Assembly: GCA_021927905.1 (NCBI GenBank)
Contig: BLLK01000022.1
Coordinates: 3,286,001-3,350,000, forward strand
DNA length: 64,000 nucleotides
DNA from: Chaetoceros tenuissimus
Taxonomy: Eukaryota; Bacillariophyta; Thalassiosirophyceae; Chaetocerotales; Chaetocerotaceae
Direction of reading: 5' to 3'
Shown: piece by piece, positions 1 through 64,000 of the stretch
Layout of the letters: every line of letters starts with the position of its first letter
How positions within the stretch are numbered: position 1 is the first letter of the stretch
Notes under the pieces: model-generated
Seen by the model: the letters and a program-made list of their open reading frames with translations, nothing else
Database searches by the model: none
Told to the model about the DNA's origin: nothing
Translations under genes and position numbers: made by a program

Positions 1-20
1 GAAAGGAGTTCATTTGATTC

Positions 21-2513
21 ATGCGCATCTTGCTAAAGAGATTCTTCAAGTCTATACCAGCCGTACTGCTTGTGTCAATTTTTAATATTATGATTGCTAT
101 TCCGTATGGTAGCTCATATTTTTCACCAGTAATTCATTTACCAGAACAATCAAAGGAAATTCTAGGAATCCGGCTCTCTTTATTAGCTGTGGCTGTTGGA
201 CAGTTTGTCATGGGTGGGGGATTCGGATCAATTGGAGCATCGAGCATGACTATGATTGTTTGTATTCAAATTGGCGAACTTTGTCCATTTTATCACAAAC
301 TTGCCGAAATAGTTGCATCGACGACTTCAGATGAAAACGCTGTACTTCCTACAACGTTGTTTCTAATGAGTCTTTGTTCGGTGACAGCTGGTTTTATATT
401 TTATCTAATTGGGAAATGCAGGCTTGGAAGTCTGATTTACTTCTTTCCGACGCATTGTTTGTTTGGAATTATTGGTGGTATTGGACTGTGGATTATGATT
501 CTTTCAGTGTCTATATCAGTATCACCATTAGTACACTCTTTGGAAACAGAATCACTATTTTCACTCATGATGCATTCACAATTTCTACTTTGCTTGCCAT
601 TGGTGGCTGTTTTGAGGATTTTGCGAAAGATCTTTTCATCAGAAGACTTTATGCTGCTAGATCCTTGCTACTTTATGGCAATACCGCTTTTTTCTTACAT
701 TTTTCTGTACGCAAACAATATTCATGTCGATGAAGCATTTGATGCAGGATACTTTTTCGCAGAACCGGGCTATGATTCGTCACAAACACTAAGCATGCAA
801 GGAGCTTTGATTGAAACGAAAGAGATGTGGACTAAATTCGACTTTCATGCAATAGACTATACAACAATCGTTCCAGCATTTACAACCATTTTTGTTGCGG
901 GTATCATGTGTGTTTTGGTCTCTGCACCATTTATTCCTGCGGCTGCAATGCTACAAGACAAGTCGGTGAATGTTGACTTTGATCAAGAATTTAAGTTAAA
1001 TGGAGTATGTTGCTTTCTCAGTGGCATTGTAGTTCCTGGAGGACTTTGCATATCAACATCATATTCAACAACTGTTGTTTACAAGAATGCAGGTGCAGAG
1101 GGAAAGATTGCCAGCATATTCCTATCTCTTTTGACAGTAGTCTTTAAGATACTTGGGCCAATATTTGTGCCATATATTCCACGATGCTTAGCATGCGTGA
1201 TGCTTTTAGATTTGGGATTTGAACTGTTTACAGATGCTGTCGTGAATCATTATAGTAAACTGGATAGAATAGAATATTGTTCTGTTTGGGGCATCATCCT
1301 TGCTATAAACATCATTGATATGTCGGCAGGGTTAGTGGCTTCTCTGGTGGCAGCCCTACTTACTTACATGATTCAATCTCTTGTGGATAAAGATCCTGTA
1401 AGAATATCGTGTGATACTTCAAAAATACCATCTAGTAAATGGAGGACAAAGAATGAAGTTGAGATATTGAAGAGTTCACAAGGGAGAGCGACTATTGCCT
1501 ACTTTCAAATGCATGGTTATATCTTCTTTGGTAACCTATGTAAGCTTTCAGAGACAATTCATGCTTTTCTACGGTCAAAAGAAAGTACATGTGGTATTTC
1601 AAGTGCAATCTTTGATTTAAGTAACATCATTGGAATAGACAGTACATCAGCGCAATTCATAACTGAAATGCTAGACAAGATCGAAGAGGAATTTGACATT
1701 AAAGCATTGATTGTTTCTCAGCATTTTCATGGTTTGCTATCATCGGCATCACAGAAAGACAAAGCAAATGCCAGACATCCAAGTATATTGATCAAGTCTA
1801 TCCAGTTTACTGAAGACCTGTACGGGAGCTCCTATCGTAGTAGATTCTCCAGTCAGGGAGATCTTTTTACAAGTAAAAGAGGTTCCATGATTGCGCGGGG
1901 TAACTTCAATGTCATGATGGAAGATGCAGAGCCAACTATTGCGAGAGAGTTTTATGATTCACTTGACGAGGCTTTGATTCTTTGCGAAGATATGGTGATT
2001 ACCCAAATTGATCGGAGATCATTGCTAAGTCTACCAACATTCAATTTCAAGGGAGGTGACGCTGAAAAGAATCTTTTGATCAAATATCTATCAGAGAAAC
2101 TGGATGAAGACTCAATGGAGAATGTATCTATTCTTGCAACATATATGACTAGATCAGAATATAAAAAGGGTTCAACTTTGTGGACAAAGGGTGAGGGGCC
2201 ATCTCGGATTTTTGTATTGACAAAAGGATTGGTTGTAGTTGAAACTACTGGAATGAATAGCACAACTCAGAAAAGGACAGTAAAAGCTGGTAATATTTTA
2301 GGGTTGGAAGCAATGACATTTAACCAAGAGCACGCAAGTGATGCGATTTGCTATGATCATTCAATCGCTTACATGCTTGATCGCAAAGATTATCTTTTGC
2401 TTTGTAAAGAACAACCTGCCGCTTCAAGACTTTTGGACATGTATTTGTGCAAAGAATTAAATCGTAAATGCATGTATTTAAGCGGTATCAACCAAGGCAT
2501 GGGGCTTCCATGA
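21..2513 (+). CDS. SulP/SLC26-type anion transporter with STAS and cyclic-nucleotide-binding domains
   Basis: The 830-residue product begins directly with membrane segments typical of the SulP family (residues about 10-450, many hydrophobic stretches). A STAS domain follows at about 490-620 with the signature G-I-D-S-T-S-A, and a C-terminal cyclic-nucleotide-binding-like domain lies at about 690-810 (K-K-G-S-T-L-W-T-K-G-E-G, then the second half of the barrel). This three-part layout is known from fungal and algal SulP proteins of the vacuolar YGR125W type. By family it should move sulfate or another anion, or amino acids, across a membrane; the substrate cannot be read from sequence. An in-frame TGA at 15-17 precedes the ATG, so the start is sound unless an upstream exon exists outside the window. 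The short cytosolic N-terminus compared with relatives makes such an exon possible. No intron is needed within the frame. Confidence 0.85.
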   Translation: MRILLKRFFKSIPAVLLVSIFNIMIAIPYGSSYFSPVIHLPEQSKEILGIRLSLLAVAVGQFVMGGGFGSIGASSMTMIVCIQIGELCPFYHKLAEIVASTTSDENAVLPTTLFLMSLCSVTAGFIFYLIGKCRLGSLIYFFPTHCLFGIIGGIGLWIMILSVSISVSPLVHSLETESLFSLMMHSQFLLCLPLVAVLRILRKIFSSEDFMLLDPCYFMAIPLFSYIFLYANNIHVDEAFDAGYFFAEPGYDSSQTLSMQGALIETKEMWTKFDFHAIDYTTIVPAFTTIFVAGIMCVLVSAPFIPAAAMLQDKSVNVDFDQEFKLNGVCCFLSGIVVPGGLCISTSYSTTVVYKNAGAEGKIASIFLSLLTVVFKILGPIFVPYIPRCLACVMLLDLGFELFTDAVVNHYSKLDRIEYCSVWGIILAINIIDMSAGLVASLVAALLTYMIQSLVDKDPVRISCDTSKIPSSKWRTKNEVEILKSSQGRATIAYFQMHGYIFFGNLCKLSETIHAFLRSKESTCGISSAIFDLSNIIGIDSTSAQFITEMLDKIEEEFDIKALIVSQHFHGLLSSASQKDKANARHPSILIKSIQFTEDLYGSSYRSRFSSQGDLFTSKRGSMIARGNFNVMMEDAEPTIAREFYDSLDEALILCEDMVITQIDRRSLLSLPTFNFKGGDAEKNLLIKYLSEKLDEDSMENVSILATYMTRSEYKKGSTLWTKGEGPSRIFVLTKGLVVVETTGMNSTTQKRTVKAGNILGLEAMTFNQEHASDAICYDHSIAYMLDRKDYLLLCKEQPAASRLLDMYLCKELNRKCMYLSGINQGMGLP

Positions 2514-2954
2514 GTAAAAGCTTTGATACGAAGAAGAAAAGGCTGCAAGAGTTATTCCCTCTGCGAGAATTATGATACTAAAATTTATACACTTTATAAA
2601 GTCTGATATCGATTGTGAATTATTCTTCGTGTTGCCTTGAATTTCATTTCAATATTTAATTTTATGTAATTTAGCCCATGTATGAAATGTCTTTGTCAGA
2701 TATTTTCAATTCAGTCTACTACAACATAATATAACCGTACATACTTACAAAACAGGAAAGCCAGGAAGTATCTTGTGCACCACAAACACAACGTTACATA
2801 CGAGAGAGTATTGTGAGAGTTTCACAAAAAGTAACATAGATACAATTACTCTCGATCCTGACAGCTTCTTACTGTAGCTCATTTTAGTTGAGTTCATTTC
2901 TGAAAGATAACATTAGCTAGTCTTTCTTATTAATTCGGGTGTGGATTCACAACA
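2514..2954. other. Intergenic, transporter 3' end to MYND gene promoter
   Basis: This AT-rich 441-bp spacer holds no open frame that I trust. It must contain the 3' UTR of the transporter and the promoter of the next gene. I see no repeat shared with the rest of the window. Confidence 0.5.
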
Positions 2955-5900
2955 ATGATGAGCCCTCATGAAAATGAAGAGCAGCCGCAGAAAAATGTCG
3001 AAGCAAATGAAAGCGAGCACAGCTGCTCAGAAATACTAATAAAACTTCGAGTTCGCAATCAAGAACTCCAATCTATAATAGAAAAGAAGGATTCTTTAGC
3101 TGTTCTTCCAGCTTCCATAGGTGGTATAATTCAAGAATGTATCTTGAATATTTTTAGCATGTATCAAGAAGCCCTTCGAGTTTCCGATGCGCAGAGTACA
3201 AGTCTTTCTGAAGAGCAAGATATAAATCTTGATAAGGAAAGTAGCAACATATATGTCCAAGGTCAACAGGTCCAGAAACTGCATGAAAAGCTAGCTCATC
3301 ATTACGACACTTTTACGAGAAAGTCTTCTAATGATGACTTGAATACAGGCGGTAGTTCCTTATCAAGTGCACTAGATAAACCAATACGAGCTTCAAATGA
3401 AATTCAAGATCGAATAAAAGTTATACTAGAATGCTATGAAAAGAGCTTTGCTGAAATAGAGAAATCCGTGTGCAAATTTTTACATGGTTTGAATGATAAA
3501 TCTACTCTATCAGAACTTGAGTCTATATTTTCAATATTCCCAAAGTCCTTTCAACAAGAATGTCGAGGAGAAATGCCTATTCAATCCTGCGTACAATCAA
3601 TAAAGTCTGTGAAATGGCTACCAGAATTATTGAAATGTACTTTCCCTAATCAAGATGAAAATGAGAAGAAGCAGATTTTGAATGAAATTAGAATATTTGG
3701 CTCCAAAGCTATTCTAGATGTGAAATGTTTGAAACTAGGAGAGAATGGAATCATGCGACGGTTTCATCCTACAAAGATGCAAGAATTGACGAAAGAAGAT
3801 CTCAGCTATACTTTGTTGGAATATTTATTTGTTTCAAAACCGATTTTATTTGACGCAGATGAAACTTTCATTGCGACGCACGAAATGGATTACGATAATG
3901 TTTATGTTGGGGTAATTCAAGATTTATATGAGAAAGAATATGTTTCACGAAATGATCTCCAGCGTATCTTTTCATCTATTGGAGGAGTAATGAGCCGAGA
4001 TAAAGAGCGACGATATGGAAGAAGAATAAAGTTCTTGTGGAATACTGTTCGAATCAAACATCATGAGAATGAAACTACATTTAATGATTTACTTGAAGTG
4101 TCGACTTTGACAGCAAATGGAAATGCAGACTGGTTGCAAAAGTCTATCGAGAATCCAAACAAAATATATAGAATGTACAAAATGAGAGAGAGGCGAAGAA
4201 GAGAAATGAATTCGTCTTTGTCAAAAGCAAAATTGCCGAAACAGAAGAAACCAAAGATGCTTGATAATGTATCTCCTAACTCTGCAAATGCCATGGATGT
4301 AAGCGAACTCACAAAACTATCTCCAGCGAAATCGAGTACTAGTAATAAAGTGTCAAGACCACAGTGCTCTAGAAGTCAATGCACAAATATTAGAAATCTC
4401 AGGAAGTGCTTAGGCTGCAATATTGCGAAATATTGTTCCCAAAAGTGCCAAGTAGATGATTGGATATTTCACCAACAGTTTTGTGTCGGTAAACAAGACG
4501 CTACAAAGGGGTCATCAGAGGCTGGGAATATACATAAAGATTCGAATCAAAAAGTATCCAACATAACTCCACTGGACGAAGGCACGCAAATTGAGAAGAG
4601 GACTACAGATAACGCATCGGCGATTCATTCAAAATCTAAAGCAGTCTCTACTCATAATACTTCTCGCGTACACAGCACTTTAGCTTCAAATAATGGGACA
4701 GGGAAGACAATGCCTTCTAAAGCAGCCAATAAAGTATCGCTTTCCCAAAAGCAGCAATCCCAACAAAAGTCAATGAATGGTACTACTTTTTCTGCAGCCC
4801 ATATGAACAGCAATACTAGAATAGGTCAACATCAACCCAGTGTTGTCGGTACAAACATAATGAAAAGTACAATACAATGTTCATATCCTCCCTGTCAGAT
4901 TGTAAATGGACTTATGAAGTGCGGAGGTTGTAACATTGCATCTTATTGTAGCAGAAACTGTCAAACGTCTCACTGGCCAATGCATCAAAAGACATGTTTA
5001 TTGAGGCAACACGAAGCAAGACGAAATAATGCATCCACGCAACAACTGCAGCAAACACAAACTAAAACACAGATTCCGACCCAGCAACAAAATTCTTTGC
5101 AACGATCTTATCCTCAGTATCATCAGCAACACCAACGACCGTACCAGCAACCAGTTCAACCATATCAGAATTGGAATATGCAACAGCAGCAACATTTTGT
5201 TTCCAATACATCTCTTCATAGATCTTACCAACAACAGCAACAGTGGCGTCAGTCTATTCCTTTGAATACCAACAATGGAATCCAACTGCCAGATAATCAT
5301 ACTCGAACAGTCCAAAGAACATCAAGAACACATTTGAACAAAGGAGTCAATTCTAAGACAACATCCAATACGAAAAAAGCTCCGAATAATAAGCGTGCTT
5401 CAAATGAAGCGCCTTTGAAGCGTAAATCAAGTACTGAAAGTGAATCTATTCAAAAGAAATCTAGACTGGAAACAAATGAAACATCATCTCTTGTTGGCAA
5501 CCGCAAAACAACTAACCAAACTCAATCTGACCTCTTGAGCATCACAAGATCCACATTCTCGGATATAGACTTGACAAAATATGGAAAATACTTTTCTTAC
5601 ATTGGTGACTTTATTCTAAAAGATTTCATTGATGAAGAAACAAATGAATCAAGCACATTTAGAGGTCAAATTGAATATATCTATATGGGTCATGCAAGTG
5701 CCGATAGCAAAAAGAAAGAGCTTTTGTTTCACGTACAATACTCTGATGGTGATACAGAGGATTTGACATTAGATGAGGTTCAAGGTAAGTCGAAACTCGT
5801 TATCTAAAAGAAACTTCCATGTTGTCGACCGCAGCTAATCGTGCTATTCATAGACTTTAAAAATGACTACAATACAAGAGGAGATTGTACTCAAAATAAT

Positions 5901-6302
5901 GATAATGTTGAAAATGATTTGATTGAGAATGAAGACAGCAAAGATGTTGAAGTTGATCAAGATTTATTTCAAGCAATTCAAACAGCAACCAAAGTAGCAG
6001 TTGATAAGAGGAAGTCATTATCGAAGGCGAATAAAGAGAATCAACCATCGAATATAGATATCCCTGCACTTCCTCGAACAGAAACTTGGGAAGATGAAGA
6101 TGACGACGAGGATGAAGTTGATAATGAAAACAATGGTGAAGGGAGCAATGTATATTTTGACTATTCCGATCTCAGTCAAGACGAAGATGATTCGCAAGAA
6201 GATGATGATGGTGTTGTGGCACCAAATGTCTACGACGATGAAGGAGTGAGCGACTACAATGATGATGGAGGTAACGAATCTGAAGAAGAAAGTTTTACAT
6301 AG
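2955..6302 (+). CDS. Double MYND zinc-finger protein with C-terminal Tudor-like domain and acidic tail (two exons)
   Basis: I read this as join(2955..5784, 5854..6302), 1092 residues. The unspliced frame stops just after a G|GTAAGT donor. Joining it to the TAG|AC acceptor at 5853/5854 restores frame (phase 1) and adds an acidic tail rich in D and E. Two MYND zinc fingers (C-x4-C variant first pair, then C-x2-C, C-x3-C, H-x3-C) lie at about residues 470-509 and 642-680. A Gln-rich and basic low-complexity stretch follows at about 690-850. A beta-barrel-like segment ending S-D-G-D-T-E-D-L-T-L-D-E-V (about 890-944) matches the 'EDGD' domain of the small neighbouring genes. MYND fingers usually bind proline-rich partners and Tudor-like barrels often bind methylated histones, so a nuclear regulatory role is plausible but inferred. 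The N-terminal 460 residues are not recognised. The tail exon recurs, broken, after two other genes of the array. Confidence 0.75.
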
Positions 6303-6379
6303 ATACAATTTGTGAATATAATTCTTATGCAATGAATCAAGTTTATATGAAGATATTTGATAGAAAGTTGTTTTAAATT

Positions 6380-7228
6380 TTAGATTTGTACTTGTCCTTG
6401 CACAACCTCTCCCATCCTTTCCAATACATATCTCTTGATAAGTCCGACTTCATCAATTTCAGAGTAAGGATTCGCTGCAAGGTATTGCGACGGAGTGATA
6501 CCAATGCTATTTGGAAGTTTCATGGCTCGTACACCATGGTCCTTCATATATCCGTAAACTTGTTCCCTGTCAGGATTGTCAGAAGAACAGATTCGGTGCA
6601 AAGCAAGCCCGTCACTATCATTGATGGACTTGATCCATGCGTTTACTTCGGTTGTGTCTGAAACTGAATCATAGTAACCATGTTCATTGGTTTCAAATGT
6701 AGAAATTTTAATCAATGCCGTATCAGCAATTACATTGTAACCAAGTTGAGTGTGCGGAGGAATACTTAGGATGATCAACTTTCTACAACCATGAAATGCT
6801 TCATTGTCAATCTCTCTACATGATGGAGGAATATATATTGAAGTCAGAGAATAACAGCCAAAAAATACAGTGATTCCAATATACTCGAGATTTCTTGAGA
6901 GTCTGACAAAGTCCAGACTCTTGCATCCCTGGAAAGCACTCTCTTCAATTCTCTGTACTGAATCAGTCATGATGACAACCTTGATATTCCTACAATAATA
7001 AAAAGTATATTCAGGAATCACTTCCACTCCGGGAAGAACTATAATGACTTCCCAAGATTGTCTCTCCTTATAATCGTAGATAAGAAGTTCACCATCATAC
7101 CAATCCCCTTCATATAGTTTCTCTCCGTTGTAAAAGAGAGTTTTCTTCCCTCGATAATTTCGGACTCCCGGTCCCAACGCTACAATCTTGTCCCATTCAG
7201 CCTGGGTGGGATATCTTCGTAGCTTCAT
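6380..7228 (-). CDS. BspA-type leucine-rich-repeat protein with ankyrin-like C-terminus (array copy 1)
   Basis: This is a 282-residue intronless gene. The N-terminal module (Y-P-T-Q-A-E-W, G-P-G-V-R, K-T-L-F-Y-N-G-E) is followed by about five BspA/LRR_5-type repeats of roughly 23 residues (pattern I-P-x-x-T-F-x-x-C-x-N-I-K, I-x-x-x-A-F-x-x-C). An ankyrin-like unit comes next (A-L-H-R-I-C-S-S, G-I-T-P-S-Q-Y-L-A-A-N-P-Y) and then the conserved terminus R-Y-V-L-E-R-M-G-E-V-V. There is no signal peptide or membrane segment, so it is probably intracellular. BspA-type repeats are protein-interaction surfaces; no enzymatic function is visible. It converges on the MYND gene (78-bp gap) and is divergent from the EDGD gene at 7542. 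Nine other intact relatives lie in this window. Confidence 0.85.
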   Translation of the reverse strand: MKLRRYPTQAEWDKIVALGPGVRNYRGKKTLFYNGEKLYEGDWYDGELLIYDYKERQSWEVIIVLPGVEVIPEYTFYYCRNIKVVIMTDSVQRIEESAFQGCKSLDFVRLSRNLEYIGITVFFGCYSLTSIYIPPSCREIDNEAFHGCRKLIILSIPPHTQLGYNVIADTALIKISTFETNEHGYYDSVSDTTEVNAWIKSINDSDGLALHRICSSDNPDREQVYGYMKDHGVRAMKLPNSIGITPSQYLAANPYSEIDEVGLIKRYVLERMGEVVQGQVQI

Positions 7229-7541
7229 CTGGTAAGGAAAGTGGTAAAGAAAGGTGATATGTTATTACATCTGCTGGAAATGAAAGTAATGCTTGATGAT
7301 TTTTGAACGGTTCCAATTTCTGTGGCCGCCGTCTGGCCGGCAGTCCGGCAGTGAAAAGGTTCGTTCGTCATTGTTGACACATGAAGTGTCAAAGTAGGCC
7401 ATTTCCATCAACCTCACACTTCTATCCCAAAAAAGTATCTTTTGAAAAAGAAAGGGTTGTTTTGGTGTATGCAAATGTTTCTGTATCTTTTACATCTTGA
7501 ATGGTTATTGTTTCGAGTAATTATCTACATATATTCAACAA
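7229..7541. promoter_or_regulatory. Shared bidirectional promoter block (copy 1) between LRR and EDGD genes
   Basis: This spacer between two divergent start codons contains a block at about 7363-7443 that recurs in the same position in three other divergent LRR/EDGD pairs. Its parts are a GTTCGTCATTGTTGACACAT core, an inverted TGTCAA partner, a TAGGCCATTTC box, a CCTCAC plus pyrimidine stretch, and AAAAAAGTATCTTTT nearest the plus-strand gene. The order of parts is the same in every copy. A promoter role is inferred from position and conservation. Confidence 0.6.
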
Positions 7542-7808
7542 ATGGAACAACCAGCAGTAGCCGAGGAGGTAACATCTTCAACAATAGCTCAAACTACAGC
7601 AGATGAAGAACTTGAACTCTTTTTCTGCCAAGACAATTGCTCAAGATTTGAGACGCCATTTGTAGGTGAGGTTGCAGTAGTCCCTGCAAAAGGATCCAGA
7701 TATTATAGAATCACATATAAAGATGGAGATGAAGAAGATCTAACCTACACAACAGTTAATAAGCATTGTGTAGTCTACTGTCAACCATCAGAGATCAGAG
7801 ATCGGTGA
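7542..7808 (+). CDS. Truncated EDGD (Tudor-like) domain protein (array copy 1)
   Basis: The 88-residue product starts with the family N-terminus M-E-Q-P-A-V-A-E-E-V and the acidic linker D-E-E-L-E-L-F, then a single Tudor-like barrel (F-V-G-E-V, Y-Y-R-I-T-Y-K-D-G-D-E-E-D-L-T-Y). The full-length relative at 16947 continues for more than 400 residues, so this copy is cut short right after its first domain. A short direct repeat (cagagat twice, near 7790) sits at the break. It is divergent from the LRR gene at 6380-7228. It may be a pseudogene or a stand-alone domain gene; no expression evidence can be had from sequence. Confidence 0.55.
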   Translation: MEQPAVAEEVTSSTIAQTTADEELELFFCQDNCSRFETPFVGEVAVVPAKGSRYYRITYKDGDEEDLTYTTVNKHCVVYCQPSEIRDR

Positions 7809-8366
7809 ATAGAGGGACTATGATCATAATTCATTCCTGATCCATTCGTCGAAGATTTACTCCGAACGAATTAGTCTCGACTTCTATCGACGAAAACAGA
7901 TTTTAATCAAGATCCTCATGTTTGCATCAAGATAAAAAGAAATATCGTCAATTTTTGGACGTGTCAAAGTGCTAATATTCACTCTTGTAGATGAGCCATT
8001 GAAGATATATATGTAGTATTGGACATTGCCGAGTTATGAAGAATTTGGATACAAGGTAATACATGGAGCGTAAGAGTATCAATTCCTAATTTTCAAGAAG
8101 ATATCAAAGAAAAACATTGGCAAGCCCACAAAATTCTCTAGGCCATTTTTAGTCTTGAGAAGTTGCAGATGAAATGGGACACTGTTCTTTTTGCTTCTTT
8201 TTTTGTTCCTTTGGCGCCAAAAGTTTCACAACCAACAGCAGTCTATCTAGATATGAAGGCATACTTTTGGAGAACTATACCTGATAAAGGAAGATATTTG
8301 AGAGAGCTAACAATTGTGTGCAACTAGTAGCATCTACTGGCTACTTGGATATCAAAGATAGCTACG
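7809..8366. other. Intergenic, no recognised content
   Basis: This 558-bp stretch follows the truncated EDGD gene and precedes a MYND gene. It lacks the second EDGD domain and the tail-exon block that follow other copies. I see no gene, RNA or repeat in it. Confidence 0.4.
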
Positions 8367-9653
8367 ATGGGGAAGAAAGGAAAGCGAAGCAATAAGAATG
8401 ATGCTAGGAAAGAAGCAGAAAAGAGTAAGTGTCGTTCTTGGATGATCTTTTATCTACTGAAGATTCTACGTATGATTATTTGTATCTTTTCAAAACACTC
8501 AAGTTCCTTCTTAAAAGTTCTCAAGGAGAGTGACAAGCTCGTAGACGGAGCGCTCGACGATATGATGGAGGATATGTTCTCAAAAGGTATCAATCGATAT
8601 AGAGAGGCTATTCGACTTTTAGAATCAAAGAAGGAATTGATGGTGTATACTAGAGGTAGATGCATAATTGCATACTATTTACTCATGTATCATGAGTACA
8701 AAAGACGGAATTACAAGGAAGCAATCGATTGCTACAACAAACTCATGGCACACTCTGTAGGTGCTAATTCAAAATTTATAGGCATCGTCTCGCTGTATTA
8801 TCAGCTGATCATGTTGAGAAACAGCAGTCAAGAGTGCCAACTTTCGGATTTCATTCATAACATTACACTTGCAAATGGCACCATGACTTCTACAGATATT
8901 TGGAATATTTGTATTGGAGCTATATCCGCATTTAGGGCTCATAAGCTATTTGATTCTGCAATTGGACTGGAATTGACGTGTGGGTCTCTAGTGCAAAGTC
9001 CACACCTAAGCAAGATTTCTCTAGCGTTGACATATCTCGAGCAGTATAGAGTAGAATTCCGCCAGAGATCACAAATGAGAAAGGACGATATCCGGAGAAT
9101 CATTAGCCTCATGGACTCACTTGTGACGGAGAAACCACCATTTGAGGGTTACGCTTACTTTGACTACTGCTTAGTACTTGCACAGTGTTACTATCTTACG
9201 AGTACTCAAACTGCCCAAGAAGAAAAGAGAACTACAAGAGCTTCAAAATTTGTTGAACAGTTTCTCTCTGCATTAACAGACGAAGATGGAAGCAAAATAG
9301 CACAGGATAGATGTTTCACATGTGATCAAGCAGTCACATCCGATGAGGTGCAATTTGTTTGCAGTGGCTGTCGGGTAGCTTGCTACTGTAGCATCAACCA
9401 TCAGCGAGCGACTTGGAAGAGGGAGGCAGTGCAAGGAACACGTATTGGCCATGAGATTCTTTGTCCTTTATACAAGGCCTTCCGAAAGTATAAACTTCAA
9501 GAAGTAAGTAAAGATAGAGACAAAGAGAAAGAAGCAAAGGCGAAAAGACGCTTGGAAAAGGAATGTGTAAAGTTTCTAGCGGATGGATTAGGCTTGAAGA
9601 ACAAATGCTTTCCTCGTGAATACTGTGATAGCGCTTCATCAGTCTTTGATTAG
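8367..9653 (+). CDS. MYND zinc-finger protein, probably with one short intron
   Basis: The frame is open over 428 codons. Residues about 20-50 (a hydrophobic stretch after A-R-K-E-A-E-K) look like a retained intron: a GTAAGT donor at 8425 and an AG at 8516-8517 would remove 93 bp in frame and give about 397 residues. The middle is helical and TPR-like (Y-x-E-A-I-x-x-x-x-S, Y-K-E-A-I-D-C-Y-N-K-L). A MYND finger lies near the C-terminus (C-F-T-C-D, C-S-G-C, C-Y-C-S, ending H-E-I-L-C), with an unusual N-H in place of the usual C in the fifth ligand region, followed by a charged helix. It resembles the two MYND genes at 18870-22091 in overall plan. Function is unknown; the MYND finger points to protein binding. 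Confidence 0.7.
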   Translation: MGKKGKRSNKNDARKEAEKSKCRSWMIFYLLKILRMIICIFSKHSSSFLKVLKESDKLVDGALDDMMEDMFSKGINRYREAIRLLESKKELMVYTRGRCIIAYYLLMYHEYKRRNYKEAIDCYNKLMAHSVGANSKFIGIVSLYYQLIMLRNSSQECQLSDFIHNITLANGTMTSTDIWNICIGAISAFRAHKLFDSAIGLELTCGSLVQSPHLSKISLALTYLEQYRVEFRQRSQMRKDDIRRIISLMDSLVTEKPPFEGYAYFDYCLVLAQCYYLTSTQTAQEEKRTTRASKFVEQFLSALTDEDGSKIAQDRCFTCDQAVTSDEVQFVCSGCRVACYCSINHQRATWKREAVQGTRIGHEILCPLYKAFRKYKLQEVSKDRDKEKEAKAKRRLEKECVKFLADGLGLKNKCFPREYCDSASSVFD

Positions 9654-10048
9654 TCAAAAATATGTTTACATCACTCAGCATTTGAAACATAGTACAATTG
9701 CATCGGTATCGCAGTAGGCATAATCGGATCCATCATTGATACGTAAAATCATGTAAAGAATATTTTGTTCTTCTGTTTCTAAGGTAGATAAAGATTAGAT
9801 AGATAATAGTGTCTCGATCGGAATCCTAAGCAAAGCATTTTCTGTATTCTTACTCATCAGCTTTGATGTAAAATCTATAGCTCTCGTGTATGAAGAGCAA
9901 TGCAAACCATGGCGATTCTTGTCAGCTTCCAGATGAATATTTAGAAAGGGTTTAATTTTGCTTATTTACCATGTTTACCATGAAATTACTTTTATTAATG
10001 CATGTTCTAAAATAGACGTTGTTATAAATTTTTGATTTTTTACTGTAG
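9654..10048. other. Intergenic between convergent MYND and LRR genes
   Basis: These 395 bp carry the two 3' ends. Only the part close to 10020-10048 resembles the AT-rich end block of other LRR copies. I see no gene in it. Confidence 0.45.
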
Positions 10049-10867
10049 TTACGCAACCTCTCCCATCCTTTCCAAAACATATCGCTTGACAAGTTTGCCT
10101 TCTTCAATCTCGGTATAAGGATTCGCTGCAAGGTATTGTGACGGAGTAATACCAATTCTATTTGGACGTTTCATAGTGACAAGACCATGGTCCTTCACGT
10201 ATTGGTAGACTTGTTCCATGTCTGGATCATGAGAGCAGCAAAGTCGATGAAAAGCATACGCATCTTCATTGTTGATGGACTTGACCCACTGGACTACTTC
10301 CTCATCGGCGTAGCTATAGCGACCATCTTCTTCATCTGCTTCAAGTAGAGAGTTGGCAATCAAAGCTGTTCCATGGAAAACTCTTTCACCAAGTTCAGTA
10401 GTTTGAGACAAACCCAAAATAATCAAACATTTGCAACTACAAAATGCCTCATCATTGATCTCTGTGCAGGATGGTGGAATAAAGATTGAAGACAGAGATT
10501 CACAGTCATAAAATGAACTGTGTCCAATAAATTGGAGATTTCTTGAAAGTCTAATGAAAACAAGACTATAGCATTCCAAGAAAGCCGACCATTCAATCCT
10601 CTTGACAGAATCGGCCATAATCACTGTCTTGACATTCTTACAACTGTAGAAAGTCAATTTAGGAATCACCTCCACTCCAGGAAAAATAATGATGACTTCC
10701 CATGTTCGTCTTTCTTTCCAATCGTAAACAAGAGGGCCACCATCCCAAAGGCATAGTTCCTCTCCGTTGTAAAAGAGAGTCTTCTTTTCTTTGTGCATTC
10801 GTACTCCCGGACCTAATGCTACTATCTTCTCCCATTCCGCATTGGTAGGATATCTTGGGAGCTTCAT
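10049..10867 (-). CDS. BspA-type leucine-rich-repeat protein (array copy 2)
   Basis: The 272-residue intronless paralogue of the gene at 6380-7228 has the same order of parts: N-terminal Y-P-T-N-A-E-W and G-P-G-V-R-M module, about five BspA-type LRRs, ankyrin-like Y-A-F-H-R-L-C-C-S, G-I-T-P-S-Q-Y-L-A-A-N-P-Y, and the closing R-Y-V-L-E-R-M-G-E-V. It is the minus-strand half of a divergent pair with the EDGD gene at 11140 and ends facing the MYND gene at 8367. Key positions of the family are kept, so it appears functional. Confidence 0.85.
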   Translation of the reverse strand: MKLPRYPTNAEWEKIVALGPGVRMHKEKKTLFYNGEELCLWDGGPLVYDWKERRTWEVIIIFPGVEVIPKLTFYSCKNVKTVIMADSVKRIEWSAFLECYSLVFIRLSRNLQFIGHSSFYDCESLSSIFIPPSCTEINDEAFCSCKCLIILGLSQTTELGERVFHGTALIANSLLEADEEDGRYSYADEEVVQWVKSINNEDAYAFHRLCCSHDPDMEQVYQYVKDHGLVTMKRPNRIGITPSQYLAANPYTEIEEGKLVKRYVLERMGEVA

Positions 10868-11139
10868 TTTGTAAGAGGATTGATAAGGACAGCTGATGAT
10901 ACTTCTGCTGGAAGTCGGCGTGGAGAGTGGAGAGCGTGGAAAAGCCGTTCGTCATTGTTGACACATTGCAGTGTCAAATCAGGCCATTTCAAAAAGATCT
11001 CACCTCTCACTGTTCTCCTCAAAAAAGTATCTTTTGCTGCTTGAAAAAGAATAGTGAACGTTTTGGTGTATACAAATGTATCTTTCACATCTTAAAGGAG
11101 CATAAGTTTCAGTGTAATAATCTTCAATATATTCAACAA
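10868..11139. promoter_or_regulatory. Shared bidirectional promoter block (copy 2)
   Basis: The conserved block is at about 10947-11035 with the same ordered parts as copy 1: GTTCGTCATTGTTGACACAT, TGTCAA, AGGCCATTTC, CCTCTCAC, AAAAAAGTATCTTTT. It lies between the start codons of an LRR gene and an EDGD gene. Confidence 0.6.
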
Positions 11140-11526
11140 ATGGAACAGCCGGCCATAGCCGAAGAGGTGACATCTTCGACAGGAGCTCCAGCCACAGCAG
11201 ATGAAGAACTCGAACTCTTTATCAACTCACATAGTATTGCTCCTCGAGATTTTGACTCGTCGCCATTTGTAGGAGAAGTAACAGTAGTCCCCGCACAAGG
11301 ATTCAGATATTATATAATCACATATGAAGATGGAGATCAAGAAGATCTAACCTATATTGAAGTCAAGCTTTATGCTCGCTGTTACCAGAGATCGATGGAG
11401 AGAGGAAATGTCCCCAAACAAAAGAAGCATGAGTTTGGATTTTCTGAAAGGTTTCCTGTAGGAACCAAGATTTTGAAACATTTCCCGCGGAGAGATCACG
11501 AAGAAGCTTTTCAAAGGCAAAGATGA
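11140..11526 (+). CDS. Truncated EDGD (Tudor-like) protein (array copy 2), frameshifted in second domain
   Basis: I start at the conserved M-E-Q-P-A-I-A-E-E-V; the frame is open further upstream but that part is promoter in the other copies. The 128-residue product has one complete EDGD barrel (F-V-G-E-V, Y-E-D-G-D-Q-E-D-L-T-Y) and the opening of a second (F-P-V-G-T-K-I-L-K), then leaves the family frame and stops. Eight bases past the stop, in another frame, is the 26-codon acidic tail known from exon 2 of the MYND gene at 2955. The same break is present in the copy at 15247, so it predates their duplication. It may be non-functional. Confidence 0.5.
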   Translation: MEQPAIAEEVTSSTGAPATADEELELFINSHSIAPRDFDSSPFVGEVTVVPAQGFRYYIITYEDGDQEDLTYIEVKLYARCYQRSMERGNVPKQKKHEFGFSERFPVGTKILKHFPRRDHEEAFQRQR

Positions 11527-11690
11527 GGGCACAGAATATCTATGACAACGAAGAAGTATGCGACTGCAATGATGATGGAGTCGAGAAATCTGAAGAAGAA
11601 AGTTTTACATAGATATAGTTTTGTAGATATAATTCTTATACAATGAATCAGGTTTATATGAAGATATTAGAGAAAAAGTTATTATAAATA
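11527..11690 (+). repeat. Duplicated tail exon and 3' end block (copy in array unit 2)
   Basis: At 11535-11612 an out-of-frame 78-bp coding relic ends E-S-E-E-E-S-F-T-stop, matching 6225-6302 codon for codon in length. The AT-rich 3' sequence that follows (TTTATATGAAGATAT near 11652) also matches the stretch after 6302. It is a segmental copy of the MYND gene's last exon end. Confidence 0.7.
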
Positions 11691-12524
11691 TTAGATTTGT
11701 GCGTGTTCTTGCACAACCACCTCTCCCATCATTTCCAAAACATATCTCTTGAGAAATTTTCCTTCTTCAATTTTAAAGTAAGGATTCGCTGCAAGGTATT
11801 GTGACGGAGTAATGCCAATCTTGTTTGGAAGTTTCATGGCTCGTAGACCATGAGCCTTCACATATCGATAGATTTCGTCTGGATCATGAGAGCAGCAAAG
11901 ATGATGAAGAGCGTATGCTTCTTCATTGGTGATAGACTTGACCCATTGAACTACTGCTTCCTCGTCGTGCTCATTATATTCACCATCTTCATCAGTTTCA
12001 AATGGAGATACTCTAAGTAATTCTGTATCTTGAAAGACATCTTGACCAAGTTGTACATTGTGAGGCAATCCCAAAATCAACAACTTTTTGCAAGCAAAAA
12101 ATGCACCCCAATCAATCTCTCTACATGATGGTGGAATAAATATTGAAGTCAGAAATCCACAGTCACAGAATGCCCTCTCTCCAATAAACTCGAGATTAGT
12201 TGAAAGCTTGACAAACTGGAGACCAAAACATTGCATGAAAGCCTCTCTTTCAATTCTCTTGACTGTATCCGCCATAACTACCGTCTTGATATTTCTACAA
12301 TCATAGAAAGTACAGCATGGAATCATTTCAACTCCGGGAAGAACAATCATGACTTGCCAAGTGTTTCTTTCTTCTTCATCATAGATTAGAGAAGCAAATC
12401 CACCGAACCGAAGTTTCTCTCCGTTGTAAAAGAGAGTCTTCTTTCCTCTAAACATACGGACTCCCGGTCCCAATGCTACAATCTCATCCCATTCCGCCTG
12501 GGTAGGATATTTTAGTAGCTTCAT
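11691..12524 (-). CDS. BspA-type leucine-rich-repeat protein (array copy 3)
   Basis: I chose the start at 12524 (M-K-L-L-K-Y-P-T-Q-A-E-W), which all minus-strand relatives share, although the frame is open to 12626; this gives 277 residues. It has the usual N-terminal module, about five BspA-type LRRs, the ankyrin-like Y-A-L-H-H-L-C-C-S and G-I-T-P-S-Q-Y-L-A-A-N-P-Y region, and closing R-Y-V-L-E-M-M-G-E-V. It faces the truncated EDGD gene at its 3' end. At its 5' end it is divergent from another LRR gene at 12766 instead of an EDGD gene. Confidence 0.85.
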   Translation of the reverse strand: MKLLKYPTQAEWDEIVALGPGVRMFRGKKTLFYNGEKLRFGGFASLIYDEEERNTWQVMIVLPGVEMIPCCTFYDCRNIKTVVMADTVKRIEREAFMQCFGLQFVKLSTNLEFIGERAFCDCGFLTSIFIPPSCREIDWGAFFACKKLLILGLPHNVQLGQDVFQDTELLRVSPFETDEDGEYNEHDEEAVVQWVKSITNEEAYALHHLCCSHDPDEIYRYVKAHGLRAMKLPNKIGITPSQYLAANPYFKIEEGKFLKRYVLEMMGEVVVQEHAQI

Positions 12525-12765
12525 CTGGTGAGGGAAGTGGTAAGGAAAGTTATAATGACACTTCTGCTGGAAATGAAAGTAATGCTTGTAGCTTGCTCTG
12601 TGCCTTGTGCCTTGATGCTTTTTCACCGTTTCAAATTTCAGCCGTCATTGTGAAAAGAAATATCCCTATTCGGTTGGTACACATCAATTTTCATTCGCTC
12701 TCGCGTCGCTCCCCATCCTATTTGAAACTTGATCGACTACTATAGGTACTACTTTCAAATCAAAG

Positions 12766-13503
12766 ATGAGAGTTCAGACTGAAGAATGGCAAAGCTTCGT
12801 TCCAGGAGTACGAATGTACAAAGGCAAAATGACTCTCTTTTGGAATGGAGAGGAGTTGTATGATTATGAGAATGGAGATTGGCTTGTCTACAGTGAAGAA
12901 GAGAGAGAAACTTGGCAAGTCGTCATTTTCTTGCCTGGAGTGGAAGTGATTCCTGATCGTACTTTCTGGAAATGTGATAATCTCGAGACTGTCATTATGA
13001 GTGATACTGTAGAAAGAATCGAAAAAAGTGCTTTCAAAGGTTGCAAAAGTCTCACATTTGTTCAGCTCTCGAGAAATTTGGAATACATTGCAGAGATGGT
13101 ATTCTATCGGTGTGTTTCTCTGACTTCAATGTTCATTCCTCCATCTTGTAGAGAGATTCGTGAAAAGGCATTTTTCTGTTGTGAAAAGTTGATCATCTTT
13201 AGTGTTCCTCAACACACTGAAATTGGTAGAAATGTCTTTGTTCGTACGGCATTGCTCGAAGCTTCTCCATTCTTTTCTGGAATGTATGAGAACTATGAGG
13301 AGGTAAATGATTGGGTCAAGAACGGACTTCTTCAGGGTGATGAATATGCTCTACATCGTGCTTGCTCCTCTTTTCATCCTTTAGATGAAGTCATTTTTGA
13401 AATTGTTAGAAGACAAGGTCTACAAGCTTTCAAGAAACCGGATAGCATTGGTATCACTCCTGTAGAATATCTAGAGCACAATCCTTTTGCTGATGTCGAC
13501 TAG
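12766..13503 (+). CDS. BspA-type leucine-rich-repeat protein of the MRVQ subtype, stop codon before conserved C-terminus
   Basis: This 245-residue member of the second subtype begins M-R-V-Q-T-E-E-W and lacks the Y-P-T-Q lead of the MKL subtype. The LRRs and ankyrin-like part (Y-A-L-H-R-A-C-S-S, G-I-T-P-V-E-Y-L) are intact. It ends at TAG 13501-13503, where the relative at 42301 has Gln. The next 17 in-frame codons read L-K-L-M-K-R-Y-I-L-D-V-M-G-E-I-V-S and then TGA at 13555-13557, which is exactly the family C-terminus. The TAG is therefore a recent nonsense change, a read-through site, or a sequencing error. The gene is divergent from the copy at 11691-12524. Confidence 0.75.
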   Translation: MRVQTEEWQSFVPGVRMYKGKMTLFWNGEELYDYENGDWLVYSEEERETWQVVIFLPGVEVIPDRTFWKCDNLETVIMSDTVERIEKSAFKGCKSLTFVQLSRNLEYIAEMVFYRCVSLTSMFIPPSCREIREKAFFCCEKLIIFSVPQHTEIGRNVFVRTALLEASPFFSGMYENYEEVNDWVKNGLLQGDEYALHRACSSFHPLDEVIFEIVRRQGLQAFKKPDSIGITPVEYLEHNPFADVD

Positions 13504-13774
13504 CTAAAACTCATGAAACGATACATTCTAGATGTAATGGGTGAAATTGTGAGCTGAGCTTGGTTCCAGTATCTCGACTATTCTATAGATTGAGATAAAA
13601 CTAAGGAGTGATTACGTAGTATTATTTCACGCGTTTAGATTCAAAATTAATATCTGTGAGCATTGAAAGATGTGTTCGTCAATTGAACAATTCATAATTT
13701 GCAATTTTTCCATTGATTCAACACAAAACCATCCATAGAAAGATGGTGATGGTGAGCATCTGATATATAGTGCG

Positions 13775-14908
13775 TTAAGGTAGTACATTCCTAATACTTG
13801 CACTCAAAGACTTTGAAGGTGATGATTTTTCTTCCTCGGCTTCTTGGTGTTTTATCTTCAGGCTAGCAAACTCGTTTTTTACAACCTGTAGTTCTTTTGA
13901 ACGTTCAATGTTCTCATGCAAGAGCAAGTGGTTCTTTTCGGTCAATTCTTTGATCTCGAGCTTGGCAGCTTCCAATTCAGATGCAAGGCGAAGAATTGTA
14001 CTCTCTGCAGCGTCCAATTCAGTCGTGGTCTTTGGTATGATGTTATGGGTGTTTGACGCAACCTCTCCCATCATTTCCAAAATATATCTCTTGATAAGTT
14101 TACCTTCTTCAATCTCGGAGTAAGGATTCGCTGCAAGGTATTGTGACGGAGTGATACCAATATCATTTGGAAGATTCATAGTAGCAAGACCATTATCCTT
14201 CAAATATTGGTAGACCTCTTCCGTGTCTGGATCATCAGAGCAGCAAAGACGTTGAAGAGCGTATGCATGATCATTGTTGATGAATTTGATCCATCGAATT
14301 ACTGTTTCCTCGCAGTCGTACCATTCATATTCACCATCTTCATTAACATAGTAACCATCTTCATTTACTTCGAACGGACATGATTCTTCCAATGTTTTAA
14401 GAAATGCTGTATCTTCAAAAACATCTTCACCAAGTTGTACATGCGGAGGTATTCCCAAAATAATCAATCGTGTACAACTATCAAAAGCCTGTTCATCAAT
14501 TTTAATACATGATGGTGGAATAAAGATTGAAGTAAGTGTGCGACATCTTTGGAATGCCCACCCTCCAATCCGTTCCAGATTTCTTGAGAACTTGACAAAC
14601 TCGAGTTTAAAGCAGCAAAAGAAAGCCTTCTCTTTAATTCTTTGTACAGAATCGGCCATGATAACTTTCTTGACATTCAAACAACCACGGAAAGTCCATC
14701 CAGGAATCTCTTTCACTCCTGGCAATATAATAATGACTTGCCAAGATTGTCTCTCTTCTACACTATAGACAAGAAACTCATCAATGATATCGTAAAGGCC
14801 CTCTCCATTATAAAATAGAGTTTTCATTCCATTGTACATCCGTACTCCAGGCCCCAACGCTACAATCTTCTCCCATTCCGCCTGCGTAGGATATCTTGGG
14901 AGCTTCAT
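13775..14908 (-). CDS. BspA-type leucine-rich-repeat protein with added C-terminal coiled coil (array copy 4)
   Basis: At 377 residues this is about 100 longer than its relatives. The first 280 or so follow the family plan (Y-P-T-Q-A-E-W-E-K, five BspA-type LRRs, ankyrin-like G-I-T-P-S-Q-Y-L-A-A-N-P-Y, closing R-Y-I-L-E-M-M-G-E-V). Instead of a stop the frame continues into a heptad-rich helix (about residues 290-360: L-D-A-A-E-S-T-I-L, L-E-A-A-K-L-E-I-K-E-L) with a Ser-rich end. The coiled coil suggests gain of an oligomerisation segment by fusion or stop loss. It is divergent from the EDGD gene at 15247 and convergent with the LRR gene at 12766. Confidence 0.85.
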   Translation of the reverse strand: MKLPRYPTQAEWEKIVALGPGVRMYNGMKTLFYNGEGLYDIIDEFLVYSVEERQSWQVIIILPGVKEIPGWTFRGCLNVKKVIMADSVQRIKEKAFFCCFKLEFVKFSRNLERIGGWAFQRCRTLTSIFIPPSCIKIDEQAFDSCTRLIILGIPPHVQLGEDVFEDTAFLKTLEESCPFEVNEDGYYVNEDGEYEWYDCEETVIRWIKFINNDHAYALQRLCCSDDPDTEEVYQYLKDNGLATMNLPNDIGITPSQYLAANPYSEIEEGKLIKRYILEMMGEVASNTHNIIPKTTTELDAAESTILRLASELEAAKLEIKELTEKNHLLLHENIERSKELQVVKNEFASLKIKHQEAEEEKSSPSKSLSASIRNVLP

Positions 14909-15246
14909 CTGGTAAGAGAAGTGGTTAGGAAAGGTGATGACACTGCTGGAAATGAATAGTAGGTATTAGAATTATGCTGTTGATGACTTAGGAAGGGTGA
15001 TGCTTTTGAGAAGAAAAAGATCGGTTTATGTGTGACCGTTTGTGTGGAAAAAGCTTCGTTCGTCATTGTTGACACATGTTGAGTTGTCAACTGTCAAGTT
15101 AGGCCATTTCCAAAGATCTAACCTCTCACTTTTCTCAAAAAAGTATCTTTTACACGTAGTTTTGAGTCTTTGTTTGCAAATGCATCTGTATCTTTTATAT
15201 CAGATGGAAAATAGTTCAGCATCATCATCTACAATATATTCAACAA
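14909..15246. promoter_or_regulatory. Shared bidirectional promoter block (copy 3)
   Basis: The conserved block lies at about 15056-15150 with GTTCGTCATTGTTGACACAT, two TGTCAA elements, TTAGGCCATTTCC, CCTCTCAC and AAAAAAGTATCTTTT in the usual order. This copy carries an extra GTTGTCAA insert compared with the others. Confidence 0.6.
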
Positions 15247-15621
15247 ATGGAACAACCAGCAGTAGTTGAGGAGGTGCAGTCATCGGTGGCCCAAGCCGCA
15301 GCAGATGAAGAACTCGAACTCTTTATCGACTTAAACATTGCTCAAGATTTTGACTCGTCTCCATTTGTAGGAGAAGTAAGAGTAGTCCCTTCAAAAGGAT
15401 ACAAATATTACATAATCACATATGAAGATGGTGATGAAGAAGACCTTACCTATAATGAAGTCAAGCGTTATGCTGATTGCTGCCAGAGATCCATGGAGGG
15501 AGGAAATGTCCCAAAACAAAAAAAGGATGAGTTTGGATTTTCTGAAAAGTTTCCTGTAGGAACCAAGATTTTGAAAAATTTCCCGCAGAGAGAGTACGAA
15601 GCTTCCCAAAGACACAGATGA
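15247..15621 (+). CDS. Truncated EDGD (Tudor-like) protein (array copy 3), same frameshift as copy 2
   Basis: The 124-residue product starts M-E-Q-P-A-V-V-E-E-V and has one complete EDGD barrel (F-V-G-E-V, Y-E-D-G-D-E-E-D-L-T-Y-N-E-V). A second domain begins with F-P-V-G-T-K-I-L-K-N-F and then is lost by frameshift. Aligned by eye with the full-length gene at 16947, the bases tacgaagcttcccaaag are shared but are read one frame apart. The MYND-type acidic tail lies just downstream in yet another frame. Probably a decaying or shortened copy. Confidence 0.5.
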   Translation: MEQPAVVEEVQSSVAQAAADEELELFIDLNIAQDFDSSPFVGEVRVVPSKGYKYYIITYEDGDEEDLTYNEVKRYADCCQRSMEGGNVPKQKKDEFGFSEKFPVGTKILKNFPQREYEASQRHR

Positions 15622-15803
15622 GGGCACAGAATATATATGACGACGAAGGAGTATGCGACTACAACGATGGTGGAGTTGAGGAATCTGAAGAAGAAAGTTT
15701 TCCATAGATACAGTTTTGTTGATATAATTCTTATGCAATGAATTTAGTTTATATGAAGATATTTGATAAAAATTTCTTATAAATTTTGGATTTGTGCTTG
15801 TTC
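15622..15803 (+). repeat. Duplicated tail exon and 3' end block (copy in array unit 3)
   Basis: The segment 15630-15707 reads as the 26-codon acidic tail (N-I-Y-D-D-E-G-V-C-D-Y-N-D, closing E-E-E-S-F-P-stop), out of frame with the gene before it. It and the AT-rich 3' sequence after it match 6225-6302 and its flank. Length is identical in all three copies (78 bp). Confidence 0.7.
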
Positions 15804-16625
15804 TCACACAACCTCTCCCATCATTTCCAAAATATATTTCTTGACAAGTTTGCCTTCATCAATTTCTGAGTAAGGATTCACTGCAAGGTATTGCAAAGGA
15901 GTGATACCAATGCTATTAGGAAGTTTCATTACTCGTAAACCATGGTCCTTCACGTATCGGTAGACTTGTTCTGTGTCTGGATTGTCAGAAGAACAAATTC
16001 TGTGTAAAGCAAGCCCTTCGGCATCATTGATGGACTTGATCCATGTGCTGACTTCAGTAGTGTCTTCGTAGTGACCATACATACCATCGGTCTTAAATTT
16101 AGAAGCTTCAATCAATGCCGTACTAGCAATTACATTTGCACCAAGTTGAGTGTGTGGAGATATACTTAGGATGATCAACTCTTCGCAACCATCAAATACA
16201 TAGTTAGCAATCTCTCGACACGATGGCGGGATAAAGATTGAAGTCAGAGAATCACAGTCACGGAATGCCCACTCTCCAATGTACTCGAGAGCTCTTGAGA
16301 GTTTGATGAAAACGAGACAGATACAATACCCAAAAGCATTATCTTCAATTCTCTTGACACCAGAGTCGGGCATGATGACAGTCTTGATAATCGTACAACT
16401 ATAGAAACTCAATTTAGGAATCACTTCAACTCCAGGCAATACGATGATGACTTGCCACGATCGTCTTTCTTGGCAATCGTAAATAAGCCACTGTCTAGTA
16501 TCTTCATCATATAAACTGACTCCATTCCAAAACAGAGTTTTCATTCCATTGTACATTCGCACTCCAGGTCCCAACGCTACAATCTTCTCCCATTCCGCCT
16601 GCGTAGGATATCTTAGTAGCTTCAT
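15804..16625 (-). CDS. BspA-type leucine-rich-repeat protein (array copy 5)
   Basis: The 273-residue intronless member of the MKL subtype carries the N-terminal module (Y-P-T-Q-A-E-W-E-K-I-V-A, G-P-G-V-R-M-Y-N-G), BspA-type LRRs, ankyrin-like A-L-H-R-I-C-S-S, G-I-T-P-L-Q-Y-L-A-V-N-P-Y, and the end Y-I-L-E-M-M-G-E-V-V. Divergent from the full-length EDGD gene at 16947, it is the only LRR member of the array paired with an intact EDGD partner. Confidence 0.85.
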   Translation of the reverse strand: MKLLRYPTQAEWEKIVALGPGVRMYNGMKTLFWNGVSLYDEDTRQWLIYDCQERRSWQVIIVLPGVEVIPKLSFYSCTIIKTVIMPDSGVKRIEDNAFGYCICLVFIKLSRALEYIGEWAFRDCDSLTSIFIPPSCREIANYVFDGCEELIILSISPHTQLGANVIASTALIEASKFKTDGMYGHYEDTTEVSTWIKSINDAEGLALHRICSSDNPDTEQVYRYVKDHGLRVMKLPNSIGITPLQYLAVNPYSEIDEGKLVKKYILEMMGEVV

Positions 16626-16946
16626 CTGGAGAGGGAAGTGGTAAAGAAAGGTGATATGTTACATCTACTGGAAATGAAAGTAATGCTTGCTTTCTTTGAT
16701 GCTTTTTGAACGTTTCCAATTTCTGTGGCCGCGTCTGGCCCGTGGAATGAAAAGGTGTTGTTCGTCATTGTTGACACATGTTGATGTCAAATTAGGCCAT
16801 TTCCATCAACCTCACTTTTCTCACAAAAAAAAGTATCTTCTGCTTTTCTTAAAAAAGAATAGTGAGTGTAGATGATGTGATGCAAATGTATCTTTTACAT
16901 CTTGAAGAAATACAGTTCAGTATAATCATCCACATATATTGAACAA
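16626..16946. promoter_or_regulatory. Shared bidirectional promoter block (copy 4)
   Basis: The block lies at about 16760-16840: GTTCGTCATTGTTGACACAT, TGTCAA, TTAGGCCATTTCC, CCTCAC plus pyrimidines, AAAAAAAAGTATCTTCT. The LRR-side flank (CATCTGGAGAGGGAAGTGGT, CTGGAAATGAAAGTAATGCT) also matches the other copies. Confidence 0.6.
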
Positions 16947-18657
16947 ATGGAACAACCAACAGTAGCTGAGAAGGTGACATCTTCAACAGTAGCTCAAACT
17001 ACAGCAGATGAAGAACTTGAACTCTTTATCGGCCAATACATTGCTCAGGATTTTGACTCGCCATTTGAAGGTGAAATAACAGTAGTCCCTGCAAAGGGAT
17101 TCAAATATTATAGAGTCACATATGAAGATGGTGATGCAGAAGATCTTACCTACAATCAAGTCAAGCGTTATGCTGGCTACCATAGATCGTTTCAGGGAGG
17201 AAGTGCCTCGAAACGAAAGAAGCATGAGTTTGGATTTTATGAAAAGTTCCCTGTAGGAACTAAGATTTTGAAAGATTTTTTGCGTACCTTTGCAGGAAAG
17301 ATTACGAAGCTTCCCAAAGGTGAAGGTGAGAAATATACAGTGACTTATGACTCAGATGGTTCAGTTTGGAAAGTAACAAAGGATGAAGCAATGGAAATGG
17401 TGGCAAAGTATAAGGCATGGATTGATCATTCCGCAAGACTCAAGAAAGAAGAGGAAGAAGCTAATGCAGTTACAATGAGTGAGACTAGCTCGGCTACAGC
17501 TTCTTTATCAGATATGCAACCATTGATTCCACCATCTTCATCCGAAGAAGAAAACGTGGAGGAGGAAGAGGTACAGCTTGTGAGTGATACGGCACCAAGT
17601 GGTCTATCACGAGTGAAATTGGAAATGTTTGGGAAGGCAACTGCTAGAAGAGTTAGTAGCAATTACTTGGAACGAAAACAAAGAATTGCAGCTAGAATGC
17701 AAGCGTTGAAGGATCCCAATGGGGCACCAAGAAAGGTGTTTCGTCGAGGTTGTCACAAAGCTTGTCTCACTCAAGTTTTAGGAGGAAGTGGCACACATCC
17801 AGCCCCAATTGTAAGGGTAGTTCCAACTGATATTTTTGAAGATGGAATCAATCCATTTATTCAGAAAGGGCAATACTACTTTGCGGGTAGATCGGATTGG
17901 AATCCTTGGACACCAGGCTATCCTGGAGACGTTGGCTTTATCGGTTCACAATTTCTATCTTATCAAGAATACGTGGAAACTCATGGTGTAGGTCCGGTTG
18001 ATCGTAGTAAACAAAAGCTGTTTCACTGTTTCTTGGATTGTGCTAAAAAGAAGTATCTACCACATTATCTTGGACCTAATGCAAGAGGAAAACAACTCTA
18101 TCTTGGTCGGTTCCGCGCAGTTCCTGATGATGAGGAAGAAGTAAATATTATCGAGAAGATATTCAAATTTAGTGCATTGGAATGGGACTCACAATGCACA
18201 TATGCCGAATGGCAAGTGAGACATAATAAAGGCATTGATATGAGTGGCAGAAAAGATAAAAAGTATGACATGCTAAATACAGATCTAGCAATGGAAGTTT
18301 ATGCTGAAGCGGCAAAAACTAAAGCTGAAAATGAAAAGGAAGGGCTTTGGGAGTCGTTGAGAATTGAGAAGAAGAAGGAACGAGCTTGGGTTGAAATGCT
18401 ACTCGATAACGAGTACACTTTGTCAATTCGACCTGTCGAGTTTGTTGACTATGATGAAAGGTAAGTGAGGACTGCACAAACGAACAAAAATGATTTTTTG
18501 TGAACAATACTTTCCAGTACAAGTAATGTTTGGCGTGGAACAATCTATCAAATATGCCTCTAACCTTCTCTTTCTTAGCCTATACAATAAACTTGTGGAA
18601 ATTGGAGCAGACAATGGTGAGGTTTCTTTGAATAAAGACGAGCTTGGTCCATTGTAA
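16947..18657 (+). CDS. Full-length EDGD (tandem Tudor-like) protein, two exons
   Basis: I read this as join(16947..18460, 18579..18657), 530 residues. The first exon ends at a clean AG|GTAAGT. The acceptor TTTCTTAG at 18578 restores frame (phase 2) and adds a 26-residue end finishing D-E-L-G-P-L. The N-terminus M-E-Q-P-T-V-A-E-K-V leads to a first barrel (F-E-G-E-I, Y-E-D-G-D-A-E-D-L-T-Y) and a second (F-A-G-K-I, Y-T-V-T-Y-D-S-D-G-S). Then comes an acidic Ser-rich linker, and a 250-residue C-terminal domain with many aromatic residues (R-S-D-W-N-P-W-T-P-G-Y, L-Y-L-G-R-F-R-A-V-P) that I do not recognise. Tandem Tudor-like domains usually read methylated residues, so chromatin association is a fair guess and no more. 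It is the only complete member of this family here. Confidence 0.75.
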
Positions 18658-18869
18658 ATTCTCCCTCAAAGCAAGAATACGACATCTTTGTTTTCATATA
18701 AATACACCGTTAAATTATATACTATTGAATGATTTTCTCATTCTCTTTCTACAACTCTTTCTTTTCATCTAATAGAACTAAATAGTAAAACAGACCCACT
18801 GAAGACGAACGAAAGAATACTGAGCAATACGGTGTTCTTCCAAAAATTCCCCTAGGAGCCAGGTGAGCC

Positions 18870-20292
18870 CTACTTTTTGCTCTTCTTCTTTCCCTTCTTC
18901 TTCCCCTTAGTTTTCGAAGAAGGGTTGGCTCCATTCGGCATCTTCTCCATATTGCTGTTTCCGGACAAAGCTTGCTTCAAAAGAGCTTCTTTCGTTTCAT
19001 TCAAATCAATGTCTGTCCCCTTCTCAATAATCGCATTTGCCCATGGAACAGCCATATTTTCGTACTTGAATTTTTTATCCCCTCTCAACCCAATCAAGTG
19101 CCTGAAGTCACCAACGTCAATTTGAAATTCATTCATTCTTCCTTCAATGAGTGCAGTGAAATGTTGTACGGATCCATGTACTGCGGAGACACTGTCACCA
19201 AGAGACTGGTCAGTGGAGCAAATAGAAATGATGTGTTTGTCATATTGAAAATTAGAATGAACGTGTTTCAATTGAGATACGATCCATTTTGCTCTTTCTC
19301 TAGCTTTGACGTCTACTTCTTTTGTTTCACCCAACAAAATCGCTTTTGCAGCCTTTCTATTGGTAAACACCAATGACCAACAGTGAGCAACATTACACGC
19401 AACCCGTTTCAGTACAAAGTACAAATCAAGCTTTTTGCGTTTGATAGCATCAAAACCTTGAGTCTGATAGATGTCAAATGCTTTCATAGATGCCGCAAAC
19501 CACTTTTCAAAAGCATCATCTTTGCTTCGAACATATTTCTTGACGCGATACCCGTCAATGCTGTTGAATGCAGCGTTGTTCCTGTCAGTATTGAATAGAT
19601 ACATATGAATGGTTTCTGGTATACTAACGCGAATTCCCTGTTTAAAGCGATTTACGACATGCATACATTCATCTTGGAATAAAAAGAAAAGTGCATCATT
19701 CAGCCCTAGCTCCAATGCTTTCTTGTAAGGTCCGTTTTGATTCACGCCATCATTTCGCAGTAGCGTAATGAGATTGAAACATGCAGAAGCCACAACATTT
19801 TCAGAATATTCAAATGCACCTAGGCAGGTTTTGTACGTTTCAAAAGCATCCATGAATGATTGCGCTTTGCTCTCACAGAGTTCCTCCATGTTTGCACAAT
19901 TTGCTTTATGCCCGTCTACAGCCTTCCAATGCTTCTTTTGGCATTCCTAAAAAATGCAAAAGAGAAAATGTAAGCTTACTGACTAATACTATAAAATACT
20001 TTGAATCTAGAGTACGCACCTTGGAACAATAAAAGACACATTTACACTTTGAACAAAATAATTTACCGGAATACTCTACACCGCAGAAATCACAAGATGG
20101 AAAATCGGAAACTTCCGGGGATTCCGGATCATCGCCATGGCGTAGGTTGAGAACACCCTTTGATTTTTCCATCATAGCTTCGCTTGCTTGTTTGCAATTA
20201 TCTACATCTAATTCATCAATGATTTGAAGTAGATCAAATTTTTGCGTCATGGACTTGTCCTTCATCTTTTTCATGGATACTTTCTTGACCAT
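18870..20292 (-). CDS. MYND zinc-finger protein, two exons (tandem copy A)
   Basis: I read this as complement(join(18870..18946+, i.e. 18870..19946, 20020..20292)), 449 residues. Exon 1 ends in the middle of the finger at C-S-K with a GTGCGT donor. The TTTTTTAG acceptor joins E-C-Q-K-K-H-W, completing a canonical MYND finger (C-D-F-C, C-S-K-C, C-V-F-Y-C, E-C, H-K-A-N-C) at about residues 69-110. The long C-terminal part is helical and ends in a Lys-rich tail (K-G-K-K-K-G-K-K-K-S-K-K), possibly nuclear or nucleolar targeting. There is no catalytic SET domain. The neighbour at 20753-22091 is a recent tandem copy with the same intron. Partner proteins are unknown. Confidence 0.8.
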
Positions 20293-20752
20293 TGTAACTT
20301 ATTTCTAGGTTTGGTGTGGTTGCGATACGTAGTCTTCTTTTAGTTGCTTTCTCTTGATGGTATGGTCTACACTTTCTACTCTCTTTATAAAGTTCAAAGT
20401 CGCTATTTATAATGTGTGGAATTGCAGAGACAAGAGATGATTACTTTTTGATATTGGCAAAAGATAGATGAAGGATGGAAAATGGAAAACGCTCGCTCGT
20501 AGATTGTGTTCCAATGTCGTTCGTATCATTTTCCATTTTAGTACGATGACAGGTGTCAGCTGTCATTGTTAAAATACACCGTTAAATTATATGCTACTTT
20601 GATTGATCTTCATGTTCTATTTCTGCACTCCTTTCTCCTGATCTAATAGAATAAAGTAGTAGAAAACCCACTTCTGCTTCTACACAGCACAAACAAATGA
20701 AAATTGAGCAATACGGTGTTCTTCCTATATTCCCCTAAATGACGGCTATGCC

Positions 20753-22091
20753 TTACTTTTTGTTCTTCTTCTTTCCCTTCTTCTTCCCCTTGATTCTAGA
20801 AGAAGGGTTGGCTCCATTTGGCATCTTCCCCGCTTGTTTCAAAAGAGCATCGTTTGCTTCATTCATGTCAATCATTGATCCCTTCTCAATAATCGCATTT
20901 GCCCATGGCCTAGCCATATTTTCGTACTTGAATTTATTCACCCCTGGTAACCCTAGCAATTGCACAAAGTTACCGACGTTCATTTGAAATTCATTCATTC
21001 GCCCTTCAATGAGTGCAGTAAAATGATGCACGGAACCTTCTACAACGGACACACTACTATGAAGAGATTGATCAGATGAGCAAATAGCAATGATACGTTT
21101 ATCATACTGAAACTTGGAATGGACACGTTTCAGTTGAGATACGATCCATTTCGCTCTTGCTCTAGCTTTGTCGTCTACTTCTTTTGTTTCACCCAACAAA
21201 ATCGCTTTTGCAGCCTTTCTATTGGTAAACACCAATGACCAAAAATGAGCAGCATTACACGCAAGCTGTTTCAATACGAAATACACATCAAGCTCATTTC
21301 TTTTGATAGCATCAAGACCTTGAGTCTGATAGATGTCAAATGTTTTCAAAGACGCAGCAAACCACTTCTCAAAAGCATCTTCTTTGCTTCGAACATATTT
21401 CTTGACGCGATACCCGTCAATGCTGTTGAATGCAGTGTTGCTGAATAATTGCATATGTATGGTTTCTAATACACTGATGCATCGATCTACTACATGCTTA
21501 TATTCATCTTGGAATAAAAAGAAAAGTGCATCATTCAGTCCTAGCTCCAATGCTTTCTTGTAAGGTCCATTCTGATTCAATCCATCATTTTGCAGTAGCA
21601 GAATGAGATTTCCAAGAGAAGAAAGCACTGCATCGTTTGTAGGTTGAAATGCGCCAACGAAGGTTTTGTACTTTCCGTATGCATCCATGAACGCTTGCGC
21701 TTTGTTCTCACAGAGTTCTTCCATGTTTGTACAATTTACTTTATGTCCGCCCGGAGCCTTCCAATGCTTCTTTTGACATTCCTGAATGCCAACAAATGTT
21801 AGCTTACGATTTACGAATAAGAATAGAACACTTTGAATCTAGAGTACTTACCTTGGAACAATAAAATACGCATTTACACTTTGAACAAAACATTTTACCG
21901 GAATATTCCACACCGCAGAAATCACAAGATGGAAAATCGGAAACTTCCAGATCATTGCTATGCTTGGAAAATTCAATGTTGATACCTGCATCCTTTGATT
22001 TTTTCATCATAGCTTCACTTGCCTGTTTGCAATAGTCTCCATCCATGGCATCAATGATGTCAAGCAGATCAAACTTTTCTGGCAAGGACAT
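20753..22091 (-). CDS. MYND zinc-finger protein, two exons (tandem copy B)
   Basis: I read this as complement(join(20753..21781, 21852..22091)), 422 residues. The donor is a GTAAGT after C-S-K and the acceptor is CAG before E-C-Q-K-K-H-W; the intron sits at the same codon as in copy A. The MYND finger is complete (C-D-F-C, C-S-K-C, C-V-F-Y-C-S-K-E-C, H-K-V-N-C). The C-terminal part matches copy A over long stretches and ends in the same Lys-rich tail. It lacks a few short segments present in copy A. Function unknown beyond likely protein binding. Confidence 0.8.
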
Positions 22092-22687
22092 GTCTTTCTT
22101 TTTTTCTAGGTGCAGTGCGTGCGGTTGCGATATGTGGTTTCTTCTTCTAGCTGCTATAGCTGCTTTCTCTTTAGCCTATCAGTATAGTATAGACTTTTCA
22201 GATACTCTCTTTTTATACGAACTGCGGTGAATATATATTTGTGTCTGTAATTGCGTTTTCATATCTATATTTCACCCACACAGATGAGATTGCTTTGACG
22301 GCACAATGAAAGATCGCGGAAAGATGAGTTGATATCTGTTCCAATGTCGTTGGTATCATTTTCCATTTTAGTACGATGACAGGTGTCAGAAATTCCGAAA
22401 TGGCTCAGAATTGCGCGAACTTTGATACGCATGACTGCTCTAGGCCATTGTAAATTAGGGATATTGGACAGGAAGAAATCTTTTATTTTGTGAAAAATAT
22501 CCTGTTATGAACCAGACAAAATGTGTGTATCAAGTAAAAATATAAAAACAAGTAAACCTAATCTGTCGTCTGCTGCTTGAAGATCGATTGCCATTGGGCG
22601 AAAACACCACATCTCTACTCACCTTTTACTCATTTCACTCTCACATATCTTTCAAAGATAGCTTTGGGTATTTTCTAAAAACAAAAG
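22092..22687. other. Divergent spacer between MYND copy B and GPDH
   Basis: The left 300 bp belong to the duplicated MYND promoter; the right part should hold the GPDH promoter. No further gene is visible. Confidence 0.5.
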
Positions 22688-25391
22688 ATGTTGAGACTAG
22701 CTCGTATCGCCAAGTCCCAGCAATCATCTAGATTTGCAGCTGGAGGTGCTACGATCCTAGGGGCAGGATCAGTCATTCTCCTTTCCTCGCACTTCTCGGA
22801 GTCATCTGAAACTAGCAACAACGTTACTTATGCAGAGAATGCACCACCTTCTCAAGATTTTGCAACTGCCAAAAGAAGTGATGTAATTCCTACTCGTCAA
22901 GAACAAATTGATACTTTATCTTCTGGCAAAGTTTTTGATGTACTAGTGATTGGGGGAGGAGCTACGTAAGTTTATACATAAGGTATTTCTAGAATTCTTA
23001 TCGCTTTCCTAGGGCTTATTTTTTTGTATTTCAATAGTGGATCTGGAACTGCACTTGATGCACAAACTCGTGGTCTATCTACTGCTCTCATTGAAAAGGG
23101 AGATTTTGGAAATGAGACTTCTTCCAGATCTACAAAGCTCAGTAAGTTCCTATGACTTTAGAATATTTCTTTTTTTTAGAATATATATTCTCATTCATAT
23201 TTATTGATAGTTTGGGCCGGTATTCGTTACATTGCAACCGCATGTTCCGCTTTACTAAGATTTAGAAATATCTTGAGACCAGTTGCAGCTGTAGAAGATT
23301 TCTTTTCGGAGTTTCACATGGTCAGCAACTGTCATAAAGAGCGTAGATTGCTTCTTGACAATAATCCGCATTTGGTAAGATGATCTTCTATTCATACTTT
23401 CAAAGTTGTATTCCATCATAATTGACACTTCTTCGTATTTCTAGACCAACTGGATTCCTATTGCTGTGCCTATGGATTCATGGATCTCTTGGCCACCTCC
23501 GTTTGGTCATCCTATTTTTGCAACTGCACCAATTGTTATGCCACTCGTATTTAAATTCTATGATAGTATGAGTGGATTCACTTGTCCAGCAAGTCACGTT
23601 ATGGGAAAAGCACGTGCAGAACGTAAATTCCCTCAATTGGCTTCGGAAAATGCAAAGTATTATTCTGTATTCTATGAGGGACAAGTAAGTTCCTATGACT
23701 TTTCTATTTTTTTTTCAAGAATTTACAATTCTCATCCATATCTAAATAGCATAATGATGCTAGAACTGCAACTTACATTGCATTGACTGCTGCGGAATAT
23801 GGTGCTTGTGTGAGTAACTATACTGAAATGGTGGAGATTTTGTACAACAAGGACGGAAAAGCTGTTGGAATTAAATGTAAGGATAATCTTTCTGGAAAGG
23901 TTTTTGATGTTCATTGCAAATCTCTTGTTTTTGCTGGAGGACCTTTCACTGATCATATGAGAAAGATTGAAGATCCAAACTGTAAACCAGCTGTAGCTGC
24001 TGCTGCGGGAACAGTAAGTATATATATATATATATGATGTTAGTTTGTATGAAGGAATGCAATTTAGTTCTAATAGATTTATTTCTTCAGCACATTGTTT
24101 TGCCAAGTTATTACTGTGCAAAGGGTATCGGAATGTTGGATATCAATACTTCCGATGGAAGATTCTTGTTCTTCCTTCCATGGCAAGGAAAGACACTTGT
24201 TGGAACTACTGACCGCAAGGGACCAGCTGTTTCTTCTCATACTCCACCAGAGGAGGAGATTGAATGGCTATTGAATGAATGCCAAAAGTACTTGAAGAAG
24301 AATGGAGGAGAAGGGTCTGGGATTGAAGTCAAGAGAACTGATGTTCTAAGTGCATGGCAAGGATTCAGACCTCTTGCATCTGATCCAAATGCGCCACCAG
24401 GAGCTCCAGTCTCTCGTGATCACGTCATCTCCGAGAATCCAGAAACTGGCATCACATTCATTACTGGTGGAAAGGTACGCCTTTAGTTTCTACGGTGTAT
24501 TTATTAGCTATGTGTATTTCATATCTCACAATCAATTTTCTTCTCCCAAACCATTAGTGGACTACCTACAGAGAAATGGCAGAAGATGTAATGGACCGTG
24601 TGGTAAAGAGCGCTGGATTTGACAAGGCTGGTCCATCAGTGACTGATAAGATTTCGCTTCGTGGAGGAGTTGGATACTCTCGTAACATCCCTATCAAGCT
24701 TGTACAAGAACATGGCGTATCAATGGAGACTGCAGAGCATCTTGTCCGCACTTATGGAGTACATGCATTCGATGTCTTGAATGTAGCTGAAGGACCAAGA
24801 GGAGGAAAAGTTCTATTTCCTGGTTACCCATACATTGAGCGCGAGGTTATCTATGCATGTAAGCAAGAAATGGCTGTTTCAATCACAGACATGTTGACAA
24901 CTCGTATGAGATTGGCATTTTTGGATTCTTCAGCGGCACAAGAAGTTGTCCCTCGTGTTGCAGATATCATGGCAGAAACTCTTGGATGGAGTAAAGCGAA
25001 GAAGGCGCAGGAGCTTGCAAAGGCAAAAGAAATTCTTGGTGGCTTTGGAGGCCCAGTTCCTTCAAAGGTTAAGACTGTTGATTCAATCCATTCTATTGAG
25101 GACCTTTTCAATTCATTTGATGTAAACAAGAATGGTTTCATTGACTACGATGAGTTGAGACTATGTATGAAGTATTATGGATTGCCATTCAAGAATGACA
25201 AGGAAGCAATGGACGCGTTCAAGACAATTGACAAGAATGGGGATGGAAAGATTGATTTTAATGAGTTCATGATCTGGTGGAAAGCGAAGAAGCTTCGTAG
25301 AATGCAGACAAGAAATAATTCAGATACCTTCAAGTTATCAGCTGAGAAATTGGGAGAAGGAGCTGATTCTCGTGGAGCGGCATTTGGATAA
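22688..25391 (+). CDS. Mitochondrial FAD-dependent glycerol-3-phosphate dehydrogenase with EF hands, seven exons
   Basis: I assemble join(22688..22965, 23038..23141, 23211..23374, 23445..23684, 23750..24013, 24091..24474, 24558..25391), 755 residues; every junction is GT-AG and keeps frame. The N-terminus is a basic, hydrophobic mitochondrial presequence with a membrane segment. The FAD-binding loop V-I-G-G-G-A-T-G-S-G spans the first intron (about residues 86-95). Family blocks S-R-S-T-K-L-I-W-A-G-I-R-Y and L-P-W-Q-G-K-T-L-V-G-T-T-D follow. The C-terminus has two EF-hand loops (D-V-N-K-N-G-F-I-D-Y-D-E near 666, D-K-N-G-D-G-K-I-D-F-N-E near 703). The enzyme oxidises glycerol 3-phosphate to dihydroxyacetone phosphate and passes electrons to the quinone pool at the inner membrane. 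EF hands suggest calcium control, as in animal mitochondrial enzymes. Confidence 0.93.
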
Positions 25392-25631
25392 ATATTCTAT
25401 TGAAAATGTGGAGGAAGAATGGATGTATAAAATTGAGTTTAAATAAAGTAACAAATAACATGTTTTCCGATTTTTCAAGATAGAGTCGTATTTGGTCTTC
25501 CAATTGAAATTGGCCGTCAGCTGGAGTCAAATAGTGGATCTTGACTGCTAGGTAGATAGCCGAATAATAATCTAGGAGATTGTTGATGATGACAAGGTAG
25601 ATAAATAGAGACTCTATACCTTGGATGATGA

Positions 25632-26656
25632 TTGATAAAAAGATTGGAAGATCTAGGCTTTCGATGGAGGATGAAATCGCTACCATTGAAGAGAATTGAC
25701 TTGAAAAGAGTTGACTTTGTTGATCAAGCATATCGAGAAAATAATGTGGAAGTAATGAAGGAGAAAGGAGATTCAACTGCTGCCAATGAAAGTAAAACTT
25801 TGGAACCGGAACCTGCCATCCGTGTGAAGAAACGCCCTCTAGCGTCTACGAGTAAAGATCCAGAGAAGAAAAGCATTGAAGTTGGATTGGATTCCAAGGA
25901 CAAGCTGTATGAAAGTCTGGAAAGCAAATTGCAAAGATCAGGCAAAGTTCCTAGATTTGAGGAACGTCTCCGTCTTTTGAAGAAGTTCAAAGAAAAACAC
26001 GGGCACTGTAACGTTCCAAAGAGCTACACAGAAAAAGGCATTGGAGAATTTTCTAACTATGTTAGACTGGTAAACGCAGGTCTCATTGAAGAATTGAAGC
26101 ATCCTGAATTAAAACTCACAAAAGAGGAGAGGATGGAGAAATTACAGAAACTTGGATTTCGTTGGAGATTTCAACATTCTTGGGACGAATACTTCAGGTT
26201 ACTACAGTCCTTCAAAGCAAAGACAGGCCATTGTAATGTTCCTAAATCTGATAAACTCTCTCTAGAATATCCTGGTTTAGTGACCTGGGTATGTAAAATG
26301 CGGGACATTAGAGATGGTAGAAGGAACAAGCTAAGAGACCAGAGTTACAGCTCACGGAGGAAAGAATAAAGCAATTAGATAAGATCGGCTTTAGATGGAA
26401 TGCAATAAGAACGTGGGATGAGTATATTGAAGATTTGCAAGATTTCAAATCCAAATATGGTCATTGCGATGTCCCTTTCCTTTATTCAGAGAATAAGAGC
26501 TTAGGCTATTGGGTAGGAAAACTTCGCAGTATGAGAGCCGGTACAAGGAAAAATAAGAAGAAAGGCTCTACTTTTGAAGAATCTCCTCATAAACTTACTG
26601 ATGAGAGGATTGCTCAGTTAGATAGAATGGGTTTCAAATGGAGAATAAGGGGATGA
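25632..26656 (+). pseudogene. Broken helicase-associated-repeat protein gene
   Basis: Repeats of the helicase-associated type (G-H-C-N-V-P, G-F-R-W) are readable across the region, but no intact gene exists. The first repeat begins in its last quarter (R-L-E-D-L-G-F-R-W) straight after an in-frame TGA at 25629-25631, so the N-terminus is missing. Near 26320-26345 the frame shifts: repeat coding continues as L-Q-L-T-E-E-R-I-K-Q-L-D and runs to the stop at 26656. The last repeat is very close to the last repeat of the intact gene at 27206 (shared Y-S-E-N-K-S-L-G). It is most likely a decayed tandem copy of that gene. A first ATG in frame near 25668 could still give a shorter product. Confidence 0.65.
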
Positions 26657-27205
26657 AACAATTAATTCATCGTTCGGTCGTTGCTATTACAATATAACAA
26701 TTATCATTTTCCTTCAAATAAACTCAATAAATGGCTACTAATTTTGTTGATAGTTATTATTCCATACGAAGGAGTTGGAAGATGAAAAGAAAAATGGTTA
26801 TGAAAAGGTGATAGCTAAGTAGTAAATTAGAAGATGCTAGCTTCCTATTTATAAAACCTCTCCCATCATATCTAAAATGTATCTATTGAAATTATGTAAT
26901 TTAGATTCCATTCTTACCAACTACGTAAAATTTCAACACGCCACAATACTGCCTGTCAGTCTTGGCGTCCGTCCGTCATCCATCCCTAGATTTGAATGTT
27001 CAACTAGCCATAGAAAGGGGTGTTACACTACATAGCTGAATAATTTTGTCCTTTTGTTGAAATGTTCGTTATGCGTGCTTTACTTCTACCAGTCTTCTAC
27101 CCATACTTCTACGGACTATGGACCAATAACTTTCTGTTCTTCTATTCAATCTAAACGGAATTTACTTACAAAAATACAAATTATCTTTTTAATACGTCAA
27201 GTACT
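26657..27205. other. Spacer with LRR relic and promoter of RING gene
   Basis: Apart from the LRR relic described separately I see no gene. The right half should hold the promoter of the RING/helicase-associated gene. Confidence 0.45.
26849..26911 (-). pseudogene. Relic of a BspA-LRR gene C-terminus
   Basis: Read on the minus strand, 21 codons end R-Y-I-L-D-M-M-G-E-V-L-stop, matching the last residues of the LRR family (for example the gene ending at 42240). No LRRs or ankyrin-like part lie upstream, so only the 3' end survives. It lies far from both LRR clusters. Confidence 0.7.
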
Positions 27206-29071
27206 ATGAGCCAGCAGCAGCATCAAGAAAGAGAGCTTCGTCGATCGTCAAGGACAAGAAATAGAAAAAGCTACAATGACTACTTCTCGGATGACGATAC
27301 GCTGACAGAACATGAAGATGATGATATCGAAGAACAGGAAGATCTAGAGGAGGAAGAAGAATATGAAGATGCAAGTGATGACGAACACATACAAGAAGAA
27401 CAGGAAGAAGCCAGTGATGATAACAGTGATAGAGAAGAAACTCAAGAGAATATCGGCAAGGACATCAATCACAAGTTTGCATGCGGTTTATGTTCAAATA
27501 CCTTATCAGATCCCTACATTATTCCTGCTTGTTGCCATAGGTTCTGTTGTACATGCATTCAGGAGTCACTCAAAGCTGGTGTTGGACCATGTCCAACATG
27601 TCGTGACCATAGTGTGTCTTTTCAAAGTTTGAGAAGAGATGAAATGATGGGTCGGCTGCTGACGAGATATAAAAAGCTGCAAGAAAAGATTCAAAAGAAA
27701 CACGACACTCAAAAGAAGCGTACGTTCAAAGCTAATGAATTAGTACAAGAAGGGATTGATGATATGAACAAAGCAACTGAATCTCGGGCAAGAAAAAGGC
27801 AGAAGAGAGAGTCATCAAATAACGAACTTCACGACCTCAAGTATAGGAAAGAAAGACAGTTTTTTAGTACCAAGAAGAATGTGACGATCCAAGAAGGAAA
27901 GAAACAAAAGAAATTCTTAACATTTGAGGAACGCCTATGCTCTCTTCGAGACTTCAAAAAGAAATATGGACATGTTAACGTTCCAAGATCATACGGTGGG
28001 CTTGGAATATGGTGCTCAACTATGAGATCGATTAAAGCAGGAACAAGTAAGCGGCTCACACATCCGGATTTCAAGCTGACAAAGGAGAGAATGAAGGTAT
28101 TGGAAGACATGGGCTTTAGGTGGACAACATCAACTTCACCGACCTTTGATGAATATTTCCATGAATTACGAATTTACAAAGAAAGGCATGGTCACTGTTA
28201 CGTGCCAAATGAATACAAAGAAAATAAAAAATTAGGAAATTGGTGTGCAAAAATAAGGATGATGAAAAAAGGAACTCTACCCATTAGAAATACTGGAAGC
28301 TATAAGCTCACCCAGGAACGGATAAAGAGATTGGAAGATCTAGGCTTTCAATGGAGACATACACGCTATGAAAATACTGGAAAAACCAAGACGAAATCTT
28401 TTGATTACTATTTCAGTGCACTACAAACTTTCAAAGAGGAAAAAGGTCATTGTAATGTTCCCGCGTCTTACAAAACGGGAGACTGCAGTTTGGGATCTTG
28501 GGTAGTCCGGATTCGCCGTATGAAAGCAGGCACCATGCCAAGTTTCAAGGATCTAGAAACAAAATTGACAGATGCAAGAATTGCAAAATTAGATGCTTTA
28601 GGATTCGAATGGGTTGCAACTTTTGAGGATTATGTCAGAGACTTAAAAGCTTACAAAGCAAAGCATGGTGACTGCTATGTCTCAAGAAAAGATAAGGATC
28701 ATATGAAGCTTAAACGTTGGGTTTCCAAACTTCGTGCTATCAGAGCTGGTACGGTGCAACCAGTCAGCACCCCATCCTTGCAGCTCACTGAAGAAAGAAT
28801 AAAAGAGTTGGATAGTATTGGGTTTAAATGGACTGGTTGGAAAAGTTTTGACGACTATATAGAAGACTTGCGGCAGTTCAAATCAATGCATGGCCATTGC
28901 GACGTCCCTTACGTTTATTCAGAGAATAAAAGCTTGGGCTTTTGGGTAGGAAAAATACGCCGTAAGAAACTTGGTAAGACGGTTAATAATGGGGGTCCGG
29001 GTCACAAGCTTACCAAGGAGAGGATTGTGCAATTGGATGAAATGGGTTTCAAATGGAGCATAAGGTCGTAG
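27206..29071 (+). CDS. RING-finger protein with five helicase-associated repeats
   Basis: The 621-residue intronless product has a basic then strongly acidic N-terminus (residues 1-85). A C3HC4 RING finger follows at about 91-131 (C-G-L-C, C-C-H-R-F-C, C-P-T-C), then a coiled, basic linker. Five helicase-associated repeats of about 70 residues run from about 235 to the end, each with the pattern F-x-x-x-x-G-H-C-x-V-P and ending L-x-x-x-G-F-x-W. RING fingers of this type act in ubiquitin transfer. The repeats are common in diatoms and bacteria next to helicases and are thought to bind nucleic acid or protein. The combination suggests a ubiquitin ligase with a repeat-based target-binding part; that is inference. 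Confidence 0.85.
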   Translation: MSQQQHQERELRRSSRTRNRKSYNDYFSDDDTLTEHEDDDIEEQEDLEEEEEYEDASDDEHIQEEQEEASDDNSDREETQENIGKDINHKFACGLCSNTLSDPYIIPACCHRFCCTCIQESLKAGVGPCPTCRDHSVSFQSLRRDEMMGRLLTRYKKLQEKIQKKHDTQKKRTFKANELVQEGIDDMNKATESRARKRQKRESSNNELHDLKYRKERQFFSTKKNVTIQEGKKQKKFLTFEERLCSLRDFKKKYGHVNVPRSYGGLGIWCSTMRSIKAGTSKRLTHPDFKLTKERMKVLEDMGFRWTTSTSPTFDEYFHELRIYKERHGHCYVPNEYKENKKLGNWCAKIRMMKKGTLPIRNTGSYKLTQERIKRLEDLGFQWRHTRYENTGKTKTKSFDYYFSALQTFKEEKGHCNVPASYKTGDCSLGSWVVRIRRMKAGTMPSFKDLETKLTDARIAKLDALGFEWVATFEDYVRDLKAYKAKHGDCYVSRKDKDHMKLKRWVSKLRAIRAGTVQPVSTPSLQLTEERIKELDSIGFKWTGWKSFDDYIEDLRQFKSMHGHCDVPYVYSENKSLGFWVGKIRRKKLGKTVNNGGPGHKLTKERIVQLDEMGFKWSIRS

Positions 29072-29237
29072 AAGACTTGGAAGAAATATTACTAATTCAT
29101 ACTATGGAAAAATTATGAATTAAGTGTGACGAGAAAGTTAACGCGAATCATGAAATTATAGTGATAAATGCCGAAATAATGCATAAAATCAAAAATCATC
29201 AAAATATTACCTTTTACTTTACATACTAGAAAATAAA

Positions 29238-31430
29238 CTAAAAGTCTCTTGCAGAGACCCTTCCATAGTTATCTTCAACCTGATATTGTACATCTACTGC
29301 CCATGGCTCGTCGTTTTCACCATAGCGCTTAGGATCTATGTTGTACGGAAGAGGAATATTATGAATCATTGGTATATTATCACCGTTATTTCCCATCTTG
29401 TTATTGCAAGGGATCAGACTGGCTCCATCAAGTAAAGACGGAGCGACAAACACACTCAGTTCCCAAGAGTTGATCCTCAGGCTCTCACCATAATGATTAT
29501 TGATCCGTTCACCCCATGCTGCTTTGGACAAGTTGTGACTTCCTAACATGAACCATTCCATAGAAGTACTGTCAGCTGATAATTGATAGAATGTCTTGAT
29601 ATGCGGTACATTCTTCCCCTTGTGAATGTTACTTTTGTCTCTTGAAGACCACTTACAAAATAGATTTTTGAGAAAAGGTTTTGAAAGATTCTTCTTTGTC
29701 CCTGGGACGCTGCATCCGCCAATGTATCCTTCAATAGAATCCTTGATTTCATCTACTGTTGGATATACTAACTTCACAACACCTTGTAGATCATCACTAA
29801 TTCTCCTTCCACGGGTGACTGAGAGGCTAGATAGAAAATCTTTCATCCATTTCAAACTCAATGCTCCAATGGAAGAAAATTGACAAATTATTTGTCCACA
29901 GGAAGTATTGGTCGTCGATGCATGTTTCTCAATCGTTGCCTTCACTTTCAGGTATCCCTGATGACTACTTTTATCAGGTGTGCGATAATAGCCAGGCACA
30001 GAGGGTATCAGAACAACTTTAGCAGAAGAGTAGTCATACCGTTCAAGTTCTTCAACCAAGCTTGCTTCTCCGTTACCTGTCCAATTGTGTTCTCGATTAT
30101 ATCCATATGACTTCATATACATGATGAGAGTCTCTTCGAAATCGTTCTTTGAAGTTTGATTCTCGCCTGTGAGTACCTTCAATGAGAAATCTTGAATATA
30201 TGCTCCCTGAGCTTTCTGATAAAAATCTCCATGCCTCAAATTGGCAGTATGTACAATTACACGTAGTTTATCTTCATATCCCACAATAAACATTTTTGTA
30301 TGATGACACCCAAATGGAAATTTGTATTTGAGAGGATTGCAGCTATTAGAGTTTCCATTACGAGTTGGCTCACCCTTTGGTGAAATTTGAATGTATTCTA
30401 TATTTGCCATGGGAATAATTTCACTTTCCAAAGCTTCGTAAAAGATAATGACACGAGGATAGCTTAGTAATTCCGGTATTTCATCTAGCAAGAATGGAGG
30501 ATTGAGAATGTAGTTTGTAATAATCATAAATTGAATGTTGGACTGTGTTGATTCAATGTCAAGCATTTGTCGAATGTTGGATATATATGCAGATGTTGAT
30601 TTATCTAGAACAGTTTGAAATAGTTGAAATATACCCGTGCAGAATCCATTGAGTGACGTAGCTGTAGTCGTATCTGATTTCTGGGCATTTTGCTTTGGAA
30701 TCCCTTTTGTCTCGATTATCTCGCATTCCTCATCATCGTCAGTATCATCCGCAGTTAGATCAATCATGGCTTCACTTTTATTGAGAGTTTTTTCCTTTTC
30801 CGAAGCTTCCATTTTTCTAGCCGACACGGAGTCGTATGCTTGAGAGCAACGTACACTTGAATTTTGCGAAGAAGCATTGGTCTCGGTATGAGTACTCTTT
30901 TCCGAAATCGGAGCTAATTTGCGTCCAGTTTCATGAAGACCAGTATTACATTGCTTAGAATTGTTGCTGTTTGAATCACTGATATTCTTTGCATTATCAG
31001 TTTCTTTATTTTGTACAGTGCACACACTGCTGTAAGATGCCGTCATTGATACATCACTTTTCTTTTCGGTGACTTTTACCTGAGATTCTTGTATAAATTT
31101 CTTCTTGTCATTCACCAAGCTCTCACTTGCATCAGTGTTCCCTTTTTCTGCACTTTCATTTGACATTCGTTTCAATCGTTTTCGTTTTTCAATTTCTTTG
31201 CCTAGAGCTACAAGATCTTCAAAACTAGAATCAGAGTCATAACCGCTAGATGCTCTTTTTGCCGATGCATGACCATTTGCTGTCGAAGCAAAAGTAGCAT
31301 TCTGTTGTAGTAAAGACGATGCTGTTTGAAAACTAGCTACAGCCGGTTTCTTCTTGTCTCCTTCATCTTCTGACGAATCTAGCCAGGCTATATCAGCAGA
31401 TGAGAGTGAAGGTCGCTGTCGTTTCTCCAT
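29238..31430 (-). CDS. TDP1: Tyrosyl-DNA phosphodiesterase 1
   Basis: The product is 730 residues from the first ATG at 31430; the frame is open slightly further but without ATG. The C-terminal 480 residues carry the two HxK active sites of the TDP1 branch of the phospholipase D superfamily: H-H-T-K-M-F near residue 375 and H-I-K-T-F near 608, followed by G-S-H-N-L-S-K-A-A-W-G. The enzyme removes topoisomerase I peptides and other adducts from DNA 3' ends. The long N-terminal part is Ser-rich and charged, with a hydrophobic-acidic run M-I-D-L-T-A-D-D-T-D-D-D near 221 that looks like a SUMO-interacting motif. No intron is evident. A Mutator-like element sits 236 bp upstream of the start, and a partial copy of the promoter lies at 35255-35445. 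Confidence 0.92.
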   Translation of the reverse strand: MEKRQRPSLSSADIAWLDSSEDEGDKKKPAVASFQTASSLLQQNATFASTANGHASAKRASSGYDSDSSFEDLVALGKEIEKRKRLKRMSNESAEKGNTDASESLVNDKKKFIQESQVKVTEKKSDVSMTASYSSVCTVQNKETDNAKNISDSNSNNSKQCNTGLHETGRKLAPISEKSTHTETNASSQNSSVRCSQAYDSVSARKMEASEKEKTLNKSEAMIDLTADDTDDDEECEIIETKGIPKQNAQKSDTTTATSLNGFCTGIFQLFQTVLDKSTSAYISNIRQMLDIESTQSNIQFMIITNYILNPPFLLDEIPELLSYPRVIIFYEALESEIIPMANIEYIQISPKGEPTRNGNSNSCNPLKYKFPFGCHHTKMFIVGYEDKLRVIVHTANLRHGDFYQKAQGAYIQDFSLKVLTGENQTSKNDFEETLIMYMKSYGYNREHNWTGNGEASLVEELERYDYSSAKVVLIPSVPGYYRTPDKSSHQGYLKVKATIEKHASTTNTSCGQIICQFSSIGALSLKWMKDFLSSLSVTRGRRISDDLQGVVKLVYPTVDEIKDSIEGYIGGCSVPGTKKNLSKPFLKNLFCKWSSRDKSNIHKGKNVPHIKTFYQLSADSTSMEWFMLGSHNLSKAAWGERINNHYGESLRINSWELSVFVAPSLLDGASLIPCNNKMGNNGDNIPMIHNIPLPYNIDPKRYGENDEPWAVDVQYQVEDNYGRVSARDF

Positions 31431-31665
31431 TATTTGGTTTCTAGTAATATCTAAAGCCTGCTTTCTTCTTTTTACCGCTCCTTTTCCTTCTAGTGAGCAC
31501 AAAGACTAGTCAAGTGAATTATACAAATAGGGAACGAGAGAATGCAGTGTATGGCTGTGTTTGGTTCAAATCATGAAAAGAGTGTTTCAATGAAAACTAG
31601 GCAGGCACAGAGTGATCATGTCCAATGCGGTCTGTTTTCGTCCGAGTAAACTTCCAAGTTGAAGG

Positions 31666-31721
31666 GAGCTAGACTCATACCCTACTCATTTCGTGAGTCC
31701 CGGCTCATACCCTACTCATTT
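31666..31721 (+). repeat. Left terminal inverted repeat of Mutator-like element
   Basis: These 56 bp are the exact reverse complement of 33642-33697. The adjacent 9 bp (31657-31665) are the left target-site duplication. Confidence 0.93.
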
Positions 31722-31919
31722 ACATGGCTAGGCAAAATGAATGACTGGCGCAATTTTTAACTTAGAAAATACATGAAATATAGCTATGAAATATCTCTGT
31801 CTGCCTACACAAAACTGTTCCAAGTTACCTTTTACTACGAATGACTGTGCTTGCCCTCTATTTTGAGGTAGAATTCTGCAGCCCACAAGCTATTCATATA
31901 AACTCATTAATAATCAAAA

Positions 31920-33569
31920 ATGAACTGTGGTAGTGAATATTATCTGAAACTTTTGGAAAAAACCTATCCATCTTTGATAAAGGGGTGTGCTAATGCACCT
32001 ATTGCTCACGTGTCTAGTTGGGAGGATGTGAATAATATTGGCCATAACTGTCAAATACATGATAAAACCTTTCAGTATTACTGTTTTGAACTTGAGCATT
32101 CTTCTTTCTCTTTTGAGATGAAAAATGGTAGATACAATTCCCAGACAAGAACCACATATTCTACCAAAGTATACTTATCAGATTGCTGTAGCAAATGTAA
32201 ACTTCTTGTCACAAAACCAAAAGATAAATCCTTGTCTCCTAAAATTGAACGTATATCAGGTCATGATGTGAAGTGTGATGTTGGAAGGCACAGGAAATAT
32301 ATTTCACCTGAAAAGAATCATGCCAGCAACATCCTGGGAATTCATCCAAAGTTGAGGCTATTTTTCCAAAATACTGCCATAAAGCCAAGAGTCAATGAGC
32401 TTCAACAATATCTGAAGGATTCATTGCACATTGCAAGAGACTTTTCAAAGGCAACGCTACAAAGACTTATCAACCAACATTGTGAAGACATAGAAAAGAC
32501 TTTGTTCAAACTGTCTTACGACGCCCTTCCAAGTTTTCTGGAAGAATTTTATATTTCAAACCCATCAACTTTCCTGGAGCTAGAGTCAAATGAAGATGGC
32601 ACATTCTATCGGTGTGTGCTTGTATTTCCCAATTCAAGCCAATTTCTTGGAGAAAGTACTCTGCCTATAATTATTACTGACGCATGCCATCCTACGGGTG
32701 ATTATTATGATGGTAGATTTGTATTTTTTGTTACTAAAACTGGAAACGGAGAGAATCTTCCAATTGCATTTGCTCTGATTCCTTCTGAAAGTAATGAATC
32801 TTACATATGGCTTTTTGGAAAACTTATCGATGCTGGTATTGACATTGAAAATTTTCCATTTTTCACAGATAGAGGTGTCATCCGCACTGCAGCATCAAGT
32901 TTTGCAAGACGCTATGGTCTTTTCATATCACTCAAGTACTGCACTGAGCATATTATACGTAGCATCAATAGCACATTCAAAGTCAAAGAAGATGATGCTA
33001 TACAAATTAGGAATACTGTACACTCCCTACAAGCAGCATCATCACCAGAGAAATTTGTTTCAATTTTATCACAACTTGAAGGCTTTGTAGCTCCAAATGG
33101 ACAAACTGCAGCCACCTATATTTCAAAGATTCACCCTACTCTTTGGACAGTATTTGGTAATTTTGAATATTATGATCATCAGAAATACTGGGATTGCTTG
33201 CAACAGCATCCATTATGCCAAACTCAAGAGATGACAGAGATTACTTACTTTGCAGGTGAAAAAGTGCATTGTGGCAGACCAATGCGTTTGTTCAGTGTTG
33301 CAACTACAAATGTTGTAGAAGTTGAGAACTCTGTTACTAAAGGAAACGGTATAAGAAAATTACACCCACCTATTGCAATAGCTGGTATTCTCTGTCGTTA
33401 CAAGAAGACAATGCATGAAATTGTAGTTCTACCCTTTCTGTGGTATCAAGATTTCACAGCCCCCACCCTTGATAAATGGCCTGTTCTCCAATGGGAATCG
33501 AACCACTGTTGCAACCAACTAAAAACATTGTTGCTACACAGTGCATATTTTGAGATATATAAACTATAG
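31920..33569 (+). CDS. Mutator-like (MULE) transposase
   Basis: The 549-residue single-exon product lies between perfect TIRs. The MULE catalytic core is recognisable: first Asp in T-D-A-C-H (D254) followed by a strand-rich segment (Y-D-G-R-F-V-F-F-V-T-K), and second Asp in F-F-T-D-R-G (D317). A C-x2-H motif follows in K-Y-C-T-E-H, as usual for this family. I could not assign the third acidic residue with certainty. The N-terminal part has Cys and His residues (C-C-S-K-C, H-D-V-K-C-D) that may form a DNA-binding zinc site. A C-terminal SWIM finger, common in plant MULEs, is not evident. It would cut and paste the element; the frame is intact, so it may be active. Confidence 0.88.
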   Translation: MNCGSEYYLKLLEKTYPSLIKGCANAPIAHVSSWEDVNNIGHNCQIHDKTFQYYCFELEHSSFSFEMKNGRYNSQTRTTYSTKVYLSDCCSKCKLLVTKPKDKSLSPKIERISGHDVKCDVGRHRKYISPEKNHASNILGIHPKLRLFFQNTAIKPRVNELQQYLKDSLHIARDFSKATLQRLINQHCEDIEKTLFKLSYDALPSFLEEFYISNPSTFLELESNEDGTFYRCVLVFPNSSQFLGESTLPIIITDACHPTGDYYDGRFVFFVTKTGNGENLPIAFALIPSESNESYIWLFGKLIDAGIDIENFPFFTDRGVIRTAASSFARRYGLFISLKYCTEHIIRSINSTFKVKEDDAIQIRNTVHSLQAASSPEKFVSILSQLEGFVAPNGQTAATYISKIHPTLWTVFGNFEYYDHQKYWDCLQQHPLCQTQEMTEITYFAGEKVHCGRPMRLFSVATTNVVEVENSVTKGNGIRKLHPPIAIAGILCRYKKTMHEIVVLPFLWYQDFTAPTLDKWPVLQWESNHCCNQLKTLLLHSAYFEIYKL

Positions 33570-33641
33570 TAAAATATACGTGGGAATGATTATTCTACGA
33601 CATTTTATTTTGTCTGGGTCATTTGTCGCACATGCCAGATA

Positions 33642-33697
33642 AAATGAGTAGGGTATGAGCCGGGACTCACGAAATGAGTAGGGTATGAGTCTAGCTC
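33642..33697 (-). repeat. Right terminal inverted repeat of Mutator-like element
   Basis: These 56 bp match the left TIR perfectly in inverted orientation. The 9 bp after it (33698-33706) are the right target-site duplication. Confidence 0.93.
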
Positions 33698-33909
33698 AGT
33701 TGAAGGATGTGCCAATCTTGGCTAAATCGTATAGATTTTTTGGTGAAGCATTTTGAATTTCAGGTCGTTATTGCATGTAGTGTTTTCGTTATTGCATGTT
33801 TCATGATTTTCAATTTTTGATAGTCAATCCATCACTGATGAAGCATTACTTTGACCAGCGACTTACAAAATCAACTCATATTTTCTCTTTTGCACTACTT
33901 AGAAGTATC

Positions 33910-34887
33910 ATGGAGTTCATAAAGACCAAAAAGCAGCACATCTCTCAAATCAAGAAAGTCTTCATTGGACTTGCTGCATTTGCATGCATGATCTATGCCA
34001 CCTTTGAAAGGGCACAACAATCTAGATATATTCAAGATGAAGTTCAAAAAATAACTCGAAAGTTTGACTTCAAGAGAGCAGTCTCTTCTACTCAATACCT
34101 TGAAGATGAAGACATGAACATAACATCACCTACCGAGTTTCATCTTTCTGAAAATCATACCTTCACATTTCCAGAAGATCCAGCTGCAACCACTCTCAGA
34201 GCATCACATGTAACCTACCTTCGTGAATATAAAGAAATCTTACATAGAGGGTCGTCAGGTGAAGAATGTGCATCAATGCCAAAAGTCTTTCAGTGGATTT
34301 TGCAGCAACTTCATGAGTCTGAAGAAAAATATCCACTTTTTATCGCATATGGCGAAATGATTCATTTGTTACGTGAAGGTGATTTTATTCACAAAAATGG
34401 AAGCTATATTGATGATGACTTGGATACTTGGGCTATTCCTGAAACAGTTGTATTTTTGGCAAATCTTGAACATCTTCTTTTTGAAAAATTTGGCTGGACT
34501 ATGAGGCTCTTTAGTCCTGACACTGATGTAATTAATTTTGTGCAAATCATGGAGAGTTGCGGACACCGGCCTAGAAATGCAGCAACTAAAGTTACTGATA
34601 CTAAAGAGCCAGCTATTGAGCTTTATCCTCTTGTTCCTGCTAAAGGTGACGATTCGTTGCTTGTGGATAGCTGGCAGGGGACAAAAATTGACAAAGATTT
34701 GGTATTTCCAGCTCAAGACTATGTGTTTGAATCAAAGGCTTTGGACAAGCCTATTACCGTGAAGTTGGCACAGAAATACGATGAGATTCTTAAATGCTTA
34801 TATGGCAATTGGACAGTACCTAGCTCAAAGCATGCTGATATTGGTTCAGTTTGTATATCAGAACGAGAAGTTGCTAGTGAAGAATAA
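33910..34887 (+). CDS. LicD/fukutin-like type II membrane protein
   Basis: I prefer the start M-E-F-I-K-T-K-K-Q-H at 33910 (325 residues), which gives a classical basic lead and signal anchor (K-K-V-F-I-G-L-A-A-F-A-C-M-I-Y); an in-frame ATG at 33796 would add 38 residues. The middle holds the LicD-type motif: I-A-Y-G-E-M-I-H-L-L-R-E-G-D-F-I followed by Y-I-D-D-D-L-D-T-W, similar to the G-x-L-L-G-x-x-R plus D-D-D-x-D core of LicD and fukutin-family proteins. Such proteins transfer phosphocholine or phospho-sugar groups to glycans, usually in the Golgi. The C-terminus is less conserved. The gene lies just after the Mutator-like element and between two copies of the TDP1 promoter segment. Confidence 0.7.
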   Translation: MEFIKTKKQHISQIKKVFIGLAAFACMIYATFERAQQSRYIQDEVQKITRKFDFKRAVSSTQYLEDEDMNITSPTEFHLSENHTFTFPEDPAATTLRASHVTYLREYKEILHRGSSGEECASMPKVFQWILQQLHESEEKYPLFIAYGEMIHLLREGDFIHKNGSYIDDDLDTWAIPETVVFLANLEHLLFEKFGWTMRLFSPDTDVINFVQIMESCGHRPRNAATKVTDTKEPAIELYPLVPAKGDDSLLVDSWQGTKIDKDLVFPAQDYVFESKALDKPITVKLAQKYDEILKCLYGNWTVPSSKHADIGSVCISEREVASEE

Positions 34888-35673
34888 GAATTTTTGGTAT
34901 TTACTTGGAATACTGCAGTCGAATCTTCCATAGATATGTTCAAATAATATACATTAAATCTGAGCGGGGGTGTTTGTAGTTGGAATTGATACAATGTGCA
35001 TCCCTTCAGACAATTGAGAAGATCACCAATCTACAATCTGAAATCTACGCAAGAAGATTTTCTACTCTGAAAAAAATGTGGTGAGCACTTGGACTCTCCT
35101 GTGATCAATTTCTTGCTTTGTTTTAATGGTTTGCTTGCTCATAGATCATTGAGTAAAACAAGAGATATTGATCGGTGATCGTAAAAGCTGGTATATTTTG
35201 TATGGGAGTCATTTTTTTGACATGATGGAAGTGAAGGTCGAGTTGTTTATCCATTTGGGTACTAGTAATATCTAAAGCTTTGTTTCTTCTTTTTACCCTT
35301 CCTTTTCCTCCTACTATTCAAGTGAATTATACAAATGAAAACGAGATTGCAGTGTTGATATAATTGTTTAGTTGGTTCAATTCATCAAAAGCGAAATAGG
35401 ATTTCAAATAAATGTCAAATGCGGTCTGTTTTCGTCCGTAAGCTAAATATCACAAAAATAAAATTTTCAAAATTGACAGCGCGCACCTTGCTTCAAGATT
35501 TTTTCCGCGCCAACCTCATTCTTTTCTTACGTCATCTTCACATCATGTGCCATCGCCATCAGTTAGCAAGAAGTTCAAAGTAGTGATGAAGAGATGTAAA
35601 AGATTCTTCTCTTTTCCCATTCATTCTTCCAGAGTGCGAGAAATAGGAAGCTCTTTAGTCGCTATCAGCTAGC
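34888..35673. other. Spacer with duplicated TDP1 promoter segment
   Basis: I see no gene in these 786 bp. The interval 35255-35445 is a copy of the TDP1 5' region, described separately. The last 230 bp should contain the promoter of the TIR-like/TPR gene. Confidence 0.5.
35255..35445. repeat. Direct-repeat copy of the TDP1 upstream region
   Basis: The stretch matches about 31434-31645 in the same orientation, with shared CTAGTAATATCTAAAGC, CAAGTGAATTATACAAAT and GCGGTCTGTTTTCGTCCG. It is diverged by substitutions and short deletions. The two copies are about 3.8 kb apart and bracket the Mutator-like element and the LicD-like gene. Confidence 0.75.
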
Positions 35674-38436
35674 ATGTATCTCGAGTTATGGAAAGAGGAT
35701 CCTTTCCTCATAGTCCTTTCATATCTGCTATCTTCGATATTGGTGTCGACGCTACTCTATCTTCCAACTCTTGAACTAAAGATTCTCGGTCTTTTAGAGT
35801 CTTTGCAGAAATACGATAAGCAAAGTTCATATAGTAGTATAGATAATGAGAATCTTGTATCTAAGTTCAAGATTAGACAAGATACACAGCCTATGGACGA
35901 CGAGTCTTCTTTCAATTCAGCAAGTAGTAGTCACACAAGTAGCAGCTCGATTTGTGTAGAGAAGAAGATGGAAGAACCTTTTGTTCAGGAAGAAGTGGCA
36001 CACACGCTTGAGGTGAATATTGATGAGAAGCAAGAACCTAATTTGAAGGAAGCAGTAGGATATGATACAGCTGGGTCAGACGAAGATAGAAACAGGTCTG
36101 AAATTAAAGATTCACAATTAGAATTTACTGAGAATGTGTCTACGGACGAAATTTTCCAAGACACCAATACTTGTGCGGAAAAAGATGATGATGAAATGAA
36201 CATTGATGCATGTACGATTGATAATGAAAGTACCTCAAGTACAGAAAAGGCATCTTACAGTAAAAGCGATGATCATCACGAGTCAAGCGATATTTCCGAC
36301 GAAGAAGATGCACAATATGAAGAGATTCTTCTACCACCAATTCCCGAGGAGGAAGACATTGATGTTTGCCAATCTACAGAGGAAACTGAAACCTCTCCTT
36401 CAAAGCATGCTGAACATCAATGCGAGGATAGTCAAGATATGGTTACTTTACAGGCATCCTCAACCGAATCATCAGTGGAATACCTTTCCTCATTTGATGA
36501 ATATAAGTTGACAAAGATTGACGCAGAAAGAGATACTGAACCTTTGGAGTCTTTGAAGAATTCTTCAACCGATACTTCATTAGAGCAACTATCATCTTGT
36601 ACAGAAAATGATACAATGCAAATTATAGAAGAACAGGCCGAGGCTAAGGACAAAATGACTGAAGAGCAGCAGAGTGTAATGCCCTCGAACGAAGAAACTC
36701 CTATTGACAAGATCGAAATAAATACTACTGCAAAAGAGCAGGATGACCAAAATGACACCCTCATTGAGGATGAACAAATTTTCGAACCTTCCGACTCATG
36801 CTCTACTATTGTCGAAAAGATTGAAGTTGATGAGAAACCACAAATAGAAGCAGAGGAGAAAGAAGAAAAGTCGGTGCGAGGTAACGAAGATGTGCCATGT
36901 ATCGATGAGACTAACTCAGAAATTGACACGAAGAGTCTCACAGCCATTGAGAATGAAACTGAGGAAGATAATATTGAAGAGCAACAACAACAAGATTCTT
37001 TGAAAGAAGAAAGCGTTTGTGCTGTCACAACTCAGAACACTCAAGAACCCAATTCTACCCCATTTCCTAGCAGAGGGATTAGATTATCGTACCTATTGAA
37101 TGAGTTTGTAGAGGAATGTGGAGGTAGAGAAGCCCTTACACTCCTCACTACGAAAGAGGTATGCGATTCGTTTGTGAAACCCTCGACAAAACAGCAGCAA
37201 TGCTCCTACTGTGATTTGATCTCTGAGAAATCATCAAGTACAGAAATGGACGCTATTGGCGATGCTGCAGTTTTCATTTCACATGCATGGAAGTACAAAT
37301 TCCTTGATGTAATCGATGCTCTCGAAAATCATTTCAAATACGAACCTGACAAAATGATTTGGATGGATCTTTTTTCTTACAATCAGCATACATTCCCTTC
37401 TTGTTCGAAAGAATGGTTTGCGACGACATTGAAGGATGCTATCGGCCAATTTGGTCATACTGTAATGGTAATGGCTCCAGGTAAAAATATCTATCCTTAT
37501 GAAAGAACATGGTGTGCATATGAGGCGTACTGCGCATCCGAGGCCGGTGCAAAGTTTGAAATTGCAATGAGTCAAGAAGAGCATACTACATTCATGGACC
37601 AATGTAAGAAGAATCCAAGTAATATTCTGACTACATTCTTTGACAAAATCACAGCCGAAAGCAGTAGGACATCCAAAGTAGAAGATCGAGTACGCATCCA
37701 TGCAGTGATTCAAGAAAGTATAGGTTTTCCGCAAGTCAATTCCGCACTCATGACGCAACATCGTGGATGTTTGATTAATACATTACAGCATGAACTATTC
37801 TTCATTTCTGGAGAAAATACGATAGAAGAAGCAAATTTTATATTTCTCCTTGCGACTTTGCATCAACGTCAAGGAAATTACGATGAGGCGCGTCCGCTGT
37901 ATGAAGAATGCTTACAGAAACGTAAAGTTCTATTGGGAAACAATCATCAAGATACTTTGGTTTCCATGAATGATTTGGGACTCTTGTATTATCAACAAGG
38001 TGACTATGAGAATGCTGCTCCATTGTATCAAGACTATTTCCAAAAGTGTAGATCAAAGCTTGGAAAGAGCCATCCAAATACATTGATATCTATGAGTAAT
38101 CTTGCATTATTATACAAGCAACAAGGAAAGTGTGAAGAGGCTCAAAAGTTGTACGAAGACTGTCTTCAAAGGAAGAAGTCAAAGTTGGGAAGTGATCATC
38201 CATCTACATTGGTCTCGATGAATAATCTAGCTCTTGTATATAAAGAACAGGGTAGTTATGACGATGCTCGTCGTCTGCTAGAAGAGTGCTTGGAAAAAAC
38301 TAAATCCAGGCTCGGTGAGAATCACCCATCGACATTGGAAGCGACGAGGAATCTCGAATCATTGCAGCTAGTTCAAACTGTTAATGATGAAGATAAAGAA
38401 TTGAATGATGATCCACCTATACTGGAAACAGTATGA
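35674..38436 (+). CDS. Membrane-anchored protein with TIR-like domain and kinesin-light-chain-type TPRs
   Basis: The 920-residue product begins with a short hydrophobic segment (about residues 9-32), then a 430-residue acidic, Ser-rich region. A domain at about 530-640 has TIR-like landmarks: A-V-F-I-S-H-A-W at its start, I-W-M-D-L-F-S-Y-N, and R-T-W-C-A-Y-E-A-Y. In TIR proteins that cut NAD, the catalytic Glu sits at the end of the W-C-x-x-E motif; here that residue would be E617. Four to five 42-residue TPRs of the kinesin-light-chain type follow (Y-x-E-A-x-x-L-Y-E-x-C-L-x-x-R-K, L-G-x-x-H-P-x-T-L), about 720-900. TIR-plus-TPR proteins often act in immune or stress signalling; that role and NADase activity are inference here. 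No intron is evident. Confidence 0.75.
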   Translation: MYLELWKEDPFLIVLSYLLSSILVSTLLYLPTLELKILGLLESLQKYDKQSSYSSIDNENLVSKFKIRQDTQPMDDESSFNSASSSHTSSSSICVEKKMEEPFVQEEVAHTLEVNIDEKQEPNLKEAVGYDTAGSDEDRNRSEIKDSQLEFTENVSTDEIFQDTNTCAEKDDDEMNIDACTIDNESTSSTEKASYSKSDDHHESSDISDEEDAQYEEILLPPIPEEEDIDVCQSTEETETSPSKHAEHQCEDSQDMVTLQASSTESSVEYLSSFDEYKLTKIDAERDTEPLESLKNSSTDTSLEQLSSCTENDTMQIIEEQAEAKDKMTEEQQSVMPSNEETPIDKIEINTTAKEQDDQNDTLIEDEQIFEPSDSCSTIVEKIEVDEKPQIEAEEKEEKSVRGNEDVPCIDETNSEIDTKSLTAIENETEEDNIEEQQQQDSLKEESVCAVTTQNTQEPNSTPFPSRGIRLSYLLNEFVEECGGREALTLLTTKEVCDSFVKPSTKQQQCSYCDLISEKSSSTEMDAIGDAAVFISHAWKYKFLDVIDALENHFKYEPDKMIWMDLFSYNQHTFPSCSKEWFATTLKDAIGQFGHTVMVMAPGKNIYPYERTWCAYEAYCASEAGAKFEIAMSQEEHTTFMDQCKKNPSNILTTFFDKITAESSRTSKVEDRVRIHAVIQESIGFPQVNSALMTQHRGCLINTLQHELFFISGENTIEEANFIFLLATLHQRQGNYDEARPLYEECLQKRKVLLGNNHQDTLVSMNDLGLLYYQQGDYENAAPLYQDYFQKCRSKLGKSHPNTLISMSNLALLYKQQGKCEEAQKLYEDCLQRKKSKLGSDHPSTLVSMNNLALVYKEQGSYDDARRLLEECLEKTKSRLGENHPSTLEATRNLESLQLVQTVNDEDKELNDDPPILETV

Positions 38437-38542
38437 GTGTCAAGTCTTTAGTGTTATATATTTACAATCAAATAAGTCTTAAAATACATGTTTATATGAA
38501 GATGTAGGATAAAAAGTCATTATAAATTTTAGAGTTGTATTT

Positions 38543-39376
38543 TCAAGCTTGTTCTTGCACAAACTCTCCCATCATTTCCAAAATATATCTCTTGACAATT
38601 TTACCTTCTTCAATTTCTGAGTAAGGATTCGCTACAAGGTACTGGGAAGGGGTGATACCAATTCTATTTGGATGTTTCATGGCTCTGAAAGCATATTCTT
38701 TTACATATCCGTAGACTTGTTCCATGTCTGGATTGCTAGAAGAGCAGATTCTGTGCAAAGAAAGCCCTTCGCTAATATTGATGGACTTGACCCATGTGTT
38801 AACTTGGGCACTAGTAGTGTCTGAATAGAATCCACGTTCATTGGTCTCAAATGGAGAAGCTTCAAACAATGCCGTTCTAGCAATTACATTTCTACCAAGT
38901 TGAGTGTGTGGGATGATCAATTCTTTACAATCACTCAATACTTGATCACCAATTTCTCTACACGTCAGAGGAATGAAAATGGAAGTCAGAGATTTACAGC
39001 CAAGGAATGAGTATCTTCCGATATATTCAAGGTTCCTCGAGAGTTTGACAAACACGAGATCATCGCATTCCATGAAAGCACTCTCTTCAATTCTTCGTAC
39101 AGAATCAGTCATGATGACTTTCTTGACATTTCTACAGCCAAAGAAAGTACCTTGAGGAATGATCTCAACTCCTGGAAGAACTATTATCGCTTCCCATGTA
39201 TCTCGCTCTTCCCAATCGTGAATAAGAAGTTCAAGTGTATCTTCTTCCCAAAGTAGCTCTCCATTGTAAAATAGAGTTCTCTTCCCATTGTACACTCGTA
39301 CACCCGGTCCCACCGCTACAATCTCCGCCCATTCTGCATCTGTTAATGATTTCTGTAGCTTCATCTTCATCTTCAT
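38543..39376 (-). CDS. BspA-type leucine-rich-repeat protein (second cluster, MKL subtype)
   Basis: I start at the first of three nested ATGs (M-K-M-K-M-K-L-Q), giving 277 residues; the frame extends to 39451. The protein keeps the family plan: A-E-W-A-E-I-V-A and G-P-G-V-R module, BspA-type LRRs, ankyrin-like S-L-H-R-I-C-S-S, G-I-T-P-S-Q-Y-L-V-A-N-P-Y, closing R-Y-I-L-E-M-M-G-E-F-V. Its 3' flank (TTTATATGAAGATGT near 38491) matches the end block of the first cluster, so the gene moved together with that block to a site facing the TIR-like/TPR gene. Confidence 0.85.
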   Translation of the reverse strand: MKMKMKLQKSLTDAEWAEIVAVGPGVRVYNGKRTLFYNGELLWEEDTLELLIHDWEERDTWEAIIVLPGVEIIPQGTFFGCRNVKKVIMTDSVRRIEESAFMECDDLVFVKLSRNLEYIGRYSFLGCKSLTSIFIPLTCREIGDQVLSDCKELIIPHTQLGRNVIARTALFEASPFETNERGFYSDTTSAQVNTWVKSINISEGLSLHRICSSSNPDMEQVYGYVKEYAFRAMKHPNRIGITPSQYLVANPYSEIEEGKIVKRYILEMMGEFVQEQA

Positions 39377-39914
39377 CTTGAATGCATGGAAAGGAGTTTC
39401 CAGTAGCTGTGAAGTAGGTTTATGCCAAAAGAGAGATTGTAAGAAGATCATTCTTTTGATTTGAAAATTCTAATTCTCTCAGCCATCCATATTGACTAAG
39501 GAGTAAGATTCATCCTTACTAAACTAAATATGTTGTTTTCTAAACTATGTACTATGTACATTACACCTCATTTGTATAAGTAAAGATCAAGTTAAACTAT
39601 GTATTATCAGACTAGACACAATACTTTTTGATCATTTGTATCATAGTTAATCCCAATGGCTTCCAGCGTTATATGGTAAAAAAGTGTAACGGTTATCAGA
39701 AATAACTGCCATGTTTACAAACATGGCAAGCACAGCAGCATCGTCGAGAGAGCCTGGTAAAAGCGCGCTGATGAAGCACGAACAACGTAACAGTGATAAT
39801 ACGTAAACAGTAAAGAAAAAATAAGAAGTGGAACTATTGACTCATATATGAAACCATATTCTTTACCAGACAAACAAGCAAACCAACAAGTACTCAGCTA
39901 CATTGTTTGAATAG
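39377..39914. promoter_or_regulatory. Divergent LRR promoter with GCCATGTTT/AAACATGGC palindrome
   Basis: A 20-bp inverted repeat, GCCATGTTTACAAACATGGC, lies at 39708-39727, about 190 bp before the plus-strand LRR gene. A near-identical element lies at the corresponding place before the next plus-strand LRR gene (41165-41184). The arms are 9 bp with a 2-bp centre. This looks like a dimeric transcription-factor site. The GTTCGTCATTGTTGACACAT block of the first cluster is absent. Confidence 0.5.
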
Positions 39915-40721
39915 ATGAGAGTTCAGACAGAAGAATGGCGGCGGTTCATACCGGGAGTGAGAATGTACAAAGGTAAAAAGACTCTTTTCTATAATGGAGA
40001 GATACTTTGGGAAGGACATGGTGAGGAAGCTCAAACTTTGATCTATGATTATAAAGAGAGAGACTCTTGGCAAGTCATCATTGTTCTTCCCGGAGTTGAA
40101 GTGATTCCTGATTCTACTTTCAGTTATTGTAGAAACATCGAGACAGTCGTCATGGCTGATACAGTCAGGAGAATTGAATATAAGGCTTTCTTTGATTGCA
40201 GGAGTCTTCTGTTTGTCAAACTTTCGACGAATCTCGAGTACATCGGATTTGCTGCATTCTGGTTCTGTGAATCGCTGACTTCGATCTTTATTCCCCCATC
40301 TTGTAGAGAGATTGATGATTGGGCATTCCGATTCTGCAGACAGCTATCAATTGTGGGAATGTCTCAGCAAATACAATTTGGTAACGTAGTCTTTCAACAG
40401 ACACTGTTATTAAAGAGATCTCCATTTGAACTTGATGAAGATGGTTGGTATGACGAGGACGATGATGAGGAAGTAGTCGAGTGGGTTAAGTCCATCAACA
40501 ATGAAGATGCATACGCTCTTCACAGGGCGTGCGCGTCTTTCAATCCCTTATCTGAAATCATCCTTGCACTAGTAAAGCGACAAGGCATCAAAGCTATGAG
40601 AATGCCAAACACAATTGGAATCACGCCTTCCCAATATTTAGAAGCCAATGTGTTTGCAGATATCTCAGAGAAAGAAATAATAAATAGAAACATTCTAGAA
40701 ACGATGGGAGAAGTACTCTAA
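39915..40721 (+). CDS. BspA-type leucine-rich-repeat protein (second cluster, MRVQ subtype, copy 1)
   Basis: The 268-residue intronless product starts M-R-V-Q-T-E-E-W-R-R-F-I-P-G-V-R, followed by K-K-T-L-F-Y-N-G-E, BspA-type LRRs, an acidic run (D-E-D-D-D-E-E-V-V), ankyrin-like Y-A-L-H-R-A-C-A-S-F and G-I-T-P-S-Q-Y-L-E-A-N, and the end R-N-I-L-E-T-M-G-E-V-L. It is a tandem copy of the gene at 41431, with upstream and downstream flanks also duplicated. Confidence 0.85.
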   Translation: MRVQTEEWRRFIPGVRMYKGKKTLFYNGEILWEGHGEEAQTLIYDYKERDSWQVIIVLPGVEVIPDSTFSYCRNIETVVMADTVRRIEYKAFFDCRSLLFVKLSTNLEYIGFAAFWFCESLTSIFIPPSCREIDDWAFRFCRQLSIVGMSQQIQFGNVVFQQTLLLKRSPFELDEDGWYDEDDDEEVVEWVKSINNEDAYALHRACASFNPLSEIILALVKRQGIKAMRMPNTIGITPSQYLEANVFADISEKEIINRNILETMGEVL

Positions 40722-40778
40722 GAATAATATGATAATACAATATCAAGCATATTCAAACTATTTACTTTAAAGTTTTAG

Positions 40779-40820
40779 ACTATTTCGCCCATCATTCTAG
40801 AATGCATTTTTCATCCGGTA
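40779..40820 (-). pseudogene. Relic of a minus-strand BspA-LRR gene end
   Basis: On the minus strand the sequence matches the last codons of the LRR gene at 42301-43086 (I-L-E then M-M-G-E), but one A is missing before the second Met, which shifts the frame. Nothing else of the gene is readable upstream. Its place corresponds to the convergent partner that is intact in the next tandem unit. Confidence 0.6.
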
Positions 40821-41430
40821 TTGAATACAATCAATCAAGTGAATAGACTCTTCATACCTACCATGCATGAATCAGCTTTTTCGTATAGAAGATTGTACAG
40901 ATGGTTTCTATGTTTCTGTGGCTTATGGTCAAGAGCGACGCAACCAATACGTTTTGACTGAAAAGAAAATAATCATCCTTACTAAAATAACTTTTTACAG
41001 AATTTGATTGTTCTACGAGTAAACCATGGTATAATACAGTCTTACATAGTAGATGAAGATTAAGCTTTATTTGACAAGACAGTATCTATTTGATCAAGCG
41101 ATTAAAGTGTAATCATATGGCTTCCTAACAATAGGTGAAGAATTTTACAACGGTTAGTATAACCGCCGTGTTTACAAACATGGCAAAGGAAAAGAAACCC
41201 ACGCGTGGTAGCAACAGAACTCTGAAACTATCGCTTCGCCTGACCGTCTATTGCCACTAGCTCTTCGAACAATAGAGTTAGGGACGAATTCAGGCACTTT
41301 CCAACTTTGACCTAACTAATCTTTCAAAGGGACGTACTTTTCTCTAGACAAGCGAGAGAAACACTGAGAAGGAGATAGCTCTAGGACGATAGCTATTAGA
41401 TTTGATTCATAATCTACATTGTCTACGAAG
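40821..41430. promoter_or_regulatory. Upstream region of second MRVQ-subtype LRR gene with palindrome
   Basis: No gene is visible. The sequence around 41110-41190 matches that around 39650-39730 (shared ATGGCTTCC, AACGGTTA, GTTTACAAACATGGCA). The inverted repeat here, GCCGTGTTTACAAACATGGC at 41165-41184, has one mismatch between its arms. Confidence 0.5.
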
Positions 41431-42240
41431 ATGAGAGTTCAGACAGAAGAATGGCAGCGGTTCATTCCTGGTGTTCGAATGTACAAAGGCAAAAAGACTC
41501 TATTTTACAACGGAGAGGAACTTTGGGAAGAAAGTGATGATGATACTGACCAACCTCTTGTTTATGATTATGAAGAAAGAGATACTTGGGAAGTCATCAT
41601 TGTACTGCCAGGAGTTGAAGTGATTCCTGATTGGACTTTCTGGAGTTGTAAGAATATCGAGACTGTTATCATGCCTGACTCTGTCAAGAGGATTGAATGG
41701 TCGGCTTTCGATGATTGCAAGAGTCTCGAGTTTGTCAGGCTTTCACAAAATCTCGAGTTTATTGGAACATGGGCATTCAAGTATTGTCAATCTCTGTCTT
41801 CAATTTTCATTCCACCGTCATGCGGAAAGATTGATGATTGGGCATTTTCGTGTTGCAAATGTTTGGTAATTGTTGGAATGTCTCAGCATACTCAAGTTGG
41901 TATGGGAGTATTTCAAAATACATCATTACTTGAAGCATCTCCATTTGACCTTGATGAAGATGGTGACTATGACTACGATGATGATGACGCTGTAATTCAA
42001 TGGATTAAATCCAACAATGATGGAGAAGCATACGCTCTTCACCGGGCATGTTCATCTTTCAATCCCCTGTCCGAAATCATCCATGCACTTGTAAAGCGAT
42101 ATGGAGTTCGAGCTATGAAAATGAAAAACGCTATCGGTATAACACCTTCCCAATACCTAGCAGCGAATATGTTTACTGATATTTCGGAAAAAGAAATCAT
42201 CAATAGATACATTTTGGATATGATGGGAGAAGTAATCTAA
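41431..42240 (+). CDS. BspA-type leucine-rich-repeat protein (second cluster, MRVQ subtype, copy 2)
   Basis: I start at the ATG at 41431 (M-R-V-Q-T-E-E-W-Q-R-F-I-P-G-V-R), 269 residues; there is no upstream ATG in frame. The order of parts is as in the copy at 39915, including the acidic insert (D-Y-D-Y-D-D-D-D) before the ankyrin-like Y-A-L-H-R-A-C-S-S-F and the closing R-Y-I-L-D-M-M-G-E-V-I. It converges on the intact LRR gene at 42301 with only 60 bp between stops. Confidence 0.87.
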   Translation: MRVQTEEWQRFIPGVRMYKGKKTLFYNGEELWEESDDDTDQPLVYDYEERDTWEVIIVLPGVEVIPDWTFWSCKNIETVIMPDSVKRIEWSAFDDCKSLEFVRLSQNLEFIGTWAFKYCQSLSSIFIPPSCGKIDDWAFSCCKCLVIVGMSQHTQVGMGVFQNTSLLEASPFDLDEDGDYDYDDDDAVIQWIKSNNDGEAYALHRACSSFNPLSEIIHALVKRYGVRAMKMKNAIGITPSQYLAANMFTDISEKEIINRYILDMMGEVI

Positions 42241-42300
42241 GAATAAGATTAATATTATAATACCAAACATAAACAAGCTGTTTCTATTTTTATAATACTA

Positions 42301-43086
42301 TTAGATGGACTCGCCCATCATTTCTAGAATATATCTTTTCATCAGGATTCTTTGATCGATATCCACAAAGGGATTTTCATTTAGATGTTGCAATGGAGTA
42401 GCACCCCTTTCATCTTTCTTTTGAAAAGATACGATTTCTTGTCTCTTGACTATTTCGTAAATGAGATCTGTACTTGGATTGAACGAAGAACACGCTCGAT
42501 GCAGAGCGTATTCGTCATTGTTGTCAATACGTTTGATCCATTCATTGATTTCTTCATTATTACTGTGTTCGTAGTCTAATGGAGATGCCTGGATCAATGC
42601 TGTTCTAACAATCACTTGTTCTCCAAGCTGAGTATCTTGAGGAACCCTCAAAATGATTAACTTTCTACAACCCCCAAATGCTTCATTGCAAATCGTTCTA
42701 CAGGACAGAGGAATGTAAATTGAAGTCAAAGAAACACACTCATAGAATGCGGACTCTCCAATGGATTCAAGACCCCTTGAAAGTTGAATGAATGAAAGTT
42801 TCCTGCACCAATAGAAAGCCCCTTCTCCAATTCTCTTGACTGTATCGGCCATAATGACTAGCTTCACGTTCTTGCAAGTATGGAAAGTCCGTTCAGAAAT
42901 GATCTTTACTCCAGGTAATACGATAATCACCTCCCACGATTGTCTTTCTTTCCAATCGTAAACAAGAGGTCCACCAAAAACAACTCCTTCCCAAAGCTTC
43001 TCTCCGTTGTAAAAGAGCGTATTCTTTCCCTTATATATTCGTACTCCAGGTGTGAACTTTCGCAATTCTTCTGCGCTGATTCTCAT
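42301..43086 (-). CDS. BspA-type leucine-rich-repeat protein (second cluster, MRIS variant)
   Basis: The 261-residue product begins M-R-I-S-A-E-E-L-R-K-F-T-P-G-V-R, so it belongs with the MRVQ subtype. BspA-type LRRs, ankyrin-like Y-A-L-H-R-A-C-S-S-F-N-P and a variant G-A-T-P-L-Q-H-L-N-E-N-P-F are followed by the end Q-R-I-L-M-K-R-Y-I-L-E-M-M-G-E-S-I. This C-terminus is the best guide to what the gene at 12766 lost. Confidence 0.85.
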   Translation of the reverse strand: MRISAEELRKFTPGVRIYKGKNTLFYNGEKLWEGVVFGGPLVYDWKERQSWEVIIVLPGVKIISERTFHTCKNVKLVIMADTVKRIGEGAFYWCRKLSFIQLSRGLESIGESAFYECVSLTSIYIPLSCRTICNEAFGGCRKLIILRVPQDTQLGEQVIVRTALIQASPLDYEHSNNEEINEWIKRIDNNDEYALHRACSSFNPSTDLIYEIVKRQEIVSFQKKDERGATPLQHLNENPFVDIDQRILMKRYILEMMGESI

Positions 43087-43599
43087 TTCATATATTTTAG
43101 ATGAAGATAAGATGTAAAGGAAGTACCGGTATCACGATTACAGTAAAGTTTGGTGAATTGCGATGATGTTGTTTTGTTGTTCAGTGAAAGCTATCGCTTG
43201 GTGAAAGGCTTCTTTTTGGCTACTGTCTGCACGACTAAAAAGGATGAAATAGAAGAAATCTAAATGGCATACATGTCTTTTAGCATCTGTCTACGACAAA
43301 TGATGTAGTAGTACTCTTTCCTTCCCCTTTTCATCTATTCCCTGTTGAACTTCCAAGCCACAGAAAAGCCACAGAAACGTACTTTTCTTCAAGACCTCTT
43401 TCAACTTTTTACAAACATTCTATGGAGACTTGATGGTCAGAGATCTTTCAAGTTGAAATAGAAACCAAGCTTTTTATATATTAATATATTTCATATCTTT
43501 AGTCCTAGGTGCTACAGAAAAGAGAGCTGAAATTAAAAGGCCTATCCTTCATTTATATAACATATCTCAACCTCTCATAGAACATCAAAGACATTCAAT
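43087..43599. other. Divergent spacer between LRR and PPR genes
   Basis: I see no gene in these 513 AT-rich bp. They should contain both promoters. Confidence 0.45.
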
Positions 43600-46500
43600 A
43601 TGAAACCAAGTCAAGTTCAAAATCAAATCTTATCAACAGTATTACTACTCTGTCTCGCTCGACAAATACAAGCATTTGCAACCAACAAAATATCCTATAG
43701 TATAAACTCATCTCAAAATGCGCAAAATTCACAACCATCGACCAAACCCCAGCATCAATATTTACCCCCACCAGCAGCTATACCACCCAACACTCAGTTG
43801 TTGAAAGATCAAACGAGTAATACACACGGATGGTTGGATCAAGCTACGTTAGATATATTAGATACGACAAGGATACCAATTGGACAATTGACAAATGATG
43901 ATGTAGATAGTATAAGTGGTTTAATGGCCAATTGGGCAAAGAGGAAATCAACTCATAGTGCTATACAGGTTGAAACTTTGTTGAAGCGTGTTGTGGATGA
44001 TCATAATGCTGGAAATGATTCTGTCAAAGTTACTACTAGAATGTATACCATGGCTATAGATGCTTGGGCAAAGACTGGTGGGAAGAAAGCTGCTGAAAGG
44101 GCGAGTGAAATTCATAGAGGCATGGTGGAAGCTTATAAGCAGACGGGTGATGAGACGATCAAGCCTAGTACGATTAGTTATAATGCTGTGATTAATGCTT
44201 GGAGTAAGAGTGGCTGTGATAAAGAAGCTGCGATTCAGGCAGAAGGTATACTGGAAGAAATGCTAGATGAATGGCGAAAAGAAAAGGCTAAATTGAATGA
44301 AGAATCTAAAAGTACTGATGATGATAATATCAAGAATAGCGACGATAGTAAAGAGAAAGATAATGACGATGCTACAAGCGGAGAAGACGACGATAACGAA
44401 ATTACACAAGATCTAGATGAAGCAAGACTAGATGATTCCATTATCAAGCCAGATGTTGTATCTTTTACTTCAGTCATTGATACCTGGGCAAAATCTGGTA
44501 AAAAGAATGGTGCAGCAAAAGCTATGAATTTGTTGAAACGAATGGAACAATTGTATGCTGAAGAAGGTGAACTAGGAATGAAACCTAACGGTGAGTGTTG
44601 AAATTAATTGTTCTCGATCTACTCTTCATTTCTTTTTCTTTACTGACAGCTACATCTACTACTACAGTCTATACATATTCTGCATGTATAAATGCATTTG
44701 CAAAGAGCTCAGATTCAAATGCGCCCAAACGGGCTGAAGCTTTATTAGCGGTTATGAAGAAAGCATATGAAGCGGGTGATATGGATGTAAAACCAAATGT
44801 AGTCAATTACAACTCGGTAATCAATGCATGGGGAAGATGTAGAAAGGAAGGGTCAGCAGAAAGAGCTTCTGAAATTTTGTATTCCATGGAAGATGAGGGA
44901 GTGGAACCTGATGCATTGAGTTATTCGTTAGTGGTTAGTGCATGGGCACATAGTGTGAATTCAGATGCTACGAGACGAGCGGAAGCTGCATTAGCAGAAA
45001 TGGAGCATTGGGCTATTGAGAAGAATAAAGCTATCGATGAGGCTTTTGATAATGGTTTATCGGATCATGCTAGTTCCAATGGGCAATTTAACAAGGAAGC
45101 AGGCACTCCACCATCTCTACCTGCTATAAGGGTTCATTTGGATGTGGAATGCTACAATACAGTATTGATTGCTTTATCGAGACGGAGAGAAGATGATGCA
45201 GCAAAAAGAGCCATTGCTATTTTGGATCGCATGCGTTTCTTGGCCGATAACGGATTTGAAACAGTGAGACCAAATGCTAAAAGCTGGAACTCAGTATTGA
45301 ATACTCTTTCCAGAGCGAATGACGAAGATTCGGCAGAGCGCGCAGAAGTTTTATTGCATGACATGCATAATTCAGGAGTGTATCCTGATGTATTTTCATA
45401 TGCAGCACTTCTTCATGCTTATCAAAAGAATGCGTCACCCTATGCTGCAGAACGAGCAGACGACATAGTTCGTCAAATGGAGCAACTTTACTACGATGGA
45501 TTATTGACCGCGCCTCCAGATGTGTATCACTACACTATAGTTTGTGCTTGTTGGGCTCGAAGTGGCAATCCCCTTGCAGCACAAAGATGTTGGGAAATAT
45601 TGCAGCACATGGAGAAGCGAGTTGAACTTGGATTCTCCAACTGCAAACCTAATACAAGAACGTTTAATGCAGTGATTGATGCTTATGCTAGAGGTCACCA
45701 TGTAGATGAAGCTGAGAAATTGTTGAATGAAATGATTGAACGCTACAACAATGGTGATAACAAAGTGAAACCTGATGGCTTTACCTTCAATGCAGTAATT
45801 AATGCTTGGACAAGAAGTCGACGAAAAGATTGTGGGGTTCGAGCAGAAATAATTTTGAAACGATTGCTTGAATTTCATGAAAATGGAAACTCAGATGTGA
45901 GGCCAGACTCGCGGTCGTTCTCGCACATCATTGATTATTATGCTCGCAGTCGAGAACGTGATGCTGGTAAAAAGGCTGAATGGCTTCTACTAGGAATGAT
46001 CAAGACATACGAAAAGGGCTACAAAGATGTTTTGCCAAGCATATTTAATTTCAGTTCTGTCATTAGTACCTTTGCCAAGTCCAGAGAAGAAGATGCTGGT
46101 ATCAATGCCGAAAGAGTGCTTCATATGCTCAATGACTTTCACAGAAAGAACAAGGTTACCTCGTTGAGTCCCAATACATTTGTTATTAATACTGTACTTC
46201 ATGCTTGGTCCAAATCTGGTCATGCAAAAGCAGGGGAAAGGACAGAAGAAATTCTCAATCACATGGAAGAAGAGTACCAATTGGGAAAATTGTCACAGCA
46301 ACCTAATACTAGAACTTATGGTCTTGTTCTTGCATCTTGGGCAAAGAGTCCAGCGTCAAACAAAACCGAGAAGGCAAGGGCAATATTGAAGAAAATGGAA
46401 ACACAATGCAAAAGTAACGAACATGTTACAATGAATGTACATTGCTACAATGCGGTGATCAATGCTGCAGCTTTTACTGAAGGAGGACTTGCAACTCGTT

Positions 46501-46871
46501 TGGAAGCGTTCAAGATTGCAACAAGGACATTGGATGACTTGTTTGAGGCGAGAGACATTGATCCTATCAGCTCTACATTCGGCACTTATATAAAAGCTTG
46601 TGGGAAATTGAGTCTACCTCGAGATGTCGTCGAGCCAGCTATTGAAAAGAGCTTCAACATTTGCCGAGATCTTGGTCTGGTTAATGACTTCGTATTGACT
46701 CAAATTTTGTATTCGACATGTAACACTCAATATGAAGCGCTATTGGGAGATTTATTGAAAGAGAGAGATCAAAATGAGAAGATAGACATGACTCATATTC
46801 CAAACGAATGGAAGAGAAACGTTCTTGCAACTCTATTTGAAGATAGAGGAGAGTGGTGGAAAAATGAATAA
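43600..46871 (+). CDS. Pentatricopeptide-repeat protein with plastid-type presequence, two exons
   Basis: I read this as join(43600..44590, 44650..46871), 1070 residues. The donor is CG|GTGAGT and the acceptor TGACAG, frame kept (phase 1, new codon Ala). The N-terminus is a signal peptide (hydrophobic L-S-T-V-L-L-L-C-L-A) ending I-Q-A|F-A-T, which fits the A|F site that directs diatom proteins into the complex plastid. More than twenty degenerate 35-residue PPR units follow (pattern Y-N-x-V-I-N-A-W-x-K-S-G, A-E-x-I-L-x-x-M). An acidic insert at about 225-285 interrupts them. PPR proteins bind RNA one base per repeat and act in plastid or mitochondrial RNA processing, stability or translation. 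No DYW editing domain or SMR domain is seen at the C-terminus. Confidence 0.88.
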
Positions 46872-47082
46872 AGCTAAGATTTTCAGTACCTCGCGTGCTG
46901 TTTGTTCCTCGTGAATGAATTTCAGTCGATAATAAGTATTTAATTCTGCTGGTTAGAGGAATAATGAAGTTCCCTTATGATTCAAGATACTTCTTAACTT
47001 CAAAGATTACTTGTTACTATTTTGTTGCTTATGAATTCCGAACATAGAACCATTAAATAACTATAATATTGACCTATCAGCT

Positions 47083-48933
47083 TCAATCATCATCGATATC
47101 TTGATTAACACCACCTCCACAAACGCAACATGCTTCATTCGCCGTCTTTCCATTGTTCTCATAGAAATCGCCAATACTTTCACAATTAGAGCCTTGCCCA
47201 TAAAAGTCGCAATCGTATTGAGGTCCATCTGAATCATACCAACCTAAAGGCGAATCTACACAACCAGAAGGAAGTTGGTTAGGTGCGAAGTTAGGGGTTG
47301 GCGCCGGGACATTATAGAAAGTGCCACCATTGCATACACAGCAAGCTTCAATTGCAGTTTTCCCACCAAATCCAATGTACAAGTGTCCATAATACTGACA
47401 ATTCGATCGATCTGAGTACCAATGACAGTCGAAGCCTTCGTTGTCAATCCAGTTAGATGGATCGTCGTAACAAACACGGGAACTTGGCTTGGATGTAGGT
47501 GAGTCTGTTGGACTAGCTGTCTGTGCAGTAGGAGAAGAAGTAGGTTCATTCGTCGCCTTGCTGGAATTTCCTCCACCTAATGAAGAATAAATTAGAATTA
47601 AATGCAAATTAAGCACCCTAACATTTTATAATAATCAATTAAACTCACCACATGCACAGCAAGCTTGATTGGCTGTCTTACCCATGTTTGCATATGAGTT
47701 ACCATGATACTGACAGTTGCTTCCATTCGCGTACCATGCGCAATCGTATTGAGGTCCATCAGCATCATGCCAATCGATTGGAGAATCAATGCATTCATCA
47801 TAATGAAGGTTTGGATTTGGTGCTCTCTTTGTTGGACTACTCGTTGGAATGCGCGTTGGACTGCGTGTTGGTGATTTAGTTACTGGAGTTGGCATTGGAT
47901 TTGGGCCTTGTTGGCCTCCGCAGTATGAGGGTTTAGGGTAAGAATGATCCGAGCAAATAGTTTCTGTGATCCAATCGTATCTAGATGAAATCCTTGCATA
48001 TACAGCTATTCGGAGAAATGCTTTAGTTATGTACGAGTAATGCCACTAAACGTGAGAAACACTGAATTCTACGTATGTTACCACTTACCAGGGTCACCAT
48101 ATTTACATACGCTACTCCATGACGTTACGCCTATCACAATGTCTTCAGTAGAATCCCATAATGGCCCCCCTGAATCACCGTGACAAGTCCCCTCCGTACC
48201 CCCTCCAGCACAAAGCATTTCATCGGGAAAGCCTGGACCTAGTGATTCTTCGCATTTCGAGTTTGTCACGTATTCTACTTCTACCTCCAGAAGGCGTTGT
48301 GTATACAGATTATTTTCATCGTAAGTAACTCCAAATCCAATTGCCATAAGATTCGGTCTGCCATTTGAAAATGAAGGTGAAAAGCCACTGTCCAAAGTAG
48401 CAGGAGGAATTGTTGATGCGTTTGAAAGTTTGATCAATGCTAAATCGTATGACAATGAGTGTGGCTTGAAAAGTGGATCAATTACAACTCGATCAACTGC
48501 TATGCGCTCTAATGCCTGATTGCAATTATGATTTTGGCGACATAGTCTACCTACTTCAACGCCTTTCACTTCTACACCTTCGTCAACACAGTGAGCTGCT
48601 GTTAATATCCACTCTGGAGCCACAAGAAAAGATCCACATCCAATAGCAAATCCGTCTGACTTGATCATCCAAGCGAACCATGGATACTTGTTTAATGGTG
48701 CATCCCAACCACCCATTATTCTTTGTTGTAGACCTGAGAATATAATAAGGTTGCTTAGATACCTCTAGACTCAAAATATATAATTATCGTAAGTTCTTAC
48801 CTGATGTGACATGTTGTTCAGTTCCAGTAGATAATTCTTCTGTGAAGATGTTACTGTAATTGCTATCGTTTTCACTAGCACAGACAGTAAGTGCAATGAG
48901 GAGGGTCGATAAGATTGTTTTGTGAAATATCAT
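47083..48933 (-). CDS. Secreted S1-family serine protease with three Cys-rich repeats, four exons
   Basis: I assemble complement(join(47083..47576, 47649..48005, 48089..48733, 48801..48933)), 542 residues; all junctions are GT-AG and keep phase 1. A signal peptide (M-I-F-H-K-T-I-L-S-T-L-L-I-A-L) leads to a propeptide cut before I-M-G-G-W. The catalytic triad is in T-A-A-H-C, D-L-A-L-I-K-L and G-D-S-G-G-P-L. Six residues before the active Ser is Gly (E-G-T-C-H-G-D-S), so specificity should be chymotrypsin- or elastase-like and not trypsin-like. Pro/Thr/Ser-rich linkers join three repeats of about 45 residues with the pattern C-x-D-S-P-x-x-W, D-G-P-Q-Y-D-C, G-K-T-A-x-x-A-C-C-x-C-G, a module common in secreted diatom proteins. 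Confidence 0.85.
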
Positions 48934-50073
48934 ATTGTTTGTTTCTATATTATGTGTTTTTTTCTTTCCATTCTCTGATGATGGACACGATTGCTTTTCG
49001 GGAGGGAAAGTCTGAAAGTACTGCTGCACCAAATGATGGGAGTTGATGCAATTGATGACCACTCGAGGAAGCTAAACAAGTATAAATTGTATTCAATACT
49101 GTTCACTTATGTACATGATTCGCATCAAGCATCTGCTCAAAACTGCATGCCATTTTACTTATTCTAATTGATTAACTCCACTGATGTACCCTTGAAGCAC
49201 GATTTAATCGGCCTTCTCGTTTTCAATTTCGAACGGAGTTTCTCTTAATAAATAATTAATGAAGACAAAATCTCATGTCAATACATCAAATTCAATCATA
49301 CTATGACTTTCTTGCTTCAATCATTCCCGGCCACTCTCATCATGATCTCAATATAGTAGTATTTAATATTTTTTCTCTACTTTTAGTACATATGAATTTC
49401 ATAGCGAAAGGTAAGATATTTGCGAGTGAATATGTTTGTTCTGTTCATTGAAAATGACTATATCCTATATTTTGCACTGCGGTGTTGAACGGACGGATTA
49501 AATATCTAGTTCAAATGAAAATACATTCGTATGACCGGAGCTCATTTTAGAATAGCCTTAGGAATAGAAAATGAAATCTGAGATGGCATTGAAGACGCCC
49601 TAGAAATGTTTCTGCTCTGCTTTTGTTTTTATAAAAATATAAAATTGCAATAAGGTAATGAGGATGGTACAGACTTCAGTTTTGAGTCAAACAAACAAAC
49701 GGAGAAAATCTTATCTTCCTCACATGACAACTCGAAAAGTCTTCAAAGAATATTGGCTCATAAATTACGTCCATTTTTACTCTAATAGGCTTCTGATTCA
49801 ATTGCTTCTGGTTCAATTGCTTCGGGTTCAATTGCTTCCTCTAAATAATTGCTCGTGATGAATTTCAGTCGTGATTGATCACTCCTCACATAAAAAGAAG
49901 TAAAAGATAAAGTAATAATATAAGGCAATATAAAATTAATCAAAACAATCGAAGTAAAAAAGTAAGTATGTTCAGTAGTACCATCAATGATGAAGTTGTT
50001 TAAATAGTTGTTCTAACATTGTTACTAAGTAACCCTAAAAGAAATAGTAACAAAAAGATCAAGCAATCCCAAA
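48934..50073. other. Intergenic with a small minisatellite
   Basis: No credible gene is seen in these 1140 bp. At about 49790-49840 a 15-bp unit close to TTCAATTGCTTCGGG is repeated three times. The rest is AT-rich with no recognised element. Confidence 0.45.
49790..49840. repeat. Three-copy 15-bp minisatellite
   Basis: The units differ at one or two bases around the core CAATTGCTTC. Function is unlikely. Confidence 0.6.
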
Positions 50074-53000
50074 ATGATTCTGAAGAGTCTACGATTCCCC
50101 CTTCTCGTGGTGATTCTGCTCTCAAAACTTTCAAGCACATCACCTAATCTCTTTTCAGTTGAAAGGCGCACCAAAGAGAACCTGAACTTAGAAGACAATA
50201 ATCTTGAAGTCCACCATTATTTGAGAGGAGACCTAGGCCATGAAAATGCCCCCGTATGTACAAATAATGGAACATCCCTTGCTTCCAGAACCCTTGGTAG
50301 TAAGAGTATAAAGAGTAGCAAATCTTCAAAAAGCAGCAAATCTTCAAAAAGCAGCAAATCTTCAAAAAGCAGCAAATCATCGACCTGTCAAAAGATTTCG
50401 AGGAAAGAAGAAGCTGTTGTACGTAAGAATGAAGCAGTCGAATATAACTTTGTCATTAGTAACAGTGAGAGTAGTGAAGCCGAGGATATGCTCAGATCAG
50501 CAATTACTACAGAGCTGCCATGCCTTCATGTTGTAGATTGGAATGATCTGTCCTCACCATATGTTCAAGCTTTAAATTGGCTCACATCGCCTGCGAATCA
50601 ACATTTCAACTTGGATGACTACGGCGCGCCAAGACTTTTTCAGAGATATATCCTTGCAGTACTCTATTATGCAACTGATGGATATGGATGGACAAGAAAC
50701 GACTTCTGGCTGTCAGCGTACCATGAGTGCCCTTCTATGGTAGATCCGAACCAACCCATTTGTCCTGTAGGACAAAAGTGTGGACCATGGTTTGGGATCA
50801 AAGAATGCGACAAGAATGGAATGGTAAAAAAGATAAACCTTAAGAGAAACAACCTTCATGGATTTATTCCAGAATGTATTGGATGGCTCAGAATGCTTGA
50901 ACATTTAAAATTACAGAGAAATAAAATTTATGGTTCAATACCTCAAAACATCGGGCACTTGGCCGAACTTGAAGTCCTGAGGTTGAATCATAATGATATT
51001 ACATCGACAATCCCAGACGAAATAACGGAACTCAGTAGGCTAGAGATTCTTGACTTGGACAACAACTACCTCACTTCTACTATTCCTAAGGATATCAAGT
51101 ACCTCACCAGTCTCAGAAATTTCACAGCACGCAATAATGATCTCACTGGACCTCTTCCTAGCTTCGAGTGCTTGTCCAACTTGGAGGTTCTCGACCTTGG
51201 TAACAACACCCTCACTGGACCTATTGATTCATCTTTCTGTGATGATTTGAAAGAGCTTAGAGTGCTCCGTCTTGACAATAACACCTTCACAGATTCTTTG
51301 CCAACCAATATAGACAACCTTGGATACTATAAAGGCATTAGTGGTCTAGAGTACTTGCACTTGCAATACAATAACTTCACTGGAGATCCTCAATATTCAG
51401 GCATTGACAAGCTAACCTCCTTGATTGAGCTCAGACTAGACCACAACTACTTTGCTGGAACAATTCCTAATGTTTCTGGTCTCATTAAGACGACATTGAT
51501 TCGCTTTGATTGGAATAAAAGAGATCCGAAATTACCATGTACACTAGAAGGTGTGATACCAAAGGAGATGTGTGATGGTACATATGGTACACGCACAATA
51601 TGGAGGGACAAGAAAGCGATTACTTGTGAAGATGGATCATGCTGCAAGGTCAGCAATAAAAATTGCGAACCTGAAACATGCATTGCTGACTACATCGCTT
51701 CAGAATGTGATAATAAACAAGCTCTCCTAGATCCAAACTCGGCAGATTCCAAGGCTATGGAATGGATATTATCGTCAGACAATGGGTACTTGACGATTTG
51801 CAATGATTATGTGAAACGAAGGATTCTCCAACGATACATTCTTGCCTTGCTATATCACGCCACAGATGGAAAGTTTTGGACTAACGATGATAGGTGGCTA
51901 ACGGAATACCATGAGTGTGCTGACATGTCAGATCCAGGAGGACCACCACTCTGCCCTTGTACTAACTGCTCTTGCAACAGACAATGGTTTGGAATCAACC
52001 AGTGCGATGTTGATGGCAATGTCATGAAGATAGAGCTACCAAACAACAACCTCGTTGGATACCTTCCAAAATGTATAGGAAAACTTGCTGAGCTTGAATA
52101 CTTGGACCTTGAGGACAACTCCATTGGACAGTCGATTCCTAACGAAATCACAAACCTCAGTCAGCTTGAGATCCTTGACTTGGACAACAACTACCTCACT
52201 TCTACTATTCCTAAGGATATCAAGTACCTCACCAGTCTCAGAAATTTCACAGCACGCAATAATGATCTCACTGGACCTCTTCCTAGCTTCGAGTGCTTGT
52301 CCAACTTGGAGGTTCTCGACCTTGGTAACAACACCCTCACTGGACCTATTGATTCATCTTTCTGTGATGATTTGAAAGAGCTTAGAGTGCTCCGTCTTGA
52401 CAATAACACCTTCACTGGAACCTTACCAACCAATATGAATATGTTAGGTTTTGAGAATGGTCAGAGTGGTCTAGAGTACTTGCACTTGCAATACAATAAC
52501 TTCACTGGAGATCCTCAATATTCAGGCATTGACAAGCTAACCTCCTTGATTGAGCTCAGACTAGACCACAACTACTTTGCTGGAACAATTCCTAATGTTT
52601 CTGGTCTCATTAAGACGACATTGATTCGCTTTGATTGGAATAAAAGAGATCCGAAATTACCATGTACACTAGAAGGTGTGATACCAAAGGAGATGTGTGA
52701 TGGTACATATGGTACACGCACAATATGGAGGGACAAGAAAGCGATTACTTGTGAAGATGGATCATGCTGCAAGGTCAGCAATAAAAATTGCGAACCTGAA
52801 ACATGCATTGCTGACTACATCGCTTCAGAATGTGATAATAAACAAGCTCTCCTAGATCCAAACTCGGCAGATTCCAAGGCTATGGAATGGATATTATCGT
52901 CAGACAATGGGTACTTGACGATTTGCAATGATTATGTGAAACGAAGGATTCTCCAACGATACATTCTTGCCTTGCTATATCACGCCACAGATGGAAAGTT

Positions 53001-56000
53001 TTGGACTAACGATGATAGGTGGCTAACGGAATACCATGAGTGTGCTGACATGTCAGATCCAGGAGGACCACCACTCTGCCCTTGTACTAACTGCTCTTGC
53101 AACAGACAATGGTTTGGAATCAACCAGTGCGATGTTGATGGCAATGTCATGAAGATAGAGCTACCAAACAACAACCTCGTTGGATACCTTCCAAAATGTA
53201 TAGGAAAACTTGCTGAGCTTGAATACTTGGACCTTGAGGACAACTCCATTGGACAGTCGATTCCTAACGAAATCACAAACCTCAGTCAGCTTGAGATCCT
53301 TGACTTGGACAACAACTACCTCACTTCTACTATTCCTAAGGATATCAAGTACCTCACCAGTCTCAGAAATTTCACAGCACGCAATAATGATCTCACTGGA
53401 CCTCTTCCTAGCTTCGAGTGCTTGTCCAACTTGGAGGTTCTCGACCTTGGTAACAACACCCTCACTGGACCTATTGATTCATCTTTCTGTGATGATTTGA
53501 AAGAGCTTAGAGTGCTCCGTCTTGACAATAACACCTTCACTGGAACCTTACCAACCAATATGAATATGTTAGGTTTTGAGAATGGTCAGAGTGGTCTAGA
53601 GTACTTGCACTTGCAATACAATAACTTCACTGGAGATCCTCAATATTCAGGCATTGACAAGCTAACCTCCTTGATTGAGCTCAGACTAGACCACAACTAC
53701 TTTGCTGGAACAATTCCTAATGTTTCTGGTCTCATTAAGACGACATTGATTCGCTTTGATTGGAATAAAAGAGATCCGAAATTACCATGTACACTAGAAG
53801 GTGTGATACCAAAGGAGATGTGTGATGGTACATATGGTACACGCACAATATGGAGGGACAAGAAAGCGATTACTTGTGAAGATGGATCATGCTGCAAGGT
53901 CAGCAATAAAAATTGCGAACCTGAAACATGCATTGCTGACTACATCGCTTCAGAATGTGATAATAAACAAGCTCTCCTAGATCCAAACTCGGCAGATTCC
54001 AAGGCTATGGAATGGATATTATCGTCAGACAATGGGTACTTGACGATTTGCAATGATTATGTGAAACGAAGGATTCTCCAACGATACATTCTTGCCTTGC
54101 TATATCACGCCACAGATGGAAAGTTTTGGACTAACGATGATAGGTGGCTAACGGAATACCATGAGTGTGCTGACATGTCAGATCCAGGAGGACCACCACT
54201 CTGCCCTTGTACTAACTGCTCTTGCAACAGACAATGGTTTGGAATCAACCAGTGCGATGTTGATGGCAATGTCATGAAGATAGAGCTACCAAACAACAAC
54301 CTCGTTGGATACCTTCCAAAATGTATAGGAAAACTTGCTGAGCTTGAATACTTGGACCTTGAGGACAACTCCATTGGACAGTCGATTCCTAACGAAATCA
54401 CAAACCTCAGTCAGCTTGAGATCCTTGACTTGGACAACAACTACCTCACTTCTACTATTCCTAAGGATATCAAGTACCTCACCAGTCTCAGAAATTTCAC
54501 AGCACGCAATAATGATCTCACTGGACCTCTTCCTAGCTTCGAGTGCTTGTCCAACTTGGAGGTTCTCGACCTTGGTAACAACACCCTCACTGGACCTATT
54601 GATTCATCTTTCTGTGATGATTTGAAAGAGCTTAGAGTGCTCCGTCTTGACAATAACACCTTCACTGGAACCTTACCAACCAATATGAATATGTTAGGTT
54701 TTGAGAATGGTCAGAGTGGTCTAGAGTACTTGTACTTGCAATACAATAACTTCACTGGAGATCCTCAATATTCAGGCATTGACAAGCTAACCTCCTTGAT
54801 TGAGCTCAGACTAGACCACAACTACTTTGCTGGAACAATTCCTAATGTTTCTGGTCTCATTAAGACGACATTGATTCGCTTTGATTGGAATAAAAGAGAT
54901 CCGAAATTACCATGTACACTAGAAGGTGTGATACCAAAGGAGATGTGTGATGGTACATATGGTACACGCACAATATGGAGGGACAAGAAAGCGATTACTT
55001 GTGAAGATGGATCATGCTGCAAGGTCAGCAATAAAAATTGCGGTAGTTGTCTTTTCCTCCCTACGGCTTGTGATAATGCAGATGCTCTCAATGACCCTAG
55101 TACACCAGACTCTAAGGCTTTGGTATGGATTTACTCGCCAGATAACTCGCACCTTGATACTTGTACTGAAGAAGGAAGACGTCGTCTTCTTCAGAGATAC
55201 ATTCTTGCCCTACTATACTACGCTACTAATGGTGATAGTTGGACCAAGAAGGACTACTGGTTATCACCATATCATGAATGTCCTGGTATGATTGACCCTG
55301 GTGAACCAGCCACAGGAGTTTCTTGCCCATGTGGTCCTGCAACAACATGTTTTGACTGTCCTGTTGGTTGGTATGGAATCAATGATTGTGACGCTGATGG
55401 AAATGTTCTCAAGATTGATTTGAACACCAACAACCTCGATGGATACATCCCAAAATGTATTGGACAGCTTGCAGAGCTTCAAACCCTGGATTTGAATGAC
55501 AACAAGTTGAAGAAAACCATTCCCGATGAAATCACCAACCTGAGCAATCTAGAATACATTTCTTTGCATGAAAATGAGCTCACGGGCCCTATTCCATCAA
55601 AGATTGGCAAGCTATCACAATTGATTCATTTGGACTTTGGTGATAACTTGTTGACAAAAACTATTCCACAGAGTGTAGGTGACTTAGTTCTTTTGGAGAA
55701 ATTTATACTCCAAGAGAATTACCTGACTGGACCTATTCCTGATGCTGCCTGTCTCATGTGCAACCTCGAGTATTTGCTGCTGTCCGATAATCGTTTGACA
55801 AGTTCCATTCCTACAGGTGTAGGTCTCATGAAAAAACTCAAGACTTTCTCCATTGGAGCAAACCACATTGACGGTGTCATTCCACAGGAAATTTGTGAGA
55901 TTCGTGGACTAAAAGTATTCTATGCACCTTCCAATTATCTCAGCGGTGCATTCCCAAAATGCATGTTGCATGATGATGATTTAAAGGAGCTTAGGATACT

Positions 56001-56364
56001 TGATGTTGAATACAATGATATGATTGGTACTATTTTTGGTATCCAGTGGAAGTTCCATCTAAGAGAGCTCAAGCTTGCTTACAATGACTTCGAAGGAGAA
56101 GTTCCAGATATTTCAACTTTGACTTCCGCCAGAGTGATTGAGTTACATGGCAATGACCTCACTGGTAATATCCCAAATGCTTTATGTACAGGACATGTTA
56201 CCATCAGCGTCGATCCTGAGGTTACTTGCCCAACCAGTTGCTGTGAAGATCACCAAGTTGTATTTGTTCTTAAAGACGATGCGCCACTAACAACCTTCTC
56301 CGTAGGAAGCAAATTATTGGTATACTTTGTACTATTCATTGGAACCTTCTACATTTTCCTCTAG
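50074..56364 (+). CDS. Large extracellular LRR protein with 375-residue internal tandem repeats
   Basis: The 2096-residue single-exon product has a signal peptide (L-R-F-P-L-L-V-V-I-L-L-S), a (S-S-K)n low-complexity stretch at about 78-108, and then modules that each combine a Cys-rich cap (R-Y-I-L-A-L-L-Y, W-F-G-I-N-Q-C-D, several Cys) with plant-type LRRs (L-x-x-L-x-L-x-x-N-x-L-x-G-x-I-P). Three modules are almost identical at the DNA level; the first and last are diverged. The protein ends in a hydrophobic segment (L-L-V-Y-F-V-L-F-I-G-T-F-Y-I-F-L) with no tail, so it could be GPI-anchored or membrane-held on the surface. No kinase domain follows. A role in cell-surface recognition or adhesion is inferred. 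Many potential N-glycosylation sites (N-N-F-T, N-N-T-L-T) are present. Confidence 0.85.
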   Translation: MILKSLRFPLLVVILLSKLSSTSPNLFSVERRTKENLNLEDNNLEVHHYLRGDLGHENAPVCTNNGTSLASRTLGSKSIKSSKSSKSSKSSKSSKSSKSSKSSTCQKISRKEEAVVRKNEAVEYNFVISNSESSEAEDMLRSAITTELPCLHVVDWNDLSSPYVQALNWLTSPANQHFNLDDYGAPRLFQRYILAVLYYATDGYGWTRNDFWLSAYHECPSMVDPNQPICPVGQKCGPWFGIKECDKNGMVKKINLKRNNLHGFIPECIGWLRMLEHLKLQRNKIYGSIPQNIGHLAELEVLRLNHNDITSTIPDEITELSRLEILDLDNNYLTSTIPKDIKYLTSLRNFTARNNDLTGPLPSFECLSNLEVLDLGNNTLTGPIDSSFCDDLKELRVLRLDNNTFTDSLPTNIDNLGYYKGISGLEYLHLQYNNFTGDPQYSGIDKLTSLIELRLDHNYFAGTIPNVSGLIKTTLIRFDWNKRDPKLPCTLEGVIPKEMCDGTYGTRTIWRDKKAITCEDGSCCKVSNKNCEPETCIADYIASECDNKQALLDPNSADSKAMEWILSSDNGYLTICNDYVKRRILQRYILALLYHATDGKFWTNDDRWLTEYHECADMSDPGGPPLCPCTNCSCNRQWFGINQCDVDGNVMKIELPNNNLVGYLPKCIGKLAELEYLDLEDNSIGQSIPNEITNLSQLEILDLDNNYLTSTIPKDIKYLTSLRNFTARNNDLTGPLPSFECLSNLEVLDLGNNTLTGPIDSSFCDDLKELRVLRLDNNTFTGTLPTNMNMLGFENGQSGLEYLHLQYNNFTGDPQYSGIDKLTSLIELRLDHNYFAGTIPNVSGLIKTTLIRFDWNKRDPKLPCTLEGVIPKEMCDGTYGTRTIWRDKKAITCEDGSCCKVSNKNCEPETCIADYIASECDNKQALLDPNSADSKAMEWILSSDNGYLTICNDYVKRRILQRYILALLYHATDGKFWTNDDRWLTEYHECADMSDPGGPPLCPCTNCSCNRQWFGINQCDVDGNVMKIELPNNNLVGYLPKCIGKLAELEYLDLEDNSIGQSIPNEITNLSQLEILDLDNNYLTSTIPKDIKYLTSLRNFTARNNDLTGPLPSFECLSNLEVLDLGNNTLTGPIDSSFCDDLKELRVLRLDNNTFTGTLPTNMNMLGFENGQSGLEYLHLQYNNFTGDPQYSGIDKLTSLIELRLDHNYFAGTIPNVSGLIKTTLIRFDWNKRDPKLPCTLEGVIPKEMCDGTYGTRTIWRDKKAITCEDGSCCKVSNKNCEPETCIADYIASECDNKQALLDPNSADSKAMEWILSSDNGYLTICNDYVKRRILQRYILALLYHATDGKFWTNDDRWLTEYHECADMSDPGGPPLCPCTNCSCNRQWFGINQCDVDGNVMKIELPNNNLVGYLPKCIGKLAELEYLDLEDNSIGQSIPNEITNLSQLEILDLDNNYLTSTIPKDIKYLTSLRNFTARNNDLTGPLPSFECLSNLEVLDLGNNTLTGPIDSSFCDDLKELRVLRLDNNTFTGTLPTNMNMLGFENGQSGLEYLYLQYNNFTGDPQYSGIDKLTSLIELRLDHNYFAGTIPNVSGLIKTTLIRFDWNKRDPKLPCTLEGVIPKEMCDGTYGTRTIWRDKKAITCEDGSCCKVSNKNCGSCLFLPTACDNADALNDPSTPDSKALVWIYSPDNSHLDTCTEEGRRRLLQRYILALLYYATNGDSWTKKDYWLSPYHECPGMIDPGEPATGVSCPCGPATTCFDCPVGWYGINDCDADGNVLKIDLNTNNLDGYIPKCIGQLAELQTLDLNDNKLKKTIPDEITNLSNLEYISLHENELTGPIPSKIGKLSQLIHLDFGDNLLTKTIPQSVGDLVLLEKFILQENYLTGPIPDAACLMCNLEYLLLSDNRLTSSIPTGVGLMKKLKTFSIGANHIDGVIPQEICEIRGLKVFYAPSNYLSGAFPKCMLHDDDLKELRILDVEYNDMIGTIFGIQWKFHLRELKLAYNDFEGEVPDISTLTSARVIELHGNDLTGNIPNALCTGHVTISVDPEVTCPTSCCEDHQVVFVLKDDAPLTTFSVGSKLLVYFVLFIGTFYIFL
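50316..50385 (+). repeat. 18-bp tandem repeat coding for Ser-Ser-Lys units
   Basis: AGCAAATCTTCAAAAAGC is repeated about four times and codes for (S-K-S-S-K-S). It is likely length-variable between alleles. Confidence 0.8.
51668..55042 (+). repeat. Three in-frame 1125-bp tandem repeats inside the LRR gene
   Basis: Units 51668-52792, 52793-53917 and 53918-55042 are almost identical; the only difference I noticed is C to T near 54733, which changes His to Tyr. The period is 375 codons. A partial upstream copy, 51048-51667, matches apart from a divergent stretch near 51287-51335. Such identity means very recent expansion or ongoing gene conversion, and copy number could be misassembled. Confidence 0.92.
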
Positions 56365-57082
56365 AGGATAGAGTAGACTTCTTCCTTTGAACACTCATAT
56401 TTCATGTTTTCATATTTCCGTCTCATATCGGATATATTTTATAAGAAAAGAATCCATACCAAGAGCCATCAAAAAGAAGAAAAGGCTATTCATATATTTC
56501 AATTCATTTTTGCTTCCTAGACCGATACATTCAAATACATTTAATCATATATAAATAAGAAACCAAACATTATCGTAGCTCTTTTTTTTTTTTTGATCTT
56601 TTGTAGCCATTTTATTCTTCAGATTGCTCTCTTATCGTCACATCTTTATATAGTGTTCAAGTCTAGATCCGACATTAGTTCCAAGAAAAAGAAAGACAGC
56701 CATGAGTACTGTGATTCCTTTCACTAAAAAGATACATCAAACCCAAAGTGAATCTTACCATTTATTTTTCAGATCTCAAAGCTCTTTTATAGATGTCAGA
56801 ATGCCTCTTTAGGAAGTGACCTTCATTGTTAGATGTCTTTGCATCTTCGACAACGACGAATCACACGGTCAAGAACTAGTTTCAGAAACTGTTTGCCATC
56901 CGAGATCATTTCTAATTCTCATGAGGAAAGACTTTACATTTCCCATTATAGATATACGTGCATGATGTATAGAGTTTATTGTAGACTGGAAGGAAGAAGA
57001 TGTCTGTTGGCATAATAATTCCGCCAAAGAGATTCATTGATAGAAAAATGAGAGCAACAGTATCGAAGCAATGAGACCTGAG
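56365..57082. other. Intergenic, no recognised content
   Basis: These 718 bp follow the LRR gene. There is a run of 12 T at about 56583, and short frames that look random. I see no gene. Confidence 0.4.
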
Positions 57083-57570
57083 CTAGCCCTCATAAGCAAT
57101 GCTTTTCAAGACGTTAACTAGCAGATTATCAATATACTTCACATGCTTTCGAAATAGGCACAGAATTACCATTTGGCATAGTTGCTTTTGGTTTTGGATT
57201 GAGATGAAATGTGAAAGGCGAAGGCGAAGGCCGAAGTTGAAAGTTGAAAGAAGGCACCCCTTCTTCTTCAACATATTTGATTTTGATCTCGATGTTTTTG
57301 TTTTGTTATAAGATGTTCCAAGATGTTCCAATACATCAATACTAGTTTCACAAATATCGTCAACATTTACTGCTTTGATACTTTGAAGAGGAACTGCCTT
57401 CTTCTTATCTCCGTGATCGAAATCTATATCATAGGAATCTTTGCCGCGGACTTTGGCAATTTTCCCATCATATACAGAACATTTCCCCATTTTGCACGAA
57501 CCAAATCGCCAACAACATAAGTCGAATCTCCATTTTTGGCATTATCAGTGTAGATATATCATTGTCTCTG
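57083..57570 (-). pseudogene. Frameshifted relic of a Tudor-like domain gene
   Basis: On the minus strand one frame reads Y-V-V-G-D-L-V-R-A-K-W-G. A second then continues D-G-K-I-A-K-V-R-G-K-D-S-Y-D-I-D-F and D-K-K-K-A-V-P-L-Q-S-I. Together they form one Tudor-like barrel. The frames are separated by what looks like an extra AT in a TATAT run near 57470-57476. The downstream part loses domain character and stops at 57083. No flanking domains are found. It is not closely similar to the EDGD genes and probably comes from another Tudor-like protein. Confidence 0.55.
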
Positions 57571-58593
57571 ATTTGAGGCTGAACAAATGTCCTACACAAT
57601 TCCTTGTCCCAGATTGTAATAACTCAATTATCCAATTCAATCGCCGGATCACCATTCCCTCAGTTCTAATGTTTTCTAAATGAAGAATGAGAAAGAATGA
57701 AATACTCACAAAATAAAACGATTCAATTGAGATACGAGATATGAGGATCAGAGAATAGAGAGCAGATCTTTTCCTTTTTGAATGGATGATTTGACCAGTA
57801 CAACCTCATACGTACACAAATATCCCCCCTCAAAATTAGAGCCAGAAAGTAACCCCAGAACCAATGGGATTCATTTTGACTAGCCATTTAAGTTAGACGT
57901 AGTTGTTAGCCCAAACTTTACGGGACTCATTACATAGCCACTTTATTTAACACGGAGTTGTTAGCCCCAGCCCCATCGGCGGCAAAATTGATTCCCATAA
58001 CCATAATTTAATTTTTCGGCCAACATCCCATTTAGGGGGACAATACAAGTATCACACATACGTACGTAAGTACAGTTTCCCTTGCGGACCACACAGAGGA
58101 ACCATCCCAACCATCATCATGCAATAAAACAAGAGTTCATCCATCTTTGATCAAAGACTAAAACAACAAATGTTGGCATTCAAAAACTTTAATCTTTGAA
58201 AATGGTGATTATTCTTCTTTTTATGGATTTGGAAGAAGAGTACAAGTGGCGGTGATAGGAGATGATAGAATTGCCTTCTCCAATGTGCCGAAAGAAGTAG
58301 GAATTGTAGATGGATGCTACGAGACAAGGCAACGAGATAACCTGAACTCGGTCTAGAAGAATACTTTTTAAGTAGATGCGTTTCTTCCTTCTTATATTGT
58401 ACATAACTACGTGATATCATTGACAATCTTCGAAAGAATGACTAATGTCGAAAGAGTCGAACCTACGAAAAGATTGAATACAAATATACAGCAGTAGAGG
58501 CACGCTTCATTAGAGAATCTAGACTGATAGATGTATCCAAAATCTTATAAAGTCAAGCTATATGTATTGATGATGAAGATGACGTTTCAATGC
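57571..58593. other. Intergenic with a degenerate two-copy repeat
   Basis: About 57861-57985 holds two diverged copies of a roughly 60-bp unit, each ending GTAGTTGTTAGCCC or GGAGTTGTTAGCCCC. I see no gene; the short frames at 58151-58426 lack any recognisable domain. Confidence 0.4.
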
Positions 58594-59460
58594 CTATGAG
58601 GAACAAGTCTTGGTGTATCCAGTTGCCACCCCAAAACTTCCAGCTCCAAATGTATCACACATATTTTGGTTCACATCTAGATTTTCTGCATTGTGGTAAA
58701 TACCAATAGACTGGAGATTCGGGCATGAGGTGGTCAAGTCTGGAACTGATGAAAAGGAGCATGAAGTAAAACCAAGAGTTTGTACATTCGCAAGTTGGAA
58801 CTGCGGAAAAGCACCTGTCAATGGGTTGTCTCCAGCTTGAAGGAGTGTCAAGTTTGGCATATCCTGAAAAGCAGGGATGGATGTAAATGAGCATTCAACA
58901 GTTTCAATTCAATCAAATTTGGAAATTTGAAATCTGGAATGACCCCTCACAGTCGTCTATTAGTAAAAACGTAAAGATATTGCAATTGGCTCATGTTGAA
59001 GTATGGCAGTTCGCCCGACAATTGCTTGCCATTAAGTTCCGCCCTTGTGACTCTAGACTCGACGTAGATTTCGCTGCCATCCTTGGATGTTCTAGATATA
59101 CCAGTACACTCAGTCACTCCAACCCAAGTACAATGATCACTGGATCCTACTAACCATGTGGGAGATAGAAGATTTTGACATCCAGTAGTACTGCAGTTTT
59201 GATAGTAAACTAATGCCAACATGAAACGGTCCTATTTTGGTATCATCGTATGGGTTCATCATTAGAGCTTAGCCAATATTATTCAAGATGTTTGAAAGCG
59301 AAATTCACTTACCGTAAACTATCCATCATAATCTTTGTTAGGGTTGGGTTCGATGTTTCCACTAAGATAAAGAGTAGGAAGATTTGTAAACCATATCTTT
59401 GCGATATTGAAAGCAGTAGCATAGTTCGATCCAGAGACATTGATGTTTTCATATGCAGAA
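58594..59460 (-). pseudogene. Decayed LRR receptor-like gene
   Basis: On the minus strand an apparent acceptor at 59232 precedes R-F-M-L-A-L-V-Y-Y and an LRR N-terminal cap (C-T-W-V-G-V-T-E-C). LRR text follows (L-N-G-K-Q-L-S-G-E-L-P), then an in-frame TGA near 58947, more LRR text (G-V-I-P-D-F-K-F-P-N-L), a frameshift near 58895, and a final LRR frame to 58594. Upstream, 59312-59460 reads as a coding-like exon (N-L-P-T-L-Y-L-S-G-N-I) that ends in TAG just before a GTAAGT. Two stops and one shift make it a pseudogene unless splicing avoids them. It is of the same general class as the large gene at 50074. Confidence 0.6.
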
Positions 59461-59801
59461 TCAATCAAATTATGGAGATAAATTTCCGTTCCAATGCTCG
59501 TATGTACTTACAATACCAATATATTTTAACCGCCTCTAACCGTTTGTCTCCTCCTCTCGTTTTGATTTGGAATGCCCTTTCCATTCTTAACCCTTTTCTG
59601 CCCAGTTGGGACTCGAAAAATCAGCGATTCACGAACAAACAACAACATATCCTTAACACAAGCACTACTCTAAATACATAATGAAAACTTCAATCTCTTC
59701 CAAATTTTAAACATACATACAAAATATTCTCAGTAAGTAGGGAGTGAAGTCAGTTTTTTCCTATATATGAAATTACTAACAAAATTCGCCGTTATAGCAC
59801 G

Positions 59802-60158
59802 ATGAGTGGTTCTGAGATCAGTTTCAGCGATGATTGTACTTAAGGCTATGTATCTGATGATAGAGTTGCACAATCCACATGCCCAGTACCTCCCGGTGAA
59901 CTTGATGTATTAAGGAATGATTTGGAAGCGAGACCTGTGGAACTTGTAGGTCAATCCATCGAATACTCTAATTGTGAAGATGAGCCTTCAAATGGGATTG
60001 AAAAAGAACACTCATCTGTTGACAATGAAAGAGTCTATATCACTTACAATATGCTTATTCTTAGTAGAAATTTGATTGAAGATCATTACAATGGCATTCT
60101 TATATCAGTTGGGCATATCAGATGGTACCATTGTTTATTTTTCTGGCTATTAGATTGA
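59802..60158 (+). pseudogene. Possible broken gene of unknown family with an in-frame TAA
   Basis: An ATG at 59802 opens a frame that meets TAA at 59841-59843. It then stays open to 60158 with protein-like composition (C-P-V-P-P-G-E-L-D-V-L, E-A-R-P-V-E-L-V-G-Q). I do not recognise the family. It could be a decayed gene, an exon of something larger, or chance. Confidence 0.25.
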
Positions 60159-60601
60159 TTTGTAGATCTACTCAGTGTAACATAAAAATCTCGATTTTGG
60201 CGATAAATTTCATAGACTGTAGGAATCGCTCTATAGCGTCTTCAAAACCCATCTAAGTTCCATATCTCTCAACTCATATCGTTTCAACAATGTTCAGAGA
60301 AGGATTTTGAGCTTTCAAATGTATTCATATCACCTTGTAATGCATGCCTTTGCATTCACTGTAACAAATCTACAGTGTTTCTCATCTTCACTATAGTTGT
60401 CCTAATCAATCATCATCTTCTTTGAACAAAAGGAATGACTTTTTTTACAACTTCGAATCAGAAATTTTGGTTGAAATGAAAAAATGACGGAAAGTTTCAC
60501 TATTTTGAATCGTCATATACAAGTATTCATCTATTATACGATTATTTCAAAATATTTTACAATATTATGGTCTACATGTTACTTCCTTCACAGTATTACT
60601 T
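60159..60601. other. Intergenic, no recognised content
   Basis: This AT-rich 443-bp stretch should include the 3' UTR of the minus-strand DUF5672 gene. I see no gene. Confidence 0.4.
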
Positions 60602-62134
60602 TCACTTTATCGCAAACTTATTTTCTCTAGGATGAAATACATATTTAAGAAATGGACATTGTTCATCAACATCCTTTGAAAGCAGAATATCATTGGAGAA
60701 ATACCACCATGGTTTATGCATACCAATGGGTACTGTAAGTCTATCTATGGAGTCGTCAAAATCATTGAAACATATACCCCTTCTTTTCAAAGGTATACTT
60801 GATATGTTTACTCCACTGTATTTCCCAGATATTCTTTCTGCTGCCTTATATCTATCCTCCAGTGTAGGACCTCCATATAATTCTATACTCTGTTCTGCCC
60901 ACACCATTTCTACGCTGAACAGTGAAGTCTCGAATGCAGATGGCATTGATCCATTTGGTAAACCTCTGAGGACAGTTCCAAAGTATACATCCTCATTTAT
61001 TCCCCCCGCTCCCGGTCTACAGGTAGCATTGTTGATCACGCTCATATCCAATCCAGAGAAAGTATCATGTGGACAGGACTCAATTGCATACTTCATTCCA
61101 CTTCTTCTACGTAAGCTGAATCCTCCATTACCAAGTGGAGCTATGCCATTATTCTCGCACATTTTTGGAAAGTAAACTGTATTATTCTCAAGATGTTTAT
61201 GATAATTCTTCCATGTCTTTGGAAGTTCTTGACACATGTCCATTCCTTTGATAAATGGATGGTTTCTTTGCCAAAGTCCTCCAACATAATCATATTGTTT
61301 ATACATATTCAAATCAAAGCTATGGCATAGAACTGAATCGCTTTGAATTAACAAAACATTATCGCTATCCACATTTGGAATGAATTCATCATCTCCCCAG
61401 TAATGGTAATTCATAACCGCAAAGGATGGATTGTAGAAATTATTACAACTCCTAAAACGATATTTCTTATGATCTAAAAACTTGATTCTAACTTGTCCTC
61501 TCTACGAAATGGAAAGAAATGAGATATTTCTTGATGATATAGTTACTCGTAGCGTAGAAACTCAATTAGAAGAACGCACCTCAATCATACCTTGAAAAAG
61601 GGGCAAAGATGATTCATATATTGTTTTGTAAATCGGCTCGTCTGACCCATCATTGTTATTTGAATTTCTCGTTTTTTTACGAAGCCTACAATTTGATGTC
61701 TGTATCAATACACATGCATTTGGAAGGTAAGCCGCCACAGATTCAAGGGCAAAATAGACTGGAGCTCCAGATCTAGACGAAGAAATACTCGGGTCCATAA
61801 TCAGGACTGTTAATTCGCATCCTTTATTCATGATATCATCACCATACGATGATAAATCGAGTTTTGTTGTTTCATTTGTTGTGTTTAGAACCATGTTATT
61901 TTGATTCACTAAACCACGCAGTCCAACTCCTTTGTGATAGGCATCATATATGGATCGATATAGTTCATGGTCCAAAGTTGGGTTGTATGTTTTGAATTCT
62001 CCATGGTCCATGGTGTCCTCTAGTACTTTTCGCTGGTTGTCTGCATCTATGTTTCGAGGCAGCTCTAGCTCTCTCAGTATTTGCAGAGAAAAGACAACCA
62101 AAGCGAAGATTGCTCCATAAAGTATGTGTTTCAT
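60602..62134 (-). CDS. DUF5672-type (glycosyltransferase-like) type II membrane protein, two exons
   Basis: I read this as complement(join(60602..61501, 61580..62134)), 484 residues. Exon 1 ends M-I-E at a GTGCGT donor; the CGTAG acceptor brings in R-G-Q-V-R-I-K-F-L in phase 0. The N-terminus is a signal anchor (I-L-Y-G-A-I-F-A-L-V-V-F-S-L). The DUF5672 core is in exon 2: L-L-I-Q-S-D-S-V-L-C, Y-D-Y-V-G-G-L-W, G-N-G-G-F-S-L-R-R-R-S, and N-E-D-V-Y-F-G. DUF5672 proteins have the look of inverting glycosyltransferases (Asp in Q-S-D, Glu-Asp in E-D-V), so a Golgi sugar transferase is likely; donor and acceptor are unknown. A copia element ends about 100 bp upstream of its start codon. Confidence 0.82.
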
Positions 62135-62234
62135 CTTTATTTATAAGTGCACAAGCAAAGTTATTTAGTTACCATGAATTCGTTCTGCTGAATGCCAATT
62201 GTCTAGACTTGATCGATAAACTACGTTGTTAGAT

Positions 62235-64000
62235 TTATGAGCTATTGGATGACTGTTGGCATTGCCAAAAGTGGCCGTTGGTGTGCTTTCGTGCTGTCTG
62301 GTTTATTATCCCTGTTCTGTTGGGATTGGACTTCAGCACACCCTTGCAGAGTGCACGTAGTGCTTCAATGGCTCCTTTTCTCTGTTCAATTGTAGTTTTG
62401 TTTGCTACATATAGTTTTCTTACTGCAATGTGATGCTTAGTTGGATGTCCTGCTTTGGAGGCATAGTCCGCTAAGTTCGTTTCTCCTCGTTTCCAGTGGA
62501 TGTGGAATTGTTTTTGGTCAATTGCTCTGGTGTCCCTGAGCCAGTAGAAACGCATGTCCATGGTTCTGGATGCTTTTTGTTTCATTTCTCCAATTAATAT
62601 TCCATGGGCACATTTATTATCAAATTGTAGTGGTGTTGGACCTTGTGGATGTCCCATTTTGATTGCTGCTTGGCGAATTAATAATCCTTCTTTTGCATTC
62701 ATGTATCCTTCGCCTGTCTCTGACTCTTGGGTGGAGCTCATTACAGCTTCAATGATTTTGCAGAGTACAAATACTGGGTGATTATGTGGTGGTGGCGGAT
62801 CATGTTCGAGGATTGGTAATTTTGGCTTGCTGCTGAAGTAATGGTAACCGCCTGCTCTGGATCTGGCTTTTGGCTCAGTTAGATAGGATGCATCGGTATG
62901 GATCCACAAGTGCATGTCACTTGCTTTGTAGACAATTTCGGCATTTGGATGTGTTGCGGCATAGTCGAGAAAGTGTGTAATTTTCTGTTTCATTTCTCTC
63001 CATGTGCTTGTCGACATGTGTGCTGCAATAGATCCAATGGATGGTAACATGGTCGAATCGATTGCTCGAGCATAGAAGAGGAATACACCGATGACTTGCT
63101 AAATATGTCAGTTGTTCTTTGGTCATGTCCGTGGGCACTGTTTCCTTTGCATATTGTACCTTTTCTCCATATTTTATTTTGGCACATGGATGTGGTGAAT
63201 GCTGGGGATGGTTGGGGAACTTGTGTTGGAATCGAGCAATCGCTTTTTTGACATAGTCTGGCATTGTTATTCTCACTGTTCGTTTTTTATAGTCCCAATC
63301 CAAATGTAAACCTAAGAAAATTTTTCCTTCAAAGTCTTTTGTGATGGTGTATTTTTCTTCTAATGCATTGATGAGGTGATTTGCATCGTCTTGACTGGTG
63401 TATCGTACTCCAAAGTCATCGACCACCAAGCTAAATACCGTTCCTCTTGTTTTGTGTTTGAAAAGTCCTGGTGTGTAGCCTGCTCTTTCATATCCATGTA
63501 GCTTTAAGTGCTTTACTAATTGGACATATGCGAGTCGACCTGCTTGTGGCAGTCCATACATGCCCTTGTTGATGCGCACAAGGATACGATCACCTTGAAA
63601 TTTTTCTTCCAAATTGTGTTTGTGAATGAACTCTTGTGGGAACACCCATCGTGGTAGCCACATGTATTCAGGGTCGTCCATTGGCGTTTCTAAATAGAAG
63701 TCCTTGATGTTGATGTTCATGAACTTGGCAAGTGGAGTTGATAGGACACTGTTGAATAGTACTTTCGCCGTTGTTATATCTGCAGTTGGCGTGTACGTCT
63801 CTCCTTCATATTGGACCTTATCCCCTCCCACTGTGATTCGTACTCGGAAGGGATCTTCTTTTTGCGGTCTGAAGTCTGCACAGATTCTTGCATAGGTGCC
63901 TTTTTTACCTTTTGGCATCTCTTCTGGCGTGATAAATTCAATGGTGTTTGTTCCTTTGATCCCTCTTGTCTTACTTCCGGTGTGTAGCCGGGATAATTCT
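62235..64000 (-). mobile_element. Ty1/copia-type retrotransposon, pol 3' part (reverse transcriptase and RNase H), frameshifted, runs off window
   Basis: On the minus strand an open frame enters from the window edge and encodes a copia reverse transcriptase (N-I-K-D-F-Y-L-E-T-P, K-G-M-Y-G-L-P-Q-A-G-R-L, active site V-V-D-D-F-G-V-R-Y). Near 63100 the frame shifts; the connection and RNase H domains continue in another frame (M-H-L-W-I-H-T-D-A-S-Y, S-S-T-Q-E-S-E-T, D-Y-A-S-K) and end at 62235. The V-V-D-D form of the active site is common in stramenopile copia lineages. I could not define a long terminal repeat between 62235 and the gene start at 62134, so the downstream LTR is absent, very short or degraded. 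The shift makes this copy defective unless it is a sequencing error. Confidence 0.85.

Follow-up and report, generated by a model that had tools for sequence, protein, structure and literature searches.

We conclude that the gene array at positions 2955-18657 of the window, the 64,000-nucleotide stretch of Chaetoceros tenuissimus DNA analysed here, probably arose by ordinary tandem duplication in which the truncated front of a neighbouring gene (EDGD) was copied as well, with a leucine-rich repeat (LRR) module that diversified for recognition. In the ORF list, five BspA-type LRR genes starting with MKL lie on the minus strand and alternate with plus-strand sequence, as the first-pass annotation had described; the plus-strand partners, which it had treated as a series of EDGD/MYND genes, are not equivalent genes. 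Full-length partners comprise the edge genes 2955 (MYND-Tudor) and 16947 (EDGD/Tudor) and an inserted MYND gene, 8370; the remaining three "EDGD genes" are only front portions, 88, 128 and 124 aa long.

The minus-strand genes LRR1 (6380-7228), LRR2 (10049-10867), LRR3 (11691-12524), LRR4 (13775-14908) and LRR5 (15804-16625) are all intact ORFs, and LRR4 carries a C-terminal extension of ~100 aa that appears coiled-coil-like by eye. A sixth LRR gene, of the MRVQ subtype and missing from the first-pass list, occupies 12766-13503 on the plus strand, with an in-frame TAG a little ahead of the usual C-terminus. The Pfam scan, which took in four of the five MKL genes and the plus-strand gene, placed these five above the LRR_5 cut-off (72.0-83.3 bits versus 27.7), and LRR5 was assigned by its 71% identity to LRR1. 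LRR1 also matches 4fs7 in sequence (E 2e-38). In the predicted structure of LRR5 (mean pLDDT 71.9), for which the top PDB match was TpLRR 6mlx (E 1.1e-6, TM 0.38-0.49), the repeat part, and only that part, would share the fold of solved BspA-like LRRs. Inspection of the LRR proteins by eye revealed no secretion signal. Across 21 pairs of seven LRR genes, five of them the array MKL genes, dN/dS was 0.27-0.46. The LRR gene would be what is kept in number, as a short intracellular recognition module. Genome-wide, at least 138 LRR matches were found (530 candidates, of which 138 were scored), and the array family is very probably ortholog group OG0000 of C. tenuissimus, Leucine rich repeat 5 (IPR026906), with 385 paralogues, 376 of which have the LRR5 domain (PMC8613185); the published passage on this group gives counts alone, without gene arrangement, selection or fusions. 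According to the same paper, RNA-seq data for the species are available as DRA011082.

On the plus strand, the left-edge gene (2955-6302) contains two MYND fingers (58.1 bits versus a 22.7 cut-off, in two stretches), a weak EDGD-like Tudor match (21.9 bits, below the 27.2 cut-off) and, by eye, a putative intron at ~5786-5852 followed by an acidic exon 2 that ends at 6302. Its paralogue on C27 is 81% identical in DNA, with similarity stopping at 6142; by eye, that paralogue continues into a RING-like stretch. Gene 8370 (8370-9653) is present in single copy in the array, shows MYND at 21.7 bits, just under the 22.7 cut-off, and a weak TPR_7 match (E 0.014, under cut-off), and belongs to a separate dispersed family with 97 matches in the genome. 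The intact EDGD gene (16947-18464, 505 aa) has a barrel matching the Pfam PTM/DIR17-type Tudor, a second Tudor match under cut-off and a C-terminal part without any Pfam match over cut-off. Its truncated counterparts, the heads H1 (7542-7808, 88 aa), H2 (11140-11526, 128 aa) and H4 (15247-15621, 124 aa), are likewise on the plus strand; the two heads scanned, H2 and H4, and the intact gene exceed the Tudor cut-off of 27.2 with 29.0, 31.9 and 31.8 bits, respectively. Among 14 EDGD matches genome-wide, two are full length, three are the array heads and nine are partial at 25-40% identity, and the sole full-length match outside the array lies at C38:992028-993518.

DNA self-comparison and the junctions confirmed the earlier claim that heads, tails and intergenic sequence are common to the units. 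Positions 6218-7749 match 15623-17154 at 79% and 10936-12639 match 15044-16723 at 75%, and the sequence common to units is far above chance. What had been called "tails" is 3'-flanking sequence of the LRR gene, and the same sequence, from ~6218, ends the reading frame of gene 2955 and recurs before LRR3 and LRR5, where junction plus flank span 11528-11690 and 15623-15803, respectively; the left boundary of the former is as at 6218 and 15623. Breakpoints fall within EDGD itself and in the sequence flanking the LRR gene 3', and each new copy therefore comprises a whole LRR gene, the EDGD upstream region and the Tudor-bearing front. The order of events suggested by this sequence is that one divergent unit, LRR(-)|intergenic|EDGD(+), flanked by genes 2955 (MYND-Tudor) and 16947 (full-length EDGD), was tandemly duplicated repeatedly. 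Unit 3 has only the LRR-side intergenic sequence, without an EDGD head, and the sixth LRR gene stands there instead; this plus-strand gene and the MYND gene 8370 would be insertions or rearrangements. LRR dS and head dS increase jointly across unit pairs 1-5 (LRR 0.54, head ~0.27), 2-4 (0.66, 0.38), 2-5 (0.74, 0.38), 1-2 (0.78, ~0.51), 4-5 (0.87, 0.48) and 1-4 (0.90, ~0.67), where "~" marks head values corrected from pS. That the array is instead an assembly artefact, in which haplotypes of a repeat were collapsed or expanded, is extremely improbable: the published assembly is haploid-merged and the genome is 1.56% heterozygous (PMC8613185), but the aligned unit pieces are ~20-32% apart in DNA, LRR dS among the five MKL genes is 0.54-0.90, far beyond allelic divergence, and the window contains no N.

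The EDGD partners would be passengers of this duplication, one head decaying and two persisting as Tudor-only ORFs under constraint; any function of these two would be separate. The heads might instead all be plain decaying pseudogene fragments without a product, since the junction breaks the reading frame of both H2 and H4, and H1 is shorter and shows a non-significant pN/pS of 0.85 relative to the intact gene. This is a real possibility, although we hold it to be somewhat improbable, because H2 and H4 differ from each other with a pN/pS of only 0.39 (Fisher p 0.0004), H1 gives 0.65 against H2 and 0.55 against H4, and the chance of one head remaining open without selection is 0.08-0.24 with no indels and 0.0008-0.07 at assumed indel rates. 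As a separate point, the constraint on H2 and H4 would allow these heads a role as partners, which counts against the passenger reading.

A functional pair, that is, co-duplicated recognition and chromatin-type reader proteins acting together from one bidirectional promoter, had been proposed from the layout. We consider this very unlikely, and functional pairing of LRR and EDGD/MYND products is unsupported. The open, constrained H2 and H4 ORFs favour it, as do three intergenic blocks (20, 10 and 13 bases) that four units share without a difference and a second, independent tandem LRR(-)/MYND(+) pair at C38:911-918 kb. However, the families are scattered within this genome, and no conserved bidirectional LRR|EDGD pair was found at the other loci inspected in it. 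The C38 EDGD paralogue had no LRR match beside it in the 9 kb fetched (within ~3.5-4 kb of the gene), none of 25 non-array LRR loci had a relative of the array partners within ~1.5 kb, and MYND-LRR proximity was not significant against shuffles (6 of 130 lay within 2 kb, where 2.8 were expected; p 0.09). Within the array, moreover, the heads lack EDGD's second Tudor-like part and C-terminal part, unit 3 has no head, and MYND is limited to one edge gene and one single-copy gene. MYND is also commoner in C. tenuissimus than in three other diatoms (PMC8613185); with both LRR5 and MYND expanded, tandem duplication alone can give rise to apparent "paired families" in this genome.

The intergenic sequence between LRR1 and H1 (7229-7541) is alike in units 2, 4 and 5, in the last of which it separates LRR5 from the intact EDGD gene (16626-16946); used as a DNA query, it found no places outside the array in this genome. 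On its EDGD side, TGTCAAA and AAAAAGTATCTTTT are each exact in three of the four units. Both also occur, by eye and with no chance control, upstream of the EDGD paralogue that has no LRR neighbour, and they therefore look like EDGD promoter elements.

As in recognition proteins, five fixed positions in the repeats of the LRR family seem to be changing under selection. The first-pass annotation had suggested a locus kept for rapid diversification, with recognition by the LRR; site-specific diversifying selection was indeed found, but it is family-wide and not tied to the Tudor/MYND partners. Per 23-residue repeat (xxAFxxCx), the selected positions are the pair preceding AF, the pair between F and C, and the residue following C. 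For these 20 codons in 61 sequences, omega was 2.14 (2dL 39.8), compared with 0.26 in the rest of the LRR, and the five array copies alone gave 5.72 (p 0.0007). When positions were chosen on two repeat units and tested on the other two, the same five emerged both ways (omega 2.02 and 2.24), and six other settings gave 1.93-3.66. The maximum 2dL in 100 null simulations was 4.8, against 48.0 observed, and 22 disjoint pairs yielded a dN/dS of 1.43 (bootstrap 1.14-1.88) at the five positions. Taken singly, units 1 and 4 of the four repeat units were weak (p 0.03 and 0.11, respectively). The five positions would have been driven to change while the scaffold was held, a statistical reading to which a recombination caveat attaches.

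These positions could also be variable without selection for new binding, if exposed residues are under relaxed constraint or paralogues undergo gene conversion. Of the 22 pairs, the three youngest (gene pS 0.10-0.15) had no replacement at the five positions (0 of ~152 nonsynonymous sites). Two of these three have an LRR block without synonymous change too, while their ends differ, and recombination is therefore likely in both; the third has 6 synonymous and 3 replacement differences in the block, with the five positions untouched, an argument against steady selection. The other 19 pairs are near saturation there (pN 0.45-0.70). We still judge relaxation or conversion rather unlikely, since omega exceeds 1, rather than approaching it, in both halves of the blind split and in several settings, and the disjoint-pair counts exceed 1 as well. 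Recombination can itself raise tree-based omega artificially. Four P-loop-fused copies show no excess at the five positions (pN 0.60 versus pS 0.64).

Most LRR receptors bind via the concave strand, and the five positions are not there. Concave positions 16, 17 and 19 jointly gave an omega of 0.35 (register 16 alone, 0.92), and it is the five positions that would form a ligand-contacting ridge. Brown algal LRR-ROCO candidate immune receptors resemble this family in being stramenopile 23-residue LRRs with diversifying selection at fixed positions and in joining LRR to Roc-COR, and are described as having LxxLxL repeats, one per shuffled exon, with selected sites 14, 16, 18 and 19 on the concave face (PMC11378527). 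The diatom array, in contrast, has BspA-type LRRs in single ORFs, with selected xxAFxxCx sites before the strand. Large protist BspA-like LRR families are known from Trichomonas vaginalis (PMC2843621) and Entamoeba (PMC6414313), where E. moshkovskii members are reported to be under diversifying selection (PMC6414313) and the proteins are discussed as surface or candidate extracellular (PMC2843621, PMC6414313); the diatom LRRs, unlike these, show no secretion signal on inspection by eye, and NTPase fusions occur in some of their relatives. In Seminavis robusta, tandem duplicates are largely LRR proteins among other families, and one LRR family is tied to high-temperature signalling; the relevant account mentions neither pairing to other families nor site-level selection (PMC7335047).

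Among six longer LRR relatives scanned with Pfam, KAP was found in two (LRR_5+KAP, L042 and L044) and Roc in one (LRR_5+Ank+Roc, L043, with COR-A below cut-off), and NB-ARC/NACHT in none. Plant and animal NLR receptors combine sensor repeats with a P-loop NTPase in large, fast-evolving families. The diatom NTPases differ in being of the KAP or Roc-COR kind and in following a sensor at the N-terminus; none of the five array LRR proteins that were scanned had an NTPase match, and Roc-COR is thus absent from them too. Genome-wide, four of 12 COR-A matches sit in ORFs that share contig and length with an LRR_5 match. The LRR module with its KAP and Roc-COR fusions is an NLR-like toolkit, in which LRR-only proteins would work beside fused members whose P-loop NTPases would be the signalling part. 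We tentatively suggest, as a possibility short of the likely, a diatom innate repertoire of several hundred short intracellular BspA-LRRs, hypervariable at the xxAFxxCx ridge, reshuffled by duplication and gene conversion and with a few members NTPase-wired, of which the array is one small locus. If so, its likely targets would be diatom viruses, bacteria or mates. For intracellular recognition of any of these by unicellular algae, an LRR family of several hundred members, in which change concentrates at five positions of each repeat and some members are joined to NTPases, offers a concrete candidate with a precise surface. C. tenuissimus, whose genome has been sequenced (assembly 41.0 Mb, largest scaffold 4.46 Mb), serves as a virus-host system (PMC8613185).

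ORF prediction and alignment, with Pfam matches for four of them, bore out five MKL-start BspA-type LRR genes (LRR1 to LRR5) on the minus strand of the array (2955-18464), which also holds a sixth LRR gene, of the MRVQ type, on the plus strand (12766-13503). Self-comparison of the window resolved the array into tandem units (6218-7749 and 15623-17154 match at 79%, 10936-12639 and 15044-16723 at 75%, with further unit matches besides). A full unit comprises, in this order, the LRR 3′ flank, the LRR gene, the intergenic region and the front of EDGD, a Tudor gene. The plus-strand EDGD partners described in the first-pass annotation are present beside the LRR units, but just one is intact in the array (16947-18464, 505 aa); H1, H2 and H4 are plus-strand front fragments (heads) that start at 7542, 11140 and 15247 and end after 88, 128 and 124 aa, respectively. 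Junction alignment revealed that H2 and H4 have a common 8-base gap relative to EDGD and, past the junction, lose similarity to EDGD and continue into the same flank that follows LRR1, from which we infer that this junction was formed once and copied afterwards. The “tail” of the MYND-Tudor gene at the left edge (gene 2955) is this same LRR 3′ flank, and a paralogue of this gene on contig C27 is similar (81% DNA) up to base 6142 only. The inserted MYND gene at 8370 occurs once in the array and belongs to another dispersed family with 97 matches. To the left of the window (C16:3278001-3286000), the array is adjoined by large minus-strand MYND/Tudor-related genes that in part resemble gene 2955 and the EDGD head. 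Just outside the array, the minus strand of 18700-22105 carries a tandem pair of adjacent MYND-like genes (by eye; 79% identity over 1.6 kb), and a Pfam scan of the larger ORF of one of them gave no match.

An EDGD search of the genome (41,027,912 bases in 68 contigs; the window is C16:3286001-3350000, with GC 0.35-0.42 in 2-kb steps) returned 14 matches. Apart from EDGD itself and the three heads, these were a second full-length copy (C38:992028-993518, 70%) and nine partial matches at 25-40% identity. The 9 kb compared about the C38 copy, reaching 3.5-4 kb to either side, holds no match to an array LRR, and the copy’s divergent neighbour appears unrelated. Among 30 LRR loci compared, EDGD, head or MYND matches were present at all five array loci and within ~1.5 kb of none of the 25 non-array loci, with only the window’s own proteins as queries. 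Proximity was assessed with the best 150 of 378 MYND candidates, merged into 130 places, and with the best 138 of 530 and the best 150 of 442 LRR matches (215 places), rows common to both LRR lists being removed by hand and contig ends being approximate. Six of the 130 MYND places lay within 2 kb of an LRR place, compared with expectations of 2.8 from rotation (p 0.09) and 3.5 from local shifts (p 0.17), so a MYND-LRR association as a genome-wide rule was rejected among the matches listed; for the gene 8370 family, the count was 1 of 58 against 1.3 expected. The earlier proposal that LRR and EDGD/MYND genes form a functional unit is disfavoured by the C38 EDGD copy, the 25 unpaired loci and these proximity counts, and the novelty ascribed to the pair is likewise unsupported. 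The pairing would instead reflect ordinary tandem duplication in which EDGD fragments were carried along as passengers, and this reading, together with LRR diversification, is probably the best explanation of the array as a whole. The published genome of Chaetoceros tenuissimus NIES-3715 (41.0 Mb at 38.9% GC, with a largest scaffold of 4.46 Mb) is described, in the parts of the paper drawn on here, as richer in LRR5 and MYND genes than those of three other diatoms, with one ortholog group comprising 385 paralogues, 376 of which carry an LRR5 domain (PMC8613185). Since both families are expanded, it is unsurprising that the two meet somewhere. LRR duplicates in tandem are also known from Seminavis robusta (PMC7335047), and on contig C38, at 911-918 kb (locus C38:909500-919400), a divergent LRR(-)/MYND(+) pair has been separately duplicated in tandem. 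The MYND protein there differs from that of the array and is TPR-like by eye; this cluster is the same process acting on a different pair.

H2 and H4 are both still open and diverge with a pN/pS of 0.39 (Fisher p 0.0004), and H1 gives 0.65 against H2 (p 0.04) and 0.55 against H4 (p 0.007), all of which favour a partner role, whereas constraint is not evident between H1 and intact EDGD (0.85, p 0.38). For a head evolving neutrally, the probability of remaining open would be 0.08-0.24 if indels are left aside and 0.0008-0.07 under assumed indel rates, and intergenic blocks of 20, 10 and 13 bases are unchanged across four units. Because of the H2/H4 constraint, the open frames and the intergenic conservation, both Tudor-only ORFs, along with the region upstream of them, seem to be maintained, whether or not the LRR genes play any part in this. 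Intergenic identity is 83% by alignment (77% by BLAST) between units 1 and 5, whose LRR synonymous-site identity is lower (61%), and 67-72% by alignment in the other five unit pairs.

Inspection by eye, with no chance control, placed TGTCAAA and AAAAAGTATCTTTT each in three of four array units and both upstream of the C38 EDGD copy. The 14-mer GTCATTGTTGACAC, conserved in the array, was rejected as a general LRR or EDGD promoter element, because four of its exactly five exact genome copies lie inside the array and its 19-mer form was not found in locus L001 with up to three mismatches allowed. A palindrome common to the units (TGACAC-N5-GTGTCA) was also rejected, with two matches at up to two mismatches against 2.8 expected and an exact match in unit 1 only. 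A search for EDGD relatives in viral contigs gave 24 pattern-matching stretches, none confirmed, and the EDGD sequence had no match in the PDB; its structure model (mean pLDDT 36.9) was set aside.

The proposal that the LRR genes are a diversifying recognition family finds support in modified form, in that omega exceeds 1 family-wide at particular registers, which is not tied to the EDGD/MYND pairing. Whole-gene dN/dS is 0.27-0.46 over the 21 pairs formed by the five MKL genes, the LRR copy on the plus strand and the copy at 38543, and variation is concentrated in registers 6, 7, 10, 11 and 13 (xxAFxxCx) of the 23-residue unit. A maximum-likelihood codon fit was applied to 61 distinct sequences out of 88 ORF matches from the fetched loci and the window (L001, L003 and L004 excluded), a sample of the 385 paralogues reported in part of the genome paper (PMC8613185). 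Omega was 2.14 at the five registers (20 codons; 2dL 39.8), 0.26 over the other 72 LRR codons and 0.32 over 179 codons of the flanks; for repeat units 1-4 in turn, the register values were 1.62 (p 0.03), 2.86, 3.52 and 1.46 (p 0.11), and the five array copies alone gave 5.72 (p 0.0007) versus 0.25. Registers picked on two repeat units and tested on the other two were the identical five both ways (omega 2.02 and 2.24), and the estimate stayed at 1.93-3.66 with a flank-only tree, three kappas and two frequency sets. The maxima over 100 null simulations were omega 1.30 and 2dL 4.8, against 2.62 and 48.0 observed, and disjoint-pair counting at the registers, restricted to gene pS 0.01-0.5, gave a dN/dS of 1.43 (bootstrap 1.14-1.88; 22 pairs). 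E, S, Y, D, R, G and K are the commonest residues at these registers, where W makes up 5.4%.

A less likely reading is that these values arise from relaxed constraint or gene conversion and not from selection for new binding. Concave-strand positions 16, 17 and 19 have an omega of 0.35 as a group and of 0.92, 0.17 and 0.22 singly, which leaves register 16 unconstrained on its own. The three youngest pairs of the 22 all belong to the C43 cluster and show no nonsynonymous change at the five registers. Two of them, with ends that differ but no synonymous change in the LRR block, are mosaics and imply conversion or recombination; the third, with six synonymous and three replacement changes in the LRR block and none at the registers, is not a plain mosaic. 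The third pair and register 16 both lower our trust in the selection reading. About ten LRR genes cluster on one strand at C43:143300-157700 (L035-L036); in two of three young pairs, the LRR block is nearly identical and the ends diverge. The remaining 19 of 22 pairs are all near saturation at the registers (pN 0.45-0.70), and four NTPase-fused copies have pN 0.60 and pS 0.64 there, versus 0.11 and 0.53 over the rest of the LRR. Given young pairs without register change, near saturation in the others and fused copies with pN close to pS, the selection reading may have to accommodate register change in bursts or by exchange.

The LRR5 structure model has a mean pLDDT of 71.9, with low values in its C-terminal parts, and matches BspA-like LRRs, TpLRR 6mlx being the best. 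Its strands are at registers 17-19, which places the variable segment directly before the strand; the five registers may form a ridge. Longer ORFs carry the same LRR module (44-48% identity to LRR5 over 252-262 residues). Among six scanned with Pfam, L042 (C43:385500-390800; 51.1 bits) and L044 (C43:124200-128200; 117.5 bits) have LRR_5 N-terminal to KAP_NTPase, a P-loop NTPase, and L043 (C59:540000-546500) combines LRR_5 with ankyrin-like repeats, Roc (44.0 bits, over cut-off) and COR-A (24.6 bits), the COR-A and ankyrin models falling under their cut-offs. Pfam matched no NTPase in the portions of L039, L040 and L041 submitted to it; the L039 ORF (C43:432800-437200) extends to a stretch that by eye resembles Walker A, and a genome search for KAP NTPase matches at this place. 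That search gave four KAP matches, all on C43, three of them in ORFs sharing contig and length with LRR matches, including one beside L039; the fourth, ~1.4 kb from the third, is perhaps its next exon. Four of the 12 COR-A genome matches are in ORFs sharing contig and length with an LRR_5 match. LRR_5 plus Roc-COR (ROCO-like) proteins are placed at L043, C59:529769, C58:822289 and C17:367553. As far as the cited part of the brown algal study goes, the other SAR species searched, diatoms included, have at most four ROCO copies each (PMC11378527).

The diatom’s LRR family, not its pairing with EDGD/MYND, is of real interest, as a candidate repertoire for recognition inside the cell. Its fuller description as a hypervariable intracellular BspA-type LRR repertoire, with some members fused to KAP or Roc-COR NTPases, is advanced tentatively. 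The family is similar in kind to the brown algal LRR-ROCO receptors, as presented in the portion of that work cited here (PMC11378527), but differs in LRR type, in variable surface and in its KAP fusions.

Elsewhere in the window, a MULE-transposase-like ORF at 31917-33566 scored slightly under the Pfam cut-off, and a 2111-aa ORF at 50029-56364 contains several near-identical LRR segments in tandem (by eye). A 921-aa protein encoded at 35671-38433, next to the MKL-containing LRR gene at 38543, has strong TPR repeats preceded by a stretch that looks TIR-like by eye but matches no Pfam model.
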